Shown here in pieces: positions 1 through 64,000 of a DNA stretch of 64,000 bases (positions are counted from its first letter, which is position 1; the number at the start of each line of letters is the position of its first letter). The notes under the pieces were generated by a model, which was not told where the DNA came from, did no database searches, and worked only from the letters and a program-made list of their open reading frames with translations. Position numbers and translations under genes: made by a program. Location of the stretch: contig CM060981.1 of the NCBI GenBank assembly GCA_030765065.1, forward strand, positions 226,865,152-226,929,151. The letters run 5' to 3'. The DNA is from Deroplatys truncata. Its lineage: Eukaryota; Arthropoda; Insecta; Mantodea; Mantidae.

Positions 1-140
1 ATCATAGCTCTCATTAAGATTTTCACGTGTCTAGAACTGTTGCGCCGATTATACCAGCACTTTGATATCACAGGAAGATCCACGCTGACCCGGTTTAGAA
101 CATTGGAAAATGAAATTGTATATTTGGCTAAGACTTTGCT

Positions 141-645
141 ATGGAATTAACAATAACAATTGGAATGTTGAACTCAATATTATGGAGCAGAAACATTTTA
201 AATACAACTAAAAAGCTTACTTATAATTCAATAGTACAAAGTATATTATTCTATGGAGCAGAGACGTGGACAATGGATAGGCAACAAGAAAGAAGACTAT
301 TAACAATAGAGATGGATTTTGCCGGAGGGCTTCTCGAATCTCAAGAAGGGATACAATTAGAAACACAAAATTTCGGGAAATAATGGTTATAAAAAAGAAT
401 GTATTGAAAATAATAGAAGAGAGAGATTAAAATGGTTCGGCCATGTGCAAGAATGCGAAACGATAGAGTAATAAGAGTGGTGCTACAATGGGAAGCTGGA
501 GGAAACAGACGAGGAAGACCAAGAGAACAAACGATGGACGGAGTCCAAAGAAACTTGGGGCTCTAGAGGATTAACAGATGAAGATGTAGTGGATAGAGAC
601 ATATGGAGAAATAAAATTATGAATGGGTTTTACGAAAATTACTGA
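141..645 (+). pseudogene. LINE reverse transcriptase C-terminal remnant
   Basis: A degraded C-terminal end of a non-LTR retrotransposon reverse transcriptase. The first frame (141-383) reads the thumb-like stretch around YNSIVQSILFYGAETWTMD. After a frameshift, 425-640 reads RRRLKWFGHVQ, then RRGRPREQ and a Trp-rich tail. These are the typical C-terminal blocks (RLxWxGHV, RRGRPR) of many invertebrate LINEs. Stops and frameshifts break it. A short AAATAAAATAAA run near 660 may be the remnant 3' tail. The palm domain is absent or outside the window. The clade is not assigned. Confidence 0.7.
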
Positions 646-1177
646 ATGGTAGATAATTCCTAAATAAAATAAATTTATATGGATTTGTTGTGCTGATGGT
701 GCTTAAAATCCAGAAAGTGCCTGAAAATTACGGTTTAATGACTGTGAGCATTATTAATAAACATGATTTTGTGAACATTTTTAGTGACAATTTCGCTATG
801 GACTGGGATACTTGTGTTGTGGTCATTTCGATGCGGACTGATTCATTCATACGCTACAAAAAGTAGGTCGAGGTACAGCATAATTAAGAGTTAGACCTTT
901 AAACAAAAGTTAGCTGTTTTCCTTAAGTTGTCGTATTGAAAACCTACTTATCTGAGCAAGAAAGTTGGAGAAGTATTGATAGAGTAGGTTCACAAATACC
1001 TAGCTAAGTCGGTTCATGTAGATAAAGCAATCAAGAGATGTTAATGTTATACAGGGTGAGTCATCTAAAACGTACACTGCAAATATCTGAATAAAAAAAC
1101 AAATTGAAGAATATTCACATTTGTTTTGATCTTAAGCTGCATGGCAAATTGAACTCAGTTTATAACTCAGGATTTTT
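646..1177. other. No recognised feature
   Basis: AT-rich sequence between a LINE remnant and the first family A copy. I see no ORF, repeat or motif in it. Confidence 0.4.
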
Positions 1178-1791
1178 ACTTTCTCTACTACATATAGTAA
1201 GTAGGGGAAGTATTGTATTCCACCCAAAAATTCGATACCGAGATTTCACGGGAAATATACATTTTGAGACCCCCTGAATCCAAAAAAAGCATTTTTGGAA
1301 ACATGTCCGTCTGTGTGTCTTTGAACAGCATAACTCAGAAACGAACAGTCGGATAAACACCAAACTTGGTATTTAGGTTCAGTATCTTCCAGAGATGCGA
1401 CATGAAAGATTTCAAGAAAATCCCCACCCTAGATTACCCTTTACATGGAACATTTTTCGAAAATTTTAGTTTTCTCAAAAATGGCTCTAACGATTTTGAT
1501 TAAAATATCATATGTTTAAGATATTTTCATGACAAATAAAATGTATATCTTGAATTTTCTGGGAATGTCTCCAAAAATATTCTTCATTGTGAACGACTTT
1601 TGCAAACTAGTAAACCATAAGAGATAGACAAAATTTTACTACACAAAAAATGTAGATCGCGTTAAAATAAACAATCTATGTCATATACATTTTTGTTGTT
1701 GAGTGAACCATTTTCGAGATATTGCTTGTTATTCCCTTAAACTTTCCAATACTTATACTTTTTCTCAAATGGGAATTCGTTATTCATTTTT
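1178..1791 (+). repeat. Family A copy 1, 3'-truncated
   Basis: Starts ACTTTCTCTACTACATATAG and follows the family for about 610 bases. It stops after ...CGTTATTCATTTTT, where copy 2 begins. Copy 3 (2636) is cut at the same internal point. This suggests the pair partial+full was duplicated as a unit. Confidence 0.9.
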
Positions 1792-2633
1792 ACTTTCTCT
1801 ACTACGTATAGTAAGTAGGGGAAGTATTGCATTCCACCCAAAAATTCGATACCGAGATTTCACCGGAAATATATGTTTTGAGATCTCCTGAATCCAAAAA
1901 AAGCATTTTTGGAAACATGTCCGTGTGTGTGTGTGTGTGTGTGTGTCTGTGAACAGAATAACTCAAAAACGAACAGTCGGACCTTGTTATTTAGGTTCAG
2001 TATCTTCCAGAGATGCGACACGAAGGTTTTCAAGAAAATCCCCCCACTCCAGACTACCCTTTACATGGAAAATTTTTCGAAAATCTTAATTTTCTCAAAA
2101 ATGGCTCTAACGATTTTGATGAAAATATCATATGTTTAAGATAATGTCATGAGAAATGAAATGTATATCTCGAATTTTCTGGGAATGTCTCCAAAAGTAT
2201 TCTTCATTGTGAACGCCTTTTGCATAACTGGTAAACCATAAGAGATAGACAAAATTTTACTACACAAAAATGTAGATCAAGTTAAAATACACAACTTATG
2301 TCATATACATTTCTTTTGTTGAGTGAACCTTTTCGAGATATTGCTTGTTATTTCCTTAAATTTTCCGATACTTATACTTTTTCTCAAATACGTTATTCAT
2401 TTTTTTATGTCCTGACATGCAAAGAGAATGGAATGCGCCACATAGCAACCAGCGTTAAAATATTTGACTATCGCTTAAAAGCTACCATATTCCCCTTGCA
2501 TCTACAAGAAAATTACCAATAAGATTGACATCTCGATATCTCGATTAACATGAAGCATATGGAGAATAGGCGTTTGTAAAATTAGATTGTACAAGAGTAG
2601 AGAAAGTCATGTGAGTGTAACACATCAGATTTT
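1792..2633 (+). mobile_element. Family A copy 2, full length (reference copy)
   Basis: This copy shows all family landmarks. The 5' terminus is ACTTTCTCTACTACG, which contains TCTCTACTA. A variable (GT)n tract is at 1922-1945. Conserved AT-rich blocks follow. The subterminal inverted match AGTAGAGAAAGT is at 2596-2607. A small hairpin follows, stem ATGTG (2609-2613) and CACAT (2621-2625) with a 7-base loop. The end is CAGAT then Ts. Length is about 842 bases. No ORF is credible. The architecture (asymmetric inverted repeat, 3' hairpin, T-rich insertion sites, no clear target duplication) resembles non-autonomous Helentron/DINE-1 rolling-circle elements. That class assignment is inference. Confidence 0.85.
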
Positions 2634-2635
2634 TT

Positions 2636-3167
2636 ACTTTCTCTACTACGTATAGTAAGTAGGGGAAGTATTGTATTCCACCCAAAATTTCGATACCGAG
2701 ATTTCACCGGAAATACATGTTTTGAGACTCACTGAATCTAAATAAAGCATTTTTGGAAACATGTCCGTGTGTGTGTCTGTGTGTCTGTGAACATCATAAC
2801 TCAAAAACGAAGAGTCGGATAAACACCAAACTTGGTATTTAGGTTCAGTATTTTCCAGAGATGCGACACGAAGGTTTTCAAGAAAATCCCCCCACCCCAG
2901 ACTACCCTTTACATGGAACATTTTTCAAAAATTTTAATTTTCTCAAACACGGCTCTAACGATTTTAATTAAAGTATCATATGTTTAGGACAATGTCATGA
3001 GAAATGAAATGTATATTTTACTACACGAAAAATGTAGATCGCGTTAAAATGCACAATTTATGTCATATACATTTCTTTTGTTGAGTGAACCGTTTGCGAG
3101 ATATTGCTTGTTATTCCCTTAAATTTTCCAATACTTATACATTTTCTCAAATCCGTTATTCATTTTT
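2636..3167 (+). repeat. Family A copy 3, 3'-truncated with internal deletion
   Basis: Begins directly after the 3' T-run of copy 2, head-to-tail. It lacks the block corresponding to about 2160-2260 of copy 2; the jump is visible at 3010-3020. It stops at the same internal point as copy 1, where copy 4 begins. Confidence 0.88.
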
Positions 3168-4030
3168 ACTTTCTCTACTACGTATAGTAAGTAGGGGAAG
3201 TATTGCATTCCACCCAAAAATTCGATACCGAGATTTCACCGGAAATACATGTTTTGAGACCTCCTGAATCCAAAAAAGCATTTTTGGAAACATGTCCGTG
3301 TGTGTCTGTCTGTGTGTCTGTGTGTCTGTGTGTCTGTGAACAGCATAACTCAAAAACGAACAGTCGGATAAGCACCAAACTTGGTATTTAGGTTCAGTAT
3401 CTTCCAGAGATGCGACACGAAGGTTTTCAAGAAAATCCCCCCACCCCAGACTACCCTTTACATGGAAGATTTTTCGAAAATTTTAATTTTCTCAAAAATG
3501 GCTCTAACGATTTTGATGAAAATATCATATGTTTAGGACAATGTCATGAGAAATGAAATGTATATCTCGAATTTTCTGGGAATGTCTCCAAACGTATTCT
3601 TCATTGTGAACGACTTTTGCATAACTGGTAAACCATAAGAGATAGACAAAATTTTACTACACAAAAAATGTAGATCGCGTTAAAATACACAACTTATGTC
3701 ATATACATTTCTTTTGTTGAGTGAACCGTTTTCGAGATATTGCTTGTTATTTCCTTAAATTTTTCAATACTTTTTCCCAAAATCGTTATTCATTTTTTTA
3801 TGTCCTGGACATGCAAAGAGAATGGAATGCGCCACATAGCAACCAGCGTTAAAATATTTGACTATCGCTTAAAAGCTACCATATTTCCCTTGCATCTACA
3901 AGAAAATTACCAATAAGATTGACATCTCGATATCTCGATTAACATGAAGCATATGGAGAATAGGCGTTTGTAAAAATAGATTGTACAAGAGTAGAGAAAG
4001 TCAGGTGAGTGTAACACATCAGATTTTTTA
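3168..4030 (+). mobile_element. Family A copy 4, full length
   Basis: Complete from ACTTTCTCTACTACG to AACACATCAGATTTTTT. It carries a longer GT/CT-rich tract (3296-3340) than copy 2. The 3' hairpin stem has one change (AGGTG). It is followed immediately by an extra palindromic 3' segment. Confidence 0.9.
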
Positions 4031-4345
4031 TCTTGGATATGCAAAGAGAATGGTGCTGCACCTAGCAACCAGCTATTAAGAGATATGTCTATGCTTAAAG
4101 GCTACTGTATTTCTATGTTGCCCTTGCAATTACAAAACAAGGGGAACATAGTCCGCCTTAAGCGATAGTCAAATATTTTTAGAACTGGTCGCTATGTGTA
4201 AAATGTAATTTCTCTTTGCATGGCAAAAGATCGTTTCTGCAAATGTTTATCTCGATTAATATGAAATGGATGGACAATAAGAGTTTGTAAAAATAGTTTG
4301 TACAAGAGTAGAGAAAGTCATGCGAGTGTAACACATCAGATTTTT
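4031..4345 (+). repeat. Extra palindromic 3' segment of family A
   Basis: A second family A 3' end, with GAGTAGAGAAAGT at about 4308 and AACACATCAGATTTTT at the end. It begins with an imperfect palindrome at about 4030-4215. The left arm (TGCAAAGAGAATGG...CTTAAAGGCTACTG...TTGCCCTTG) is met by its inverse (CAAGGGGAACATAG...CTTAAGCGATAG...CTCTTTGCATGG). The same module occurs at 54990 and 63665, and in part at 27785. Confidence 0.8.
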
Positions 4346-4716
4346 TACCTAAAGGCTGGTTCACAGTTACCAGAGAATGGCTCGGAAACGAGAACGGGAA
4401 GTAATATAGCATACAAGATTTTGGTCCACAATAGCTCGGTAACGAGAATGGGAACATATCGGTCACATAGTAGAAATCGATTTTGCGCATTGAGATTTTA
4501 TGTGCTTTAAACTGACCAATGCTATTTTTCTCACCCGCTTCCAATTCAGCCGACATACTGGGGTTAGCCAACGTCAAAATTGCAGGTGTTGCTGCCCCAC
4601 GTGTGATAGCCAATTTGAGAGGGTTATTGTCCCACTGTTGGAGAGCCAAACTTGAAGTTGTTTATTACTGCTGTTTGCACCTCGTTTTGCAGGAGATATG
4701 TTTCTTGGAGTGTTGG
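4346..4716. other. Unassigned; contains a degenerate copy of the adjacent TIR motif
   Basis: The stretch at 4580-4640 (GCTGCCCCACGTGTGATAGC) weakly echoes the start of the element at 4717 (CCCCACGTACGATACAA). Nothing else is recognised. Confidence 0.35.
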
Positions 4717-5906
4717 CCCCACGTACGATACAAACTTTCCGGTGGTCTTTGCCCCATGTTCACTTTTCCGGTGGTCTTCGCCCTAACGTTTAAAAAATCA
4801 ACTTTGTATTTTAATGTTTATTTAAATATTATATATGTATGCCTCGGCTGCGTCAGTAGTAATTTGCAGAAACACGCATCTCTTAGCAGGGGTAGTACGG
4901 CTAAAGAATGAAGGCTTACACAAATTATAATGGTATTTAACTTCGATTTATTAATCTTTCACACGGTTAAATAGCACTTCACAGATATATCCTGCTGTAG
5001 AGCTGCGATATTATTGTTTAATTGCACTATTATTATATTTTATATTATATAATTAGACTGGCAGCCCGCCTTAAAGCAATATGTGTATGTAATAATATAT
5101 AAAATGTATGTAACAGTCATTGTATTAATGTTTATATTATTATGTGCATGTTTAATAATGTTATGTGAATTTATTATGTAATTTAACAATGTAGGAGCTG
5201 TGAGAATAGAAGCAAAATACCTTCCGTAGCAAACAGAATTACAGTGAGAAGCCGAAAGTTGGTAACAATGAGGTAAGCTTGAGACAACAATAAATTAGAA
5301 AGTTTAATAATGCTATTAATAATTCTTGGAACAATAATGTAATATTTAAAACAGTTTATAAATAGCCAATCAAAAACTAGAAAAAGCTTTAAGTTAAATA
5401 AAAGTTGTCTATTGGAATAGAATTAGCCAATCAGAGACTTGAAATATAGTAAATGTACAAATTTAAGCGGTAGACGCCAGAAGCTAGAAGGCAGAGTTCC
5501 CGAGCTTGCTCGGTACTTATTCAGTGTGAAACATAAAAAATTCATTACGGCGTGAATAGTATCAAGTTTACGTGTTAAAAAGCACAAGTCACAATAATCT
5601 CACAGCTCTACAGTAGGATATATCAGCGAAGTGTTAATTAATCGTGTGAAGGATTAATCAAAGGAGTGAAGTTAAAAATTATAATTTGTGTAAGCCTTCA
5701 TTCTTTAGCCGTACTGCCCACGCTAAGAGATACGTGTTTCTGCAAATTACTACTGACGCAGCCGAGGCATACATATATAATATTAAAAATAAATATTAAA
5801 AATAAATGTTTAAAATAAAAAACCGATTCGTGTATGTGGGGCGAAGGCCACGGGAAAAGTGAACGTTGGGGCGAAGGCCACCGGAAACCTTGTATCGTAC
5901 GTGGGG
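4717..5906. mobile_element. Long-TIR DNA element (family C), non-autonomous
   Basis: Two inverted arms of about 300 bases, 4717-5017 and 5590-5906, bound a non-coding core. The termini are CCCCACGTACGATACAA and its inverse TTGTATCGTACGTGGGG. Inside each arm the motif GGTGGTCTTCGCCC occurs twice, spaced by a TTCACTTTTCC block, so the arms carry subterminal repeats as well. Length is 1190 bases. There is no transposase fragment and no certain target duplication. Superfamily unknown. Confidence 0.75.
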
Positions 5907-6154
5907 CTACAATAAATCTATTTCACCTTTAAAGGCAGTTTCTAAAGACGTGTTCTGGCTTGTCGTCACGGTGACTGTACGGTAGAGCAACAAAGCCGTA
6001 CACAATAATTGGTATAAGCCTCGATATGGCATTATATTTTTAAAATCTAGCAGAGAATTCCAACTTGTAGAATTTTTTCTGCAAACTACTTACTTACTAT
6101 GTACTTACTTCAGATTGAAAGAGGAAAATTGAATATAAAAAGTGTCTGTTACAG

Positions 6155-7160
6155 AACGAGGTGGCGCTACGGTAACGCGTGCGACTCGCATTCCGAAGAT
6201 CCCGGGTTCCATCCCCGGTGACCGCCCACACTGACCCATGGATTTTTCCTGGGTTTCCCGGGGTTAGCAGGCACATGTTGGGGTGGTTTCTTCCTTTCCA
6301 TGATTTTCCTTTCATTCCGTTTCCTTCTCATCTTTCAGGTATGCTTCTAGGTTTCTTGGCGTACGGCGGTGTCGGGCAGATGGGGCTTAATGCTTAATGG
6401 AAAGAGTATACCCGTGGATACCATAGGGTTTCTTCATTGGTGGATAGTTCTTCGCCCTCTCCCGTAGGGGAGGGATTCCGACCCTTAGCACTCGTGGTAC
6501 ATCTGACGTTACTAGAAGTGCGTCGGGTCGAACATTCGAGCTCCTCCCGTTGGGGAGCTGTTCGGATTGGGTTGGTCTCGACGTGGCAGTGGATACCCAT
6601 GGGAGATTGGGTACGTCTGTATGGGTTTCCATACAGACGGGGTTGTGAGACGCCTCATTGTCCTCCAGTACCGACCTGGATAGCCGGTAGACGGCTTGCT
6701 AGAATGCTGTCGGCCCTACCGAGATATCGGTAGTCTCCCTTTCGGGATGACGCGCGTAAGTGGCGGATCCACTTCCATCTCCGCGTAAACGTGGGGGCCG
6801 TTTTAGGAAACCAGATATTGGCCTCATGGGAAACCTCCCACGGTTTGGGGAGCTACTCGGTTGGCGCTGGACCCTGGTATAGAAGGGGGATTTGGGCTCC
6901 GGCTCTTGACCTGGTAGACCTTCGCTCAGCACAGTTCTTCGCCTTCGCTCAGCGGGTCCAGAAGTGGGACGGATCTGAAGCTTGGAAATGCCTCTGTAGC
7001 CTCCTGTAGTTGCTTCACTCCATCCCTTCCTTTTAGGGGGGTGTTGTAGCCGGAATGGATTTGTGCAGGTCGCAACGCGCGAGGTGTCCCGCTCCGTTGA
7101 ATCGCCTCTTCCTCCATAGTGCACCTGTCGGGACCGGAACACGGTTCTTGGCTTTATATT
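6155..7160 (+). repeat. tRNA-derived SINE head joined to a long GC-rich body
   Basis: A tRNA-like head begins near 6155: an A-box-like GTGGCGCTACGGTAACGCG and a B box GGGTTCCATCC at 6204-6214. The usual SINE middle follows (TTTTTCCTGGGTTTCCCGG, GGTGGTTTCTTCC) to about 6350. It then continues into about 800 bases of GC-rich sequence not seen in the other SINEs here, ending near 7160. Whether this is one long SINE or a composite cannot be decided from one copy. The many small ORFs inside have no recognisable product. Confidence 0.65.
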
Positions 7161-7699
7161 AAATAAACTTTATTGTAAAAATGTAGGTACTATACTCATT
7201 ACTAAACTAATTTGTAGTGGTTGTCTCACAAACACGGCTTTCTACTTGTGTATAGCATTTTAGTTTCTTCACCTGTTTAATAAACAAATATTACAAGTCG
7301 CTTGCCAAATCGCAATGTCACTGCCCCAGCTGACAGGTCATCATTTACAGGCAGCCAACTTTAAGCAAAGGAGATCACGTAAATAATTGTTCCAGTTTAA
7401 CAACCGGTATATGACATTCGACAGAAGTAATAGCGAAAGTGACCCCACCCTGGGATAAACGGCACATGTCGCAACAGGCAGAGGTGCGGTCTGCGCAGAG
7501 GCGTGTGTGTGTAGTCTTCTGCAATATTGGGGCGTGTCGTACAACTTTTATAGTAAAACAATAGGTAACGCTTGCCAACTTTGTTTCCGAGGGCCACTGG
7601 ATTCATGTTCATGATGATTGTTGAGTTTCTTAGACATGGCTTAGTTGCTTCAAGTTTCATCAAGCCTATTCAACTCTTTCCGTACTTCGTAGTAATGGG
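7161..7699. other. No recognised feature
   Basis: Mixed-composition sequence between a SINE-like element and a LINE remnant. No ORF or repeat that I can assign. Confidence 0.35.
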
Positions 7700-8596
7700 T
7701 GATGGAATGATCACAAGATAAGTGCCTTAGCTAACGGAAGATTAGCAATGACTGCTATAAGAATATGCTTAAAGAAAATACCAGATATGCAAATTAAATG
7801 GTTGGAAAGGGTTTACAAAGCTGTAGTTGAAGCAAAAATGGTCTATGGATCAGAGATTTGGGGAAGCGACAGAGGATGGGAGATGATTGATAAAGTACAT
7901 AGATCGTTCTGTAAATGTATGATAGGTTTATCTATTTCATTACCTAATGCAGCACAATGTTGGAGTTGGGAAGAGTAGGTAGCAAGGGCATGATAGTAGA
8001 AAGGATACTTAAATATTGGCTTAGATTGAAATCATTGGACGAGCATAATATCTTGAGGCAATGTTTAATAATCCAAGAAAACTCCAGTGCTGGGATAAAC
8101 TGGCCTCAAGGAATAAGGGGAATTTTACAGGAAATAGGAATGGGTAACTTATGGGAGGAGAGAGAGGGGTTAGTTAAAGGTTTCTGGAAAGAAGTGAGGA
8201 ACAGTAGAAGATATAAAGAAACAAGAATTATTTCACTGTCTGGAAGGAAAGAAACGTTTGGAACTATATAGACAGTTACAGGTGGACTGGGGAAGGGAGA
8301 AGTATGTGGATGTAGGTAATAGGTTAGTGAGAGGAGGGTGGGCCTAGTCTAGATTAAGTGCACATAGACTAAGGAGGGATAGAAAGGGAGCAAATTTGGA
8401 TAGGTGTCCTCTTTGTGGAGAGGCAGATAAAATTTGCATTATGTAATTGAATGTGAAGAAACTAAATTGTGGAGAAATCAGTTTTTACCTAAAGAATGGG
8501 GGAAAGTTAAAAAAGAAGTATTAAAAGTTAGGATAATGAAAATACAAAAGGAGAGAGATATAAAAAGAATAGCAGAATATATGGGGAGAGTAGGAG
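7700..8596 (+). pseudogene. LINE reverse transcriptase C-terminal remnant with zinc knuckle
   Basis: The reading runs over at least three frames. 7700-7978 gives ANGRLAMTAIRICLKK and ERVYKAVVEAKMVYGSEIWG, the post-palm thumb region. 7957-8271 gives LGRVGSKGMIVERILKYW. From about 8370, RCPLCGEADK followed by HYVIEC gives a C-x2-C...H-x4-C knuckle and a basic tail. This order is typical of the C-terminal third of invertebrate non-LTR elements. Frameshifts near 7970 and 8430 and a stop near 8271 make it dead. It ends exactly where a minus-strand family A copy begins. The clade is not assigned. It is a different lineage from the remnant at 141. Confidence 0.75.
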
Positions 8597-8600
8597 AAAA

Positions 8601-9469
8601 ATCTGATGTGTTACACTCACATGACTTTCTCTACTCTTGTACAATCTATTTTTACAAACGCCTATTCTCCATATGCTTCATATTAATCGAGATATCGAGA
8701 TGTCCATCTTATTTGTAATTTTCTTGTAAATGCAAGGGGAATATGGTAGCTTTTAAGCGATAGTCAAATATTTTATCGCTGGTTGCTATGTGGCGCATTC
8801 CATTCTCTTTGCATGTCCAGGACATAAAAAATGAATAACGAATTTGAGAAAAAGTATAAGTATTGGAAAATTTAAGGAAATAACAAGCAATATCTCGAAA
8901 ACGGTTCACTCAACAAAAAAAATGTATATGATATAAGTTGTGTATTTTAACGCGATCTACATTTTTTGTGTAGTAAAATTTTGTCTATCTCTTATGGTTT
9001 ACCAGTTATGCAAAAGTCGTTCATAATGAAGAATACTTTTGTAGACATTCCAAGAAATTTCGAGATATACATTTCATTTCACATAACATTATCTTAAACA
9101 TATGATATTTTCATCAAAATCGTTAGAGCCATTTTTGAGAAAATTAAAATTTTCGAAAAATGTTCCATGTAAAGGGTAGTCTGGGGTGGGGGGATTTTCT
9201 TGAAAATCTTCGTGTCGCATCTCTGGAAGATACTGAACGTAAATACCAAGTTTGGTGTTTATCCGACTGTTAGTTTTTGAGTTATGCTGTTCACAGACAC
9301 ACACACAGACACACACACACACACACAGACACACACACGGACATGTTTCCAAAAATGCTTTTTTTGGATTCAGGAGGTCTCAAAACATGTATTTCCGATG
9401 AAATCTCGGTATCGAATTTTTGGGTGGAATGCAATACTTCCCCTACTTACTATACGTAGTAGAGAAAGT
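8601..9469 (-). mobile_element. Family A, full length, reverse orientation
   Basis: Both termini are intact. The 3' end hairpin (ATCTGATGTG...CTCACATGAC on the + strand) is at 8601-8623 and GTAGAGAAAGT closes at 9469. The dinucleotide tract has expanded to interrupted (AC)n at 9296-9338. Flanking bases are A-rich on both sides as read here, consistent with T-rich targets. Confidence 0.9.
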
Positions 9470-10656
9470 AAAAATGGTTTAGAAAAATAAAGCAATATGA
9501 ATTTGTTATGACCCATCATGCATAAATAACCACGGTGTTAAAATGTGTGATGGACTAAAGAAAGAAAAAAAATAGCAACTCGAAGTAATGTATTAAAAAT
9601 TTTAAGAATTTTGTATATCATTATGGAAATAAATACACACACATACGCACGCACGCACACAAAACTACGCATACATGTTCGTCACCTGCGGGCTGGTTTC
9701 GTTTATTCCCTCGTGGCAAATTTGTGGGATGTAATGTCTGTCTTCTGAAGGCTCTGCATTAGCTTTTTCGGCCCCTTTTACACTCTCTGCCACCTACTTG
9801 TTGTAAATACTTGTTGTAAATAGGGAAGGAGGTGGAGTTGGTGTTAGAATAAAATGGAGGATGCGAGGGAAGTGAAATGTTGTAGGGTAAAGTGAGTAGA
9901 TATTTAGTGACAGAAGAAAGAAGTTTTTGTGTTTGGTTAAAAGAGGTAAAGGTTTAATATACAATGATAAAATTTAAAACATTGATATAAAAAAATTAAA
10001 AGGGATATAATAGAAAATTTATATTGTGATTAAATACAATGTTATAAGGTAGATAAATAAACAAATAAACACAATTGTACAAATATAGATATAAAGGAAT
10101 TAAATAAGATATTGAATTATTATAAATTAAATAATTACTATGAGAATAATGGAATATTATAAATAGATAACTTTAACTTTATAAAACATTTTAATTAAGG
10201 AAAATTTTAAATAAAATTTACATAAACTTATTAAAATGATTAGTAGTTTAGTAGAAGGTTTTGTTGCTGGCTGCCAGCACATTTTCGCTGGTTTCCAGTG
10301 AATATGGTTACATAGGAGTAGATAGTAGCTGGTTATCAGTTGCTAAGTTTGCTGCTTTCCAGCAAGTGTACATAGATATAGAATTTAGAACTGTAATTAA
10401 TTTTTGTTTTTACGCCTTTACTCTAATCCAATAATTTCTATTTTTCTCTCTTTCTTTTATCTAGTTTTTTAGTATTTATTATTATATTATTATTTTGTAG
10501 ACATTGTGCAATTGTAGTTATTTTATCTGAAGAAATTTGATGTAATCTAAAATGTAAATGTGTTGTGAGAATAAATGAAAAGTTTTAATGTATGTCCCGG
10601 TGTAGTAACCGAGGTGCCGGGATAGTATATTCAGATTTTATTTATTTATTTTATTG
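9470..10656. other. No recognised gene; AT-rich with a CA-rich patch
   Basis: A CA/CG alternating patch lies at 9633-9662. At 10255-10375 related words (GCTGGCTGCCAGCA, GCTGGTTTCCAG, GCTTTCCAGC) recur. No ORF is convincing. Confidence 0.35.
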
Positions 10657-11350
10657 CAAATAGGGAAAGTATTGCATTCCACCCAAAAATTCAATGTCAG
10701 TATTAGCCAGAAATGTATGTTTAGAGACCTCCTGAACCCAAAGAGAGCATTTTATAAAAAGGTATAATCTTTAGTTCAAACTGAAGTGTCCGTTTAATAT
10801 CTGTATTAGTCGTTAATTTATCCTGTGGCTTCGGACCTCCACAGCTTCGGTCTGTGTTGAACAGTATAATTCAAAAACGAAATGCCCGATAAGTATCAAA
10901 CTCGGTATTTAGGTTCTAACAATTTTTATTAAAATGCTAAATATTTAAAGCACATTAAATGACAAATAAAATGTGTAAGTTGTATTCTCTGGGAAAACCT
11001 GCAATAAAGTCATCTTCATTCGGGAAGAATTTTATATAACTTTGTAAAACGGGTCAACCATAAAATACAGAAAAAAAACTTAATGCAAAAAAAAATCCCA
11101 TATAATTGGTTTGAATTTTTTAGTAATTTGCTCATTTTAAAAAATCATCCGCTATGCAGTTGCTTCTTGTGATGTCATGGAAAGAGTGTGGAATCTCATG
11201 GCTAGCTTATAGAGACACATGACTGTCGATTCTGCTTTCTGTATCCCCCTTGTATCTACAACGAAATTTGTAATGAAACTATTTCTGCAAAGACTTATTT
11301 CTATCAATATGAAGTAGGAAGAAAAGTAAGCTTTCATAGGAACAGTTTGT
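10657..11350 (+). repeat. Family A, old divergent copy, both ends lost
   Basis: Internal family A blocks are recognisable (GTATTGCATTCCACCCAAAA, CAAAAACG, ACTCGGTATTTAGGTT, TCTGGGAAAA). The 5' ACTTTCTCTACT is missing and the 3' end is cut before the hairpin, next to the MITE at 11361. About 100 foreign bases interrupt it near 10760-10860. Confidence 0.75.
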
Positions 11351-11360
11351 AGTAGCTATA

Positions 11361-11702
11361 CAGGGTGGACCATTTAAGTTAAGATTGTAAAATATCTCCA
11401 AAACTAAGCGCTGTAGAAAGAAATGTCTTGAATAAAAGTGGCTAGAAATTATGGGGGGAAAATAAATGTCATTAGTCGTGCTTTATTTGGAGGACGTTGT
11501 GATCGTTTTAGGGTCAATTAGGTTCTCATTTAAAAGAATTAAATTGACCCTAAAGTAATTATCATAACGTCCTCCAAACAAAACACGACTAATGGCATTT
11601 ACTTTCCCCCATAATATCAAGCAAATTTTATCAAAGACATTTCTTTCTACAACGCAGAGTTTTGGAGGCACTGTACAGTCTCAACTTAAATGGTCCACCC
11701 TG
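11361..11702. mobile_element. Foldback MITE (family B), Tc1/mariner type
   Basis: The termini CAGGGTGGACCATTTAAG and CTTAAATGGTCCACCCTG are flanked by TA at 11359-11360 and 11703-11704. Almost the whole 342-base element is one inverted repeat; the two arms meet near 11535 around TTAAATTGACCC / GGGTCAATT. It has no coding capacity. Confidence 0.9.
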
Positions 11703-12194
11703 TATATAAATAAACGATATTGGATAGAGAGTCATGTGAATTTAAAATATTCTAATTGTTTTTATATCGATGCTATTTTATATTTAACATTTATAGAATA
11801 AGTTGGCCATGCTTACACGAATTTTATACACGTAAATTTCATTTAAATTCTCCCATAAGATTGCTACCTCTACTGAATGTTGACATGGATCTTATTGACT
11901 TTCCCGTCAATGCACCGGAGCACATAGAAATTGCAACGTGTATTTTCGGCAAACAAAGAAGAGACAAGTACCTTAGAAGTTCTCAAATCACGCACTCACG
12001 CGGAAGGCATTCACAATAGAGCACAGAATCTCAACCTTTTCAACTTCAGGATTCACCTTGAAAGTACTTGTATTAAACTTCACGCAGCCCACAAGTTAAA
12101 TTTGTACAATCTAATCACTGATTAAAAAGTAAGTGCTGTATTGTGTGAGGTGATAAACTATGTTACTATAATTAAGCACAGGCTAAAATACAGA
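11703..12194. other. No recognised feature
   Basis: AT-rich sequence between a MITE and a transposase remnant. The short ORFs here match nothing I recognise. Confidence 0.35.
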
Positions 12195-12905
12195 GCCTTC
12201 ATTTAGATGCGTGGCCGCACTAAAGATAATCTTCTTGGCACCGGAAAACACGGTGTTTGCCGGCGGAGTCAGATATTCATAGCCCCTTAAAATCAAGCGC
12301 ATAGATTTTTCATGCAAATTATAACTACAATAACACATCGACATTGAAGATCATGTCCTTGTGCCGCTACACATCTCTCACACCTTTTAATAAGGTTTGC
12401 ATAGCACTTATTAATTCTTCATGGTGATGTAGATAAAACCATGCTTCGTCCACAAAATGAAATTAAGCGTTGGTCAATAGAGCGATCATTAACGTTGTCT
12501 AACACGCAATTTCTTAAATTAAGTCTACTCACATTATCGCGTGGTTACAGTTCCTGAACCACAATTATCTCATAGAGTTTCAATTTTAAAAGATTAGTGA
12601 CAATCCAATCTTGATTCCTGTGCAAGCTTTCTCAGAAATTTCTTCGGACTTTGTTCTAATTTTTCTTCGATATCATCTAGTTTTCTTTTTGTTTCAGAAC
12701 ACGGCCATATAAATTCGGTTTCTTATCAAGAATAGATCTAGTTACCCTAAATCTATTCACAGGATTACGAACCGTTTCTCTATAAGGCACAAGAACAGCA
12801 GGGAATCCGTCTATAAATAGCCATCTCGCTTCTCTACAGGATCTGTAGTCACATAAGAATCATGCATGAAGATTCTGTATGCTAAAGTATCTGTGCAGAC
12901 TTTTT
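12195..12905 (-). pseudogene. Tc1/mariner-like transposase remnant (DUF4817-type N terminus)
   Basis: On the minus strand, 12900-12720 reads IFMHDSYVT, then (after a frameshift) CREARWLFIDGFPAVLVPYR and ETVRNPVNRFRVTRS. This lines up with the intact N-terminal domain at 29866 (RETVRYPVNRVKRTGS). Further on it reads EKLEQSPKKFLRKLAQES, matching ERSPNKSLRRVAQQ of the same copy. At about 12450 it reads HFVDEAWFYLHHH, the first catalytic Asp of a DDE transposase (DEAWF), which the 29822 element has lost. Several stops and frameshifts follow. No terminal inverted repeats were found. Confidence 0.75.
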
Positions 12906-13395
12906 GGCATTGTAAAAGCACTAACACACTATAACACTGAAAATTCTGGTCTCCCAATGCTGTACAAATCATCGCGTTAGCTAATTAGCCAGCACACGAA
13001 GAGGCACCAAAGTGAGAGAAACAGAACCAGTTAGAAACAGCGCAGTGGAGGACAAGCAATTCCCAGTAATACGGCCACACATCGAAACCAAATCTCTAGT
13101 TTGTATACGTCCAATCAATAGGATGGTTCGGCCTGCTATTTTTACATAGGCTGGTGTGCATTGGGTTCAAGTGCAATTAAACTGAGTTGTAACTTATGAC
13201 ATGCCTAATGTCTATTTCTGTACTGGGTTTTCATTTGAAAAAGGAAAAGTCCTTTTCATATAAAGTGGTGAATGTCAGGAACAATCTTAATGCTTCTTTT
13301 GAAAGAACCAGATATTCATGTCTTAATAATATCCAAAACCTTGTTATATCTGAGAGTGAAAATTTAGTGCTAATGGTAGAATCATAGCTAATATA
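12906..13395. other. No recognised feature
   Basis: No repeat or ORF I can assign; it may include the remaining flank of the transposase remnant at 12195. Confidence 0.3.
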
Positions 13396-13746
13396 CAGGG
13401 TGGACCATTTAAGTTGAAATTGTACAATATCTCCAAAACTAAGCGTTGTAGAAAGAAGTGTCTTTAATCAAAGTTGCAGGAAAGTAAATACCATTAGTTC
13501 GTGTTCTGTTTGGAGGACGTTATGATGGTTATTTTAGGGCCAATTTAATTTTTTTAAACGGGAACCTACAATTAGGGTCAATTTAAATTGACCCTAAAAC
13601 GACCATCACAACGTCCTCCAAATAAAACATGACTAATGACATTCACTTTCCCCCATAATATCAAGCAAGTTTTATCCAAGACATTTCTTTCTACAACGCT
13701 TAGTTTTGGAGATATTGTACAGTCTCAGCTTAAATGGCCTACCCTG
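13396..13746. mobile_element. Foldback MITE (family B)
   Basis: Starts CAGGGTGGACCATTTAAG with TA at 13394-13395, and ends with TA at 13747-13748. The right terminus has one change (GGCCTACCCTG). The arms meet near 13570. About 351 bases. Confidence 0.9.
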
Positions 13747-13881
13747 TATACAACGGTTCTCTTACTTTCACTGACAAGTTGGAATTTTCGAAATGTAGGA
13801 ATGAAGGGCTTAGAATACACTTCTAGAAAGTTAACTAATAATCTCATTATTGAAATTAGAGAAATGGGATACTATAAAATT

Positions 13882-13884
<3 letters not shown>

Positions 13885-13921
<37 letters not shown>

Positions 13922-13942
13922 TATATATGTGTGTGTGTGTAA
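13885..13942. repeat. (AT)n followed by (GT)n microsatellite
   Basis: About 30 bases of AT repeat, an interruption, then ATATATATGTGTGTGTGTG. The open frame across it is an artefact of the repeat. Confidence 0.9.
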
Positions 13943-14439
13943 ATAAAACAGAAGGCAAGGAAATGCTCTAAGGTTTCTAAGTCAGAACATTATTACTTTT
14001 GATATACTTTGAAATCAAATTGATGTTTTTCTGGAATGCCTTGTGTTTATCATAGCCTTGGAACACGGTTATGGTTGGGCATTGAAGGGACAAATTGAAT
14101 AAATTTTGTTTCAAATATATATCTACAATTAAGCCAATGTGGCGAGCAAATGTTTATCTAGAAGCAAGTCACATATTCATTCTTATAACCATTCACAAAT
14201 AGTAAAACTTCTTACCTAAGCTCAAAAAGTCTAACAAGGAAGTGTTCATGTTCGCTGTCAATTTCGTCCCAAAGAACAAAAAACAACTTCCATTCCCTGG
14301 ACCTGCATTTATTACGCTTTCGTATCACTGAGCGTAATCTTAACGGCCAATGCTAAGATCATGCATCAGCCATTTCCGAGATATCGGTAATTCTTTATTT
14401 GAATTTGTCGCGGTTCTCAGATGATTTGAGTTATCTTAT

Positions 14440-15110
14440 TTGTTGGGCTGTTATTGTTTAATTATTTCTTTAATTTGGGTTCTTTGTCCCCCGGCTAGCT
14501 CTTATAACTCAGTCGAGCAAGTATCTCTAAGCAGGGCGTGTAAACGGAAAGGTGTTGTTACTAAAAGATAACACTGATAAAATAGTTTGAATCTAGACTT
14601 TTATTGCCGTCACACTTAATTAATAATTGACATATTTAATCTTTATTCACGCATGACTGAAACTGTGATATTTCTGAATGTAACTACAGTCGTTTTAGTT
14701 ACCGCGCACCAATTACTTCGCGTACTTTACATTTTTGTAACTAACTCTGCGACGTGCACCTCGTGAGAGATTCTTCAGAACTGTGTGACGTGCACCTCGT
14801 GAGAGATTCTTCAAAACTGCGCGACACTTGCTTATGGCTCGAGAATATATAATCCTTCACCTCGAATTGCCTAAACATTATAATATAGCTCCTATTGGTT
14901 ACCAAATTGCGCCCACTTTAGCGTCTGTTTTGGTCAGCCAATCACTGCTACTAACATATATACTCTAGGGAAGATATTCCCTCCATTTCTAAAAAAACGG
15001 TACGCTACCCTGACGTCATTTGTCTATCTCTACTTAGTGATAAACAACTCACCCCCTCGGTTTATTGTTACCCACTTCTATTGTCAGTTAGGCCGTGTAA
15101 ACTTATTTCC
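14440..15110. repeat. Unclassified repeat-like segment with short tandem duplication
   Basis: A unit of about 44 bases (GACGTGCACCTCGTGAGAG...TTCTTCA) occurs twice in tandem at about 14752-14822. The segment around 14535 (CTCTAAGCAGGG) and the CCAATCACTG motif near 14938 loosely resemble parts of family C, so it may be a relative. No inverted ends were found. Confidence 0.4.
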
Positions 15111-15246
15111 TAACAATGCTTATGGCTAACAAACATCTAAAATCCTGTACATACAATAATATTAATTTACACTACAATCACTCTGGCATTCAAAGTGTTG
15201 TGATATAAAATATTGCCTCAAATTTTTCAATAATTTTGTCATTTTT

Positions 15247-16100
15247 ACTTTCTCTGCTATTTACGCATAGAAGGTAAGAGAAAGTATTGTATTTCACCCA
15301 AAAACTCCATGTCGAAATTTCATCTGAAACACATGATTTGATGCAAAACAAAAACAACAAAATTAGAAAAAAAAGTCCGTATTTTTGTCTCTGTTATCTG
15401 TGTGTATGTCTGTGAACAGCATAACTCAAAAACGAAAAGTGGGATAAGCACCAAACTTGGTATTTAAGATCAGAATTCTCAAAAGAGAATTTCAAGAAAA
15501 TCTTCTACCCCAAACTACCCTTTATATGGAAGACTTTTCGAAATGTTCCATTTTATAAAAACTGGCTCTAACGATTTTCACTATACTGCCATATATTAAA
15601 TATACTTTCATGACAAATAAAATGCATATCTTGTATTTTCATAAATAGCCTGTGAAGCACTCTTCATTAAAAGGAAATCCTGTATAATTTTGTGTAACAG
15701 ACAAAAACGTACTACACAAAAATGTAGATCTCTTTAAATCACACAATTTATATGAACGTTTTTATGGCTTCAACCTTTCCAAGATATACGTTGAAACTGG
15801 TTCGAATGTTCAGTACTTTGTCATTTTAAGTGCTGTCGCTTTTCAGTTGTTTCTCGCGATATTTTGGAAAGAGTATTTAGTTATTCGGTTTTTAAATATT
15901 TGACTATTGATTCGGTTTCGTGTATCTTTCTTGTACCTTCAACGAATTGTGTAATGAATATATTTCTGCAAAGGTTTATCTCAGTTTAGTGAAGTCGGTA
16001 AAAAATAAAAAAAAAGACTTTGGGAAGAATAGTCCATATAATCCATATAAAATAAACGATACTAGTAGGTAGAGGGCGTTATGTGAATGTAACATATATT
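15247..16100 (+). mobile_element. Family A, divergent full-length copy
   Basis: Begins ACTTTCTCTGCTATTTACG and ends with the hairpin variant ATGTGAATGTAACATAT at about 16081. An extra 3' segment follows. The order of internal blocks is conserved despite many substitutions, so this is an old copy. Confidence 0.85.
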
Positions 16101-16374
16101 TTAAAGTGCTGTCGCTATTCAATTGTTTCTCCTGAAGACATGGGAAGAGTATGAAATTTCAAGACCAGGACATAGTCACCAGTTTTAAAACATTTTACTA
16201 ACGCGTCTGCTATACCACTTTGGCCTACAACAAAATGTGTAATAAAACCATTTTTGCAAACGTTTGTCTCACATAGTAGATAGAAAAATAAAAATGTTAT
16301 AAGAATTGATTGTAGAAGAGATATACAATACGCGATAATGGGTAGTGAAAGTAATGTGAACATAACACATCAAA
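16101..16374 (+). repeat. Extra family A 3' segment
   Basis: Repeats the last third of the family (CTGTCGCTATTCAATTGTTT...GTAGTGAAAGTAATGTG...CACATCAAATTG) directly after a complete copy. This gives a second 3' hairpin, GTGAACATAACAC. Confidence 0.8.
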
Positions 16375-16379
16375 TTGTT

Positions 16380-17058
16380 ACTTTCTCTACCACGTATAAA
16401 TTTTTGGGTGCATTCCACCCAAAAATTCGATACCGCGATTTCACCGGAAACACACGTTTCGAGGCCTCTGAATAAAAAACAAACATTTTTGGAAAAAGGT
16501 CCATATGTGTGTGTCTGTCTGAACAGCATAATTCAAGAACGAAAAGTCAGATACCAAACTTATTATTTAAGTTCAGTATCTTCCAAAGATGTGACACGAA
16601 AATGTTCAAGAAAATACCCTCACCCAAACTACCCTTTACATGGAACATCTTTTATTTTTTTTTTCAAAATGTTTGACATTTTCAAAAATGGCTTTAACGA
16701 TTTTGATTAAAATCATGACAAATAAAATGTACCTATACTTGAGTTTTCTACGAATAACCTGTGAAGTACTTTTCATTAGGAAGGAATTTTGTATAATCTT
16801 ATATAATTTATATACGTATATTAAGTGATAGACGAAAATGAACTACACAAAAAAGTGCAGATCTCTTTAAAACACACTTTATTTCAAATAACTTTTTTGA
16901 GACATCAGATATGTCCGAGATTCCATTATTAATGGTTTGAATTGTTCAATAATTTGTCATTGTTTTAAAATCCTGTCAATATGCAGCTGTTTCTCGCAAT
17001 GTCGTGGAAAGAGTATGGAATTTTAAGACCAGCGTAAAGCGTCCAGTTCTTAAACATT
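16380..17058 (+). repeat. Family A, 3'-truncated copy
   Basis: Starts ACTTTCTCTACCACG six bases after the preceding hairpin, continuing a head-to-tail series. It has a local duplication of the CATTCCACCCAAAAATT block near 16400 and loses the 3' end at about 17058 where the Jockey element begins. Confidence 0.82.
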
Positions 17059-17079
17059 TGGAGACAATTGACGATTTGT

Positions 17080-20000
17080 TTATCAGTCGAGGTTAGTACA
17101 TCGTTCCACATTTATGCAATTATTTGTTAGTTATCCGAAGTGTTTTAAAGTTTTATTAGTGTTAGTGAAATAATGTAACGTTCATTAGTGTTTACGGAAT
17201 CTCACAATACGCAATTCTGCTTTTTTATGTTTCCGTATTATGAAAGTCGCGTCAAATTTAACTTTGTTTATTTTTGTGTTATTCAACTTTTTTTTTACCA
17301 CATCCATGATGGCTTTCCAGTTGGAAGATACCGGCCAACTCATAGTTCCTGCACTTAATGGTAATTAGCAATACCCCTTTAGAAGAGAACCCAAACCTGG
17401 CTCATATAATATAGTGTTATCAGCTCAATGTTACCTACAGTCATCGCATATGTTGCAGCAAGCTTTTTCACACAGCTCTACCTTTATTACAACCGCTGAT
17501 ACTCCTGTAAGTAAACCAATACTCCGACTTGCTCAATTACAGTTATCACATCCAACTTATTCAATTGACAATAGTGTGCAGAAAGATGATGACAGCATTT
17601 TGTCAGCTCTAACTGCCAAGGTGTACGAGACCAACGTTCTCCAACCTCTCATTCCGGGAGCCAAAACAAACGGCTTTGTATAGCACCACCCACACAACAA
17701 CCCAGTGGGTCACGATATGCATACTATATTCCGGCAACTATTCCATCCACTATCTGATAACAACAATTGTGATCAGGAAAATTCTGATTCTGCTACCACA
17801 CCCAAAGAGAAAATTCCACCCATTTGCATACGCAATGTACAAAATTATTAGTTGTTTATGTAGGATATAAAAAGTGCGTTCTCTCTGATTTTCACACAGA
17901 ACTCCGTGGAACGCTTATAAAAGTATATTTTTCTACGTCAACCGACTTTCGCTGTTTTACAGCCTAATGCTGAATATTATACTTATAGCTACTCTCTGAT
18001 AAACGTTTCTGTGTGATCATCGTAATCTCCCGTGTCCTCTCAGCGATCAAGAAATCTATGACTAACTCTGTTCTTTAAAGTATGCAGTAAAAAAGTTACA
18101 CGTATTCTAGGAAGAAATAAACAACCCACTCCTATCTGTGCTATTGAACTTCCAACAAAGATGAAAGTTAGTCATAATCTTACACGGTTGCTGTACAGTG
18201 TTGTAAAAGTTGAACATCGAAGCCATAACTCAGAACTGCCGCAGCGCACTCGTCAGCATTTTGGACATACTAAGAATTACTGTCAGCTGGCCCCTGCTAT
18301 GTGCGATGTCTTGGCGATCACCACTTCTCCAAGTGTAGAAAACCACCCGCCACTCCAGCTCAATCTGTCAACTGCGGACAAGATCACCCCACAAATTTTC
18401 TGGAATGTCCTCACTATGTAGAACTCAAACAACGCATCTCAGCGGTAAGGTGGCTTACATCCACAACTTCAAAGTCAGCTACCACAATCACAACAACGTC
18501 ACGGCAGAGCATATCTCGTACAACTACTCAGCATCTCTACCTTCAGGTAGTGAGATCTTAAGACTCTTATTCTTCTCCTCTTTCCTCTTCTCTAATACAT
18601 CCAAAGAATGAAACGCCTGCCGATACGACCTCAACATCTTCTTGGAGCTCTTTTGCTAATCTCTTCGCAAAGCTCTTCTCGGTTCTCAGTTTTTACATCT
18701 TTCTCCATTTCTGTTACAAATAACACAATTCATTCGCTCTCTCCTTTCTTTCTGCTTCAAAATGGCAGCACGTAAACTTCTCACTCTTAAACGATTCACT
18801 ATCCTAAACTGGAATTCAAGCACGCTTCGTTTATTAGCTTTCTCACAGTGCATAACATCGACTTCACTTGTGTCAGTGAAACCCTTGTGCTTCCAATGGG
18901 ACCTTTACCTTCCTGGTTACAATATTTATCGCCAAATCGAGCAGCTGGAGGCGTGGCTATTCTGATCCGGAGTAATCTTTTTCATCATGCCATATTTTTA
19001 CCGCCGTCCCTAACCTTCAAGTAGTGGGAATCAAACTGCCTATATCTGATGAAATTGGCCTCACTATTATCATCGCTTACAAGTCTCCTAACCGGAAGCT
19101 TAACAGTGACTATCTTTAATTGGTTTTTTCGGCGGACAGCAGCACTCTTCTACTTGGAGACCTTAACTGTAAGCACTCTCATGGGGTTGCACTCTACTAA
19201 TCCCAATGGCCGACATGCGGATTATATGTCTCAGTTCCTACGGGTCCTTCTTACTATCCTAGCAATTCGTTGTCCACTCCTGATATTCTTCATAATGGGA
19301 TTCACAGTAATTTACATCTTCCAGCATTTGTAACCACCTTAGCAGAACTTGATCCCGATCATTGCCCAGTCCTGATTACTTTTCAACTAACTTCCAACAT
19401 ACTACGCATAGCTTCAGGTTGGTTCTGTAAAATGGGGTCTATTTCATACTCATCTAGATTCAACATTACATACTTCTTATTCCCTTGCCACTACGGCCGA
19501 TATTGACGCTGCCGTTCAGCACTACATCGATACTATAAGTCACTGTGTTCGCATTTCTACTAACTACTCAAAGTGGCGCCACTTAGTCCCTTCCTTGCCG
19601 GATACCATCCTACATCTTATTCGTCGGCAATGGCAACAGGAAAGACGCCCTTGGTTGCGCCGAAAACTTAACATGTCTCGTGAAAGCTGAACTCGAACGC
19701 CATCGCCTTGACACCTATCAACGTCAGCTAGCAAGCATTTCACCCCATGAACACACTCTATGGGATGCTACAAAACGACTCTTCGTGAGGCCAACTTTCA
19801 TACCAGCTCTTTCTACTGGTGATCATTAACTTATTAAAGATAAAAGTAACATTCTTCTTCCCACTATGAACAGAAATTCACTCCAAATCCGCTCTTATTT
19901 GATGCTACTATTCGAGATGTTGAACATGAACTCCATGCTCTTCAACATCAACCCACTGCTCCAAACAGAATCTCCTCCGCAACCCCCAGTGAACTACTGT

Positions 20001-20370
20001 ATTTGATTCGGTGTCTTCCTCTTAAAAAATCTCCAAAACACGATCTGCTACCTAATGTAGTCCTAAAAGAGTGGCAAGTAAAGCACTTGCTGACTTATCA
20101 TCCATTTTGAATGCCTGTCTCCGACTTGGTTACTTTCCACAGAATTAGAAGTTTGCTCACATCATAGTGTTCTATAAATCAAACAAGCTTAAAAATATTC
20201 CTGGTAGCTATCGTCCAATTAGTTTATTACCGAAGTTATCCAAATTCCTTGAAAGTGTAGTACTTCGACGTCTCCTTAAATATGTTTCTCAGAACAACTA
20301 ATTCCAGATTTCCATTTCAGGTTCTGTTCTAAGCATTCCACTTCGCATCAACTGTTACGTTTAACTGAAT
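17080..20370 (+). pseudogene. Jockey-clade LINE, both ORFs broken, 3'-truncated
   Basis: ORF1 region, 17310-18450: a spacer, an RNA-binding-like part (DFHTELRGTLIKVYFSTSTDF near 17890), then gag-type knuckles in order (FGHTKNYC, CLGDHHFSKC, CGQDHPTNFLECPHY). This arrangement is typical of Jockey ORF1. ORF2 region, from about 18760: the apurinic endonuclease start FTILNWNSST, LLGDLNCKHSHG near 19155, PDILHNGIHSNLHLP near 19270 and LDPDHCPVLI near 19345, then a linker. The start of the reverse transcriptase (GSYRPISLLPKLSKFLE near 20205; KHSTSHQLLRLTE near 20335) comes next. The palm catalytic motif is missing because the copy stops at about 20370, where a mariner fragment begins. There are many stops and frameshifts. 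The 5' limit is uncertain. Confidence 0.85.
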
Positions 20371-20384
20371 AGTGAATAGTGCAT

Positions 20385-20643
20385 ATTAATCTTTTCGCGA
20401 AAATGAAACTACCACTTAGAGGAGTTCGCTTTAGAACCAGACAGGCAATTATAGCAGCAGAGAGCAGTCTATTTGAAGATTAGTACAGCATGCTGTGGAT
20501 GGCATCCGTCGTCTCCCATAAAGTGTGGAGGGAGTTATTCATGTTGGAGATTACTTCTGAGCACAACAATGTGACTGTTCCAAAAAGTTTTCTTTCTTTT
20601 TAATTCAAATGCTGCCACTAATTATTATTGAATGACCCATGTA
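20385..20643 (+). pseudogene. Mariner 3' fragment with right terminal inverted repeat
   Basis: Reads FAKMKLPLRGVRFRTRQ, the segment after the third catalytic Asp of mariner transposases, and continues to a C terminus. It ends with CTAATTATTATTGAATGACC, the inverse of the left end found at 24845. All upstream transposase sequence is missing. It is fused directly to the end of the Jockey remnant. Confidence 0.75.
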
Positions 20644-20944
20644 TATGTCAGAGTTCAAACAGGAAGCAGTTGATTCGCCATCACAATTAGTACTTTCATT
20701 CACGTGTTCTTTTGCTTTTAATGTTCGGAAATTATGTCACGCATTCGTAGTTGAGTATTAAGTTGGAATGTATATATCTTAATTAAACGGCATATATTAT
20801 TGAGATTGGCTCGAAGAAGTTATTTTGACACCTCTTGTGGTGACAGTTCTGACTATTTACAAATTTGATAGCCGACAGGATCCATGACTCCGTCATCCTG
20901 TCGACTGCTTTGCGGTAGCTCCAAAGGCCATATTAACCAAATTT
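20644..20944. other. No recognised gene; short inverted repeat
   Basis: GACAGGAT (20874) and ATCCTGTC (20895) form an 8-base inverted repeat with a 13-base loop. Nothing else is seen. Confidence 0.4.
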
Positions 20945-21345
20945 CCATCGAACTCCGCGGTAACACGCGGTCTCAAATTCCGTTGGACTGGCCACTGTGA
21001 CCTAGGTTTCTTTTTTCACAGTTTTGCCTGATTAATAGGCGAATTCTGGAGTGCCGCAAAATTTTCTGTCATTTCATTTCCTTGTCATGTTTCAGGGTCG
21101 AAGGATCATGCGAGTGGACGGCGGGCGAGGCGTATGGCGGTGGAGTTTGCTTTGTGATGTCATGGCATTCGGTGTGTAACGGAATCTCAGAGAGACCCCT
21201 CCGTGAGGAGAGATGGGCCTATGGGATGTTCCGCCGTCGTCAGGATGTTATATCTGGATAATTTAGGGATCCTGCCTGTGTGAGAGCCTGCCGCCCCGAA
21301 TCAGGTCCTTCCTGGAGAGTTCTAGAAGTACAATATACGAATGTG
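20945..21345 (+). repeat. tRNA-derived SINE, head degraded
   Basis: A B-box-like GTCTCAAATTCC at 20991 is followed by the common SINE middle (CACTGTGACC, TGTCATTTCATTTCC, TGTTTCAGGGTCGAAGGATC) and a GC-rich body (GTGGACGGCGGGCGAGG). It matches the minus-strand SINE at 60015 (GAATGGACGGCGGGCGAAG). Confidence 0.75.
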
Positions 21346-21717
21346 AGCTTAAGTGCGAAATTCTATAAAACAAAAAGTAAAAATGTTGAAGATCGCGGAA
21401 AAAGATCCCCTTTTGTGTATGATTTCGATTTAGTAAGTCATCCGTGACAGCTCTTAGTAATTCAGTTTTGTTTTGTCGCGGAAATCGAAAATAATTTTAT
21501 ACAAATTCGGAAGCAAAATTATTTTTATCAATCAAAGCATTAGTATATACTGTTTTTGAAGGAATTATCTGCTGTAGATTCAGTAAGAAATAATTATAAC
21601 CTTTATTAACCTTGTTTTAAATGTGTGTATTTCCGTTCCAGACAACATAACTGTGGACCTGCAACACAAAGATAAAGTGAGTCGAGATAGATCTTGACGT
21701 TTACATAGTACCAAAGG
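21346..21717. other. No recognised feature
   Basis: AT-rich; nothing assigned. Confidence 0.35.
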
Positions 21718-22292
21718 AAGGTAAAGGTATGGACGTACGGAGGCCCCCGCAAACGGGACATAGCACCGCACGTAATCTCCCGGTCCTTTGTACTCCTGCC
21801 GTGAACTCTGGGGCGGGAGAGGGATGACGGGAGAGATCTGAAGGATGACCAGATCGGATGGCGTTGTGCGCAAGCATGGATGGGGTCCCTAATGGTTTCA
21901 GTTCGAATGCATCCGACCAACCCCACTCACAAGCGCCCTTAACCCCTGGCTGCTCCCCAAAAGGCCCACATGAAGATAGGTCCTGACTGAGCAGTCCCGA
22001 CCGACGCCAAGAAGAAATCTCAACAAAGATCACATTCAACGCCCAACCGCAACATGCCAAACACCGCCACCGGTCCTACAACCCTGAAACAGATTACTAT
22101 GAAGGAAATGATGGGTGCAGGAAATGAGAAACAGGAGAGTCGTGGTAGAAGAGCAACCACCCCAGCATTCGTCTGCTCTCGGGGAAACCACGAAAAACCC
22201 ATGGGTCAAAGTGGGCGGCCCCAGGAATGGAACCCAGGACCCTCTTGAACGCGAGCCTCGCACGTTACTGCGGAGCCATCTCGCTGGGTTAG
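21718..22292 (-). mobile_element. tRNA-derived SINE, complete, reverse orientation
   Basis: The tRNA-like head is at the right end. On the minus strand it reads AACCCAGCGAGATGGCTCCG, with the A box, then GGGTTCCATTCC as B box near 22230. The 3' tail at the left end is ACCTTTACCTT-like, as in the SINE at 40338. The flanks TAGTACCAAAG and TAGCACCATAG look like a diverged target duplication. Confidence 0.8.
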
Positions 22293-22867
22293 CACCATAG
22301 CGATCTTACTGTATCTGTTATTAAAAAGTCGTATTAAAAGTGCACGGAAATAAAATTGAAAATAAAATACCAAAGCAAACATATTTTTAAACATTTGTTA
22401 CGTAGTTTTACCTTGAAGTATAAGATTCCTGTGTACCCTTTATTGGGGGACTATGTGACTCATTGAATCCCCCTCAGGATCCAAGAGTGGTCGCGACCCA
22501 CAGGTTGTTGGGCGCGGCCTAGTCAACACCACGCGTTGGTGTGGCAACGAAAGTGTTAAACTAGTCTTTCTGTTTCCTATAGCGATGGTATGTTGTAATA
22601 TATATGATTTATTTGGCAACTTGTGCATGGAACTTGAGGTCTATCTGGCTACACAAAAACTGTTTTAAGCAGAAGAGGTAGCTAAGCGGCAAATTTGATG
22701 CCTGCCACACTGCAAATCCTGCCTAGCTTAAGTTTTCATTCAGGGTTTAACTCAACCCTTAGAATGAACATCTAAAGTTTAATACTACGGTCCCAAATTA
22801 AATTCATCCATTCATTTAAGTGATTCATTATCTTAATATTGGGTTAAAGGCGTTAAACAGAGAAGAA
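22293..22867. other. No recognised feature
   Basis: Includes a GC-richer patch at 22440-22540. No repeat or ORF is assigned. Confidence 0.35.
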
Positions 22868-23112
22868 AAAATATGTGTTGCATTCACATGGCTTTCTCTA
22901 CTCTTCAAACCATCTTAAAAATGCTTATTCTTCTATCTACTTCTTCTTATTTGAGATAACCTTTCCTTACTCATATCTCGTACATGCGTTGTAGGCAATA
23001 TCATGTTGGTAAGAAAGCATATAGTAACTAAAACGATAATTAGATTTTGAAAAAAAAAGTTCGTTATGTGATGGCTTTGAAACTCCATTCTACTTCCAAG
23101 ACCGCGAGAAAA
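22868..23112 (-). repeat. Extra family A 3' segment, reverse orientation
   Basis: Repeats a family A 3' end (ATATGTGTTGCATTCACATG; CTTTCTCTACTCTTC) immediately beyond a complete copy. It is the same duplication seen at 4031, 16101 and 28056. Confidence 0.8.
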
Positions 23113-23787
23113 ACATCTGATTTGTTGCACTCACATGACTTTCTCTACTCTTGTACAAATTATTTTTACAAACGCCTATTCTCCATCTACTTCGTGTTAA
23201 TCGAGATAAACAATTGGAAAATTCAAACAAATAACAAGGAACATCTTGGAAATGGATCACTCGACAAAAAAATGTATATGGCATAAATTGCCTGTTTTAA
23301 CGAGATCTACATTTTTATGCAGTAAAATTTTGTATATCTCTAATGGTTTGCCATTTATGCGAAAGTCATTTAGAATGAAAAGGACTTTTGGGGGACATTT
23401 CCAGAAAATTCAAGATATACGTTTCATTTACCATAAAAATATTATAAACATATAATGTTTTAATCAAAATCGTTAGAGCCATTTTTAAGAAAATAAAAAT
23501 GCTCGAAACATGTTGCACGTAAAGGGTAGTTTGGGGTGGGGGATTTTCTTGAAAATTTAAACTCAAATACAAAATTTTGGTGTTCATCCGACTTTTCCTT
23601 TTTTAGTTATGTGTTCACAGACAGACACACAGACTGACAATGACAGACACATACACGGGCATGTTTCCAAAAATGCTATATTTGGATTCAAGACACCTCA
23701 AAACATGTATTTCCGGTGAAATCCCGTTGTCGAATTTTTGGGTGGAATGCAATACTTCCCCTACTTACTATACGTAGTAGAGAAAGT
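23113..23787 (-). mobile_element. Family A copy, reverse orientation
   Basis: Both ends are present: CATCTGATTTGTTGCACTC at the left and GTAGTAGAGAAAGT at the right. The hairpin stem is imperfect here (ATGTG/CAAAT). It is shorter than the reference because part of the 3' third is missing. Confidence 0.88.
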
Positions 23788-23809
23788 AAGAACGAATACC
23801 GGCTTAGCG

Positions 23810-24211
23810 CTTGAATAAAGTTTAAGTATTTCAAAATTCAAACGAATAATAAAAAATACCTCGGAAATCCTGAAGCCACAAAGAAGTATCAGTTATAAAT
23901 TGTGAGCTTTAACGAGATCTGCATTTTTTGTAGATTTTGTCTATCTCTTATGGTTTACCAATTATACGTATGCGATCCAGAATGAAGAGGACTTCACAGG
24001 CTATTCGCAGAAAATTGCAGATATACATTGTATTTGTCATTTAAATATCTTAAAGCTGTGGTGTTTTAATCAAAATAGTCAGTCATTTTTTGAAAAATAA
24101 ATAATAACAAACAGTTTTCCATATAAAGAGTAGTTTAGGGGATTTCCTTAAAAATCTTCCTATCGCATTTTGGAAGCCAATGTACTTAAATACCTAGTGT
24201 GGTATTTAAGT

Positions 24212-24274
<63 letters not shown>

Positions 24275-24393
24275 CACAAGGAATCTTTTCTAAAACTGAC
24301 TTTTTTGTTGGATTCAGGAAGTCTCAAAACGTGTATTTCGATAACATCTTGGTATCGAATTTTTACTGCTTGCTATAGGTAAATAGTATTCTA
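23810..24393 (-). repeat. Family A, divergent 3'-truncated copy with expanded (AC)n
   Basis: The 5' two thirds of the family in reverse. The usual short dinucleotide tract has become an uninterrupted (AC)n of about 58 bases at 24213-24270. The terminus is degraded (TTGCTATAGGTAAATAGTAT). Confidence 0.8.
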
Positions 24394-24395
24394 AA

Positions 24396-24844
24396 GCAAA
24401 AAGCGTCCAATTATCTGAAGAAATGTTCTCCGCCTCTATTCCTTCTTTTTTTTCTGTTTGTTCGTTTTTTGTTTTTACTGGTTTTAATTCTTTTATTTAA
24501 TAAAGTGTTTCCCAATTGTCTAATATTAGTGCTTTTTGCGAAGTACTGTAGCCGAGAGCACTCGCGAAGGTGGGTGGGGAAAGCCACCGCGCAGAGAGAG
24601 AGGGAAGGAGACATAACATACTGTCGCATTGCTAATGCGCAACCTGCACTCACCCGCCTTCGTATGTGCTCCCGACTTTGTTATTTTTACATCTAATGTA
24701 CAAGAGATGCACTTGTATTACAGAGCAGCAATTTTATTCAAAAAGAAACTTCTCCAAGCCCATAATATTTCACATCATTAATAAGGAGCGTTCATTTAGC
24801 ATTAAGGAGCAGCACTCTTGTACAGCACTGGTGACTGTCATTAT
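24396..24844. other. No recognised feature
   Basis: Contains a T-rich run (24445-24495) and a GA-rich stretch (24593-24612). Nothing is assigned. Confidence 0.35.
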
Positions 24845-25660
24845 ACATGGGTCATTCAATAATTAGTGGTAACAGTGTTTGTATGGGTGCTATTAGCGCC
24901 AAATGATGCAAGCTGATAGTGAGAAAGAAGAGCATTTGATGTGTGTTATCTGTAAGTTTGAAGACGATAATGTTATTTATAAGATATTTATAGTGAGTTT
25001 AATTTGTCAACTGTTATCTGTAGTGCTCTAAAATGTTTAGTAAATACGAACAAAGTAGCTTCATTAAAATTCAGATTACAAGAGACAAGTATGCTCACAA
25101 TGCAACATTACTGGGAGCTTGTGGTAGAAAGACTTTACCTAGGTGGGCGCATGCATTTCGCAGAGGTAGGAAAGATGTTCATCAAAAACGTGGAGCTGGC
25201 AGACCGCAATCAGCAAGTGATGTGCATGTGAACGCTGTTAGAGCACTGCTAGAAGAGCACCTTGTTGGACCTGTATTGAACTGGCAAGGGAAGTTGGAAT
25301 TGCTCCACATTCTTAAAAAGTTAAAGATGGAGAAAATCTGCGCTCGATGGGTTCCACACAATCTTGAAGAGGAAAACGTGTGGCACAGATGGCACTTTGA
25401 ACGCTATGGACGTGAAGACGAGCGTTTCCTTCGAGGTATTTTAACTTAAGTGAAACTGGGTTCGATGCTACCAACCAAAATTGAAGAGACAATCAGATGA
25501 GCGGCGGCACAATGATTCCCCACGCTCAAAAAATATCGGCAAGAACAGGAACAGGTGTCGTTGTCACTCATTCAGTTCCTGCGGGAAATCGTGTGAATGG
25601 TGCATATTAGTTACTTTTTGGAACATCATTTACGACCAGCTGTGCATCATAAACTTCCAA
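24845..25660 (+). pseudogene. Mariner transposase 5' part, 3'-truncated
   Basis: The left end CATGGGTCATTCAATAATTA follows TA. The main frame (25033-25449) reads the mariner N-terminal HTH region (FSKYEQSSFIKIQI, PRWAHAFRRGRKDVHQKRG, AGRPQSASDVHVNAVRALLE), then LLHILKKLKMEKICARWVPH. Beyond a frameshift at about 25445 the first catalytic block (LDETG in relatives) is corrupted. Further remnants (KRQSDERRHNDSPRSKN; VPAGNRVNGAY) reach 25620. The rest is lost at the family A insertion at 25666. Same family as the 3' fragment at 20385, but the two pieces are not collinear halves of one copy. Confidence 0.85.
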
Positions 25661-25665
25661 TTTTT

Positions 25666-26487
25666 AGTTTCTCTACTACGTATAATAAGTAGGGGAAGTA
25701 TTGTATTCCACCCAAAAATTCGATACCGAGATTTCACCGGAAATATATGTTTTGAAGCCCCCGAATCCAAAACAAGCATTTTTTGGAAACAGGTCCGTGT
25801 GTGTCGTGTGTCTGTGAACAGCATAACTCAAAAACGAAGAGTCGGATAAACACCAAACTTGGTATTTATGTTCAGTATCTTCCAGGGATGCGACACCAAG
25901 GTTTTCAAGAAAATCCCCCACCCCAGATTACCTTTACATGGAACATTTTTCGAACATTTTAATTTTCTCAAACATTGCTCTAACGATTTTGATTAAAATA
26001 TCATATGTTTAAGATATTTTCATGACAAATAAAATGTATATCTTGAATTTTCTGGGAATGCCTCCAAAAGTATTCTTCATTGTGAACGACTTTTGCATAA
26101 CTGGTAAACCATAAGAGATAGACAAAAGTTTACTACACCAAAAATGTGTTAAAATACACAATTTATGTCATAAATTTTTGTTGTTGAGTGAAACATTTTG
26201 GATATATTGCTTGTTATTCCCATAAATTTTCCAATACTTGTACTTTTTCTCAAATTCGTTATTCATTTTTTATGCCCTGGTAATTTCAAAGAGAATGGAA
26301 TGCGTCACATAGCAACCAGCTCTTAAAACATTTGACTATCGCTTAAAACCTACCATATTCCCCTTGTACCTACAAGAAAATTAGCAATAAGATTAACATC
26401 TCGATTAACATGAAGCATATGGAGAATAAGCGTTTGTAAAAATAGTTTGTACAAGAGTAGAGAAAGTCATGTGAGTGTAACACATAA
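25666..26487 (+). mobile_element. Family A, full length
   Basis: Begins AGTTTCTCTACTACG (C-to-G at base 2) and ends ATGTGAGTGTAACACATAAT. It lies at the broken end of the mariner at 24845. Confidence 0.9.
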
Positions 26488-26569
26488 TATTTTTTAATAT
26501 TTAATTCACTTTCACGCTGTATTAAAATTACTATAGCTAATTTTCATGGTTTTTAGTATCTTTAGTTTT

Positions 26570-27165
26570 GTTAATAACTGAAGGGCCATTTCGGGTTCAT
26601 CCAGCAGGTGCTGATCGACTGAGTTCTTAGGTTTATTTTAGATGGTCAGGTTGTAATGGGGGATAAGAGGGTGAAGGTATTATATCATATAGGGTGTGGG
26701 AATTGAAGTTGAGATGGCTGTTCAGAATGGAATCGGGAAATAATTTTGTGTGCTTGTAAATTTCGAATAGATCAAGGGTGTTTTGTTTCTGATTATTCTG
26801 CAAAATTTCCACGTATGTCTCTATTGTTTTATAACTATAATCTTCTGCACGAATGTGCGTTACAAAACTAGATTTGTTGTCTGCCTAATGGATGCCATAT
26901 GTTCCTTATAGTCTTATATAGAACATTCTTTTGTCTGACTTATATAGAAGCTTGAACAATATTGGCATATGAGCTTGTATACTCCTGATCGGTTGTATTT
27001 GTCTGCTTGTTTGCTTGCTCAGAAGGTATTTTCTGACTGTATTGTTTATTTTGCGTATTTTGTATTAGACTTTATTGAATACGTTTTGTAAATGGTTGGG
27101 TTGTGGTAGCTGGGTGTGATGAATCTGTTTCTTCTTGAGTATGCGGTGGGTTACTGGTTTTCCTG
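26570..27165 (-). pseudogene. Penelope-like element, GIY-YIG endonuclease fragment
   Basis: On the minus strand, 27000-26880 reads KYNRSGVYKLICQYCSSFYI, then SQTKECSI, a stop, and DYKEHMASIRQTTN. This matches the GIY-YIG endonuclease of Penelope-like retroelements: GxY, C-x2-C, YI-x-QT, RYKEH. Downstream (about 26850-26700, after a frameshift) it reads AEDYSYKTIETYVEILQ and DLFEIYKHTKLFP. The reverse transcriptase is absent. Stops and frameshifts show it is dead. The 5' side ends at the family A copy at 27178. Confidence 0.75.
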
Positions 27166-27177
27166 CTTAGTTTTTTA

Positions 27178-28055
27178 CTTTCTCTACTACGTATAGTAAG
27201 TAGGGGAAGTATTGTATTCTACCCAAAAATCGATACCGAGATTTCACCGGAAATACATGTTTTGAGACTCCCTGAATCCAAAAAAAGCAGTTTTGGAAAC
27301 ATGTCCGTGTGTATGTCTGTGAACAGCATAACTCAGAAACGAACAGTCGGATGAACACCAAACTTGGTATTTAGGTTCAGTATCTTCCAGAGATGCGACA
27401 CAAAGGTTTTCAAGAAAATCCCCCACCCCAGACTACCCTTTGCATGGAACATTTTTCGAAAATTTTAATTTTATCCAAAATGGCTCTAACGATTTTGATT
27501 AAAATATCACATGTTTAAGATATTTTTATGACAAATAAAATGTATATCTTGAATTTTCTGGGAATGTCTCCGAAAGTGTTCTTCATTGTGAAGGACTTTT
27601 GGTAAACTGGTAAACCATAAGAGATAGACAAATTTTACTACACAAAAGATGTAGATCGCGTTAAAATACACAATATGTCATATACATTTTTTTGTTGAGT
27701 GAACCATTTTCGAGATATTGCTTGTTATTCCCTTAAATTTTTCAATACTTATTTTCTCAAATGGGAATTCGTTATTCATTTTTTTGTCTTGGATATGCAA
27801 AGAGTATTAATCTGTGGCAAAGGGAATAGTGCTGCACCTAGCAACCAGCTATTAAGAGATATGTCTATGCTTAAAGGCTACTGTATTTCTATATTGCCCT
27901 TGTAAATATATATTCCCCTTACATCTACAAGGAAATTAGCAATAAGATAGAGTCTGCATATGTTTATCTCGATTAATATGAAGTAGATGGAGAATAAGAG
28001 TTTGTAAAAATAGTTTGTACAAGAGTAGAGAAAGTCATGTGAGTGTAACACATCA
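27178..28055 (+). mobile_element. Family A, full length, long variant with half palindrome
   Basis: Starts ACTTTCTCTACTACG. Near 27785-27900 it carries the left arm of the long-variant palindrome (TATGCAAAGAGTATTAATC...CTTAAAGGCTACTG...TTGCCCTTG), but the right arm is mostly missing. It ends CACATCAGATTTTG. Confidence 0.88.
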
Positions 28056-28275
28056 GATTTTGTCCTGGACATGCAAAGGGAATGGAATGCTCCACAAAGC
28101 AACCGGCTCTTAAAAGATTTGACTATAGCTTAAAGCCTACCATATTCCCCTTGCACCTACAAGAAAATTAGCAATAAGATTAACATCTCGATTAACATGA
28201 AACATATGGAGAATAAGCGTTTGTAAAAATAGTTTTACAAGAGTAGAGAAAGTCATGTGAGTGTAACACATCAGA
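28056..28275 (+). repeat. Extra family A 3' segment
   Basis: Repeats the last part of the family (TCCTGGACATGCAAAG...GAGTAGAGAAAGTCATGTG...CACATCAGAG) directly after a complete copy. Confidence 0.85.
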
Positions 28276-28594
28276 GTTTTTTTGTGGAATTTAGCAGTAT
28301 CATATTATTTCTGAGTCATTTTTGCTTATGAAGCGCTTTAATGGAATAAATCGTTCTGATGGTAAATGAAAGCATGACACGAAGTTGCAAATAAACTAGG
28401 CCTTAAACGGTTAAAGCTTATATGGAATGAGGTTCGCCACTTCTGAATTAGCTTGAGACAATAGTGGTTTATGTATCATATTCGAAAAATAGAACGTTAA
28501 CGGCAAAATCCAGTTCCAAAGATTTTGTTAATGTTCCTTGCATACATGAAGAAATTCTCAAAATATGGGGAAAACCATTTTTCTAAGAAAACAA
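28276..28594. other. No recognised feature
   Basis: AT-rich; nothing assigned. Confidence 0.35.
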
Positions 28595-29378
28595 CTTGTG
28601 TGTTACTTCACATGAATTTCTCTACAAGCTGTTGTTTAATTTTACATAACTTTTATAAACTTTTCTTACAAAGTGTTATTTTTCTATTTGCATCATGTTA
28701 ATCGAGATAATCCATTGCGGAAATAGTTTTATTACACATTTCGTTGTTGATACAAGGAGGTATCACATGCTCACCATACTCCTTCCATGACATCGCGAGA
28801 AACAATTGAATAACGACAGCACTTTAAAAAGTGACAAAAATATTGAAAGATTCAAACCAATAACGGATAACTCGGAAATGTCTGATGCCAGAGGAAACTT
28901 TATTTGATATAAATTGTGTGTTTAAAAATATCTAGTGTTTTATCTATTTCTTTAAGATTTACCAGTTGTACAAAATTATACGAAATTCCTTCCGAATTTG
29001 TGTACCTTCCTAATAGACTTCACAGACTGATAAACATTTTCATCATATAAGTATCTTAAACATATTCTATTTTAATCAAATTTTTAGAGCCTTTTTTGAA
29101 AAAATGAAAAATTTCTAAACATTTTCAATGTAAAGTGTAGTGGGGGTGGGGGATTTTGTTCAAAACCTTCATGTGGCATCTTTGGAAGATACTGAATTAA
29201 ATATTCAATTTGGTATGAATCGATATTTTGTTTTTGAGCTATGCTGCTTAAAGACACACACAAACATCACTGATATTTTTCTAACAATGCCTTTCTTGTG
29301 TTTAGTTGGTTTCAAAATATGTATTTTTAGATGAAAAGCAATACTTCTTCTATCTAATAGATATGTGGAAGAGAAAGT
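28595..29378 (-). repeat. Family A, divergent copy, reverse orientation
   Basis: Left end CTTGTGTGTTACTTCACATG (hairpin end), right end GGAAGAGAAAGT. Internal blocks (GGGGGTGGGGGATTTTG, TTGGAAGATACTGAA) are recognisable. It is more diverged than the 8601 copy. Confidence 0.8.
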
Positions 29379-29819
29379 GGTAAAATAAAGTAATTGTGTT
29401 ATAAATTTTCTCATGCTTTACGCATCGTTAATGGACTATTGCTCAAATTAGTAGTTAATATATTTATGAATTCTTAATACTTCTAGAACCCTTTTGCCTT
29501 TGCACTGGAATATCATAGAATTCTAATAGTGTTCATAAAATTGGCGCCTTTATGTGCGTTTATATTTGTAAAAAAAACAACAAAAAAACGTTATGGTTTT
29601 GTAGGAGTAACATCCATAAAACTGTTATGTTTTGTTGTTCTAGTGATTATAGAGTTTCAGCTGATAAAGTTCCCTAAAAATACTACGCATTTCATTTTAC
29701 AGCTTTATTATACGGAAACCTAATTTTCGACGTTTAAAATATTTATTTGCTTATTTATTTGCCTATTTATTAAAATGGTAGCCTAAAACGCACTCTAATA
29801 TAAACTTTTCTGCTCCAAC
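29379..29819. other. No recognised feature
   Basis: AT-rich; nothing assigned. Confidence 0.35.
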
Positions 29820-29821
29820 TA

Positions 29822-30757
29822 CAGAGCGGTCCCTCAGCGCTCTGGTCGGGAATTGCACGGCAGTCTTGTGCAACACATCTGAATGTACTCAAGGTCACGG
29901 GCTCTTCCACTTATCGGACTTGTGGCAGCGGGCTTCAGTCAGCTGTTATTGCTTCTTGTGTATAGACGCGAGACGCGTGTGTATTTGTGCGATTGAATTA
30001 TCGGATTATTACAACCCAGAAATGGTATTCAAATTTTCGGTTGAAAAAACACTTTTTATGTCTGACACGTATGTGAAAATCGACTCATGTAGACAGGTTT
30101 GTAGGCAATTTCACGATAAATTACGTGGTGTTCCCGTTCCGAGTAGAGAAACAGTTAGATATCCAGTGAATAGAGTGAAGAGAACGGGGTCATTTAATGT
30201 TGTAAGTTGTAAAACGAAACGAAGGGTTGTAACGGAAGAAAAACTTGATGAAATTGGCGAAGCATTTGAACGGTCTCCGAATAAATCTTTACGACGTGTA
30301 GCACAACAAGTCAGTGTTTCAAAAACCTCAGTACATAGGTCTACGAAACTGTTGAAATTACTGCGTGTGACTTTTACCTATGGGGAACTCTAAAAAATAG
30401 TCTATAGGAATAACCCTCGCACCATAGACGATCTTAAAAACAATATAAGAACAGAAATTAGGGAAATTACCCAGCAAGAACTTATGCGTGTGAATGGTAA
30501 TTTCATCAGAAGGTGCCAAGAATGTTTATCTGCCGAAGGACACCACTTTCAACGCCGACTGTGAAAAAGGTTAGTACTGATAAAATAAAAAGTAATTATG
30601 TTTGTTCAATAGGTAATAAATATATCGTAATAATCATCATAAAATCAGTAATAATATGGTATCAGTATCAATAACCAGAATAATAAACAGATGCACTAAA
30701 TATAGCGCGCGGAAAACGCATCGCGACTACCGGCCAGATGGCTGAGGGACCGCTCTG
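29822..30757 (+). mobile_element. Tc1/mariner-type element with internal deletion
   Basis: The terminal inverted repeats start CAGAGCGGTCCCTCAGC on both sides. They are flanked by TA at 29820-29821 and 30758-30759. The element is 936 bases. It contains the transposase N-terminal domain joined to its C-terminal end, with the DDE core removed. Confidence 0.9.
30022..30561 (+). pseudogene. Internally deleted transposase (DUF4817-type N-terminal domain)
   Basis: The open frame runs from 29866, but the family start is probably MVFKFSVEKTLFMSDTYVK at 30022. A two-part helix-turn-helix DNA-binding region follows: CRQVCRQFHDKLRGVPVPSR with RETVRYPVNRVKRTGS, then EEKLDEIGEAFERSPNKSLR and RVAQQVSVSKTSVHR. 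After LLRVTFTYGEL there is a stop (30391). The same frame then continues as YRNNPRTIDDLKNNIRTEIR and ends near GHHFQRRL at 30561. That is the C-terminal end of these transposases. The whole catalytic DDE domain between these points is missing, so it cannot be active, though a DNA-binding protein could still be encoded. A related copy at 12195 keeps the first catalytic block. Confidence 0.8.
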
Positions 30758-30759
30758 TA

Positions 30760-31288
30760 TATACAACAAATGGTCCTTTTGCTAGCAATGACATCACATT
30801 TTCCACTTCGCACGATAAGATATGATAAACTGGGTCACATTTTCGAAATGGAAACCGAGCCCCTCTTCCGTTCCGTAGTTTGTAAATTCAATCCTAGAGG
30901 AAGAACAGTGTTACATAAACGGAGCCCAGGAGTTAGAATGTACTTTGCGGTGCACAGCTGTTTTACCCTTCGGTTATTTAACAGTATTAGTGTTACATTC
31001 TAATATAAGATATATGAATAAATAATAAATGTATCTGAAACCCAACATTAAAGAAGTTGAATGATTTGTAAAGTTTCGGAAACGAAGATGTTACTGACTA
31101 AAAGGAAATCACCTCAATATGCACAATACGTAAGACGAAATCCATGGAGTCTACGGGTGGAAACCGGGTCTATAACATTATGCAAGAGACTCCACCTGGA
31201 GAATACTAACTTAGTCTCCTAGAAGTCACTTAAATTGTCACATCTTCATTTCATTTTCAAATTTAAAATTTATAAAATGAAACGAAAT
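30760..31288. other. No recognised feature
   Basis: A 77-codon frame at 30770 has no recognisable content. The interval separates two DNA transposons. Confidence 0.35.
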
Positions 31289-31292
31289 TTAA

Positions 31293-33743
31293 CCCTCCGT
31301 CAGTCGCTAGGGGCCTGAGAGATCCCTGGCATTATATAAATGTTATAATTTTCGAACGAACGCACCTATGCAATTGCCTGACTAGGACATCTAACATTAC
31401 ACCTTGCGCGATTATTTGCTGCAGCGATAACCTTATCTGTTTTTTTGTTTGGCTGGAGGAATGAATAATCAGCAGTTACGTGTCGCACAGGTCAACCAGG
31501 CCCCGCGCGCCTGCTCCCGTTACATATTGTTGACAGATTTGCTTATTAGCTTTTGTGCAATATTGCTTTGCTATTGCAAGGAGCTGTTACTGCTTCGTCA
31601 TTAATACGAGTAAAAGGTACGATCTACAAAATCCGGAATGATTTGGAAGAAGTACATCGCCTACTTTGCGATGATGATGCCTTGCCCGTGGATGACAACT
31701 TATATGAATAAGATGACTCTGATTCAGAAGATAAACTCGAAACGAGATCTTTAGATTCAGAAACTGACCATGAAGATGAAGAGGAAGACGATGAAAGCAG
31801 CTTGTATATTTTATAGGTAACATCATATGCTTATCATAGTAATTCTTCTTTTTCTTCTTATTATTATTGACAATACATTCTGTTGTTATTCACAGGAAGA
31901 GATGGAACAAAATGAAAAAAACACCTTTGAAAATAACACAGACAAGGGCTCACAATATATTGACCAAACTTCCTGGTGTGGTAGGAGCTGCTAAAAATGC
32001 GAAAACGGAAATTGATTGTTGGAACCTTTTTGTTACCGAAGATATAGTTGATTTGATTGTTGAAAGCTCAAATACTTACATTAGCAGTGTGCAGCACAAA
32101 TTTGTTTGTGAAAGAGACAACAGACCTACAGATGTAATAGAAATAAAAGCTTTCCTAGGCTTATTGTACCTGGCAGGAATTTTTCGTGGTGGCCGCCAGA
32201 ATACTCACGAGTTTTGGAGAACCGATGATCTTGGAATTCCTCTATTCCAAATGACTATGTCCGAAAAAGATTCAGTTTTCTAATATGCTGTATTCGCTTT
32301 GATGACAAATGCTCAAGACTGGAGCGACGAAGATTGGATAAATTGGCTGTTGTTAGAGAAATGTTTACATTGTTTCTGAACAACTTTCAGAACCATTATT
32401 CTCTTGGACAAAATGTCACTGTCGACGAATAGTTGCCGGCATTTCGTGGTCGATGTGCTTTTAGACAATATATACCATCCAAGGCAAACAAGTATGGCAT
32501 AAAGATATTCTGTTTGAGTGAGGCAAAACTGTTTTATACAACTAACATGGAGATTTATTGTGGACAGCAGCCGGACGGACCATATTTGCAAACTAACTCG
32601 GCAGAGGCTATAGTGCTGAGACTAACTGAACCAGTCTCTGGCACTGGACAAAACGTTACAGCAGATAATTGGTTTACCAGTGTATCGCTGGTGAATGAAT
32701 GCGCAAAAGACAACTTTCTTTCGTCGGTACAGCGCGAAAGAACAAAAAAGAGTTACCCACTATTTTCACTTCTCCAAAAGATCGCAGACAGTACGAAAGC
32801 ATATTTGGCTTCACAAAAAATCAAACACTTGTTTCATATGTTCCAAAAAAGTGTAAAACAGTAGTTTTGCTCTCAAGTCTACATGTTTCATCCACACAGT
32901 TATCAGAAGGTGCTGAGAAAAAGCCTGAAATAATCCTGCATTACAACGACACTAAATGTGGAGTTGATGCAGTAGATAAACTGTGTGCTACATACAATGT
33001 AGCCAGAACAACGAGAAGGTGGCCCATGGTAATTTTTGACCATATCTTGAACATTGCAGGTATTAATTCTAGGGTTATCTTCCTTGGAAACCAAAATAAA
33101 TATTCCACAAGGCAAGAGTATTTGAAATCACTATCTTTAGCTTTACTGTTACAACAGTTACAAAGGAGAGCAACAGCATCAAATCTATCCGATGATTTGA
33201 AAGGACATTTGACAAAATATAAACCTGAAGAATCCGGCGTAGATGAATTGTCAAATGCTCACTATGCACACTGAAAAGGAAACGATGTGAACCCAGCAAC
33301 AAAGACAAAATGAACTGCAAAACTAAATATGCATGTGGGAAATGCAACACCCCCTGTGTTTGAGCAAACATGCTAAAATTATTTGCGATAGTTGCTTAGT
33401 CGGGGAAAACACGGGTGAAATATTAGATGATTCTGAGTAACTGAACATTTTAAATTACAAGTTGTATGTATACCTGGAAATGGCAATGTATTTCTTTATA
33501 CTTACTGTAATACAATTTATAACGTATATGTACTCATATTTTAGCTTGTATTTTTATGTTGTAAGATAATACCTATTAATGAAAGCCTTGTACGCTTAAT
33601 CTAAATAAAGGAAAAAGCAGGAAAAAAAGGAAAATAAACGAAAGAAAACAAAAATACAAACAATAACAACTAAAATATAGCGCGGGTCTACTAGGCCCCG
33701 CGCGACTAACGGCGTTCTACCAAAGCGCGCGCCTGACGGATGG
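31293..33743 (+). mobile_element. piggyBac-superfamily element, nearly complete
   Basis: Flanked by TTAA on both sides (31289-31292 and 33744-33747), the invariant piggyBac target duplication. Termini: CCCTCCGTCAGTCGC on the left and, inverted, CCATCCGTCAGGCGC on the right. Subterminal GGCCCCGCGCG motifs lie near 31499 and 33693. The element is 2451 bases. It encodes one transposase in the forward direction. Confidence 0.93.
31619..33440 (+). pseudogene. piggyBac transposase, broken by few lesions
   Basis: Domains in order. An acidic N terminus (31619-31812; DLEEVHRLLCDDDALPVDD, SETDHEDEEEDDESS) has one stop. A possible 79-base intron (31817 GT to 31895 AG) would restore the family's YxGRDGTKW junction. 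The conserved core 31920-32283 includes LPGVVGAAKNAKT and RPTDVIEIKAFLGLLYLAGI. A frameshift lies near 32280. VTVDE, then a stop at 32431-32433, then LPAFRGRC carries the first catalytic Asp. TADNWFTSVSL carries the second. A frameshift lies near 32705. GVDAVDKLCATYN carries the third. A final frameshift at about 33270 precedes the Cys-rich zinc-binding tail (CGKCNTP, CDSC). All three catalytic Asp codons survive but no continuous frame does. It is a recently inactivated copy. Confidence 0.9.
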
Positions 33744-33829
33744 TTAAATAATACTACCTTAATAAATTAGAGATTTTCATATTACAGAATTTCTGAATTC
33801 CACCAACTGATCTATAAGGAAATAATCTC

Positions 33830-35318
33830 TTGTGTTAAATTCAAACGGCTTTTTCTACTTTTTTAAGCATTTGCAGAAATGGCTTTATTGCATATTTCCT
33901 TGTAGGTAAAAGAGGATATTTGAAATACAGTTAGGCTTAAGTGGCAGTCAAATCTTTTAAGAACTGAAGCCGGAATTATAAAGGCAATAATTATCATAAT
34001 ATTCTGAGGATAGCGATATAAAATAAGTAATAATATATTTAAAATCAGCGTATGTATAAAAAGGAAAAGCATTGTGAAAATTGTTGACTGTAAAAGCGAC
34101 AGAAAGACCAGACAGGCAAGTTTAGCTAATTAGGGACCAGCCCCAGGTATAAAGGGTAACATAGCTGAAGCCAGTTTCTCTTGGAATTTATGGGTGCATT
34201 TGCACTGGCCGGGATGTGAAGGCCACTCTAGGCTTCAGGACGCCGAGTTGTGACGAGCGTTTGAGGGGAGAGTAGGGGAAGTAAGTAGCTTGCTTTTCCT
34301 TGTGCAGCGTGGGTAAAAGGCAGTCTGTCCTGAACGATTGGTGAGAGCAGGACGACATTCTCGTCGAGTTGTGAACATTGGCGGCGAACATGCAAGAGGG
34401 TAGAACGTTCAGCTGTAGTTAATAATCTTCGGTCTTGGTAAAGACACTAGCATTGTATACATTTAAAAGTGATCGGCAAACCTTAAGTTTTATTTTAAAT
34501 GGTGAAAATAAAAGTGTTCCAAGAAAGCGTTCGTGTTTCTCTGTATATACACTCACGCATACCCAGTGATTAAGATCTCATGCTCGAGCAACCGTGGCAA
34601 AAGAAGAACCAACTGGGAGGAGACAAGCAGCAACCGTGAGGCAAAGGTAGTGCTTCATTGTTGGAGGACGTAGCGTGGCTGCGTCAGAACGGTCGCTATC
34701 TCAGGGCCTTTTAAATTACGTTTTCTTTGCATGAAAAGGAGAAAAAAGACGAATAACAACTTTTCATTTGATAAAAGTATAGGTATTTGAAAATTCAAAC
34801 CTATATCAAGGAATGATTTTTAAAAATGCATTTGACATAAATTGTTTGCTTTAACGAGATCTACATTTGTTGTGTAATAAGATATTGTCTATCTCTTACG
34901 GTTTATCAATTAAGCAAAAGACATTCAGAATGAAGAGGACTTCAGAGGCTGTTTCCAGAAAATTCAAGATATACATTTCAGTTGTCATGAAAATATCTTA
35001 AATATATGGTATTTTAATCAAAATCGATACAGGCATTTTTGATAAAAATAAAAATTGTTCGAAATATTTTCTATGCCTGGGGTAGTATGGGGTGAGGGAT
35101 TTTCGCGAAAATTTTGTGTTGCATCCTTGAAAAATGCTGAATTTAAATACGAAGTTTGGTATTTAGTTATGCTGTTCAAAACTCACACATACACGGACCT
35201 TTTTCAAAATTTGCTTTCTTTGGATTCAGGGAGTTTCAAAACGCGAAATTTTGATATCGAATTTTTTGGTGAAATACAATATTTTCTCTGCTTACTATAG
35301 ATAAGTAGCTGAGAAACT
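33830..35318 (-). repeat. Family A copy, reverse, split by a solo LTR
   Basis: The 3' part is 33830-33964 (CTTGTGTTAAATTCAAACGG hairpin end; CAGTCAAATCTTTTAAGAAC). It resumes at 34687 (GGTCGCTATCTCAG, TTTGCATG) and runs to the degraded 5' end GAGAAACT at 35318. Joining the two parts restores the family order TTTTAAGAACTGGTCGCTAT, so the LTR inserted into an existing copy. Confidence 0.85.
33965..34686. mobile_element. Solo LTR of a retrotransposon
   Basis: 722 bases starting TG and ending CA, flanked by GAAC at 33961-33964 and 34687-34690 (4-base target duplication). Internal TATA-like GGTATAAAGG near 34147 and AATAAAA at 34507 are placed as in an LTR read on the + strand. No gag, pol or primer-binding site is attached. 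It interrupts a family A copy. The 4-base duplication fits a Ty3/gypsy-type integrase but does not prove it. Confidence 0.7.
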
Positions 35319-35506
35319 AAAAGTTGTATAATTATTGTTTCTTTTAAGTTTGGAGTCTATTTTTGGGGTTGAAACGTTTTCAGCAATACTAACTGAATGT
35401 GCACATAGCATGGAATGTCTTTCAAAATGTTGACCTAATATAACTGAACTTAGTTTCAAGAAGTACTTAGCGGAACTAGATTAAAACACACACGCACACA
35501 TATATA

Positions 35507-35864
35507 CAGGGTGGACTATTTAAGTCGAGAGTGTACAATGTCTCCAAAACTAAGCGTTGTAGAAAGAAATTTCTTGAATGAAAGTTACTATATTATGGGA
35601 AAGTAAATGCCATTAGTCGTGTTTTGTTTGGAGGACGTTATGATAGTCATTTTAGAGTAAATTTAATTTTTTTAAATGGGAACTAAAAATAGGGTCAATT
35701 TAAATTGACTCTAAAATGGCCATCACAGCGTTCACCAAACAAAACACGACTTATGGCATTTACTTTCGTCCACAATACCAAGCAAGATTTATTAAAGGTA
35801 TTTCTTTCTACAACGTTTAGTTTTGGAGATATTTTACAGTTTCAACTTAAATGATCCTCCTTAC
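35507..35864. mobile_element. Foldback MITE (family B)
   Basis: Begins CAGGGTGGACTATTTAAG after TATATA. The right terminus has decayed (GATCCTCCTTA). The arms meet near 35690. Confidence 0.85.
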
Positions 35865-36598
35865 ATATGCGAAGGCGAACTAAAGAAGCACAAGTACTAG
35901 CAGGAGTCTCAGGATTGTTCTAGACCAACTTTTATGTTAAAAAAACACAAATGAGAATCAACAAGGTGTTGTTACTGAGATACAGTTCTGAAAATTTCAA
36001 CTTGTATGGTAATTATACCTATCCAGCATATTGTGAATTTCCACTATGTTCTCACTGTCACTTCACTGTGTTAACCACTCCAATTTTCACTGTGACTTCA
36101 CTTAGCTCACACTATCACTTTATTAATGTTAACCAGTTCAGTTTTCCCTGTCACATCACTTTATTCACCACGTAGCGACGTAATGAAATACAAATGACTT
36201 GGCTTCTTCGGTCCAAATCACTCGCTGGGAGTCGAACACAAGACTTCCCTAATCTCTCGTGGAAGCAGCACTCACTGCGGTTCACAGCAGTCGTCACAAA
36301 CTCGCCCGAGAACAGCACTTTTTGTTGCAGCAGAAACGCAGTTACTAACTCACTAACCTTATCACTCTTGAGAACGCTTGCTTATATAGCCAATGGAATT
36401 TTCCACAGATTTCCAGAATGTTTGAGAGAGAGTCGGGGAGAATGGAAACTTGGAGAAGATTTTGGTTATCTCTCGATAGCGTTTCTGGTGTTTGCGCTGG
36501 GCGAGAGCGCTAGTTATCTCTTCTGTCGCTTTCCAGCAGCCAATTGATAGTTCGACACGTAGCTACGTCATAATATACTATACCCAAAGAGGATGAGA
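35865..36598. other. No recognised gene; CACGTAGC motifs flank a 400-bp segment
   Basis: CACGTAGCGACGTAATG at about 36169 and CACGTAGCTACGTCATAAT at about 36557 bracket a GC-richer segment. Between 36020 and 36160 a loose word (TTCACTGTGACTTCAC and variants) recurs. The 117-codon frame at 36194 is unsupported. Confidence 0.4.
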
Positions 36599-36600
36599 TA

Positions 36601-37502
36601 CGAGGGCTGATCAATAAAGAATGAGACTGATTTTTTTTCACAGATATTTATTACTCCATTTCAATGTTGACATGATCCTTTTCAAAGTAGTCCCCTCATA
36701 ATTGAATGCACTTTTTATACGTCTCTGCCAGTCCTCGAACACATGGTGCAGGCCATTCTTTGTCAGGTCTTTGAGAATCGCCTCACTTTTCTTTAGCACT
36801 GCTTCAGTGCTCTCAAATCGAATGCCCCGGAGCTTTGTCTTTAGTAATGGGAATAAAAAGAAATCATAGGGGGCAAGACCGGAGCTTTAAGGCGGATGCG
36901 GCACACAGATAATGTAGAATTTAGCCAAAAATTCCTGGATTTGATTTGCGACGTGAGGCCGCACGTTGTCGTGATGAAGTCGCCACCCATTCCGATGATG
37001 TTCTGGACGTTTCCTTGTAATGTGCTTCCTCAGTGTAGCCAATACTGACGTGTAGTAGCTGCTGTAACAGTAGTGTGAGGGGGGGAACTGCATGCTGGTA
37101 AATCATTCCATTCCGAAACACCAGGCCCACCTTGCTTAGCACAGAGGACTCGCCCTTCTTTGAAGTCCTTGAACCACCTAAACACCGTTGCACGAGGTAG
37201 TACGTCTTCACCGTATGCTTGCTTCAGCTTTTCGAAAGTTTCAAGGCTGTATAATTTAAACGAAAATAAAATGTTATTTCGCTGTATTGCTCCTCTCGTG
37301 TCACCTCCATTTTGTGGTATGCGAAATTCAAGTAGGGTCAACAATATACAGCATTACTACCAACCTAACGTTACGAGAGTGCTGTCGCTTATGGACATTA
37401 TACATGAAACCCTGCTCTTTTCAAGTATTCGTGGTAGAGACATAAAACTATCAAGGAAACTACAGAAAAAAATCAGTCTCAGTCTTTATTGATCAGCCCT
37501 CG
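36601..37502 (-). mobile_element. Mariner element with internal deletion
   Basis: The termini CGAGGGCTGATCAATAAAGA (left) and the same inverted (right, one mismatch) are flanked by TA at 36599-36600 and 37503-37504. At 902 bases it is about 400 short of a typical mariner. The transposase lies on the minus strand and lacks its middle. Confidence 0.93.
36700..37345 (-). pseudogene. Mariner transposase, central deletion
   Basis: From the right: a short N terminus with FKLYSLETFEKLKQAYGEDV, then ATVFRWFKDFKEGR (HTH region). It jumps to sequence that normally lies after the first catalytic Asp (TVTAA..YYxSVLATLRKHITRKRP). WRLHHDNVRPHVANQIQEFL carries the second catalytic Asp. After a frameshift, GLAPYDFFLFP gives the third Asp in the DD34D spacing region. 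The first catalytic block and linker are deleted. It then decays to the C terminus near 36700. Confidence 0.85.
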
Positions 37503-37504
37503 TA

Positions 37505-38073
37505 TTTCTTACGCAGTGTAATCAGTCCACTAAACCAAGATGTAAGCTGAGAGATATTTGACCTCTGCACTGTGGTCTGTATTTGCTCCCCCCATGTACA
37601 CACTGCAATACTCTTTACTATCTTAATCACATGCAGATTAGTATCAGAAAATGACGTGTACCTACCAAAAAATCCCGCTTTAGCCGAACTCTGTCTCCTT
37701 TCAGAGAGAGATGAGCAAGTTTTTCTTTACACCAATCGGGTGTGCTACTACTAATGTTCCTTAATATTAAATTGGGATTTCTTAAATTAGCACTTTCCGT
37801 TTTACCCTGGACAAGACGTAGGTTCCCTGCTTCTGTAACTGGGGTTAGCTCACAATTTACATATAATCAGGGCTAATGCGTAGGTTCCCAAAATGCATGG
37901 CTTAGGAACATCCGGACCATTCTGGTTGCTGGTCTTTCAAAATGTAGGATGTGGTGTCTTCATTCCTTAAACTCGCTACCCCTGAAATACAGAAGAGCAA
38001 ATACGATGTCCATCCGCAAAAACATTTAATTATACTTTTGGACACAATATAGCGCTCTTCCTCAGTAACTTAC
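37505..38073. other. No recognised feature
   Basis: Nothing assigned. Confidence 0.35.
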
Positions 38074-38568
38074 TGAGCGAGATGGCTCCGCGTTATCGTG
38101 TGAGGCTCGCATTCGTCAGCTCCCGTGTTAAATTCCGTCGGACCGGGGCACTCTGATCTTGAGTATTTAGGTCGGTAGGCGATTGCTGGAGTAGTTTCTC
38201 TTTACCACGAATTTCCTGTTCCCATTACTTCCTTTCATGTGCTTCACCTTCAGCTGTTTCAGGGTTGTAGTACCAGGCGACGGCGACTGGTGCGTTGCGG
38301 CGGGAAGGTAGAGTTTGCGCTGGGTAAAGATTTCTCCCTGGTGCTTGGATTGCCAGCTGGTACCCCATCCTGGGGGGGAGGCTCGTTGCTGGGAAGCCTG
38401 GGTTGATGGCCGAGGCGTCAGAATTTGTGTCTTATGGAATAGTTAGGGACCCCGTCCTTGCTAGTGAACATCGCGTCTGGATCTGGGTCTTTCCTTCATC
38501 TCTTCCTCTCAGGAGTTACGCAAGTCACAAAGGGCCTACAATGGTCTATGTGCGGTGCTGAGCTACAG
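38074..38568 (+). repeat. tRNA-derived SINE, nearly complete
   Basis: Head GAGCGAGATGGCTCCGCG (A box region) at 38074-38091 and B-box remnant GTGTTAAATTCCG near 38133. Then the SINE middle (CACTCTGATC, GGTCGGTAGGCGATTGCTGG, AGCTGTTTCAGGGTTG) and the conserved end GTGCGGTGCTGAG. No target duplication was identified. Confidence 0.8.
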
Positions 38569-38767
38569 TGGTTGGGATCCCTCTCCTAATCTTCAGTAAC
38601 GTCATCTCCCAACTTGCTGACAATGTACGAATGGTCATAATTTGTGTCTTAATAGAATTATCACGTCCTTCTTTGCTCTCATCTTCTCTAACCACTTTCG
38701 CGAACTTTCTCACACTGTTCGTTAAAGTAGGACATTTGTATTTCATTACGGATTTAAAGTGGCATGA

Positions 38768-38768
<1 letters not shown>

Positions 38769-38801
<33 letters not shown>

Positions 38802-38803
38802 TC
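38769..38803. repeat. (AAT)n microsatellite
   Basis: About 11 uninterrupted AAT units. Confidence 0.95.
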
Positions 38804-38880
38804 CAAATGAAACTGAAGTTATGTTTGCTCATCAGTTATTTACCCATAATCGAACATTAACACAATTTTGACAAAATTAC

Positions 38881-38921
38881 ATTATTATTATTGTTATCAT
38901 TATTATTATTATTATTATTAT

Positions 38922-38954
<33 letters not shown>

Positions 38955-38979
38955 CAGTAGTAGTAGTAGTAGTAGTAGC

Positions 38980-39073
<94 letters not shown>
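38881..39073. repeat. Long compound (ATT)n / (AGT)n microsatellite
   Basis: About 40 bases of ATT units pass into roughly 50 AGT units with three AGC interruptions. The total is near 190 bases. The open frames here are homopolymeric artefacts. Confidence 0.97.
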
Positions 39074-39075
39074 TT

Positions 39076-39546
39076 CACGTAAGAAAACCTGAAGTGATTA
39101 CTATGAAACTTCGTATACAATATTCCTTTTGTCGCAGTTAGAGTAGCGAATTTATCTGAATTACTTCTCCAAAAGTGGTTATAAATGGACTTAAATAAAA
39201 TATCTCGATTACTGTTAGATAACAAAAGCTGATAAGCACAATTTTTCTGTTTAATATTTAAATGTATGGATATTTAACGAATTACAGCATAAGTCGGAGT
39301 CCTCTGCAATGAAGGGTCACCATTTAGATCCTTACTGACATCCGTTCGGGAGATGTTTCGCCAGTTAACCACGGCCTAAATATAAAAGACATTCACTTCC
39401 GTCAACACATCCGCACATAAGTGTATACAAATAGCAACTGAGAAGTGAGAAAATGCTGTATAACTCCAGGATCCTACAGTCGTGCTTGTTGAAGTCTGGT
39501 GGTGTTTGCACCAAAACAAACTTACCAGTGGAAGTGGAAGGTCATC
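39076..39546. other. No recognised feature between microsatellites
   Basis: Appears to be single-copy sequence; nothing assigned. Confidence 0.35.
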
Positions 39547-39548
39547 TC

Positions 39549-39631
39549 CCTTCTTCTTCTTCTTCTTCTTCTTCTTCTTCTTCTTCTTCTTCTTCTTCTT
39601 CTTCTTCTTCTTCTTCTTCTTCTTCTTCTTC
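39549..39631. repeat. (CTT)n microsatellite
   Basis: About 27 uninterrupted CTT units. This pyrimidine/purine-strand-biased tract could form triplex DNA. Confidence 0.97.
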
Positions 39632-39719
39632 AAATCTTCGTTGTAGCCCTTACATCCTCAAGAATTCATGCCAATACCTGTACAGAACAAGTAAACTCTG
39701 GATCATAGCATATCCAGGA

Positions 39720-39900
39720 TGAGTGATCAGCCCAGTGCCTGGTATGGCGGTAATGAAATGTAGTGATGAAAGGGAAATTCACGGATCAAGTTACCCAACT
39801 CAGCATTCGCCTAGCAACCGAGAAAAACCACGGAAATCCTTCGGTCAAATTGGTCGGCTCCGGAGGTTTGAATACGCTCGCATCCTCTCCCTTCCCCTAG
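39720..39900 (-). repeat. SINE fragment, reverse orientation
   Basis: The middle and head of the tRNA-SINE family in reverse: CAGCATTCGCCTAGCAACCG, AAAAACCACGG, and GGTTTGAATACGC as a decayed B box. The 3' body is mostly missing. Confidence 0.6.
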
Positions 39901-40310
39901 ATGAAAATGTCTCTGTTCTGTTCGTAACTATATAACATATCAGCTATAGAAAATACGTTAATAACATCATGATTTTTAGTATTTTAGATTGAATTATACA
40001 AGTTCTACGTAATCTTTGTCATTCTGATATGTTCTGTACTTGAGAATTCAACATAAATCTAAAATACATTTCTTCATATAAAGTTTTTTAATATGTGAAA
40101 CGCAGTCCTTATTTTTAACTAATATAAGTTTGTATTTATTTTGCAAAGCACTACATTACACGACACATACAGAAAATATCCTTTTTGGATTTAAAACACG
40201 GGTTTCTTCTACGGTTCCTCAGAATACATTAATTGTGCTTGCATTAAATGAAGCCTCGTCGTTGTATTTTGGAATGGGTTGATATACACATTGTTGAAAT
40301 TTCAGAATTA
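39901..40310. other. No recognised feature
   Basis: AT-rich; nothing assigned. Confidence 0.35.
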
Positions 40311-41665
40311 AAACCTGATGTACTGCATTCACATGACCGAGAAGGATGGGTCAGGCGGTTACGTCTGTGGCCCGCATTCGGGAGGTCCCGGGATCAATCC
40401 CCGGTGACCGCGCACTCTGGTCCATGGGTTTTTCGCGATTTCTCAGGGTCGCCAGGCGAATACTGGGGTGGTTCATCTTCTATCACGATTCTCTTTCCTC
40501 TCATTTCCTGTACCCATCATCTTCCTTTTCATCTGTTTCAGGGCTACAGGACCAGGCGACCACTCAGGTCTCTCCTCAGCGTGGGATTCCGCTCCAGGGG
40601 ACCCTGGAGGTTGGTGGCTTGTGGGCAGGGACCGTGCGGCGCCGGATGCGTTCTATCTGGAAACGTTAGGGATCCCGTCCAAGCTTGCGCCTGTCGCCAT
40701 CCGCATCTGGTCGCCCTTCTCTCGCTCTCTCCCCTCATTCTCCCTCCCAGGGGTCACGTTGAAAGCACAATGGGCCGACTGGTCTGCGTGCGGTGCTCCG
40801 TGATACGTACCTTTACCTTTACTGCATTCACATGACTTTTCTACTCACCTTTCTTCAAAGTATTCATACAAAAGCTTATTCTTCTATCAACATCTTTTTA
40901 ATCGAGATAAACTTCCGTCATACATTTATACATTTCGTTGTATGTATAAGATGGATAGAGTAAGCTAAAGAAGCGGATGGCTATATGAGAGCTTTAAAAT
41001 TCCATGCTCTTTGCATGACCAAGAGAAACAACGAACACTAATTTACCACTTGAAATAGTATAAGTAATTGAAAATTAAAACTATCAAACTATATCTATAT
41101 CTCCGAAATGGTTAAACCCTCCCTCCTCCAAAATAAATCTATGCTTTGACGAGCTTTAGCTTTTAGATAGAAATATTTTGTCTTTCTCCTACGGTATACC
41201 AATTATACAAAAGTCATTCAAAATGAATAAGAGTTCACAAGCAATTACCAGAAAATTCAACACAAACATTTTATATGTCACACAGATGTGGAACATAAGG
41301 TATTTTAATCAAAATCATTAGAGAAAATTTGAGAAAATTAAAAATAAGGAAAGCATTTCCATGTAATGGGTAGTTTGGAATGGGGGAATTCTCTTAAAAC
41401 CTGCTTGTCCTATTCTTGAAGGATGCTGAACTTAAATACGCAATTCGAAATTTAACTGGATTTTCGTTTTTGAGTTATATTGTTCACAGACTGGCAGATA
41501 CATCCATACACACATAGAGCTTTGTCTAAGAGGAATATCAATAAGCATCAGAAATACCTTTTTGGATTCAAGGAGCCCCAGAACGTGTATTTCCGGTGTA
41601 ATCTCGGTATCGAATAGAATGTAATACCTTCTCTATAATTGCTATAGGTAATATTAGGAGAATTA
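40311..41665 (-). repeat. Family A copy, reverse, interrupted by a SINE
   Basis: The 3' hairpin end is at 40311-40337 (CTGATGTACTGCATTCACATG) and the copy resumes after the SINE at 40820. The 5' end is degraded near 41665 (TTAGGAGAATTAAAA). The next copy follows at 41668 in the same orientation. Confidence 0.85.
40338..40819 (+). mobile_element. tRNA-derived SINE, complete, with 17-bp target duplication
   Basis: TACTGCATTCACATGAC stands on both sides (40321-40337 and 40820-40836) with no mismatch. Head GGATGGGTCAGGCGGTTACG (A box), B-box-like GGGATCAATCCCC at 40391, SINE middle, GC-rich body and a 3' end with the short tandem tail ACCTTTACCTT. 482 bases. The perfect duplication suggests one of the younger insertions here. 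The 195-codon frame spanning it is an artefact. Confidence 0.93.
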
Positions 41666-41667
41666 AA

Positions 41668-43002
41668 AATCTAATGTGTTACATTCACATAACTTTCTTT
41701 AACCACTTCCTTTATTTTTATATAGGTATATCAAATTAATCATATGAAAGCTTACTTTTCTACCTACTTCATGTTCATAGAAACAAACCTTTGCAGAAAT
41801 AACTTATGATACATTTCGTTGTAGGTACAAGGGAGATTTAGAAAGTAGATTTGATGATCATATTATGTCGCTATATGCAGGCCTTGAAATTTCATACTGT
41901 TTCTAAGACATCGCGAGAAACAGTTGAGTAGCGGCAGCACTTTAAAAATGGCAAAAGTACTGAAAAAATCCCGAATATGGCGGATGTCTTTTAAAGAGAT
42001 CTACTTTTTTGTGTAGGAAGTTTTTGTGTGGCCTGAATTTCCGGATTCGATTCCCGGCGACCGACCACTCTGATCTATGTTTTTTTTAAGTTTTCCCGGG
42101 TCGTCAGGCGAGTGCTGGAGTGGTTTCTTTCATCTCCCGAATTTCCTGCCCCTCCATTTCGTTCCATTAATCATTTCATTCATCCTTCACCCCGTTTGGT
42201 CTGTTTCACGGTTGGAAGTGTCGGCGATGGTGTTTCGGTGCAGGTGACGGGGAAAAAGGATGCTCTCTGTGAAACTTTTCCGCCCATCGGCTTTCGGATG
42301 GTTGCCGCGGTATAAGTACTGCCCCTCGGGGCGTTGGACCCTGTATGGGACAAGGGTCCGGTCTGCCTGTCCGACCGTCGAGGCATCAATCTCGAAACTT
42401 TAGGGACCTGTTATTGTTGTGCCGTCACTCCTGGTTTCGGCCGCCCGGTGTCTCCTTTCACCTACCTCATCCCTCCCATTGTGGAGCGTCGGCACAATAT
42501 CCTCATTCTTGAATCAGTCCCGAATTCACAATCCAATCCAATGTTATGGTTGACCGGCTATACGAAATCAAAAAAAAATTCCTCCTGAAAGAAGATGACT
42601 TTACAAGTTGTTCCTAGAAAATTCGAGATATAACTTTCATTTGTCATGCAAGTGTGTTAAACATACGCTCTTTTAATCAAAATCGTTAGAACCATTTTTG
42701 GGAAGAAAATACAAACCGATTTCCATGTAAAGGGTAGTTTGGAGTGGGTGAATTTTCTTAAAAATCTTCGTATCGGACTCTTGGACTCTCAATTTGGTGT
42801 TTAACTGACTTTTCGTTTTTAGTTATGCTGTTCACAGACACACATAGAGACAGATAGACACACATACCGTTCTTTTTCAAAAAATGCTCTTTTTTGTATT
42901 CATGGAGATTCAAAACGTGTATTTCTGGTGGAAGTATAGAATTTTTACTTAGAATGCAATACGTCCGCTTCTTAATGTAGGAAAGCAGTAGCGAAAAGAA
43001 AC
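41668..43002 (-). repeat. Family A copy, reverse, interrupted by a truncated SINE
   Basis: The 3' end AATCTAATGTGTTACATTC is at 41668. The copy breaks at about 42030 (AAGTTTTTGT) and resumes at about 42542 (TTATGGTTGACCGG). It runs to the 5' end near 43002 (GCAGTAGCGAAAAG), where the 140-bp tandem array begins. Confidence 0.82.
42031..42541 (+). repeat. SINE, 5'-truncated, inside family A
   Basis: Starts within the tRNA head just before the B box (GGATTCGATTCCCGGCGACC). Then the SINE middle (CACTCTGATCTATG, GGTCGTCAGGCGAGTGCTGG), a GC-rich body and a CAATCCAATCCAAT tail. The A box is missing. Confidence 0.8.
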
Positions 43003-43975
43003 ACATACACACACACACACACATAAATACGGACCTTTTTTTTCTAAAAATGCTTTTTATTTGTTCAAGGAGCCTCAAAACATGTATTTCCTGTGAGATC
43101 TCGGTATAGAGTTTTTGTGTGTAATGCAATATTTCGTTTATAAGCACACACACTTGCAAGCGCCTTCTTCTAAGTGCTTTTTATATTTTCAGAGGGCCTC
43201 AAAACATGCATTTCCTGTGAGATCTCGGGTGGAATACAATGCTTCCTCTGCTTAATATAGGCAAGTAGTAGTGAAAGTAAACACATACACACACACACCC
43301 GCACAGTTGCACACACTTTTTTTCTAGGTGTTCTTTTTATATTTCAGAGGGCCTCAAAACGTACATTACCTGTGAGATTTCGGATGGAATGCAATACTTC
43401 CCCTACTTACTATAGGCAAGCAGTGGTGAAAGAATAACACATACACAGTTCCACGCATCTTTCTTCTAACTTTTTTTAATATTTTCAGAGGGCCGCGAAA
43501 CGTGCATTTCCTGTGAAATCTCGAATGGAATGCAATACTTCCTCTACTTAATACAGGCAAGTAGTACTGAAAGTAAACACTCACACAGTTGCACAGACCT
43601 TTTTTCTAAATGTTTTTTATATTTTCAGAGGGTCTTAAAACGTGCATTTCCTGTGAAATCTCGGGTGGAATGGAATACGCCTTCTACTTACTGTAGAAAA
43701 GTAGTAGTCAAAGTAAACACAAACACAGTTTCACATACCTTTTTTATAGCTGCCTTTACATTTTCAGAGGACCTCAAAACATGCATTTCTTGTGAGATCT
43801 CTGGTGGAATGCAATACTTCCTCTGCTTAATATAGGCGAGTAAGAGTGGAAGTAAACACACACACACATTTGCACACACCTTTTGTCTAAGTGATTTTCT
43901 TTATTTTCAGAGGACCTCAAAACATGCATTTCCTGTGAGATCTCGGGGTGGAATGCAATACTTCCCCTCATGTCT
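42999..43975. repeat. Tandem array of the family A 5' end (about 140-bp unit, about 7 copies)
   Basis: Unit starts at about 42999, 43145, 43281, 43436, 43576, 43713 and 43854. Each unit has AAACACACAC..., CTTTTTTCTAAGTG, TATTTTCAGAGGGCCTCAAA, CATTTCCTGTGAGATCTCGG, GGAATGCAATACTTCC and TAGGCAAGTAGTAGTGAAAG. That is the terminal part of a reversed family A copy. Neighbouring units differ by several substitutions. The array ends about 290 bases before the TATA box of the cuticle gene. Confidence 0.9.
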
Positions 43976-44263
43976 ACGAGAAGAGTTTTCCACTGGGAAG
44001 CACTTGAGGCTCAAAGTCTGCAGAGTTGCATGTATAGATGTTATGATACTCGGTCAAGGTCGCCGAGCAAATGCAACATTGTACAGGTGACATTTTGAAT
44101 ATGGTGCAGTGCACTGCTCCTGGAGAATTTAGTTATTATCATATGAAAGTATCAGAAGTAGGCTAAAACGCATAGTGCCGGTATGCAGCGCTATTGCGAC
44201 AGAAAAAGGGCGGAGGCAAAGTTTACTTGCTCTCGCTGCCTTCCACTTGTTGCCCGGTGTCCC

Positions 44264-44272
44264 TATATAAAA
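44264..44272 (+). promoter_or_regulatory. TATA box of the cuticular protein gene
   Basis: TATATAAAA lies 63 bases upstream of the proposed start codon. It is followed at 44301-44306 by ACAGTC, which resembles the arthropod initiator TCAGT. A start site at about 44295-44303 would give a 5' UTR of about 25-32 bases, typical of cuticle genes. The 280 bases upstream hold no recognised repeat; the family A tandem array ends at about 43975. The assignment depends on the first-exon model at 44327. Confidence 0.7.
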
Positions 44273-44326
44273 CTAACCCCCGGTCACCAACCTATCCAAT
44301 ACAGTCCGAAACTTCGTGCTCTCAAC

Positions 44327-44338
44327 ATGTCCTTCAAG
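44327..44338 (+). CDS. CPF/CPFL-type cuticular protein, coding exon 1 (4 codons)
   Basis: ATG TCC TTC AAG (Met-Ser-Phe-Lys) is followed directly by GTAAAT, a good splice donor. It lies 63 bases downstream of a TATA box and has CTCAAC before the ATG. Many insect cuticle genes put only the first few signal-peptide codons in exon 1, usually in phase 0. Joined in phase 0 to the exon starting at 58352, this gives a coherent signal peptide: MSFK, then [16 protein letters not shown]. The exon is far too short to be seen as an open reading frame. There is no transcript evidence. The support is the promoter, the donor site, the reading phase and the need for a start codon, because the downstream exon has none before its mature sequence. 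Confidence 0.75.
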
Positions 44339-45090
44339 GTAAATATAATACTGTAGTGAACTGAGTGGCTGTTCATTATTCTGCTTATTCTTAGGCTTTT
44401 GTTAGTGCTCTCTGAAATCCATTGTAGTTCCTTTATCAAGGTGATGCATCTGTAAAATTTGACCAAACATTGTTACAATTTTTAAAAATACATAATTTTT
44501 TTCGCAATAAAATACAGTTTACATTTCGATTTGTGCATTTAAGCTACCAATAAACCGAAGTTTTAAATGTTTATTAATAAGCCTTGTTTTCATAAAGCGC
44601 TTTTCAGCATTTCTTCCATACTAAAAATGTTCCATGTGATGAAGTTATTTACTCAGAATTCACTAAAGAAAGTGACCTATACTTTTTAAATAATGCTCTG
44701 ATTTTCAGTTTGAAAAAACAAAAATTATTAAAAGTATAAACTTTTCTAGGATAATTAGAATTTAATACAAAGAATCGAATATCATAGAATTTCTTGTAAA
44801 CTTATTAACTGTAATACGTGCATTTTTATAAAAATACATAGTGTGTAACATTTTGATTAGAGCAATGATTTTATACAATAAAACTTAATGTTTAAATAAC
44901 CATGACAGCTAAAACTTTGGAACATTAGTAAAATGTTCCTAGCACAAACATCAATAATATATCTTATATGCTGTGTATTTTTCAAATTTCGCTGATGCAT
45001 TACCTTTCGGATAGGCTCTGGCGTACTTTGCTGTTTGAGATAGTTTTGGATTCTAACCACCTATTCCATAAGCCCTTAGCGCCTGTTTTT
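44339..45090. other. Start of intron 1, no recognised feature
   Basis: AT-rich intronic sequence before the first intronic repeat. No second small exon is visible. Confidence 0.35.
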
Positions 45091-45916
45091 ACTTTCTCTA
45101 TCACGCACATAGCAGGTAAGGAAGGTATTGTATTCCACCAGAAATTCGGTACCGAGATTTCACCGGAAATACATAACTTTGAGCTTAACTCAAAAACGGA
45201 AAATTGGATAAATACTAAACTTGGTATTTAGGTTCAATATCTTACAAAGGTGTGACAGGAAGTTTTTCAAGAAAATCTCCCCACCCCAGACTACATTTAA
45301 CATGGAAGTTTCTCGAAATTTTTGATTTTCTAAAAAATGGCTCTAACGATTTTGATGGAAATACCACTATTAAAATATTTATGTGAAAAATAAAATGTAT
45401 ATCCCCAATTTTCCTGAAATAGTTGTGAAGTCTACTTCACTTTGAAGAAATTTTGTATAATCTGGTACAGCTGTTAAACGTTACGATATAAATCAAGACA
45501 TATTACACAAAACATTTATAGCGTTTAAAACACACAATTTATTTTAAATAACATTTTTGTGGCATCAGCCATTTCCGAGATATCCGTTATTAATTGTTCG
45601 ATTTGTTCAATACTTTGTCATTCTCTTTAAGTCCCATCGATTTTCAGTCTGTTTCTCACGATTGCATGGAAAGAGTATGGAATTTTAAGGCCAGTATATA
45701 GCAACCAGTTCTTAAACATTTGACTATCGCGGTTCCCTTTGTATCTATAACTAAATGTGTAATGACGCTATTTCTGAAAAGGTTTATTTGGAAGTAAAAT
45801 AGATAGTAAAATATAAGTGAAATAGATAGAAATATAAGACTTAGTAGGAATAATTTTTATATCCATCTAATAAACAAAGAGGATAGAGAATGTTATGTGA
45901 ATCTAACACATCAGAA
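45091..45916 (+). mobile_element. Family A, divergent full-length copy
   Basis: ACTTTCTCTATCACGCACATAG at the 5' end; GATAGAGAATGTTATGTG and ATCTAACACATCAGAATT at the 3' end. The segment with the GT tract is deleted near 45180. Confidence 0.85.
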
Positions 45917-45917
45917 T

Positions 45918-46072
45918 TATTTACTCTGTGTATCTTTTACTAGACATAGATTAAGTGGATACTAAATTTGGCCCCAAAAAATCCATATTGAGATTTCATT
46001 CATAACATATAATTCAAGGTCCCGTGAATACAGAGAAATCATTTATGCAAAAAAAATCCTCTAACGGTTTTA
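45918..46072 (+). repeat. Family A 5' fragment
   Basis: A head-to-tail follow-on copy: TTTACTCTGTGTATC, GTGGATACTAAATTTGG, ATTGAGATTTCATTC. It stops at 46072 where a reversed copy starts. Confidence 0.6.
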
Positions 46073-46079
46073 CTAGCTA

Positions 46080-46930
46080 CGTTCACACGACTTTCTCTAC
46101 CCACTATCCATTATATTTATGTAGCATCCCCAAACTGTTCTTTTAAGATTATTTTTTATCTACATTATGTTAATCAAGGCAAACACTTGCATAAATAATT
46201 TCATTACACATACTGTTATAGTAGAAAATGGGTACAGGGAACAGAAGCGATAGTCATATGTTTAAAAGCGGATCGCTCACTATAACGGGCCTTGAAATTC
46301 CATACTGCTTCCAAGACATTACTGGAAATAACTGAATGTGACAGCACTTCAAAAATTATAATATTGAAAAAATCAAACCAATAACAATAGATTCCTTGGA
46401 AATGACATGCTACAAAAATATGTATCTAAAACAATTTGTGAGTTTTAAAGGGATCTACATTTTTTATAAAGGGACTTTTTAATATATCTTTTAATGTTTA
46501 CCAGTTATACAAAATTGTATGAAATTCCTTCCCATTGAAGAGCACTTCCGTGCTATTCCCAGAAAATTCAAGATACCTGTACATTTTATTTGCCATGTAA
46601 ATTCTTAAACACATGCATTGTACTCAAAATCGTTAGCCATAAAATAAAAAGTAATGAAACATTTTACGTGTAAAGGTTAGATTGGGGGAGAGTTGAATGT
46701 CTTTGGGTTGCATCTTTGGAAGATATTGAACTTAAATACAAGTTCGGTATTTATGCGAGAATTCGTTTTTGAGTTGTGCTGTTCACAGACACACACAAAA
46801 CCTTTTTCTAAGAATGCCTTTTCTGGATTCAGGAGTTTGAAAACATGTATTTCCGTTGATATCTCGACATTGCATTTTTGGGTGGAATGCAATACCTCCT
46901 TTACCTGCTTAACTACGAGGCAGAGAAAAT
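46080..46930 (-). mobile_element. Family A, reverse orientation
   Basis: 3' end CTACGTTCACACGACTTTC at the left and GAGGCAGAGAAAAT at the right. It faces the preceding + strand fragment, giving an inverted arrangement. Confidence 0.85.
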
Positions 46931-47167
46931 AAAACTAGTGAATTCCGACCGAATTTTGTACTTAACTCAGAAGCCTTTTAAGGTATCAAGGTGACTGTTA
47001 TCATCACTAAACTGCCTGTTTTGTTTCCTTTCTTTTCTTTATTGGTTTTGCTTAACATATCTAGGATTGTTCTGGCTTTGTTGGAATAGTGGATAACATT
47101 TGTATATCACATTTAATGTAAGTACATGGCCGTTAACGCTCTCTAAAGTATTATTTTATTTTATATA

Positions 47168-47438
47168 CAGGGTAGGCATTTAAGCTGAGACTGTACAATA
47201 TCTCCAAAACTACACGTTGTAGAAAGAGATGTCTTTAATAAAAGTTGCTTGATATCATGGGGTAAAGTAAATGTCATTAGTCGTGTTTTGTTTGGAGGAC
47301 ATTATGATGGTTATTTTAGGGTCAATTTAGTATTTTAAAATGGGAACCTATAATTAGGATCAATCGCCATAACATCAAGCAACTTTTATTAAAGCCATTT
47401 CTTTCTACAGCACTTAATTTTGGAGATGGTCCACCCTG
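47168..47438. mobile_element. Foldback MITE (family B), shortened right arm
   Basis: Starts CAGGGTAGGCATTTAAGCTG after TA and ends GGTCCACCCTG before TA (47439-47440). The right arm has a deletion between 47370 and 47430, so the element is 271 bases. Confidence 0.88.
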
Positions 47439-48029
47439 TATATTCAAAACTGTAAGTGATAGATAAACAAGCTTTTATCTGTACAAATGTGCAGAATAAT
47501 TATAATAATATAAAGGGATTTAAAAATAGTGTGATTGTTACAAATGTGATTTTCCTGAAATTATTACACACTTGTTATTAATCAGTAATCACATAACAGA
47601 GTTGCAGATTATGTAGTGTTTTTAAGATCTGCATGTAACATTTCGTTTTGACAACCGTTCAGACAGGGAAAATTGATCATTAGACAGAAAAGCATACTGA
47701 AGTTTTGGAAATGTTTAGTATCAGAACGAGGGGATTATATGAGGTCCAGGCGGTGCACGGCAGTAAAATGAAATGAGAGCAGCAATTATGAAATGTCTGA
47801 CAAACGTAAATTGTCACACATGCAGCGGTGCCAATCAGGTTAACCCATGCATATTTGTGATAATAATTAGAGTCGGGACTAATAAAAAAGAACAATTTGA
47901 CAAAATGTAAGTTTTTTATAAAACTATGGCAATATGAAAGAGAACTTTTCAAAATACAACGTAAATGCAACTTTAATGCCAAAATCTGCCCTTAAGTCAT
48001 TTAGAAAGTCTATATCATTATTTTGAAAA
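47439..48029. other. No recognised feature
   Basis: A 100-codon minus-strand frame at 47680 has no recognisable content. Confidence 0.35.
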
Positions 48030-48876
48030 ATCTTGTGTTACATTCACACGACTATCTCTTACCATCTATCGTTTATTAGTAGGTATACAAATCATTTTTA
48101 CGAAAGCTTATTTTTCTATCTACTTCCTTTTAATTGAGATAAACCTTTGCAGAAATAGCTACATTAAACATTTAGTTATAGTACAAAGATATAACGATAG
48201 TCAAATGTTTAAGAACTGGACGCTGTAACTTACCTTAAAGTTTCATATTGTTTCCATGTAATCGCGAAAAACAACTGAATGTCGCTAGGAATTAAAAGAA
48301 TAACAAAGTATTGACAAATTCGAACCATTAATAACGGATATCTCGGAAATGGCGTTTGCCACAAAAAATTATTTGAATAAATTGTATGTTTTAAAGAGAT
48401 CTACATTTTTCTGTAGAACGTTTTCGTTTATCGCTCAGAGTTTACCCGTTATACAAGATTGTATAAAATTCCTTCCGAATGAAGACTCATGCACTATTCC
48501 CAGAAAATTCAAGATACAAGTTTTACCTGTAATGTAAATATCTTTAATGCATGATATTTTAATAAAAATCTCTAGAGCATTATTGCGAAAATAAAAAAAA
48601 TCGAAAATGTCCCATGTAAAGGGTAGTTGAGGGTAAGGCTTTTGTTCAAAATCTTGGAAGGCACTGAACGTAAGTGGCACGTTTGGTATTATCCAACCTT
48701 TCGTTTTTGAGTTATGCTGTTTAAAGACACGCACACACGTGGACATTTTTCTAAAATGCTTTTCTTTTCGGATTCAGCGGGCCTCAAAATATGCATTTCC
48801 GTTGAAATCTTCGTATGGAATTTTTGGGTGGAATGTAATACCTTCTCTATCTACCCTCCTACGTGGTAGAGAAAGT
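48030..48876 (-). mobile_element. Family A, full length, reverse orientation
   Basis: Left end AATCTTGTGTTACATTCACACG, right end GTGGTAGAGAAAGT. The GT tract is very short here (CACGCACACACG). Confidence 0.87.
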
Positions 48877-49539
48877 AAACAACCTGGCGTAAATTTTTTG
48901 GATTGACTTTGGTACATAAATATAAAGAACACCAAATGAAGCATAATAAATCGCAGTGAAATTCTTACACTGAATGATTTATTCATCACTGGTTATTTTG
49001 GTTGGACTTAACACTAATTACAATACGTATAGGTTATCTTTTCAATATTTTCTGACAAAAAATTTCATAGTCTGTCATCTAATATTATTTTGTGTCCACT
49101 CCACACCACATTATGAAATGGAAGTGTATTTTTAGCATGCTACATTTGGTACCTTGCTGGCATTTCACTGCTCTTATCTTCAAGCACCTTACTAACTGCA
49201 TAGAGAGTAGAGTACAATGGATTGCTTTCCAATATCAGATTTGCTAAACGCGGCTTTTCCTAAGCTCTCAGAAACTTCAGCTGTTTCTTTACTCAGACAT
49301 TGTACATATGGCAATATCGGAGGGGAGATTTGGGCACCGCGGCCAAGTTTAGGCTTCTTGCATGTACTTAGCCTCCGGGAGGAAGCCTCAAGGTGAGAAA
49401 TAGGTTGTTTTGCAGCTACGTATGGAAAGTCAGTTTGAAGTCAGTTTTCTTTACGTTATTTGCACCACGCTTTGGGCGTCAATTTGTAGAAGTTGTATTA
49501 TAGTTCAACTGTTGAGAAGCCGAACTTGAAGTAGTTGCA
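48877..49539. other. No recognised feature
   Basis: GC content rises near 49320-49400; nothing assigned. Confidence 0.35.
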
Positions 49540-50330
49540 ACCGCACGTATGGTACTCGGTAGCCTTTGCCCCATTTTTAAAATATATTAACTTTGTAATT
49601 TGACTGTTTCTTTAAGTATTAAATATTTATGTTTGCCTTGGCTGCGTCAGTATTTTTGTTAGAGACACGTTTCTCTTAGCAGGGTTTTGGTGTGACTAAG
49701 AATGTAGGCTTACACAGATTATAATTTTACTTCACTCCTTTTATTAATGCATGATACAATTTATATAACACTTCACTGATGGATACCTGTGAGATTCTTT
49801 TATTAATTAGTTGCACTTTTTAACACGTAAACTATTTTCGTCTCACACGAATACGTATTAAATTTCTTGAAGACACTTTTTGCGTCTGGTTAGTAACGCT
49901 GTCTGCAGGCAAATGAACTCCAAATTTGTAAAATTTTCTCCTTTTCAGTTTATGATTGGCTAATCCTACTCCAATAGAATACCTTCATTTAACTAAAGCT
50001 TTTTCTGGTTGTTGATTGGCTATTTTATAAACTGTCACTAAAATTTACATTATTGTTGCTCCAATAATGACTAGTAGCATTATTAAACATTCTTAAATTC
50101 ATTATTGCCTCAAGGTTACCTCATTGTTACTTCATTGTTAGCAAGTTTAACCTATTATTCTCACAGCTTCTACATTATTAAATTACGTAATACATTCACC
50201 TAACATTATTACATGTATACAATAGTACAAACATATACAATGACTGTAATATACACTCCTTATATATTGTTACATACACATATTGCTTTAAGGCGGGCTG
50301 TTATTGAATTTATATATTATATAATTAAAC
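49540..50330. repeat. Family C long-TIR element, partial, reversed
   Basis: Matches the element at 4717 read backwards: CGCACGTATGGTACTCGGTAG (terminus), CTTGGCTGCGTCAGTA, GTAGGCTTACACAGATTATA, TTGATTGGCTATTTTATAAA and CTTTAAGGCGGGCTG. One arm and part of the core are missing. The right side is cut at a reversed SINE. Confidence 0.78.
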
Positions 50331-50334
50331 TGAA

Positions 50335-50757
50335 AACATTTAAGTGTTAAAATACTGCCACAAAGGCTGTCCGGTCTGGTGACGATAGGTGCAACACAGC
50401 TCCACTTGTGTATCAATGAAGTGCGTCCCTTCGATACCATCCCTACCCAAAAAGAACAGGCACAGATCGAAAGGTAGAAGAACCAGTTCTCCCCTAAACA
50501 CGTCATATCCACAGCAAACGCTGCACATCACCGTCCATTACACCTGATCCTGCAACGCTTAAAAATGAGAGAAATTAAATCAGAGGGAATGAGGCATAGC
50601 AAAACTTGTAATATATGGGGCACCACACTAAATTTCGTCTAGCGACCAAAGAAAATCATGAAAATACACCATAATGAGCACATTTAGGCCACCTTGGGTT
50701 TTAAACCTGCGACTCTTTTAATGCCAGTCTTAGACGCTATAGCTTGAGACATCCCGC
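50335..50757 (-). repeat. tRNA-derived SINE, reverse orientation
   Basis: On the minus strand the head reads GAGCGGGATGTCTCAAGC (A box region) and GGTTTAAAACCC (B box) near 50700. The SINE middle follows, then a body ending near 50335. The body sequence differs from the 40338 SINE, suggesting another subfamily. Confidence 0.7.
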
Positions 50758-51165
50758 TCAACTGAGCCCAGCACCGAACAGTGTATTAAATAAGCAACAT
50801 TTAATCATCAGTTGCTACAGTGCCAGCTTCAATTTTCTCTTAAATTATCCTGAAGAAAACCTCCATTTGTCATGCAGCTTACAAATTAAATTGCATAATG
50901 TGTTTATAATGAGATATTGTATACTTTGTGAATTTATTTTGCAAATACCGTAATAATATTTTAAAAAGTGCTGTGATTTATTTTGATAAATATTATGAGT
51001 TAAAATTTGTAAATATGTTAAGCACAAAGTATTTATTGAAACACAGTTGCTTATACATAATAACTCCAGAAATTGAGATACAAATAAAAATTACTGATAG
51101 CCTTTTAAGTTAAGTATGTTGCTGAATTTTAATAACTTTATTATATGTAAAATAACTAGTTTATT
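50758..51165. other. No recognised feature
   Basis: Strongly AT-rich; nothing assigned. Confidence 0.35.
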
Positions 51166-51169
51166 TTGG

Positions 51170-52130
51170 ATGTTGCTCGTATTTTTGTGCTTTTTCTCCA
51201 CCACATACCTAGTAACGGAGGCAGTATTAATTCCTGCCCATTAATTATATATGGACATTTCACCGAAAATACATGTTTTGAGGTCACTAGAAGAGTCCGT
51301 CTGTGTGAACAGCATAATGCCAAAACTAAATGCCGGATATATGCGTCCTTGATATTCCAGTCTTTCCATGACATTTGAATGGAGAAAGCACTTCCAATAG
51401 GAACAAAGTATGGAAAAGTTCAAATCATTTACAACGGACATCTCGGAAGTGGCTGATGCCACAAACAAAGTTACTTGAAATAAATTGGTGCTTCCTAAAG
51501 AGATCTGCATTTTTATGTAGTAATTTTTGTCTATCTCTTATGGTTTACCAGTTATACAGACTTATGCAAAATGCATCATGAATGAAGAGGATTTTTCAAA
51601 CTAATCGCAGAAAATTTAAAAAAAAAGTTCATTTCGTATGTAAATATTTTAACCGTGTGGTGTTTTAATAAAAATCGTTAATGCGGTTTTTGAGAAAATA
51701 AAAATAACGATAAAATCTCTGTGTAAGTGGTAGTTTGGGGAGGAAGAATTTTCTTCAAAATCTTCGTGTTGCATCCTTTTAAGATAGTAAGCTTAAATAC
51801 CAAGTTTGCCATTTATCTGACATTTCACTTTTTAATTATGCTCTTCACACACAGGCATACGCACATACACACGATCCTTTTCTGAAAATTCTTTTTGTTT
51901 TTGGATTCAGTGGATCCAAAGTATTAAACGACGCTAATGTAACATATCCTTGTTAAAAAATATATGTGTTTATGTGGGTGAGGGAGAGTATTAAAAGCGA
52001 AAAGCCAGATAAATATGAAAATTGGTATTTAAGTTCACCATCTTCAAGGGACGTGACATGAAGATTTTCAAGAAATTTTGTCTATCTAGGAAACCACAAA
52101 AAATAGACAAATATTTATTTTAGAAAAAAA
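51170..52130. repeat. Rearranged family A fragments in opposite orientations
   Basis: A + strand 5' fragment (51180-51345: CTTTTTCTCCACCACATACC, AAATACATGTTTTGAGGTCA, GAACAGCATAATGCC) joins a - strand fragment at about 51350 that runs to about 51920. A further + strand piece (AGCGAAAAGCCAGATAAATA) occupies 51990-52100. Confidence 0.7.
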
Positions 52131-52712
52131 TCTATAGGTCATTAAAAAAACAATTTGTGTCAAACCGGCATTCTTGAAAAGTTACTAACTTTATCTTTTT
52201 CTTTCTTACCATCGCAAGGGCTTGCTACCACAAATAAACATTTGGATGCTGTTTCTTCTTAATTTGAAATCACTCCTAAGCAAAAACGTTTATATCGCGA
52301 TTAACGTAACATGCATATAAGAAAGTGGTGTGAATATCGCATAATTTTTTTTTGGTATTGAACAAACGTGTTATAGTTCGCCTCGAAATCACCCTTCATT
52401 GTTAAATATGCGCAGTACTATTACATCCGAATGCAAGCAAAACAAACATTTATTTTCTGTCGTTCCATACCACGCTATCCACCTTTCTTGAAATTCCGGG
52501 CACTGCCGCTGTTTAGTTCGTTTTCCGGCACGGAATAAAGTTAAAGCAAACAAGCTTGAAAACTCTTTTTGATTACACCCCAAAAATTAAACATACAGTA
52601 GCTATTTTTACCATACAAAATCCACACTGATCGATAGATGAAGTGAGTGAACGAAGGAAGGGTTAAAAAACGCTGATGATTATGCGTGTGTACGGAACGT
52701 ACGTGCATTCAT

Positions 52713-52714
<2 letters not shown>
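52131..52714. other. No recognised feature
   Basis: Nothing assigned. Confidence 0.35.

Positions 52715-52775
<61 letters not shown>
52715..52775. repeat. (AAT)n microsatellite
   Basis: About 20 uninterrupted AAT units within the intron. Confidence 0.96.
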
Positions 52776-52862
52776 GTTTTAATATCGTGTGCCAGCGAAA
52801 CACGTTCATATGCCACCTAGTGACGCGTGCCATATGTTCGCCATCCCTGATCCAAGGCTATA

Positions 52863-53496
52863 CAGGCTGGATCATTTAAGTTGAGACTGTACAATATCTC
52901 CAAAACTAAGCATTGTAGAAAGAAATGTCTTGAATAAAAGTTACTTGATATTATGGGGAAAGTAAATGCCATTAGTCGTATTTTGTTTGGAGGAAGTTAT
53001 GATGGTAATTTCAAGGCCAATTTAATTTTTGTTAAATGGGAACCTATATTTTGTATGTTGTTTTCTCATTAGAAAATTATTTATAAAAACTGCTTATTTT
53101 TTATGATGAATAAGGAAACAAAATAAAAAATGTTGGTTCCCAATTACGAAACGTAACTTGACCCCCAAATGACCATCCATGGATGGTCCAACCATTCATT
53201 ACGCTCTTCGTGTACGCCATTCAGTATTTTCGTTGTTATTTACGTTGCAAAGTGCTTTTCACAAATGTTGTTGAGCTTTTTTTTATGAGGAATGAGAAAA
53301 TAACATAAAAAGGAAGGTTCCCATTTAAAAAAATTAAATTGATCCTAAAATGACCATCACAACGTCCTTCAAATAAAACACGACTAACGGCATTTACTTT
53401 CCCCCATAATATCAAGCAACTTTTATTCAAGACATTTCTTTCTACAACGCAGAGTTTTAGAGATATTGTACAGTCTCAACTTAAAAAGTCCACTCT
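52863..53496. mobile_element. Foldback MITE (family B), long form
   Basis: Termini CAGGCTGGATCATTTAAG and, inverted at the right, a decayed match (CTTAAAAAGTCCACTCTA). At 634 bases it is almost twice the other copies. Both arms continue past the point where the others meet: TTTGTATGTTGTTTTCTCAT on the left and ATGAGAAAATAACATAAAAA on the right. A unique centre lies around 53170-53260 (CCATCCATGGATGG). Confidence 0.85.
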
Positions 53497-54390
53497 ATAC
53501 TAGAGTGAATTATTTTTTGGAAAACTGACTCGATATATACAACCTGCAAGGTCCATTCATTGCTACTGCAAAGAATAACAAAGCAAGAAGGAAGAAAAGC
53601 TTATGCAAAATATGAACACAAAATACTTTTTTAAAAATGGCTGTTATAAGTTTTACTACAAATGAATTGCTATGCAAACTTTAATGAAACATGAACGTTT
53701 TATCAAAAGTGTGCAAAATATTAAATATTAAATGTTTTAACACAAGAAGTGAATTTATGCAATGCAAATAAAAAACGCCTTGGTTTTGTAGTACTTGCAT
53801 CAGCTTTGGTTAAGCAATATGAAATTTCATATTTTTGATTTCTCTAATAATAACATCAGTAGTTCCTTTACCACATCATGTTGAAACTCGTCATAACAAA
53901 ATATTGAACTGTGGATTTTATATTTAACTTTAAATCATTAAATCTTAAGTCAACTGCAACATACTTTTAGAAATCCATTTTTAGAGTTAATGCATGATCG
54001 TTTGCCTCATAGTAATAGCGGTAACAAATTTAGCTGTTAATCTGCCTATGCTTCGAAGAAGCGTACTTCGATCCACTTTTGACAATGCGCGTAAAAGGTT
54101 CTGGTCGTATTTACTTGTCTCATTGGCACGGCAGTCCTCAGGAGCCTAGGCCGACCAATCCGTCTACCGGTCTCAAGCACACATATGCACGTTTGGACGA
54201 TCATTCAAGCACTACGCGGAAGATGATTGACTTCCATTACTTACACATTATAGCTACCTATCGTAGCTCCTGAAATTTCAGGATACGGAATGGGTATTGG
54301 TCTTGTGCACGACTCAAAAATTTAGAAAAATTGCTGTTGCTATTATTTGATATTGAAGGTCTTGGTACCTATTGCGGCTCTCTGACTTTT
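53497..54390. other. No recognised feature
   Basis: AT-rich, with a GC-richer patch at 54080-54200. No gene or repeat is assigned. Confidence 0.35.
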
Positions 54391-55322
54391 ACTTTCTCTA
54401 CTACGTATAGTAAGTAGGGGAAATATTGTATTCCATCCAAAAATTCGATACCGAGATTTCACCGGAAATATATGTTTTGAGATCCCCTTAATCCAGAAAA
54501 AGCATTTTTGGAAACATGTCCGTGTCTGTGTGTGTGTGTGAACAGCATAACTCAGAAACGAACAGTCGGATAAACACCAAACTTGGTATTTAGGTTCAGT
54601 ATCTTCCAGAGATGCGACACGTAGGTTTTCAAGAAAATCCCCCCATCCCTTTACATGGAATAATTTTAATTTTCTCAAAAATGGCTCTAACGATTTTGAT
54701 TAAAACATCACATGTTTACGATATTTTCATGGCAAATAAAATGTATATCTTGAATTTTCTGGGAATGTCTCCAAAAGTATTCTTCATTATGAACGACTTT
54801 TGCATAACTGGTAAACCATAAGAGATAGACAAAATTTTACTACACAAAAAATGTAGATCGCGTTAAAATGCCCAATTTATGTCATATACATTTTTTTTGT
54901 TGAGTGAACCATTTTGGAGATATTGCTTATTCCCTTAAAATTTTCAATACTTAATACAATTCTCAATAGGGAATTCGTTATTCATTTTTTTGTCTTGGAT
55001 ATGCAAAGAGTATTAATCTGTGGCAAAGAGAATGGTTCTGCACCTAGCAACCAGCTATTAAGAGATATGTCTATGCTTAAAGGCTACTGTATTTCTATAT
55101 TGCCCTTGCAAATACACAAAAAGGGGAACATAGTACGCCTTAAGCGATAGTCAAATATTTTTAGAACTGGTCGCTATGTGTAAAATGTAATTCGCTTTGC
55201 ATGTCAAAAGATCGTTTCTGGAAATGTTTATCTCGATTAATATGAAATAGATGGAGAATAAGAGTTTGTAAAAATAGTTTGTACAAGAGTAGAGAAAGTC
55301 ATGTGAGTGTAACACATCAGAT
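54391..55322 (+). mobile_element. Family A, full length, palindromic long variant
   Basis: Intact 5' end ACTTTCTCTACTACG and 3' end CATGTGAGTGTAACACATCAG. The palindrome module is at about 54998-55210. A deletion removes part of the CCCCACCCCAGACTACCC block near 54640. About 932 bases. Confidence 0.9.
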
Positions 55323-56270
55323 ATTTTTGTGTCGAATACCAATAACATTTAGCAATGCCTCGGATATCGCCCAATTACGGTCGTTTATCTTATAATATGA
55401 TATAAAAGATACCAGTTTATCGGCTAAAGCGTCAGCGTTATTGAATCGCAATATTAACAGTATGCACTTCATTCCGGTCCATAGATTCCGATAGCGAAAA
55501 CCAGAAAATTCCTAAAATGTCAGCTTTGAAAATTGTGTTTTTAATCAATGCACATTCAAATAGTGCCAATTTCCAAATACATTATGTTCTTGAAGAGAAT
55601 ATGTTTCTATTGCGATCTGATTTTAGCTTATTTTAAGTTTAAGTATTTTCTCATCCCCAATGTTGGTAGTATTGAGTAGTATACACATTCGATTGTTCAA
55701 ATTTAGTAAGTCGTGAGCTCACAGCTGCCACAATTGTGATTTGAATTTTGAACAATATTGATAAGAAGGTAACCATTAATTATATAAGCGGTTACATTTT
55801 ATTCATGGAATAGGCTTAATAAATTCCGTTGTTGAAATTGAGTTCCATTCCATTCCATTATGGGCGTGAAAGACCGGTAATTTTGCTCAGATGCCTCTTT
55901 ATCAGGCTTGAGGTTCTTTTACGTGCCGTAACTCTTCGTGCTTCGCACTCGCCAATCTATCGATAAACTCGTAGCCTTTCTTGGGATTATGATTAATCAC
56001 TTTTTGTTTTCTTTCTTCTTTCTGCTGTTATTCTTATGGAATGGTTACAAATATAATAATATGATGATGTGGTAATAAAGATCCCAAGACAGTTAAGGGT
56101 TCGTTAGTTTTTCTTTATTATTTATCCGTATTTATAAAACATTTAGTGGGTGTTCATGTATTTGTGGACTTCTGCGGCTACGGTGGGAATGGAAAAAACG
56201 TCGCCTGTACTCACCGAATTTTCCAGATCTCAACGTTACGTAATCGCTACTAACAGTTCCAGAATATCTA
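55323..56270. other. No recognised gene
   Basis: CATTCCATTCCATTATGG near 55850 and GGTTCTTTTACGTGCCGTAA near 55910 look repeat-derived but I cannot classify them. Confidence 0.35.
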
Positions 56271-56439
56271 CAGTCCTAGAGCTGGGGTCTCCAAACTTCC
56301 CAGCCTAAGGCCATTTTGATTACTCCAGTGAGTTCAAAGGCCAAAACCGTTTAACTTTTCCTCGCATTATCTATAATTTCTAGAGTAGTCGCAGAATACG
56401 CGCTCTGAGCGAGCATACGCTTGCTAAACTCGCTAATTC

Positions 56440-56910
56440 AATTACTATTGTGTGTTGTTACGACCGTGCCAATAGTCAGACTAAGTTTCAATCGATTTTG
56501 CAATCGAAGCTTTGAAGATAAGTTAGATACTCGTTTCTCAGACTTTGATGTCATTGTGAATCAAATTAGGATTTTTCAAAATCCTTTTTTTACTGACATT
56601 GAAACCCTAGCCGCGGAACTTCACATGGAAATTATTGATTTACAGTGCAGTGATATAATTAAGAACTAATATCAAACCTCATCTTGTTGGAATTTTATGA
56701 GTCTTCCACTGGTACAATTTGATCATTTGCATACATTTCCTCGTAAGCTGTTTTCTGTTTTTGGTACTACTTGTGTAAGAAAGCATTCTCCAAAATGAAG
56801 TACACAAAGAATGTTAACCGATGAGCATCTTAAATCTCTTTTAATAATTGGTACAAGTAAAATTGGTCCACAACTACAAACTATTTTCTGTGGAAAATCA
56901 CAATTGCATA
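56440..56910 (+). pseudogene. hAT transposase C-terminal remnant (dimerisation region)
   Basis: The first frame reads DTRFSDFDVIVNQIRIFQNP, then ETLAAELHMEIIDLQCSDII. This is the block that precedes the dimerisation domain in ZBED/GTF2IRD2-like hAT transposases. After a stop and frameshifts it reads VFGTTCVRK, FSKMKYTKN, LTDEHLKSLLIIGTSKI, matching the family's FxxTYxCExxFSxMK...LTDEHL signature. The N-terminal zinc finger and most of the catalytic domain are gone. Confidence 0.75.
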
Positions 56911-57015
56911 AATTGCATTAGTATTTTTTACAAGTGAACACTCCGCGGTTTCATTCGTGTTAATTTAGCTGAGGGATTTTCAGGATACAAATCATATGTA
57001 TGATTTTAGGGTATA

Positions 57016-57508
57016 CAGGGTTATTCAAAAAGGAGGAACAGACTTTAAATATTTATTTCTACTGAACGACAATAGATAGCGATACATCACTGAATAGAGA
57101 AAAGTTCAAAATTTTATTCTATGTGTTCAAAACGAGCACCATTTGTTACGCGAGGACGACCAGTACTTTTCCGTTTGCATACGCAACCATCTTCTACGAA
57201 TTTATTGTATCAATTTTAAACTTTTTATGGCGAGGCGGCTCGTTGTTGAACTTACAACATATGCACCCTGCAATGAAACAATGGATTCACTCTTTGTATA
57301 ATGCAGCACACAAAACGACTTATCCTGTGGTGTCGCCATTTTCTCGTAAACAAACACAGCGGCGCTGTAGGCACTGAATTGAACTAATAGGTGGGGCTTA
57401 AAACTTTGATCTTTGCTCTATTGAGTGGTGTGTCGTATGTGTCGCTATCTATTGTCGTTGATTAGCAATTAATATTTAAAATCCGTTCCTTCTTTTTGAA
57501 TTACCCGG
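57016..57508 (-). mobile_element. Tc1/mariner-type element, internally deleted, nested in hAT
   Basis: Ends CAGGGTTATTCAAAAAGGAG and, inverted at the right, CCGGGTAATTCAAAAAGAAG. TA stands at 57014-57015 and 57509-57510. On the minus strand a decayed N-terminal transposase domain remains: DKSFCVLHYTKSESIVSLQ, then EDGCVCKRKSTGRPRVTNG. The latter matches the second HTH start (GSVxxKKxxGRPR) of DUF4817-type transposases. Everything after it is missing. Confidence 0.8.
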
Positions 57509-58039
57509 TATAAGCACATATACGATACTCTTTACCCCATCATAACTACCGAGGGTGAAACCGCGGGATATTCACTAGTTTGTAATGTTAGTGGGATTCA
57601 TTTCAATTGTTTGTTAGTTATTATGCTTAAGTTAAATTTTCTGCGTATTATACTTGTCATTAGCTTTACCTAGCAAGTGAATAAAACCGAGTTATTATCA
57701 TTCTGTGTTTTTCTATCCAACTTATCACAGCAAAAATAACAACAATAAGCCATTAGCTGCCGCGGGCCGTAGTTTGGAGACCTATGTCCTAGAGCAAGGG
57801 TGGCGAAAACGACTTCCTTCCGCGAGTCACCAAATATGCAACACGCACTGCATCACTCAGCAGCATGTGAAAAACAAACGGACGGTTGCAGAGAGGGAAC
57901 GGCCCCTGCCAGTCAAAATAACTCGAGAGTCACGTTTTCGTTACCTCTGTCCTAGAGTATGAACGACGTGCGGGACTCCATTGAAGTCCGCGCACACTCA
58001 AACTTAAGCTTCCTTAGTGCAAATTCCGCGATGTTCCCA

Positions 58040-58236
58040 TTGGATGTCCGTTTCTTAAACATTTGACTGTCGCTGTTCTCTTGGTATCGATAACGAAATG
58101 TGTATTGTAACAATTTCTGCATAGGTTGATTTGGATTAAAGTGAAATAGATAGAAACACAAGTTTTAGTAAGAATATTTGTATACCCACTAACAAAGACA
58201 GAGGGTAGAGAAAGTCATGTGAACGTATCACATCAG
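58040..58236 (+). repeat. Family A 3' end fragment near the splice acceptor
   Basis: AAACATTTGACTGTCGCTGT, GGGTAGAGAAAGTCATGTG, AACGTATCACATCAG: the last 200 bases of the family with an intact hairpin (loop AACGTAT). It ends about 115 bases before the exon 2 acceptor. Confidence 0.85.
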
Positions 58237-58351
58237 TTTCTTTCTTTCTTTTGGTTCAATAAGGTTGGTGCAAGCATTAGTTGCTGTACAATCTAGGAGT
58301 TATGCTGGAACATTTTATGCTGTATCTGAAATAAGAGTTATTGTTTTTCAG

Positions 58352-59002
58352 GTTGGTATCGTGACAGTGCTGCTGGTGCTCGCCGCCAGAGCACGTGCTG
58401 GAGGTCCCGCTGCCTACACGACCTACACGACGGCCTTGGACGCAGGATCTATCGGCTCCACACACGAGAGCACCCTGAAGGGTCACGGTGGCAACTCCGT
58501 GGTGTCCCAGTTCTCCAAGGCCGTAGACACTCCATACTCCAGCGTTCGTAAGTTCGACACCAGGATCAGCAACGATGCTGCTTATGCCTACGCTGCCCCA
58601 GCTTACCGCTACGGCGCCGCCGCCGCTCCAGCTCTGTATGGATCTTATGCTGCTCCTGCTGCATATTCTGCATACGCCGCCCCCGCTGCCGCCGTCCGCG
58701 CTTATGCTGCTCCAGCTGTCAGTGCCTACCGTTCATACGCCCCTGCTGCTGCGTACGCTTATGGCGCCCCCGCTGCCTACTCTTCATACGCAGCTCCAGC
58801 CATCCGCGCCTATGCCGCCCCAGCTGCCGCCGCCTACCGCTCATATGCCGCCCCCGCAGCTCTCGGCTATTCCGCATATGCGCCAGCATACCCTGCAGTA
58901 GCCAAGGCCGCCGTCGCCGCTCCTCTGGGAGTCGCATACTCTGCCGCCCCCGCTGTAGCTCATCTGTCCTTCTCTGGGCTTGGAGCCGCTTATGGATGGT
59001 AA
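58352..59002 (+). CDS. CPF/CPFL-type cuticular protein, coding exon 2
   Basis: A structural protein of the insect exoskeleton, secreted by epidermal cells. The exon encodes 216 residues; with exon 1 the protein has about 220. The hydrophobic signal peptide is completed at about residue 20 (ARARA, then GG). Residues 40-78 hold the CPF-type motif: [11 protein letters not shown], then [17 protein letters not shown]. This is the block shared by CPF and CPFL cuticular proteins, related to the retinin-like domain. Residues 80-205 are Ala/Pro/Tyr low complexity with repeated AAPA and YAAPA units. The C terminus ([14 protein letters not shown]) also fits the family. Established knowledge: CPF proteins lack the Rebers-Riddiford chitin-binding consensus and are thought to sit in outer cuticle layers. 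The exon is far more GC-rich than its surroundings. The upstream in-frame ATG at 58265 lies in the intron and is not the start. Confidence 0.9.
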
Positions 59003-59425
59003 TAAGCCTAACTCTTTCTTTGGTGCGTTCTTTGTGTTTGGGTGATCTCATATGTCAGCGAGAAAAAGTGTGTCCAGGTTCACTTCGAGCTACTTTGACT
59101 GCATTCTTTAGAATGACTGGAGTTGTGCAGAAAACCTATCTTCTCAGTTTTCAGAATTTTCATCAAATTTATTCTCCTTAAGCAGTTCAACCTCTTTAAA
59201 ACGCTGGTTTTCTGTACTAACTGCATATGTTTCTAAAGAAGTGGACGTAAACAAAGAACGCACTTTAAAATATGCGTGCTCCATCATTCGTAAAGGGAAA
59301 TTTGTATGTTGAACATCATTTGAAAAGCGGAGCATTGTTTATTGTTGTTACCTTGTTTGTACATAAAACTAGTAGGACTGCGATGAATAGTTTCTTTTCT
59401 CAATAAAACTACGTCAACACTATTT
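59003..59425 (+). other. 3' UTR with poly(A) signal of the cuticular protein gene
   Basis: After the TAA at 59000-59002 the sequence becomes AT-rich. AATAAA is at 59402-59407, about 400 bases downstream, and a weaker CATAAAA occurs near 59361. The cleavage site should fall at about 59420-59430. No repeat is recognised in the UTR. Confidence 0.6.
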
Positions 59426-60002
59426 CATTACAGCACCTCATTATTCACTCTTGCTGTCTTTTAAGATCTGCTGTTCATTGCATAATTTATTTTCTCAGTC
59501 GTCCTAATACATTCTCTATGTATTTTTCCATACCGTACATCATTTAGATCTACTTCAGATTGCACTGTCTAATTTCATTTGTTTTCATACTCACATACAC
59601 AGCATGTTTCTGTTTTTAAACAAATGAAGTTCCATTGTGTATAACGATGTACTCCACGATGCGAAAGCAAACAGACTTTCAGTCAAAATTATTTGTTTAA
59701 CTTATTGGAATAAATTTATTCTGATTTACAAACCACGTGTATTATTTACAATGACACTCAACAACCACCTGTCCTTTTCCCATTGCCTTTCGTTTTCCCA
59801 GCATTCTAATGAAAATGCAATGTAGCATTACCGTCTTTTTATTGATTCTTTGTTTTAGTATTTCAACAAATTCTTTAAGTGAACCATCTGATAAAGAAGA
59901 TTTACTAAAAAGTGTGTAAAATATTCTGTAACACGGATTCACAAAACTGTGTTAACCGTTTTACAATGCATTGCATTGAGTACTTCGAGAATCTTTGGAA
60001 TA
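59426..60002. other. No recognised feature
   Basis: Downstream flank of the cuticle gene; AT-rich, nothing assigned. Confidence 0.35.
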
Positions 60003-60014
60003 ATAATCAGAAGA

Positions 60015-60455
60015 TGGTTATGGTTATCAGGAAGCGGAAGCGGAAGGCGTGAAGAAGGCCACAGAGGGCGACCACATTCGGAGGGCAAGCTCGTACACGG
60101 AAGGGTTCCATAACGTCCCCAGATATTATATCCTGACACCGGCGGGACCCCCACAGGCCTATCTCTCCCCACACCAAATGCCAAGGTAGACAGTTACACA
60201 AAGCAAACTACACCGCCATAAGCTTCGCCCGCCGTCCATTCGCCTGATCCTTCGACACTGAAACATAATAAAAAAATGAAATGAAAGGAAATTGGTGACA
60301 GGGAAATCCCCGGCATTATATAATCCACCGCAGCATTCGTTACCAACCAGGGAAAATACGAACAAACCCAAGGTCAGAGTGGTTGGGCCAAGGGAATCGA
60401 ACCCGGACCTCCCGTTGCGACCCTCACACGTTACCCCAGAGGCATCTCGCTCGGT
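60015..60455 (-). mobile_element. tRNA-derived SINE, complete, with 12-bp target duplication
   Basis: ATAATCAGAAGA on both sides (60003-60014 and 60456-60467). On the minus strand: head ACCGAGCGAGATGCCTCTGG (A box), GGGTTCGATTCCC as B box near 60400, then the SINE middle and a GC-rich body. The 3' tail has ATAACCATAACCA. 441 bases. Confidence 0.92.
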
Positions 60456-60467
60456 ATAATCAGAAGA

Positions 60468-61435
60468 GAGATTTGCGAATCGCTGTTGCAGCATATCCTT
60501 GATACTTTTAAGATCTTTCAAAAACCCATGAAAGTCTGCACAACTAGCAGCTATCGCATTACCTACTAAATAAATTTGATCGACCACACCATAAATCGCT
60601 GATTACTATGATACAACTAAACTGTTATGACATCCATGATGTCAGCAATCGTTATGATCTTATTCGACGCCGCGCGTAGTCTTCTATTGCCCATACCTTT
60701 TAACACCTTCAAAGCAGCAGTCCACTGGGATCCATTACCCAGATAAATAATGAAATATGTGTATTTAAAATAAATTCTGCTCATTGTAATTTTAATACTC
60801 TAATTAATTGAGTTCATTTCATTTACTTCAATATGTGTGGCTATCACGTTACCTGCAAAAAATCAATAAATACAGCGTGGATTCAACTGTGCTGCCATCC
60901 GATCAGCATTTACTGTAGGCCTTTGATGAGAAAACGTTTGAGAGGTGTTCTACTCTCCGGAAGAATGAGGGTGAGCCACTACTACGTGACACCTCATGAT
61001 GGTGTCATAAATAGATTAGTATCTACATTAAAAACATCGCACAACGTTAGTATCCCAGCGCGTTTCACTTGTTATTTACAATGTCCAGTAAAAGAGGAAG
61101 AGCTCTACACAGTCAAGCCCGAGAAATAATTGCTAACTTTGTTAAAATCTGTGACGAGGAAAGCATACAAAAGCATTACTAGTAGAAGAGCGCATATTTT
61201 CTAAGAGGTTTAAGCCTTGTTGATATGTTGAAAGTAGAGCCATATCTTTCTCAGATAGCGCTAGAATTGTTGATGTCAACGCATTTCTTACAAACACATT
61301 CTCGTCAGAGGAATACCAGTAATTACGCACAATTAACAACGTAAGATCTTTTTGTAAAAACTCAAAGTTTTGAAATTATACTGTGGTCGATCAAAACCAG
61401 TAGTATGCAGCTTGATTTAAATGGTAGTAACCGAG
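60468..61435. other. No recognised feature
   Basis: Nothing assigned in nearly 1 kb; this may be single-copy host sequence. Confidence 0.35.
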
Positions 61436-61605
61436 CGGGATGGCTCAGGCGGTAACGTCTGTGGCCCTCATTCGGTAGGTCCCGGCTTCAAATCCCGTGG
61501 GCCGATCAATCTGACTGAGGTTGTTTCGTGGTTTCCCTCAGCCGCTAAAGTAAATACGGATTGTATATTTAATACCACGACCCAAAGTTCCCCTTAAGTC
61601 TAAAA
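61436..61605 (+). repeat. tRNA-derived SINE head, truncated
   Basis: Very clear head GGATGGCTCAGGCGGTAACG (A box) and GGCTTCAAATCCC (B box), then GTTTCGTGGTTTCCCTCAGC. It ends by about 61605 without the GC-rich body. Confidence 0.8.
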
Positions 61606-61679
61606 CAATAGTAAACATGAAAAGTAAGTGATAATAGCGAATGCTGTGCCATCTATTCACACTGCCTCTACACCGCACG

Positions 61680-61935
61680 AAGGGAAGTTTCGGTTGCTAT
61701 GCGCTAAGTCTCTGTGGACACGTGACAAAACAAGATGGCATGGTTACAGGTATGAGACCTAGAAGGATAACTGCCTTTCTATATGAAAGCAGCAGTTAGA
61801 CTGGACGACACCCTAAAGACATCTGCAAGGCACGAAGCAGAAGTTCCAGTTACTATGCAGTAAGGTCTCTGTGAACACGTGACGAAGCGAGTGGCTACAC
61901 GGATGAGACCTAGAAGACTAACTGTCCGCCACACA
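61680..61935. repeat. Direct repeat, about 90 bp, two copies
   Basis: GTTGCTATGCGCTAAGTCTC...GTGACAAAACAAG...GGTATGAGACCTAGAAG (61690-61772) recurs diverged at 61848-61925 (GTTACTATGCAGTAAGGTCT...GTGACGAAGCGAG...GGATGAGACCTAGAAG). Function unknown. Confidence 0.75.
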
Positions 61936-62384
61936 TCGATCTAAGGCTTATCCACTAACAGCTATGACCATGTAGTTAAAGCGACTAAAAGAAGTAGAGT
62001 AATAATAATGAAATGGTAGTAGGTAATTAAGACGCTCGTATGAAAATTATGAAACTCGCGTCTTCATTACTACCGTTATAGTCTTGTTGCATAATATACT
62101 GTTATATATTAGGTTTTTTGGGGTAATTTTCGTAACAAAAGTTAATGGTACTAAGCGTTCAATTACAGCCAATGATAGTACACTGCTTTGGCGCCCAGTT
62201 GGGTAAGCGTGGAAAGAATAAATTGAAATGCTTAGTGTTGAAGAAAGTGCTTCTAATAACTAATGCCGGGAAATTCTAAAAGGCTATTTGGATAGGATTG
62301 TGTTATAACATTATGTAGCAATGAACGGGATAACAAGATATGTTTCAATATGAAATACCTTCATTGAGATGTGAGGAATTTACC

Positions 62385-62866
62385 GCAGAGGGACACCTCG
62401 CTACTGCGACCTAATAGGTCTATTGTGACTACAGCCCCCTCCCCCGAGAGGCACGGATGAGGTGAAGGAGGTTGCAGGTTCGCAGGCAGACGGGATTACA
62501 GAGACGCACGGAAGTCCCTATCATTTCCAGTAAGAAGCACCCGCACTCGGCCAGTAGACGCGGAGTCCCGCAAGAGGGGGACAAAGCGGCCCTTGCAGGC
62601 AGGCAAACGCGCTCTGTCGTTGCCACGAAGAAATCTTTCCAAAGCGCAGCGACCATGCACTCTGCCTATCAGAGATACTACGGAATCCGGAGACGTGCCT
62701 GAAAGGGAGAAAGATGAAATGACAGGAAATGAGGGAAAGGAGAAATCGTGGTAGAATACACCACACCAGCATTCCCTAGACGACCAGAGGAAAACCATGA
62801 AAAAAAATGATCAGAGGGTAGCCACCGGTAATCGAACCCGGGACCTTACGAATACGGCTCGGTAAA
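62385..62866 (-). mobile_element. tRNA-derived SINE, reverse orientation
   Basis: On the minus strand: head GAGCCGTATTCGTAAGG (partial), B box GGGTTCGATTACC near 62835, SINE middle (GGGAATGCTGGTGTGGTG), and a GC-rich body to about 62385. The A box region is largely lost. Confidence 0.78.
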
Positions 62867-63018
62867 TACCTTTATTATAACTGATAAAGTTGGTACTTGA
62901 CTTGTAACCTAATTGATATTTACATCAGTTTCAGAAATCTAACGAATGCTGTTACCTTAAAAACCCCGTTGAAAAAAGACAAGTTTCTGTCGACTTTTTC
63001 TACCTACTGTCATTCATT

Positions 63019-63785
63019 ACTTCCTCTACTACGTATAGTAAGTAGGGGAATTATTGTATTCCACTCAAAAATTCGATACCGAGATTTCACCGGAAATATG
63101 TGTTTTGAGACCTCCTGAATAAAAAAAAAAAAGCATTTTTGGAAACATGTCCGCGTGTGTGTCTGTCTGTGTATGTGTCTGTCTATCTGTGAACAACATA
63201 ACTCAGAAACGAACAGTCGTATAAACACCAAACTTGGTATTTAGGTTCAGTATCTTCAAGAGATGCGACACGAAGGTTTTCAAGAAAATTCCCCCACCCC
63301 AGGTTACCCTTTATATGGAACATTTTTCGTAAATTTTAATTTTCTCAAAAATGGCTCTAACGATTTTGATTAAAATATCATAAGTTTAAGACATTTTTAA
63401 TGCAAATGAATTGTATGTCTCGAATTTTCTGGGAATGTCTCCAAAATCATTCATTGTGAAGGACTATTGCATAACTGGTAAACCATAAGAGATAAACAAA
63501 ACATTACTACCCAAAAAATGTAGATCCCGTTAAAATACACAATTTATGTCATACACATTTGTTTTGTTGAATGAACCATTTTCGAGATATTGCTTGTTAT
63601 TCCCTTAAATTTTCCAATACTTATACTTTTTCTCAAATGGGAATTCGTTATTCATTTTTTTTCTTGAATATGCAAAGAGTATTAATCTGTGGGAAAGGGA
63701 ATGGTGCTGCACCTAGCAACCAACTATTAAGAGATATGTCTATGCTTAAAGGCTACTGTATTTCTATATTGCCCTTGCAAATACA
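63019..63785 (+). repeat. Family A, long variant, left half of an inverted pair
   Basis: Starts ACTTCCTCTACTACG and reaches the palindrome centre near 63785 (TTGCAAATACAAAACAAGGGG). It contains a 12-base A run near 63120. Confidence 0.88.
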
Positions 63786-64000
63786 AAACAAGGGGAATAT
63801 AGTAGGCTTTAAGCGATAGTCAAATATTTTAGAACTGGTCGCTATGTGTAAAATGTAATTCTCTTTGCATGTCAAGAACATAAAAAAAGAACAACGAATT
63901 CTCAGTTGAGAAAAAGTATAAGTATTGGAAAATTCAAAGAAATAACAAGGAATATCTCGAAAATGGTTCACTTTACAAAAAAAAAATGTTAATGACATAT
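63786..64000 (-). repeat. Family A, right half of the inverted pair, cut by the window end
   Basis: From the palindrome centre the sequence runs on as a reversed family A copy (CTCTTTGCATGTCAAGAACA, GAAAAAGTATAAGTATTGG, AATATCTCGAAAATGGTTC). It leaves the window still in register. This inverted dimer shows how the palindromic module could have arisen. Confidence 0.88.

Follow-up and report, generated by a model that had tools for sequence, protein, structure and literature searches.

Family A copies in the window

The window, that is, the whole stretch of 64,000 nucleotides of Deroplatys truncata DNA analysed here, is occupied to 31.7% by its commonest repeat, family A, with the first copy starting at 1178 and the last one, starting at 63019, cut by the window end. 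The copies were located with a head profile and 22 head regions were aligned, which split into a young wave of ten heads (copies A to J, 88–95% to the consensus) and an old wave of twelve heads (62–81%), with the very 5′ end missing from two of the latter, o24 and o51. The complete young copies have a length of 0.67–0.93 kb. The 5′ end word of the family is ACTTTCTCTACTACG, and ACTTTCTCTACT occurs with at most one mismatch at 27 places on the two strands of the window (17 exact and 10 with one mismatch), a tally that takes in both the 5′ ends and the inverted 3′ copies on the opposite strand, where the expectation is 0.55 and the maximum over 100 shuffles is 3. This agrees with the preliminary description, made from the letters of the window, which had counted at least 20 copies sharing the 5′ end word.

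A nest of young copies opens the series on the forward strand. Copy A is broken off at its internal T-run, with the head at 1178..1791 and the tail, which is of the same subfamily (95.7% to copy E), at 4025..4341. In the T-run of copy A sits the complete copy B (1792..2630); five Ts past the CAGAT of copy B begins copy C (2636..3167), reduced to its head by an internal deletion; and in the T-run of copy C sits the complete copy D (3168..4024). Of the other young copies, H (8601..9469, − strand), G (25666..26490, +), F (27177..28058, +) and E (54391..55322, +) are complete, J (23115..23787, −) is nested at the T-run of the old copy o24 (22868..24364, −; head 23788–24364, tail 22868–23114), and I (63019..64000, +) is the one cut by the window end, with an inverted family A segment following. 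Immediately behind F lies the tail of another subfamily (28059..28276, +), with its first base exactly at the internal T-run.

The old copies comprise a degraded one without a clear 5′ end (10637..11361, +), o15 (15247..16097, +), nested in a second old copy, within its T-rich block, the tail of this outer copy being at 16099..16374 (+), o16 (16380..17070, +), which begins right behind a 3′ end, o29 (28596..29378, −), the head o35 (34690..35318, −), o43 (41669..42998, −), interrupted by about 500 bp of unrelated sequence, o41 (40823..41661, −), right behind the 3′ end of o43, o45 (45091..45916, +), o46 (46076..46930, −) and o48 (48034..48876, −). Old fragments in both orientations are present at 51193..52083 and an old tail fragment carrying the 3′ repeat and hairpin at 58048..58238 (+), and a tandem array at 43008..43972 (−) is composed of units of about 140 bp, each covering the greater part of the element's initial ~150 bases.

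Scans of the whole window with Rfam (at the gathering threshold) and for tRNAs gave no matches, a protein search with the frame through a family A element gave no match at E 0.001, and no RepHel was detected at E 0.05 among the 135 stop-to-stop frames scanned of the 177 of at least 70 aa. The window frames include a weak match to Exo_endo_phos (E 0.048), and piggyBac and mariner fragments are also present. Patterns of the family A 3′ end and block A had no matches in viral contigs, and that of the 3′ end had none in the genome contigs database. The four papers found with the family A 12-mer are unrelated to judge by their titles, a comparison with the literature that gives the earlier term "undescribed" a weak test.

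Ends and hairpins of the element

The layout of family A consists of a 5′ repeat of 12 bp that forms part of a 5′ hairpin, a GT/GTCY microsatellite, an inverted 3′ repeat, a small hairpin, CAGAT and a T-run, which is the anatomy of a HINE/DINE-1 element. In seven of seven complete young copies the inverted 3′ match lies 23 bases ahead of the CAGAT end, close to the 25 bases or so given originally, and it is identical to the 5′ repeat at 12 of 12 positions in six copies and at 11 of 12 in one, so that the complete young copies have the identical subTIRs of at least 11 bp by which HINEs are defined; in seven old copies 7–11 of the 12 positions agree. Directly behind the inverted 3′ repeat comes the hairpin ATGTG-loop-CACAT, with a stem of 5 bp and 88.9% of cells paired, supplying the 3′-end palindrome that also defines HINEs, and the nine young 3′ ends read CAGAT in seven cases, CAGAG in one and AATAT in one. 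It is noted that no pair of this 3′ hairpin is changed on both sides, that 500 of 500 shuffles pair equally well and that its fold in copy D is no better than those of shuffles (z +0.81). In the 5′ hairpin 85.6% of cells are paired versus 45–60% when it is slid, and four pairs are changed on both sides, a number reached by 36 of 500 shuffles.

Hence the small hairpin with CAGAT, the internal variable dinucleotide tract and the tandem copies of the preliminary description are all present, with TRF on the complete young copies giving microsatellites and no arrays. By contrast, its reading of TCTCTACTA as a canonical Helitron start stands only in part: the word is present, but at bases 5–13 of the element, and because it is not terminal it gives no support to such a start.

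As far as the available portions of the published descriptions go, similar features are known elsewhere. HINEs and Helentrons (PMC4067079, 2014) have subterminal inverted repeats of 12–15 bp, 5′ and 3′ palindromes and T-rich insertion with variable Ts and no target site duplication, where for family A a T-only duplication is possible; in Culex the variable Ts are said to be part of the element (PMC4067079). DINE-1 of Drosophila (PMC2374699, 2008) shares a partial inverted repeat adjoining the 5′ subTIR, a GTCY-rich microsatellite in block A, a 3′ stem-loop behind the 3′ subTIR and a WTTTT target, but its subTIR sequence is different, and DINE-1 has in addition a conserved core of about 90 bp. 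Cg_HINE of Crassostrea gigas (PMC7492417, 2020) shares the subTIR, the adjacent inverted repeat, the 3′ palindrome and, in several Cg elements, a GTCY-type microsatellite, whereas its satellite-like arrays lie between two modules and the array at 43008–43972 repeats the 5′ end itself.

The autonomous partner and the insertion sites

A search of the host genome (4.29 Gb) for RepHel gave 152 scored matches; 18 among the matches listed have frames of 2,108–2,543 aa, and 10 of the 18 were fetched. In ten of ten fetched loci both family A ends flank an open RepHel frame (2,324–2,543 aa), with an end-to-end distance of 9.8–10.6 kb in nine loci and of 11.0 kb in one, which contains a HINE. The preliminary description had itself proposed this as the decisive check of its Helentron/HINE class, and the class is settled by these RepHel elements with both ends in the host genome. 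The Rep motif VEFQMRGSPHEH is present in all ten frames, one having L instead of F further on, and the HUH Rep carries the Helentron motif GSPHEH (S in GSPHxH), also in all ten, while YGLATYIIKY is a possible two-tyrosine motif. The domains of one autonomous copy are Herpes_teg_N (67–212), a cysteine-protease type domain (protease-type domains lie within the same protein also in several relatives), Helitron_like_N (959–1150) and PIF1 (1614–1836). In the one copy tested, the last 267 residues alone match the endonuclease Exo_endo_phos_2 (PF14529) with 27.8 bits versus a cut-off of 27.4, and this domain is absent from the whole-protein scan list at E 0.01. In Helentrons an AP-type endonuclease is fused to the C-terminus of RepHel, whereas the RepHel of Helitron2 has none, so that this match, just over the cut-off, speaks for the former.

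As to the separate RPA frame of Helentrons, the Rep strand has no second frame of at least 150 aa in the stretch that leads from the RepHel frame to the 3′ end. For eight of the ten copies (C4b and C5b being excluded since their frame ends differ), pN/pS ranges from 0.06 to 1.01 with a median of 0.285, mostly below 0.4 and in 27 of 28 pairs below 0.52, with few differences per pair and the pairs not independent. The driver of family A is apparently intact. In the available part of the Helentron account (PMC4067079), the autonomous partner likewise encodes RepHel with an endonuclease and has S in motif 2, and a protease-type domain is known as an additional OTU frame. What differs here is the new terminal sequence and the chimeric make-up, with a HINE head, of most autonomous copies sampled. 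Over its first ~850 bases the autonomous copy C9 shows 88.6% identity to HINE E. Since the autonomous 3′ repeat is identical to the HINE 3′ repeat at 11 of 12 positions and the sequence just upstream differs, the HINEs may be driven by this subfamily or by a sister one.

A T-run of at least four lies ahead of 12 of the 17 5′ ends tested (array units, o10, o41, o43 and o51 excluded), which are not all independent because nested copies share sites, versus a background of 1.65%, in keeping with the T-rich junctions noticed before. Moreover, about 600 bases into each copy is an internal T-run of 6–9, TTATTCATTTTTTT. The mean T-run at this site is 7.65 when intact (n = 23), 4.65 on the left when filled (n = 17, of which several go back to a single ancestral junction), 6.5 on the right (n = 8) and 5.67 at 3′-to-5′ junctions (n = 9). 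The empty site reads CTGTA-T8-CTATATTG in seven autonomous copies and the filled one in C8 reads T6, the HINE, and CAGA-T7; filled T-run sites have 3 to 5 more Ts, and a T-only duplication is possible there. Words other than oligo-T that are common to the left and right flanks of eight copies have a mean of 4.75 bases versus 4.04 for mismatched pairings, 12.6% of 2,137 of which attain it, implying no constant target duplication, and no constant non-T duplication was found at family A or autonomous copies. The comparison of empty and filled sites proposed earlier thus shows T-run insertion and extra Ts. Two copies have longer matching flanks that resemble a longer duplication: F plus the tail behind it (AGTTTTTT on either side) and, in C8, the copy at 15717 (TTTTATT on either side).

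We consider it very probable that family A is a non-autonomous Helentron (HINE, DINE-1-like) driven by an autonomous Helentron of 9.8–10.6 kb with the same termini in the same genome. That it is instead a MITE whose inverted repeats are subterminal and which a DDE transposase moves by cut-and-paste is suggested by its short length, high copy number and inverted repeats, by the piggyBac and mariner fragments, by the matching flanks, not of pure T, at the two copies just mentioned and by the original filing of HINE-type elements as MITEs (PMC4067079, in its available part). We regard this as extremely improbable, as both ends are common to the RepHel element in ten of ten loci, the flank words indicate no constant duplication, and the left flank TTATT goes with T8AAATAG at C10b and with T7CTAT at the outer copy at C5b. 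Neither a DDE element with these ends nor a constant TA or 8-bp duplication, which the preliminary description had named as contrary evidence, was seen. A derivative of a canonical Helitron (Helitron1) would account for the rolling-circle type, the 3′ hairpin and TCTCTACTA near the 5′ end, yet the hairpin of the young copies is directly followed by CAGAT or one of its variants and by no CTRR, as stated originally, and the element has ACTT...CAGAT ends rather than a 5′ TC, T-run rather than A-T insertion and inverted subterminal repeats. The canonical Rep genes of this genome have GLPHAH in seven of eight loci versus GSPHEH in the family A partner, and ACTTTCTCTACT at one mismatch is missing from eight of eight canonical loci (about 3.5 kb each, which may stop short of the element ends). 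This derivation is therefore highly improbable.

Nests, chimeras and a proposed pathway

Family A copies and their autonomous partners often lie inserted in copies of the same kind, at a single internal T-run, and the resulting nests have their ends in the order 5 5 3 3 or 5 5 5 3 3 3 at several loci. Of the successive 5′-5′ pairs 17 of 19 are 520–740 apart, and of the 3′-3′ pairs 14 of 20 are 210–330 apart. A hot-spot statistic from the window alone, with five nested cases only, was dropped because the block around the internal T-run already contains, or has close to it, 1–3 of the 4–5 same-strand T-runs per copy; the nesting is carried instead by the junction of a head with a 5′ end, of which the whole genome has 19,415 (control 0), a tally that may include copies of chimeras. 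In at least seven of the ten autonomous copies a HINE head serves as the 5′ end, which makes them chimeras; one head junction is common to seven (at most one difference in 45 bases) and a separate one is found at C5b.

Note that, instead of preferred T-run insertion, unequal crossing over or slippage could have made these junctions, or a small number of old chimeras could have been amplified. The junction common by descent to the seven autonomous copies, the 15 adjacent spacings of 608–671, that is stacked heads, among 100 places listed, and the junctions in 100% identical inverted arms at one locus point that way, while the balanced nests with matching tails, the inner and outer copies from different subfamilies, the nesting in the old wave and the separate junction at C5b point to repeated insertion. 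We give this alternative a substantial, though clearly minority, chance. As for preferred insertion, we tentatively suggest, at not quite even chances, that the internal T-run is a built-in docking site, that the element mostly recycles insertions into its own copies and that end-swapping keeps making new mobile units, the currently successful autonomous Helentron being one such unit, whose 5′ end was taken over from a HINE.

In the pathway that we propose from the arrangement of the ends, the HUH Rep would nick at the 5′ end, behind the T-run, and the displaced strand would run up to a 3′ hairpin and go through a circle with the joint CAGA-TTTTT-ACTTTC. The circle would integrate into T-runs, leaving its own 4–5 Ts behind, with the internal T-run as a favoured landing place, so that copies would nest in one another there. 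If the Rep then started at the outer 5′ end and stopped at the 3′ end of the inner copy, the unit moving on would be a chimera that carries two 5′ ends. The main autonomous lineage sampled is such a chimera. For composite FoHeli of Fusarium (PMC5148889, 2016), the available part of the account likewise proposes that the element inserts into itself and then transposes from the outer 5′ end as far as the first 3′ end, which leaves several 5′ termini and a single 3′ terminus. In a number of Fusarium cases the 5′ part is duplicated, typically over less than 200 bp, whereas here the heads are of about 640 bp, at one internal site with the 19,415 junctions, and the element is a Helentron, not a Helitron2.

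An abundant anonymous insect repeat is now tied to an apparently intact driver, which makes Helentron mobilisation, so far resting on sequence inference in the available parts of the accounts (PMC4067079, PMC2374699, PMC5148889, PMC7492417), testable with natural, nearly identical copies. Moreover, the start and stop points of transposition can be read from the nests and chimeras, which offers a test of the Fusarium model. If the self-docking site is true, it would be a simple way for a dispersed element to turn into tandem, satellite-like arrays and would mean fewer insertions elsewhere in the host genome.

Termini and anatomy of family A

The preliminary description claimed that the copies of family A share an exact 5' word with an inverted match inside the 3' end, and both features are borne out. 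The word ACTTTCTCTACT occurs with at most one mismatch at 27 places in the window, versus a mean of 0.55 and a maximum of 3 in dinucleotide shuffles, and in BLAST and profile searches of the window the elements begin exactly there. A T-run lies in the 5' flank, with four or more Ts directly before 12 of the 17 5' ends tested (background 1.65% of positions). Ten bases on, the word is followed by its imperfect complement AGTAGGGGAAGT, the two together making a hairpin of the 5' end. Next are block A, which contains a GT/GTCY microsatellite, and, about 600 bases into the element, a T-rich block whose last bases read TTATTCATTTTTTT. A tail of 220-320 bases leads to the 3' repeat AGTAGAGAAAGT, exactly complementary to the 5' word, and after it come the small hairpin ATGTG-AGTGTAA-CACAT, CAGAT and a T-run.

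Complete young copies measure 673-932 bp (n=7). Among the 22 aligned head regions (5' of the internal T-run), ten young ones (A-J) are 88-95% identical to the consensus and twelve old ones 62-81%, and in a tree of 20 of the regions (old copies o10 and o51 omitted) the young heads are set apart with support 100/99. All family A models combined cover 31.7% of the window (20,261 bp).

For 23 of the 26 5' ends (all but o10, o41 and a single array unit, and including four other array units), with pairing scores that are inflated by kinship among the sequences, 85.6% of the cells of the 5' hairpin are paired across old and young copies, a level reached in 0 of 500 shuffles, and 45-60% when the hairpin is slid out of register; four pairs are changed on both sides, the same number occurring in 36 of 500 shuffles. 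The 3' hairpin is 88.9% kept over 21 ends, where covariation is absent and 500 of 500 shuffles pair equally well. In single-strand folding, three of the 5' ends have z of -2.35, -2.36 and -1.84; three of the 3' ends have +0.81, -1.97 and -1.33.

Several copies have irregular structures. Compared with copies B, D and H, copy E (54391-55322) has part of its tail inverted, and the stretch of copy I (63019-64000) holds an inverted repeat of 113 nt. Inside old copy o43 lie about 500 unrelated bp (42010-42540) that look GC-richer, include a tRNA B-box-like stretch, and are perhaps a SINE. Ahead of o43 there is an array of ~140-bp units (43008-43972, minus strand), in which every unit repeats the greater part of an old element's first ~150 bases, from 5' hairpin to GT tract; it resembles the short multiple 5' termini that PMC5148889 reports for Fusarium Helitrons.

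The autonomous partner

A PF14214 search of the 4.29-Gb host assembly gave at least 152 scored matches of at least two kinds. In one kind, 18 matches listed have open frames of 2,108-2,543 aa, and ten of these loci were taken with 20 kb around each. The preliminary description had proposed searching for a RepHel element with both termini; such an element is found: at all ten loci the family A 5' end lies upstream of the frame and TGTAGAGAAAGTTATGTGAATGTAACACATCAGA, the 3' end, lies downstream with Ts after it. The ends are 9.8-10.6 kb apart in nine of them, while locus C8 (ends at 3752 and 14736) is longer, 11.0 kb, because a 0.95-kb HINE sits inside it. HINE E is 88.6% identical to autonomous copy C9 over the first ~850 bases and 94% over the last 34 bases.

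The C9 frame (2,324 aa) contains Herpes_teg_N (PF04843, 67-212), presumably a domain of cysteine-protease type, together with DUF6570, Helitron_like_N, PIF1 and Pif1_2B. Its last 267 residues, searched alone, match Exo_endo_phos_2 at 27.8 bits (cut-off 27.4), the family given for the mite Helentron endonuclease in PMC4067079. Rep motif 2 reads VEFQMRGSPHEH in all ten frames, its S being the Helentron mark according to PMC4067079. The Helraiser (7lcc) match to the partner protein covers the helicase. Relatives at residues 950-1450 (120 listed of 339) show 39-61% identity and include insects, molluscs and rotifers; one entry from the same search, P0219, is a RepHel of Helentron type whose metagenome-assembled genome is labelled Pseudomonadota, which is probably due to eukaryotic contamination. 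We hold with high confidence that family A is a HINE with its Helentron, in support of the earlier Helentron/HINE-like reading.

In the eight of the ten copies that were compared, stops are absent from the last 1,660 codons, and pN/pS is 0.06-1.01 (28 pairs, median 0.285); the nearest copy to C9 is 99.5% identical over 9.8 kb. The autonomous Helentron was likely active recently. Self-matches offset by 63 bp (21-aa repeats) lie inside the frame ~2.8-3.7 kb from the 5' end (e.g. at locus L029). The repeat number varies among copies, so the lengths of several frames are offset from one another by multiples of 21 aa.

The host genome also has a second, canonical and mostly interrupted Helitron population, represented by the eight best-scoring PF14214 matches. 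Internal stops occur in seven of the eight and the canonical GLPHAH motif in seven, the eighth giving no match to the motif pattern; ACTTTCTCTACT is absent from all eight within the ~3.5 kb searched at each. In the window, DDE_Tnp_1_7 (piggyBac type) is matched by three frames and HTH_48 (Mos1 type) by one, their places (31843-33271 and 25024-25446) being read from translations rather than from the domain table. Long trinucleotide repeats (ATA, ATT, TAG, CTT, TAA; 90-100% pure) occupy 38770-39631 and 52714-52775, one of them reading as threonine/asparagine runs. A Cuticle_3 gene lies at 58223-58999; its best named relatives are in Diploptera, Periplaneta, a damselfly, Timema and Blattella, which makes a cockroach or another polyneopteran the likely host.

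Nested and chimeric copies

In the window, the internal T-run of A is where B starts, that of C is where D starts, and J likewise starts at the one in old copy o24. This T-rich block also holds o15 in a further old copy, and the tail that follows F begins at the internal T-run point. By the subfamily marks, GGGAATTCG before the T-run and TCTTGG after it, head A belongs with the tail at 4025-4341, and thus B, the head of C, and D lie inside A. Around the ten autonomous loci the ends are ordered 5 5 3 3 and 5 5 5 3 3 3. For these loci and the window together, nest heads are mostly 614-680 bases and tails 218-317 (most ~230 or 279); successive 5'-5' pairs are 520-740 apart in 17 of 19 cases, 3'-3' pairs 210-330 apart in 14 of 20, and 3'-5' steps are at most 12 in 10 of 24. 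Among 55 young 5' ends, 19 follow an internal T-run (at least seven being one shared junction), 11 come after a 3' end, 2 are at other places in a HINE and 23 are in other DNA (one lacking a flank). Genome-wide, TTATTCATTT N{0,8} ACTTTCTCTACTACG has 19,415 exact matches (reversed control 0), a count of junction places in which one insertion event may appear more than once; 84 among 100 matches listed have exactly five Ts. One fetched locus (G000:C1:22027400-22033930) holds two inverted arms of 1,193 bp, 100% identical, reaching the ends of the fetched stretch and both carrying nested family A heads; inverted duplication on a large scale, a mobile element or an artefact of the assembly may explain them. 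Two further mirrored pairs occur among the junction matches listed.

The 45 bases before the 5' end, which are the end of a HINE head, are common to seven of the ten autonomous copies with at most one difference. C8 resembles these copies in arrangement (5' ends at 3088 and 3752); the head junction of C5b differs, and C10b stands alone. By eye, the 3' flank is HINE tail in five copies, HINE block A in C13 and other DNA in four. From these shared head junctions and the 3' flanks, the unit of HINE head plus autonomous element appears to move as a whole, from outer 5' end to inner 3' end. C plus D, a head without a tail, fits this rule, which is proposed for Fusarium, as outer 5' end to first 3' end, in PMC5148889. 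In F plus tail, transposition would have run on beyond the first 3' end, a read-through of the kind shown for Helraiser in PMC4778049.

Target sites and proposed mechanism

The HINE inside C8 sits at GGCTACTGTA-T-run-CTATATTG, with T6 before it and CAGA-T7 at its right-hand side, and its empty counterpart is T8 in seven other autonomous copies; this comparison of filled and empty sites, which the preliminary description had called for, gives about five extra Ts as the sole net change. Internal T-runs that are intact count 6-9 Ts (mean 7.65, n=23). Where the run is interrupted, the mean is 4.65 left of the break (n=17, including several copies that inherited a single junction) and 6.5 right of it (n=8). 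At 3'-to-5' tandem junctions there are 5-8 Ts (mean 5.67, n=9).

The extra Ts could come from the element or from a target duplication. Two copies have the look of duplications, F plus tail, flanked on both sides by AGTTTTTT, and the one at 15717 of C8, flanked on both sides by TTTTATT. Two insertions have TTATT as left flank, and next to the right flanks T8AAATAG (C10b) and T7CTAT (outer copy at C5b) a duplication of three bases or longer would not fit. For eight copies with family-free flanks, words other than oligo-T shared between flanks average 4.75 bases versus 4.04 for mismatched flanks, the observed mean being reached by 12.6% of 2,137 pairings. Ts carried by the element fit best, as reported for Culex Helentrons in PMC4067079, while a duplication of Ts only could also account for them.

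We propose that the HUH nuclease would nick at the 5' end, after the T-run, that the helicase would then displace the strand as far as a 3' hairpin, and that the element ends may join via about five Ts, giving a circle that would enter another T-run. Judged from sequence, tandem 3'-T5-5' junctions would be the expected product of such a circle or of a concatemer. What is new here is the apparently extensive self-nesting at a single site, together with the chimeric autonomous lineage.
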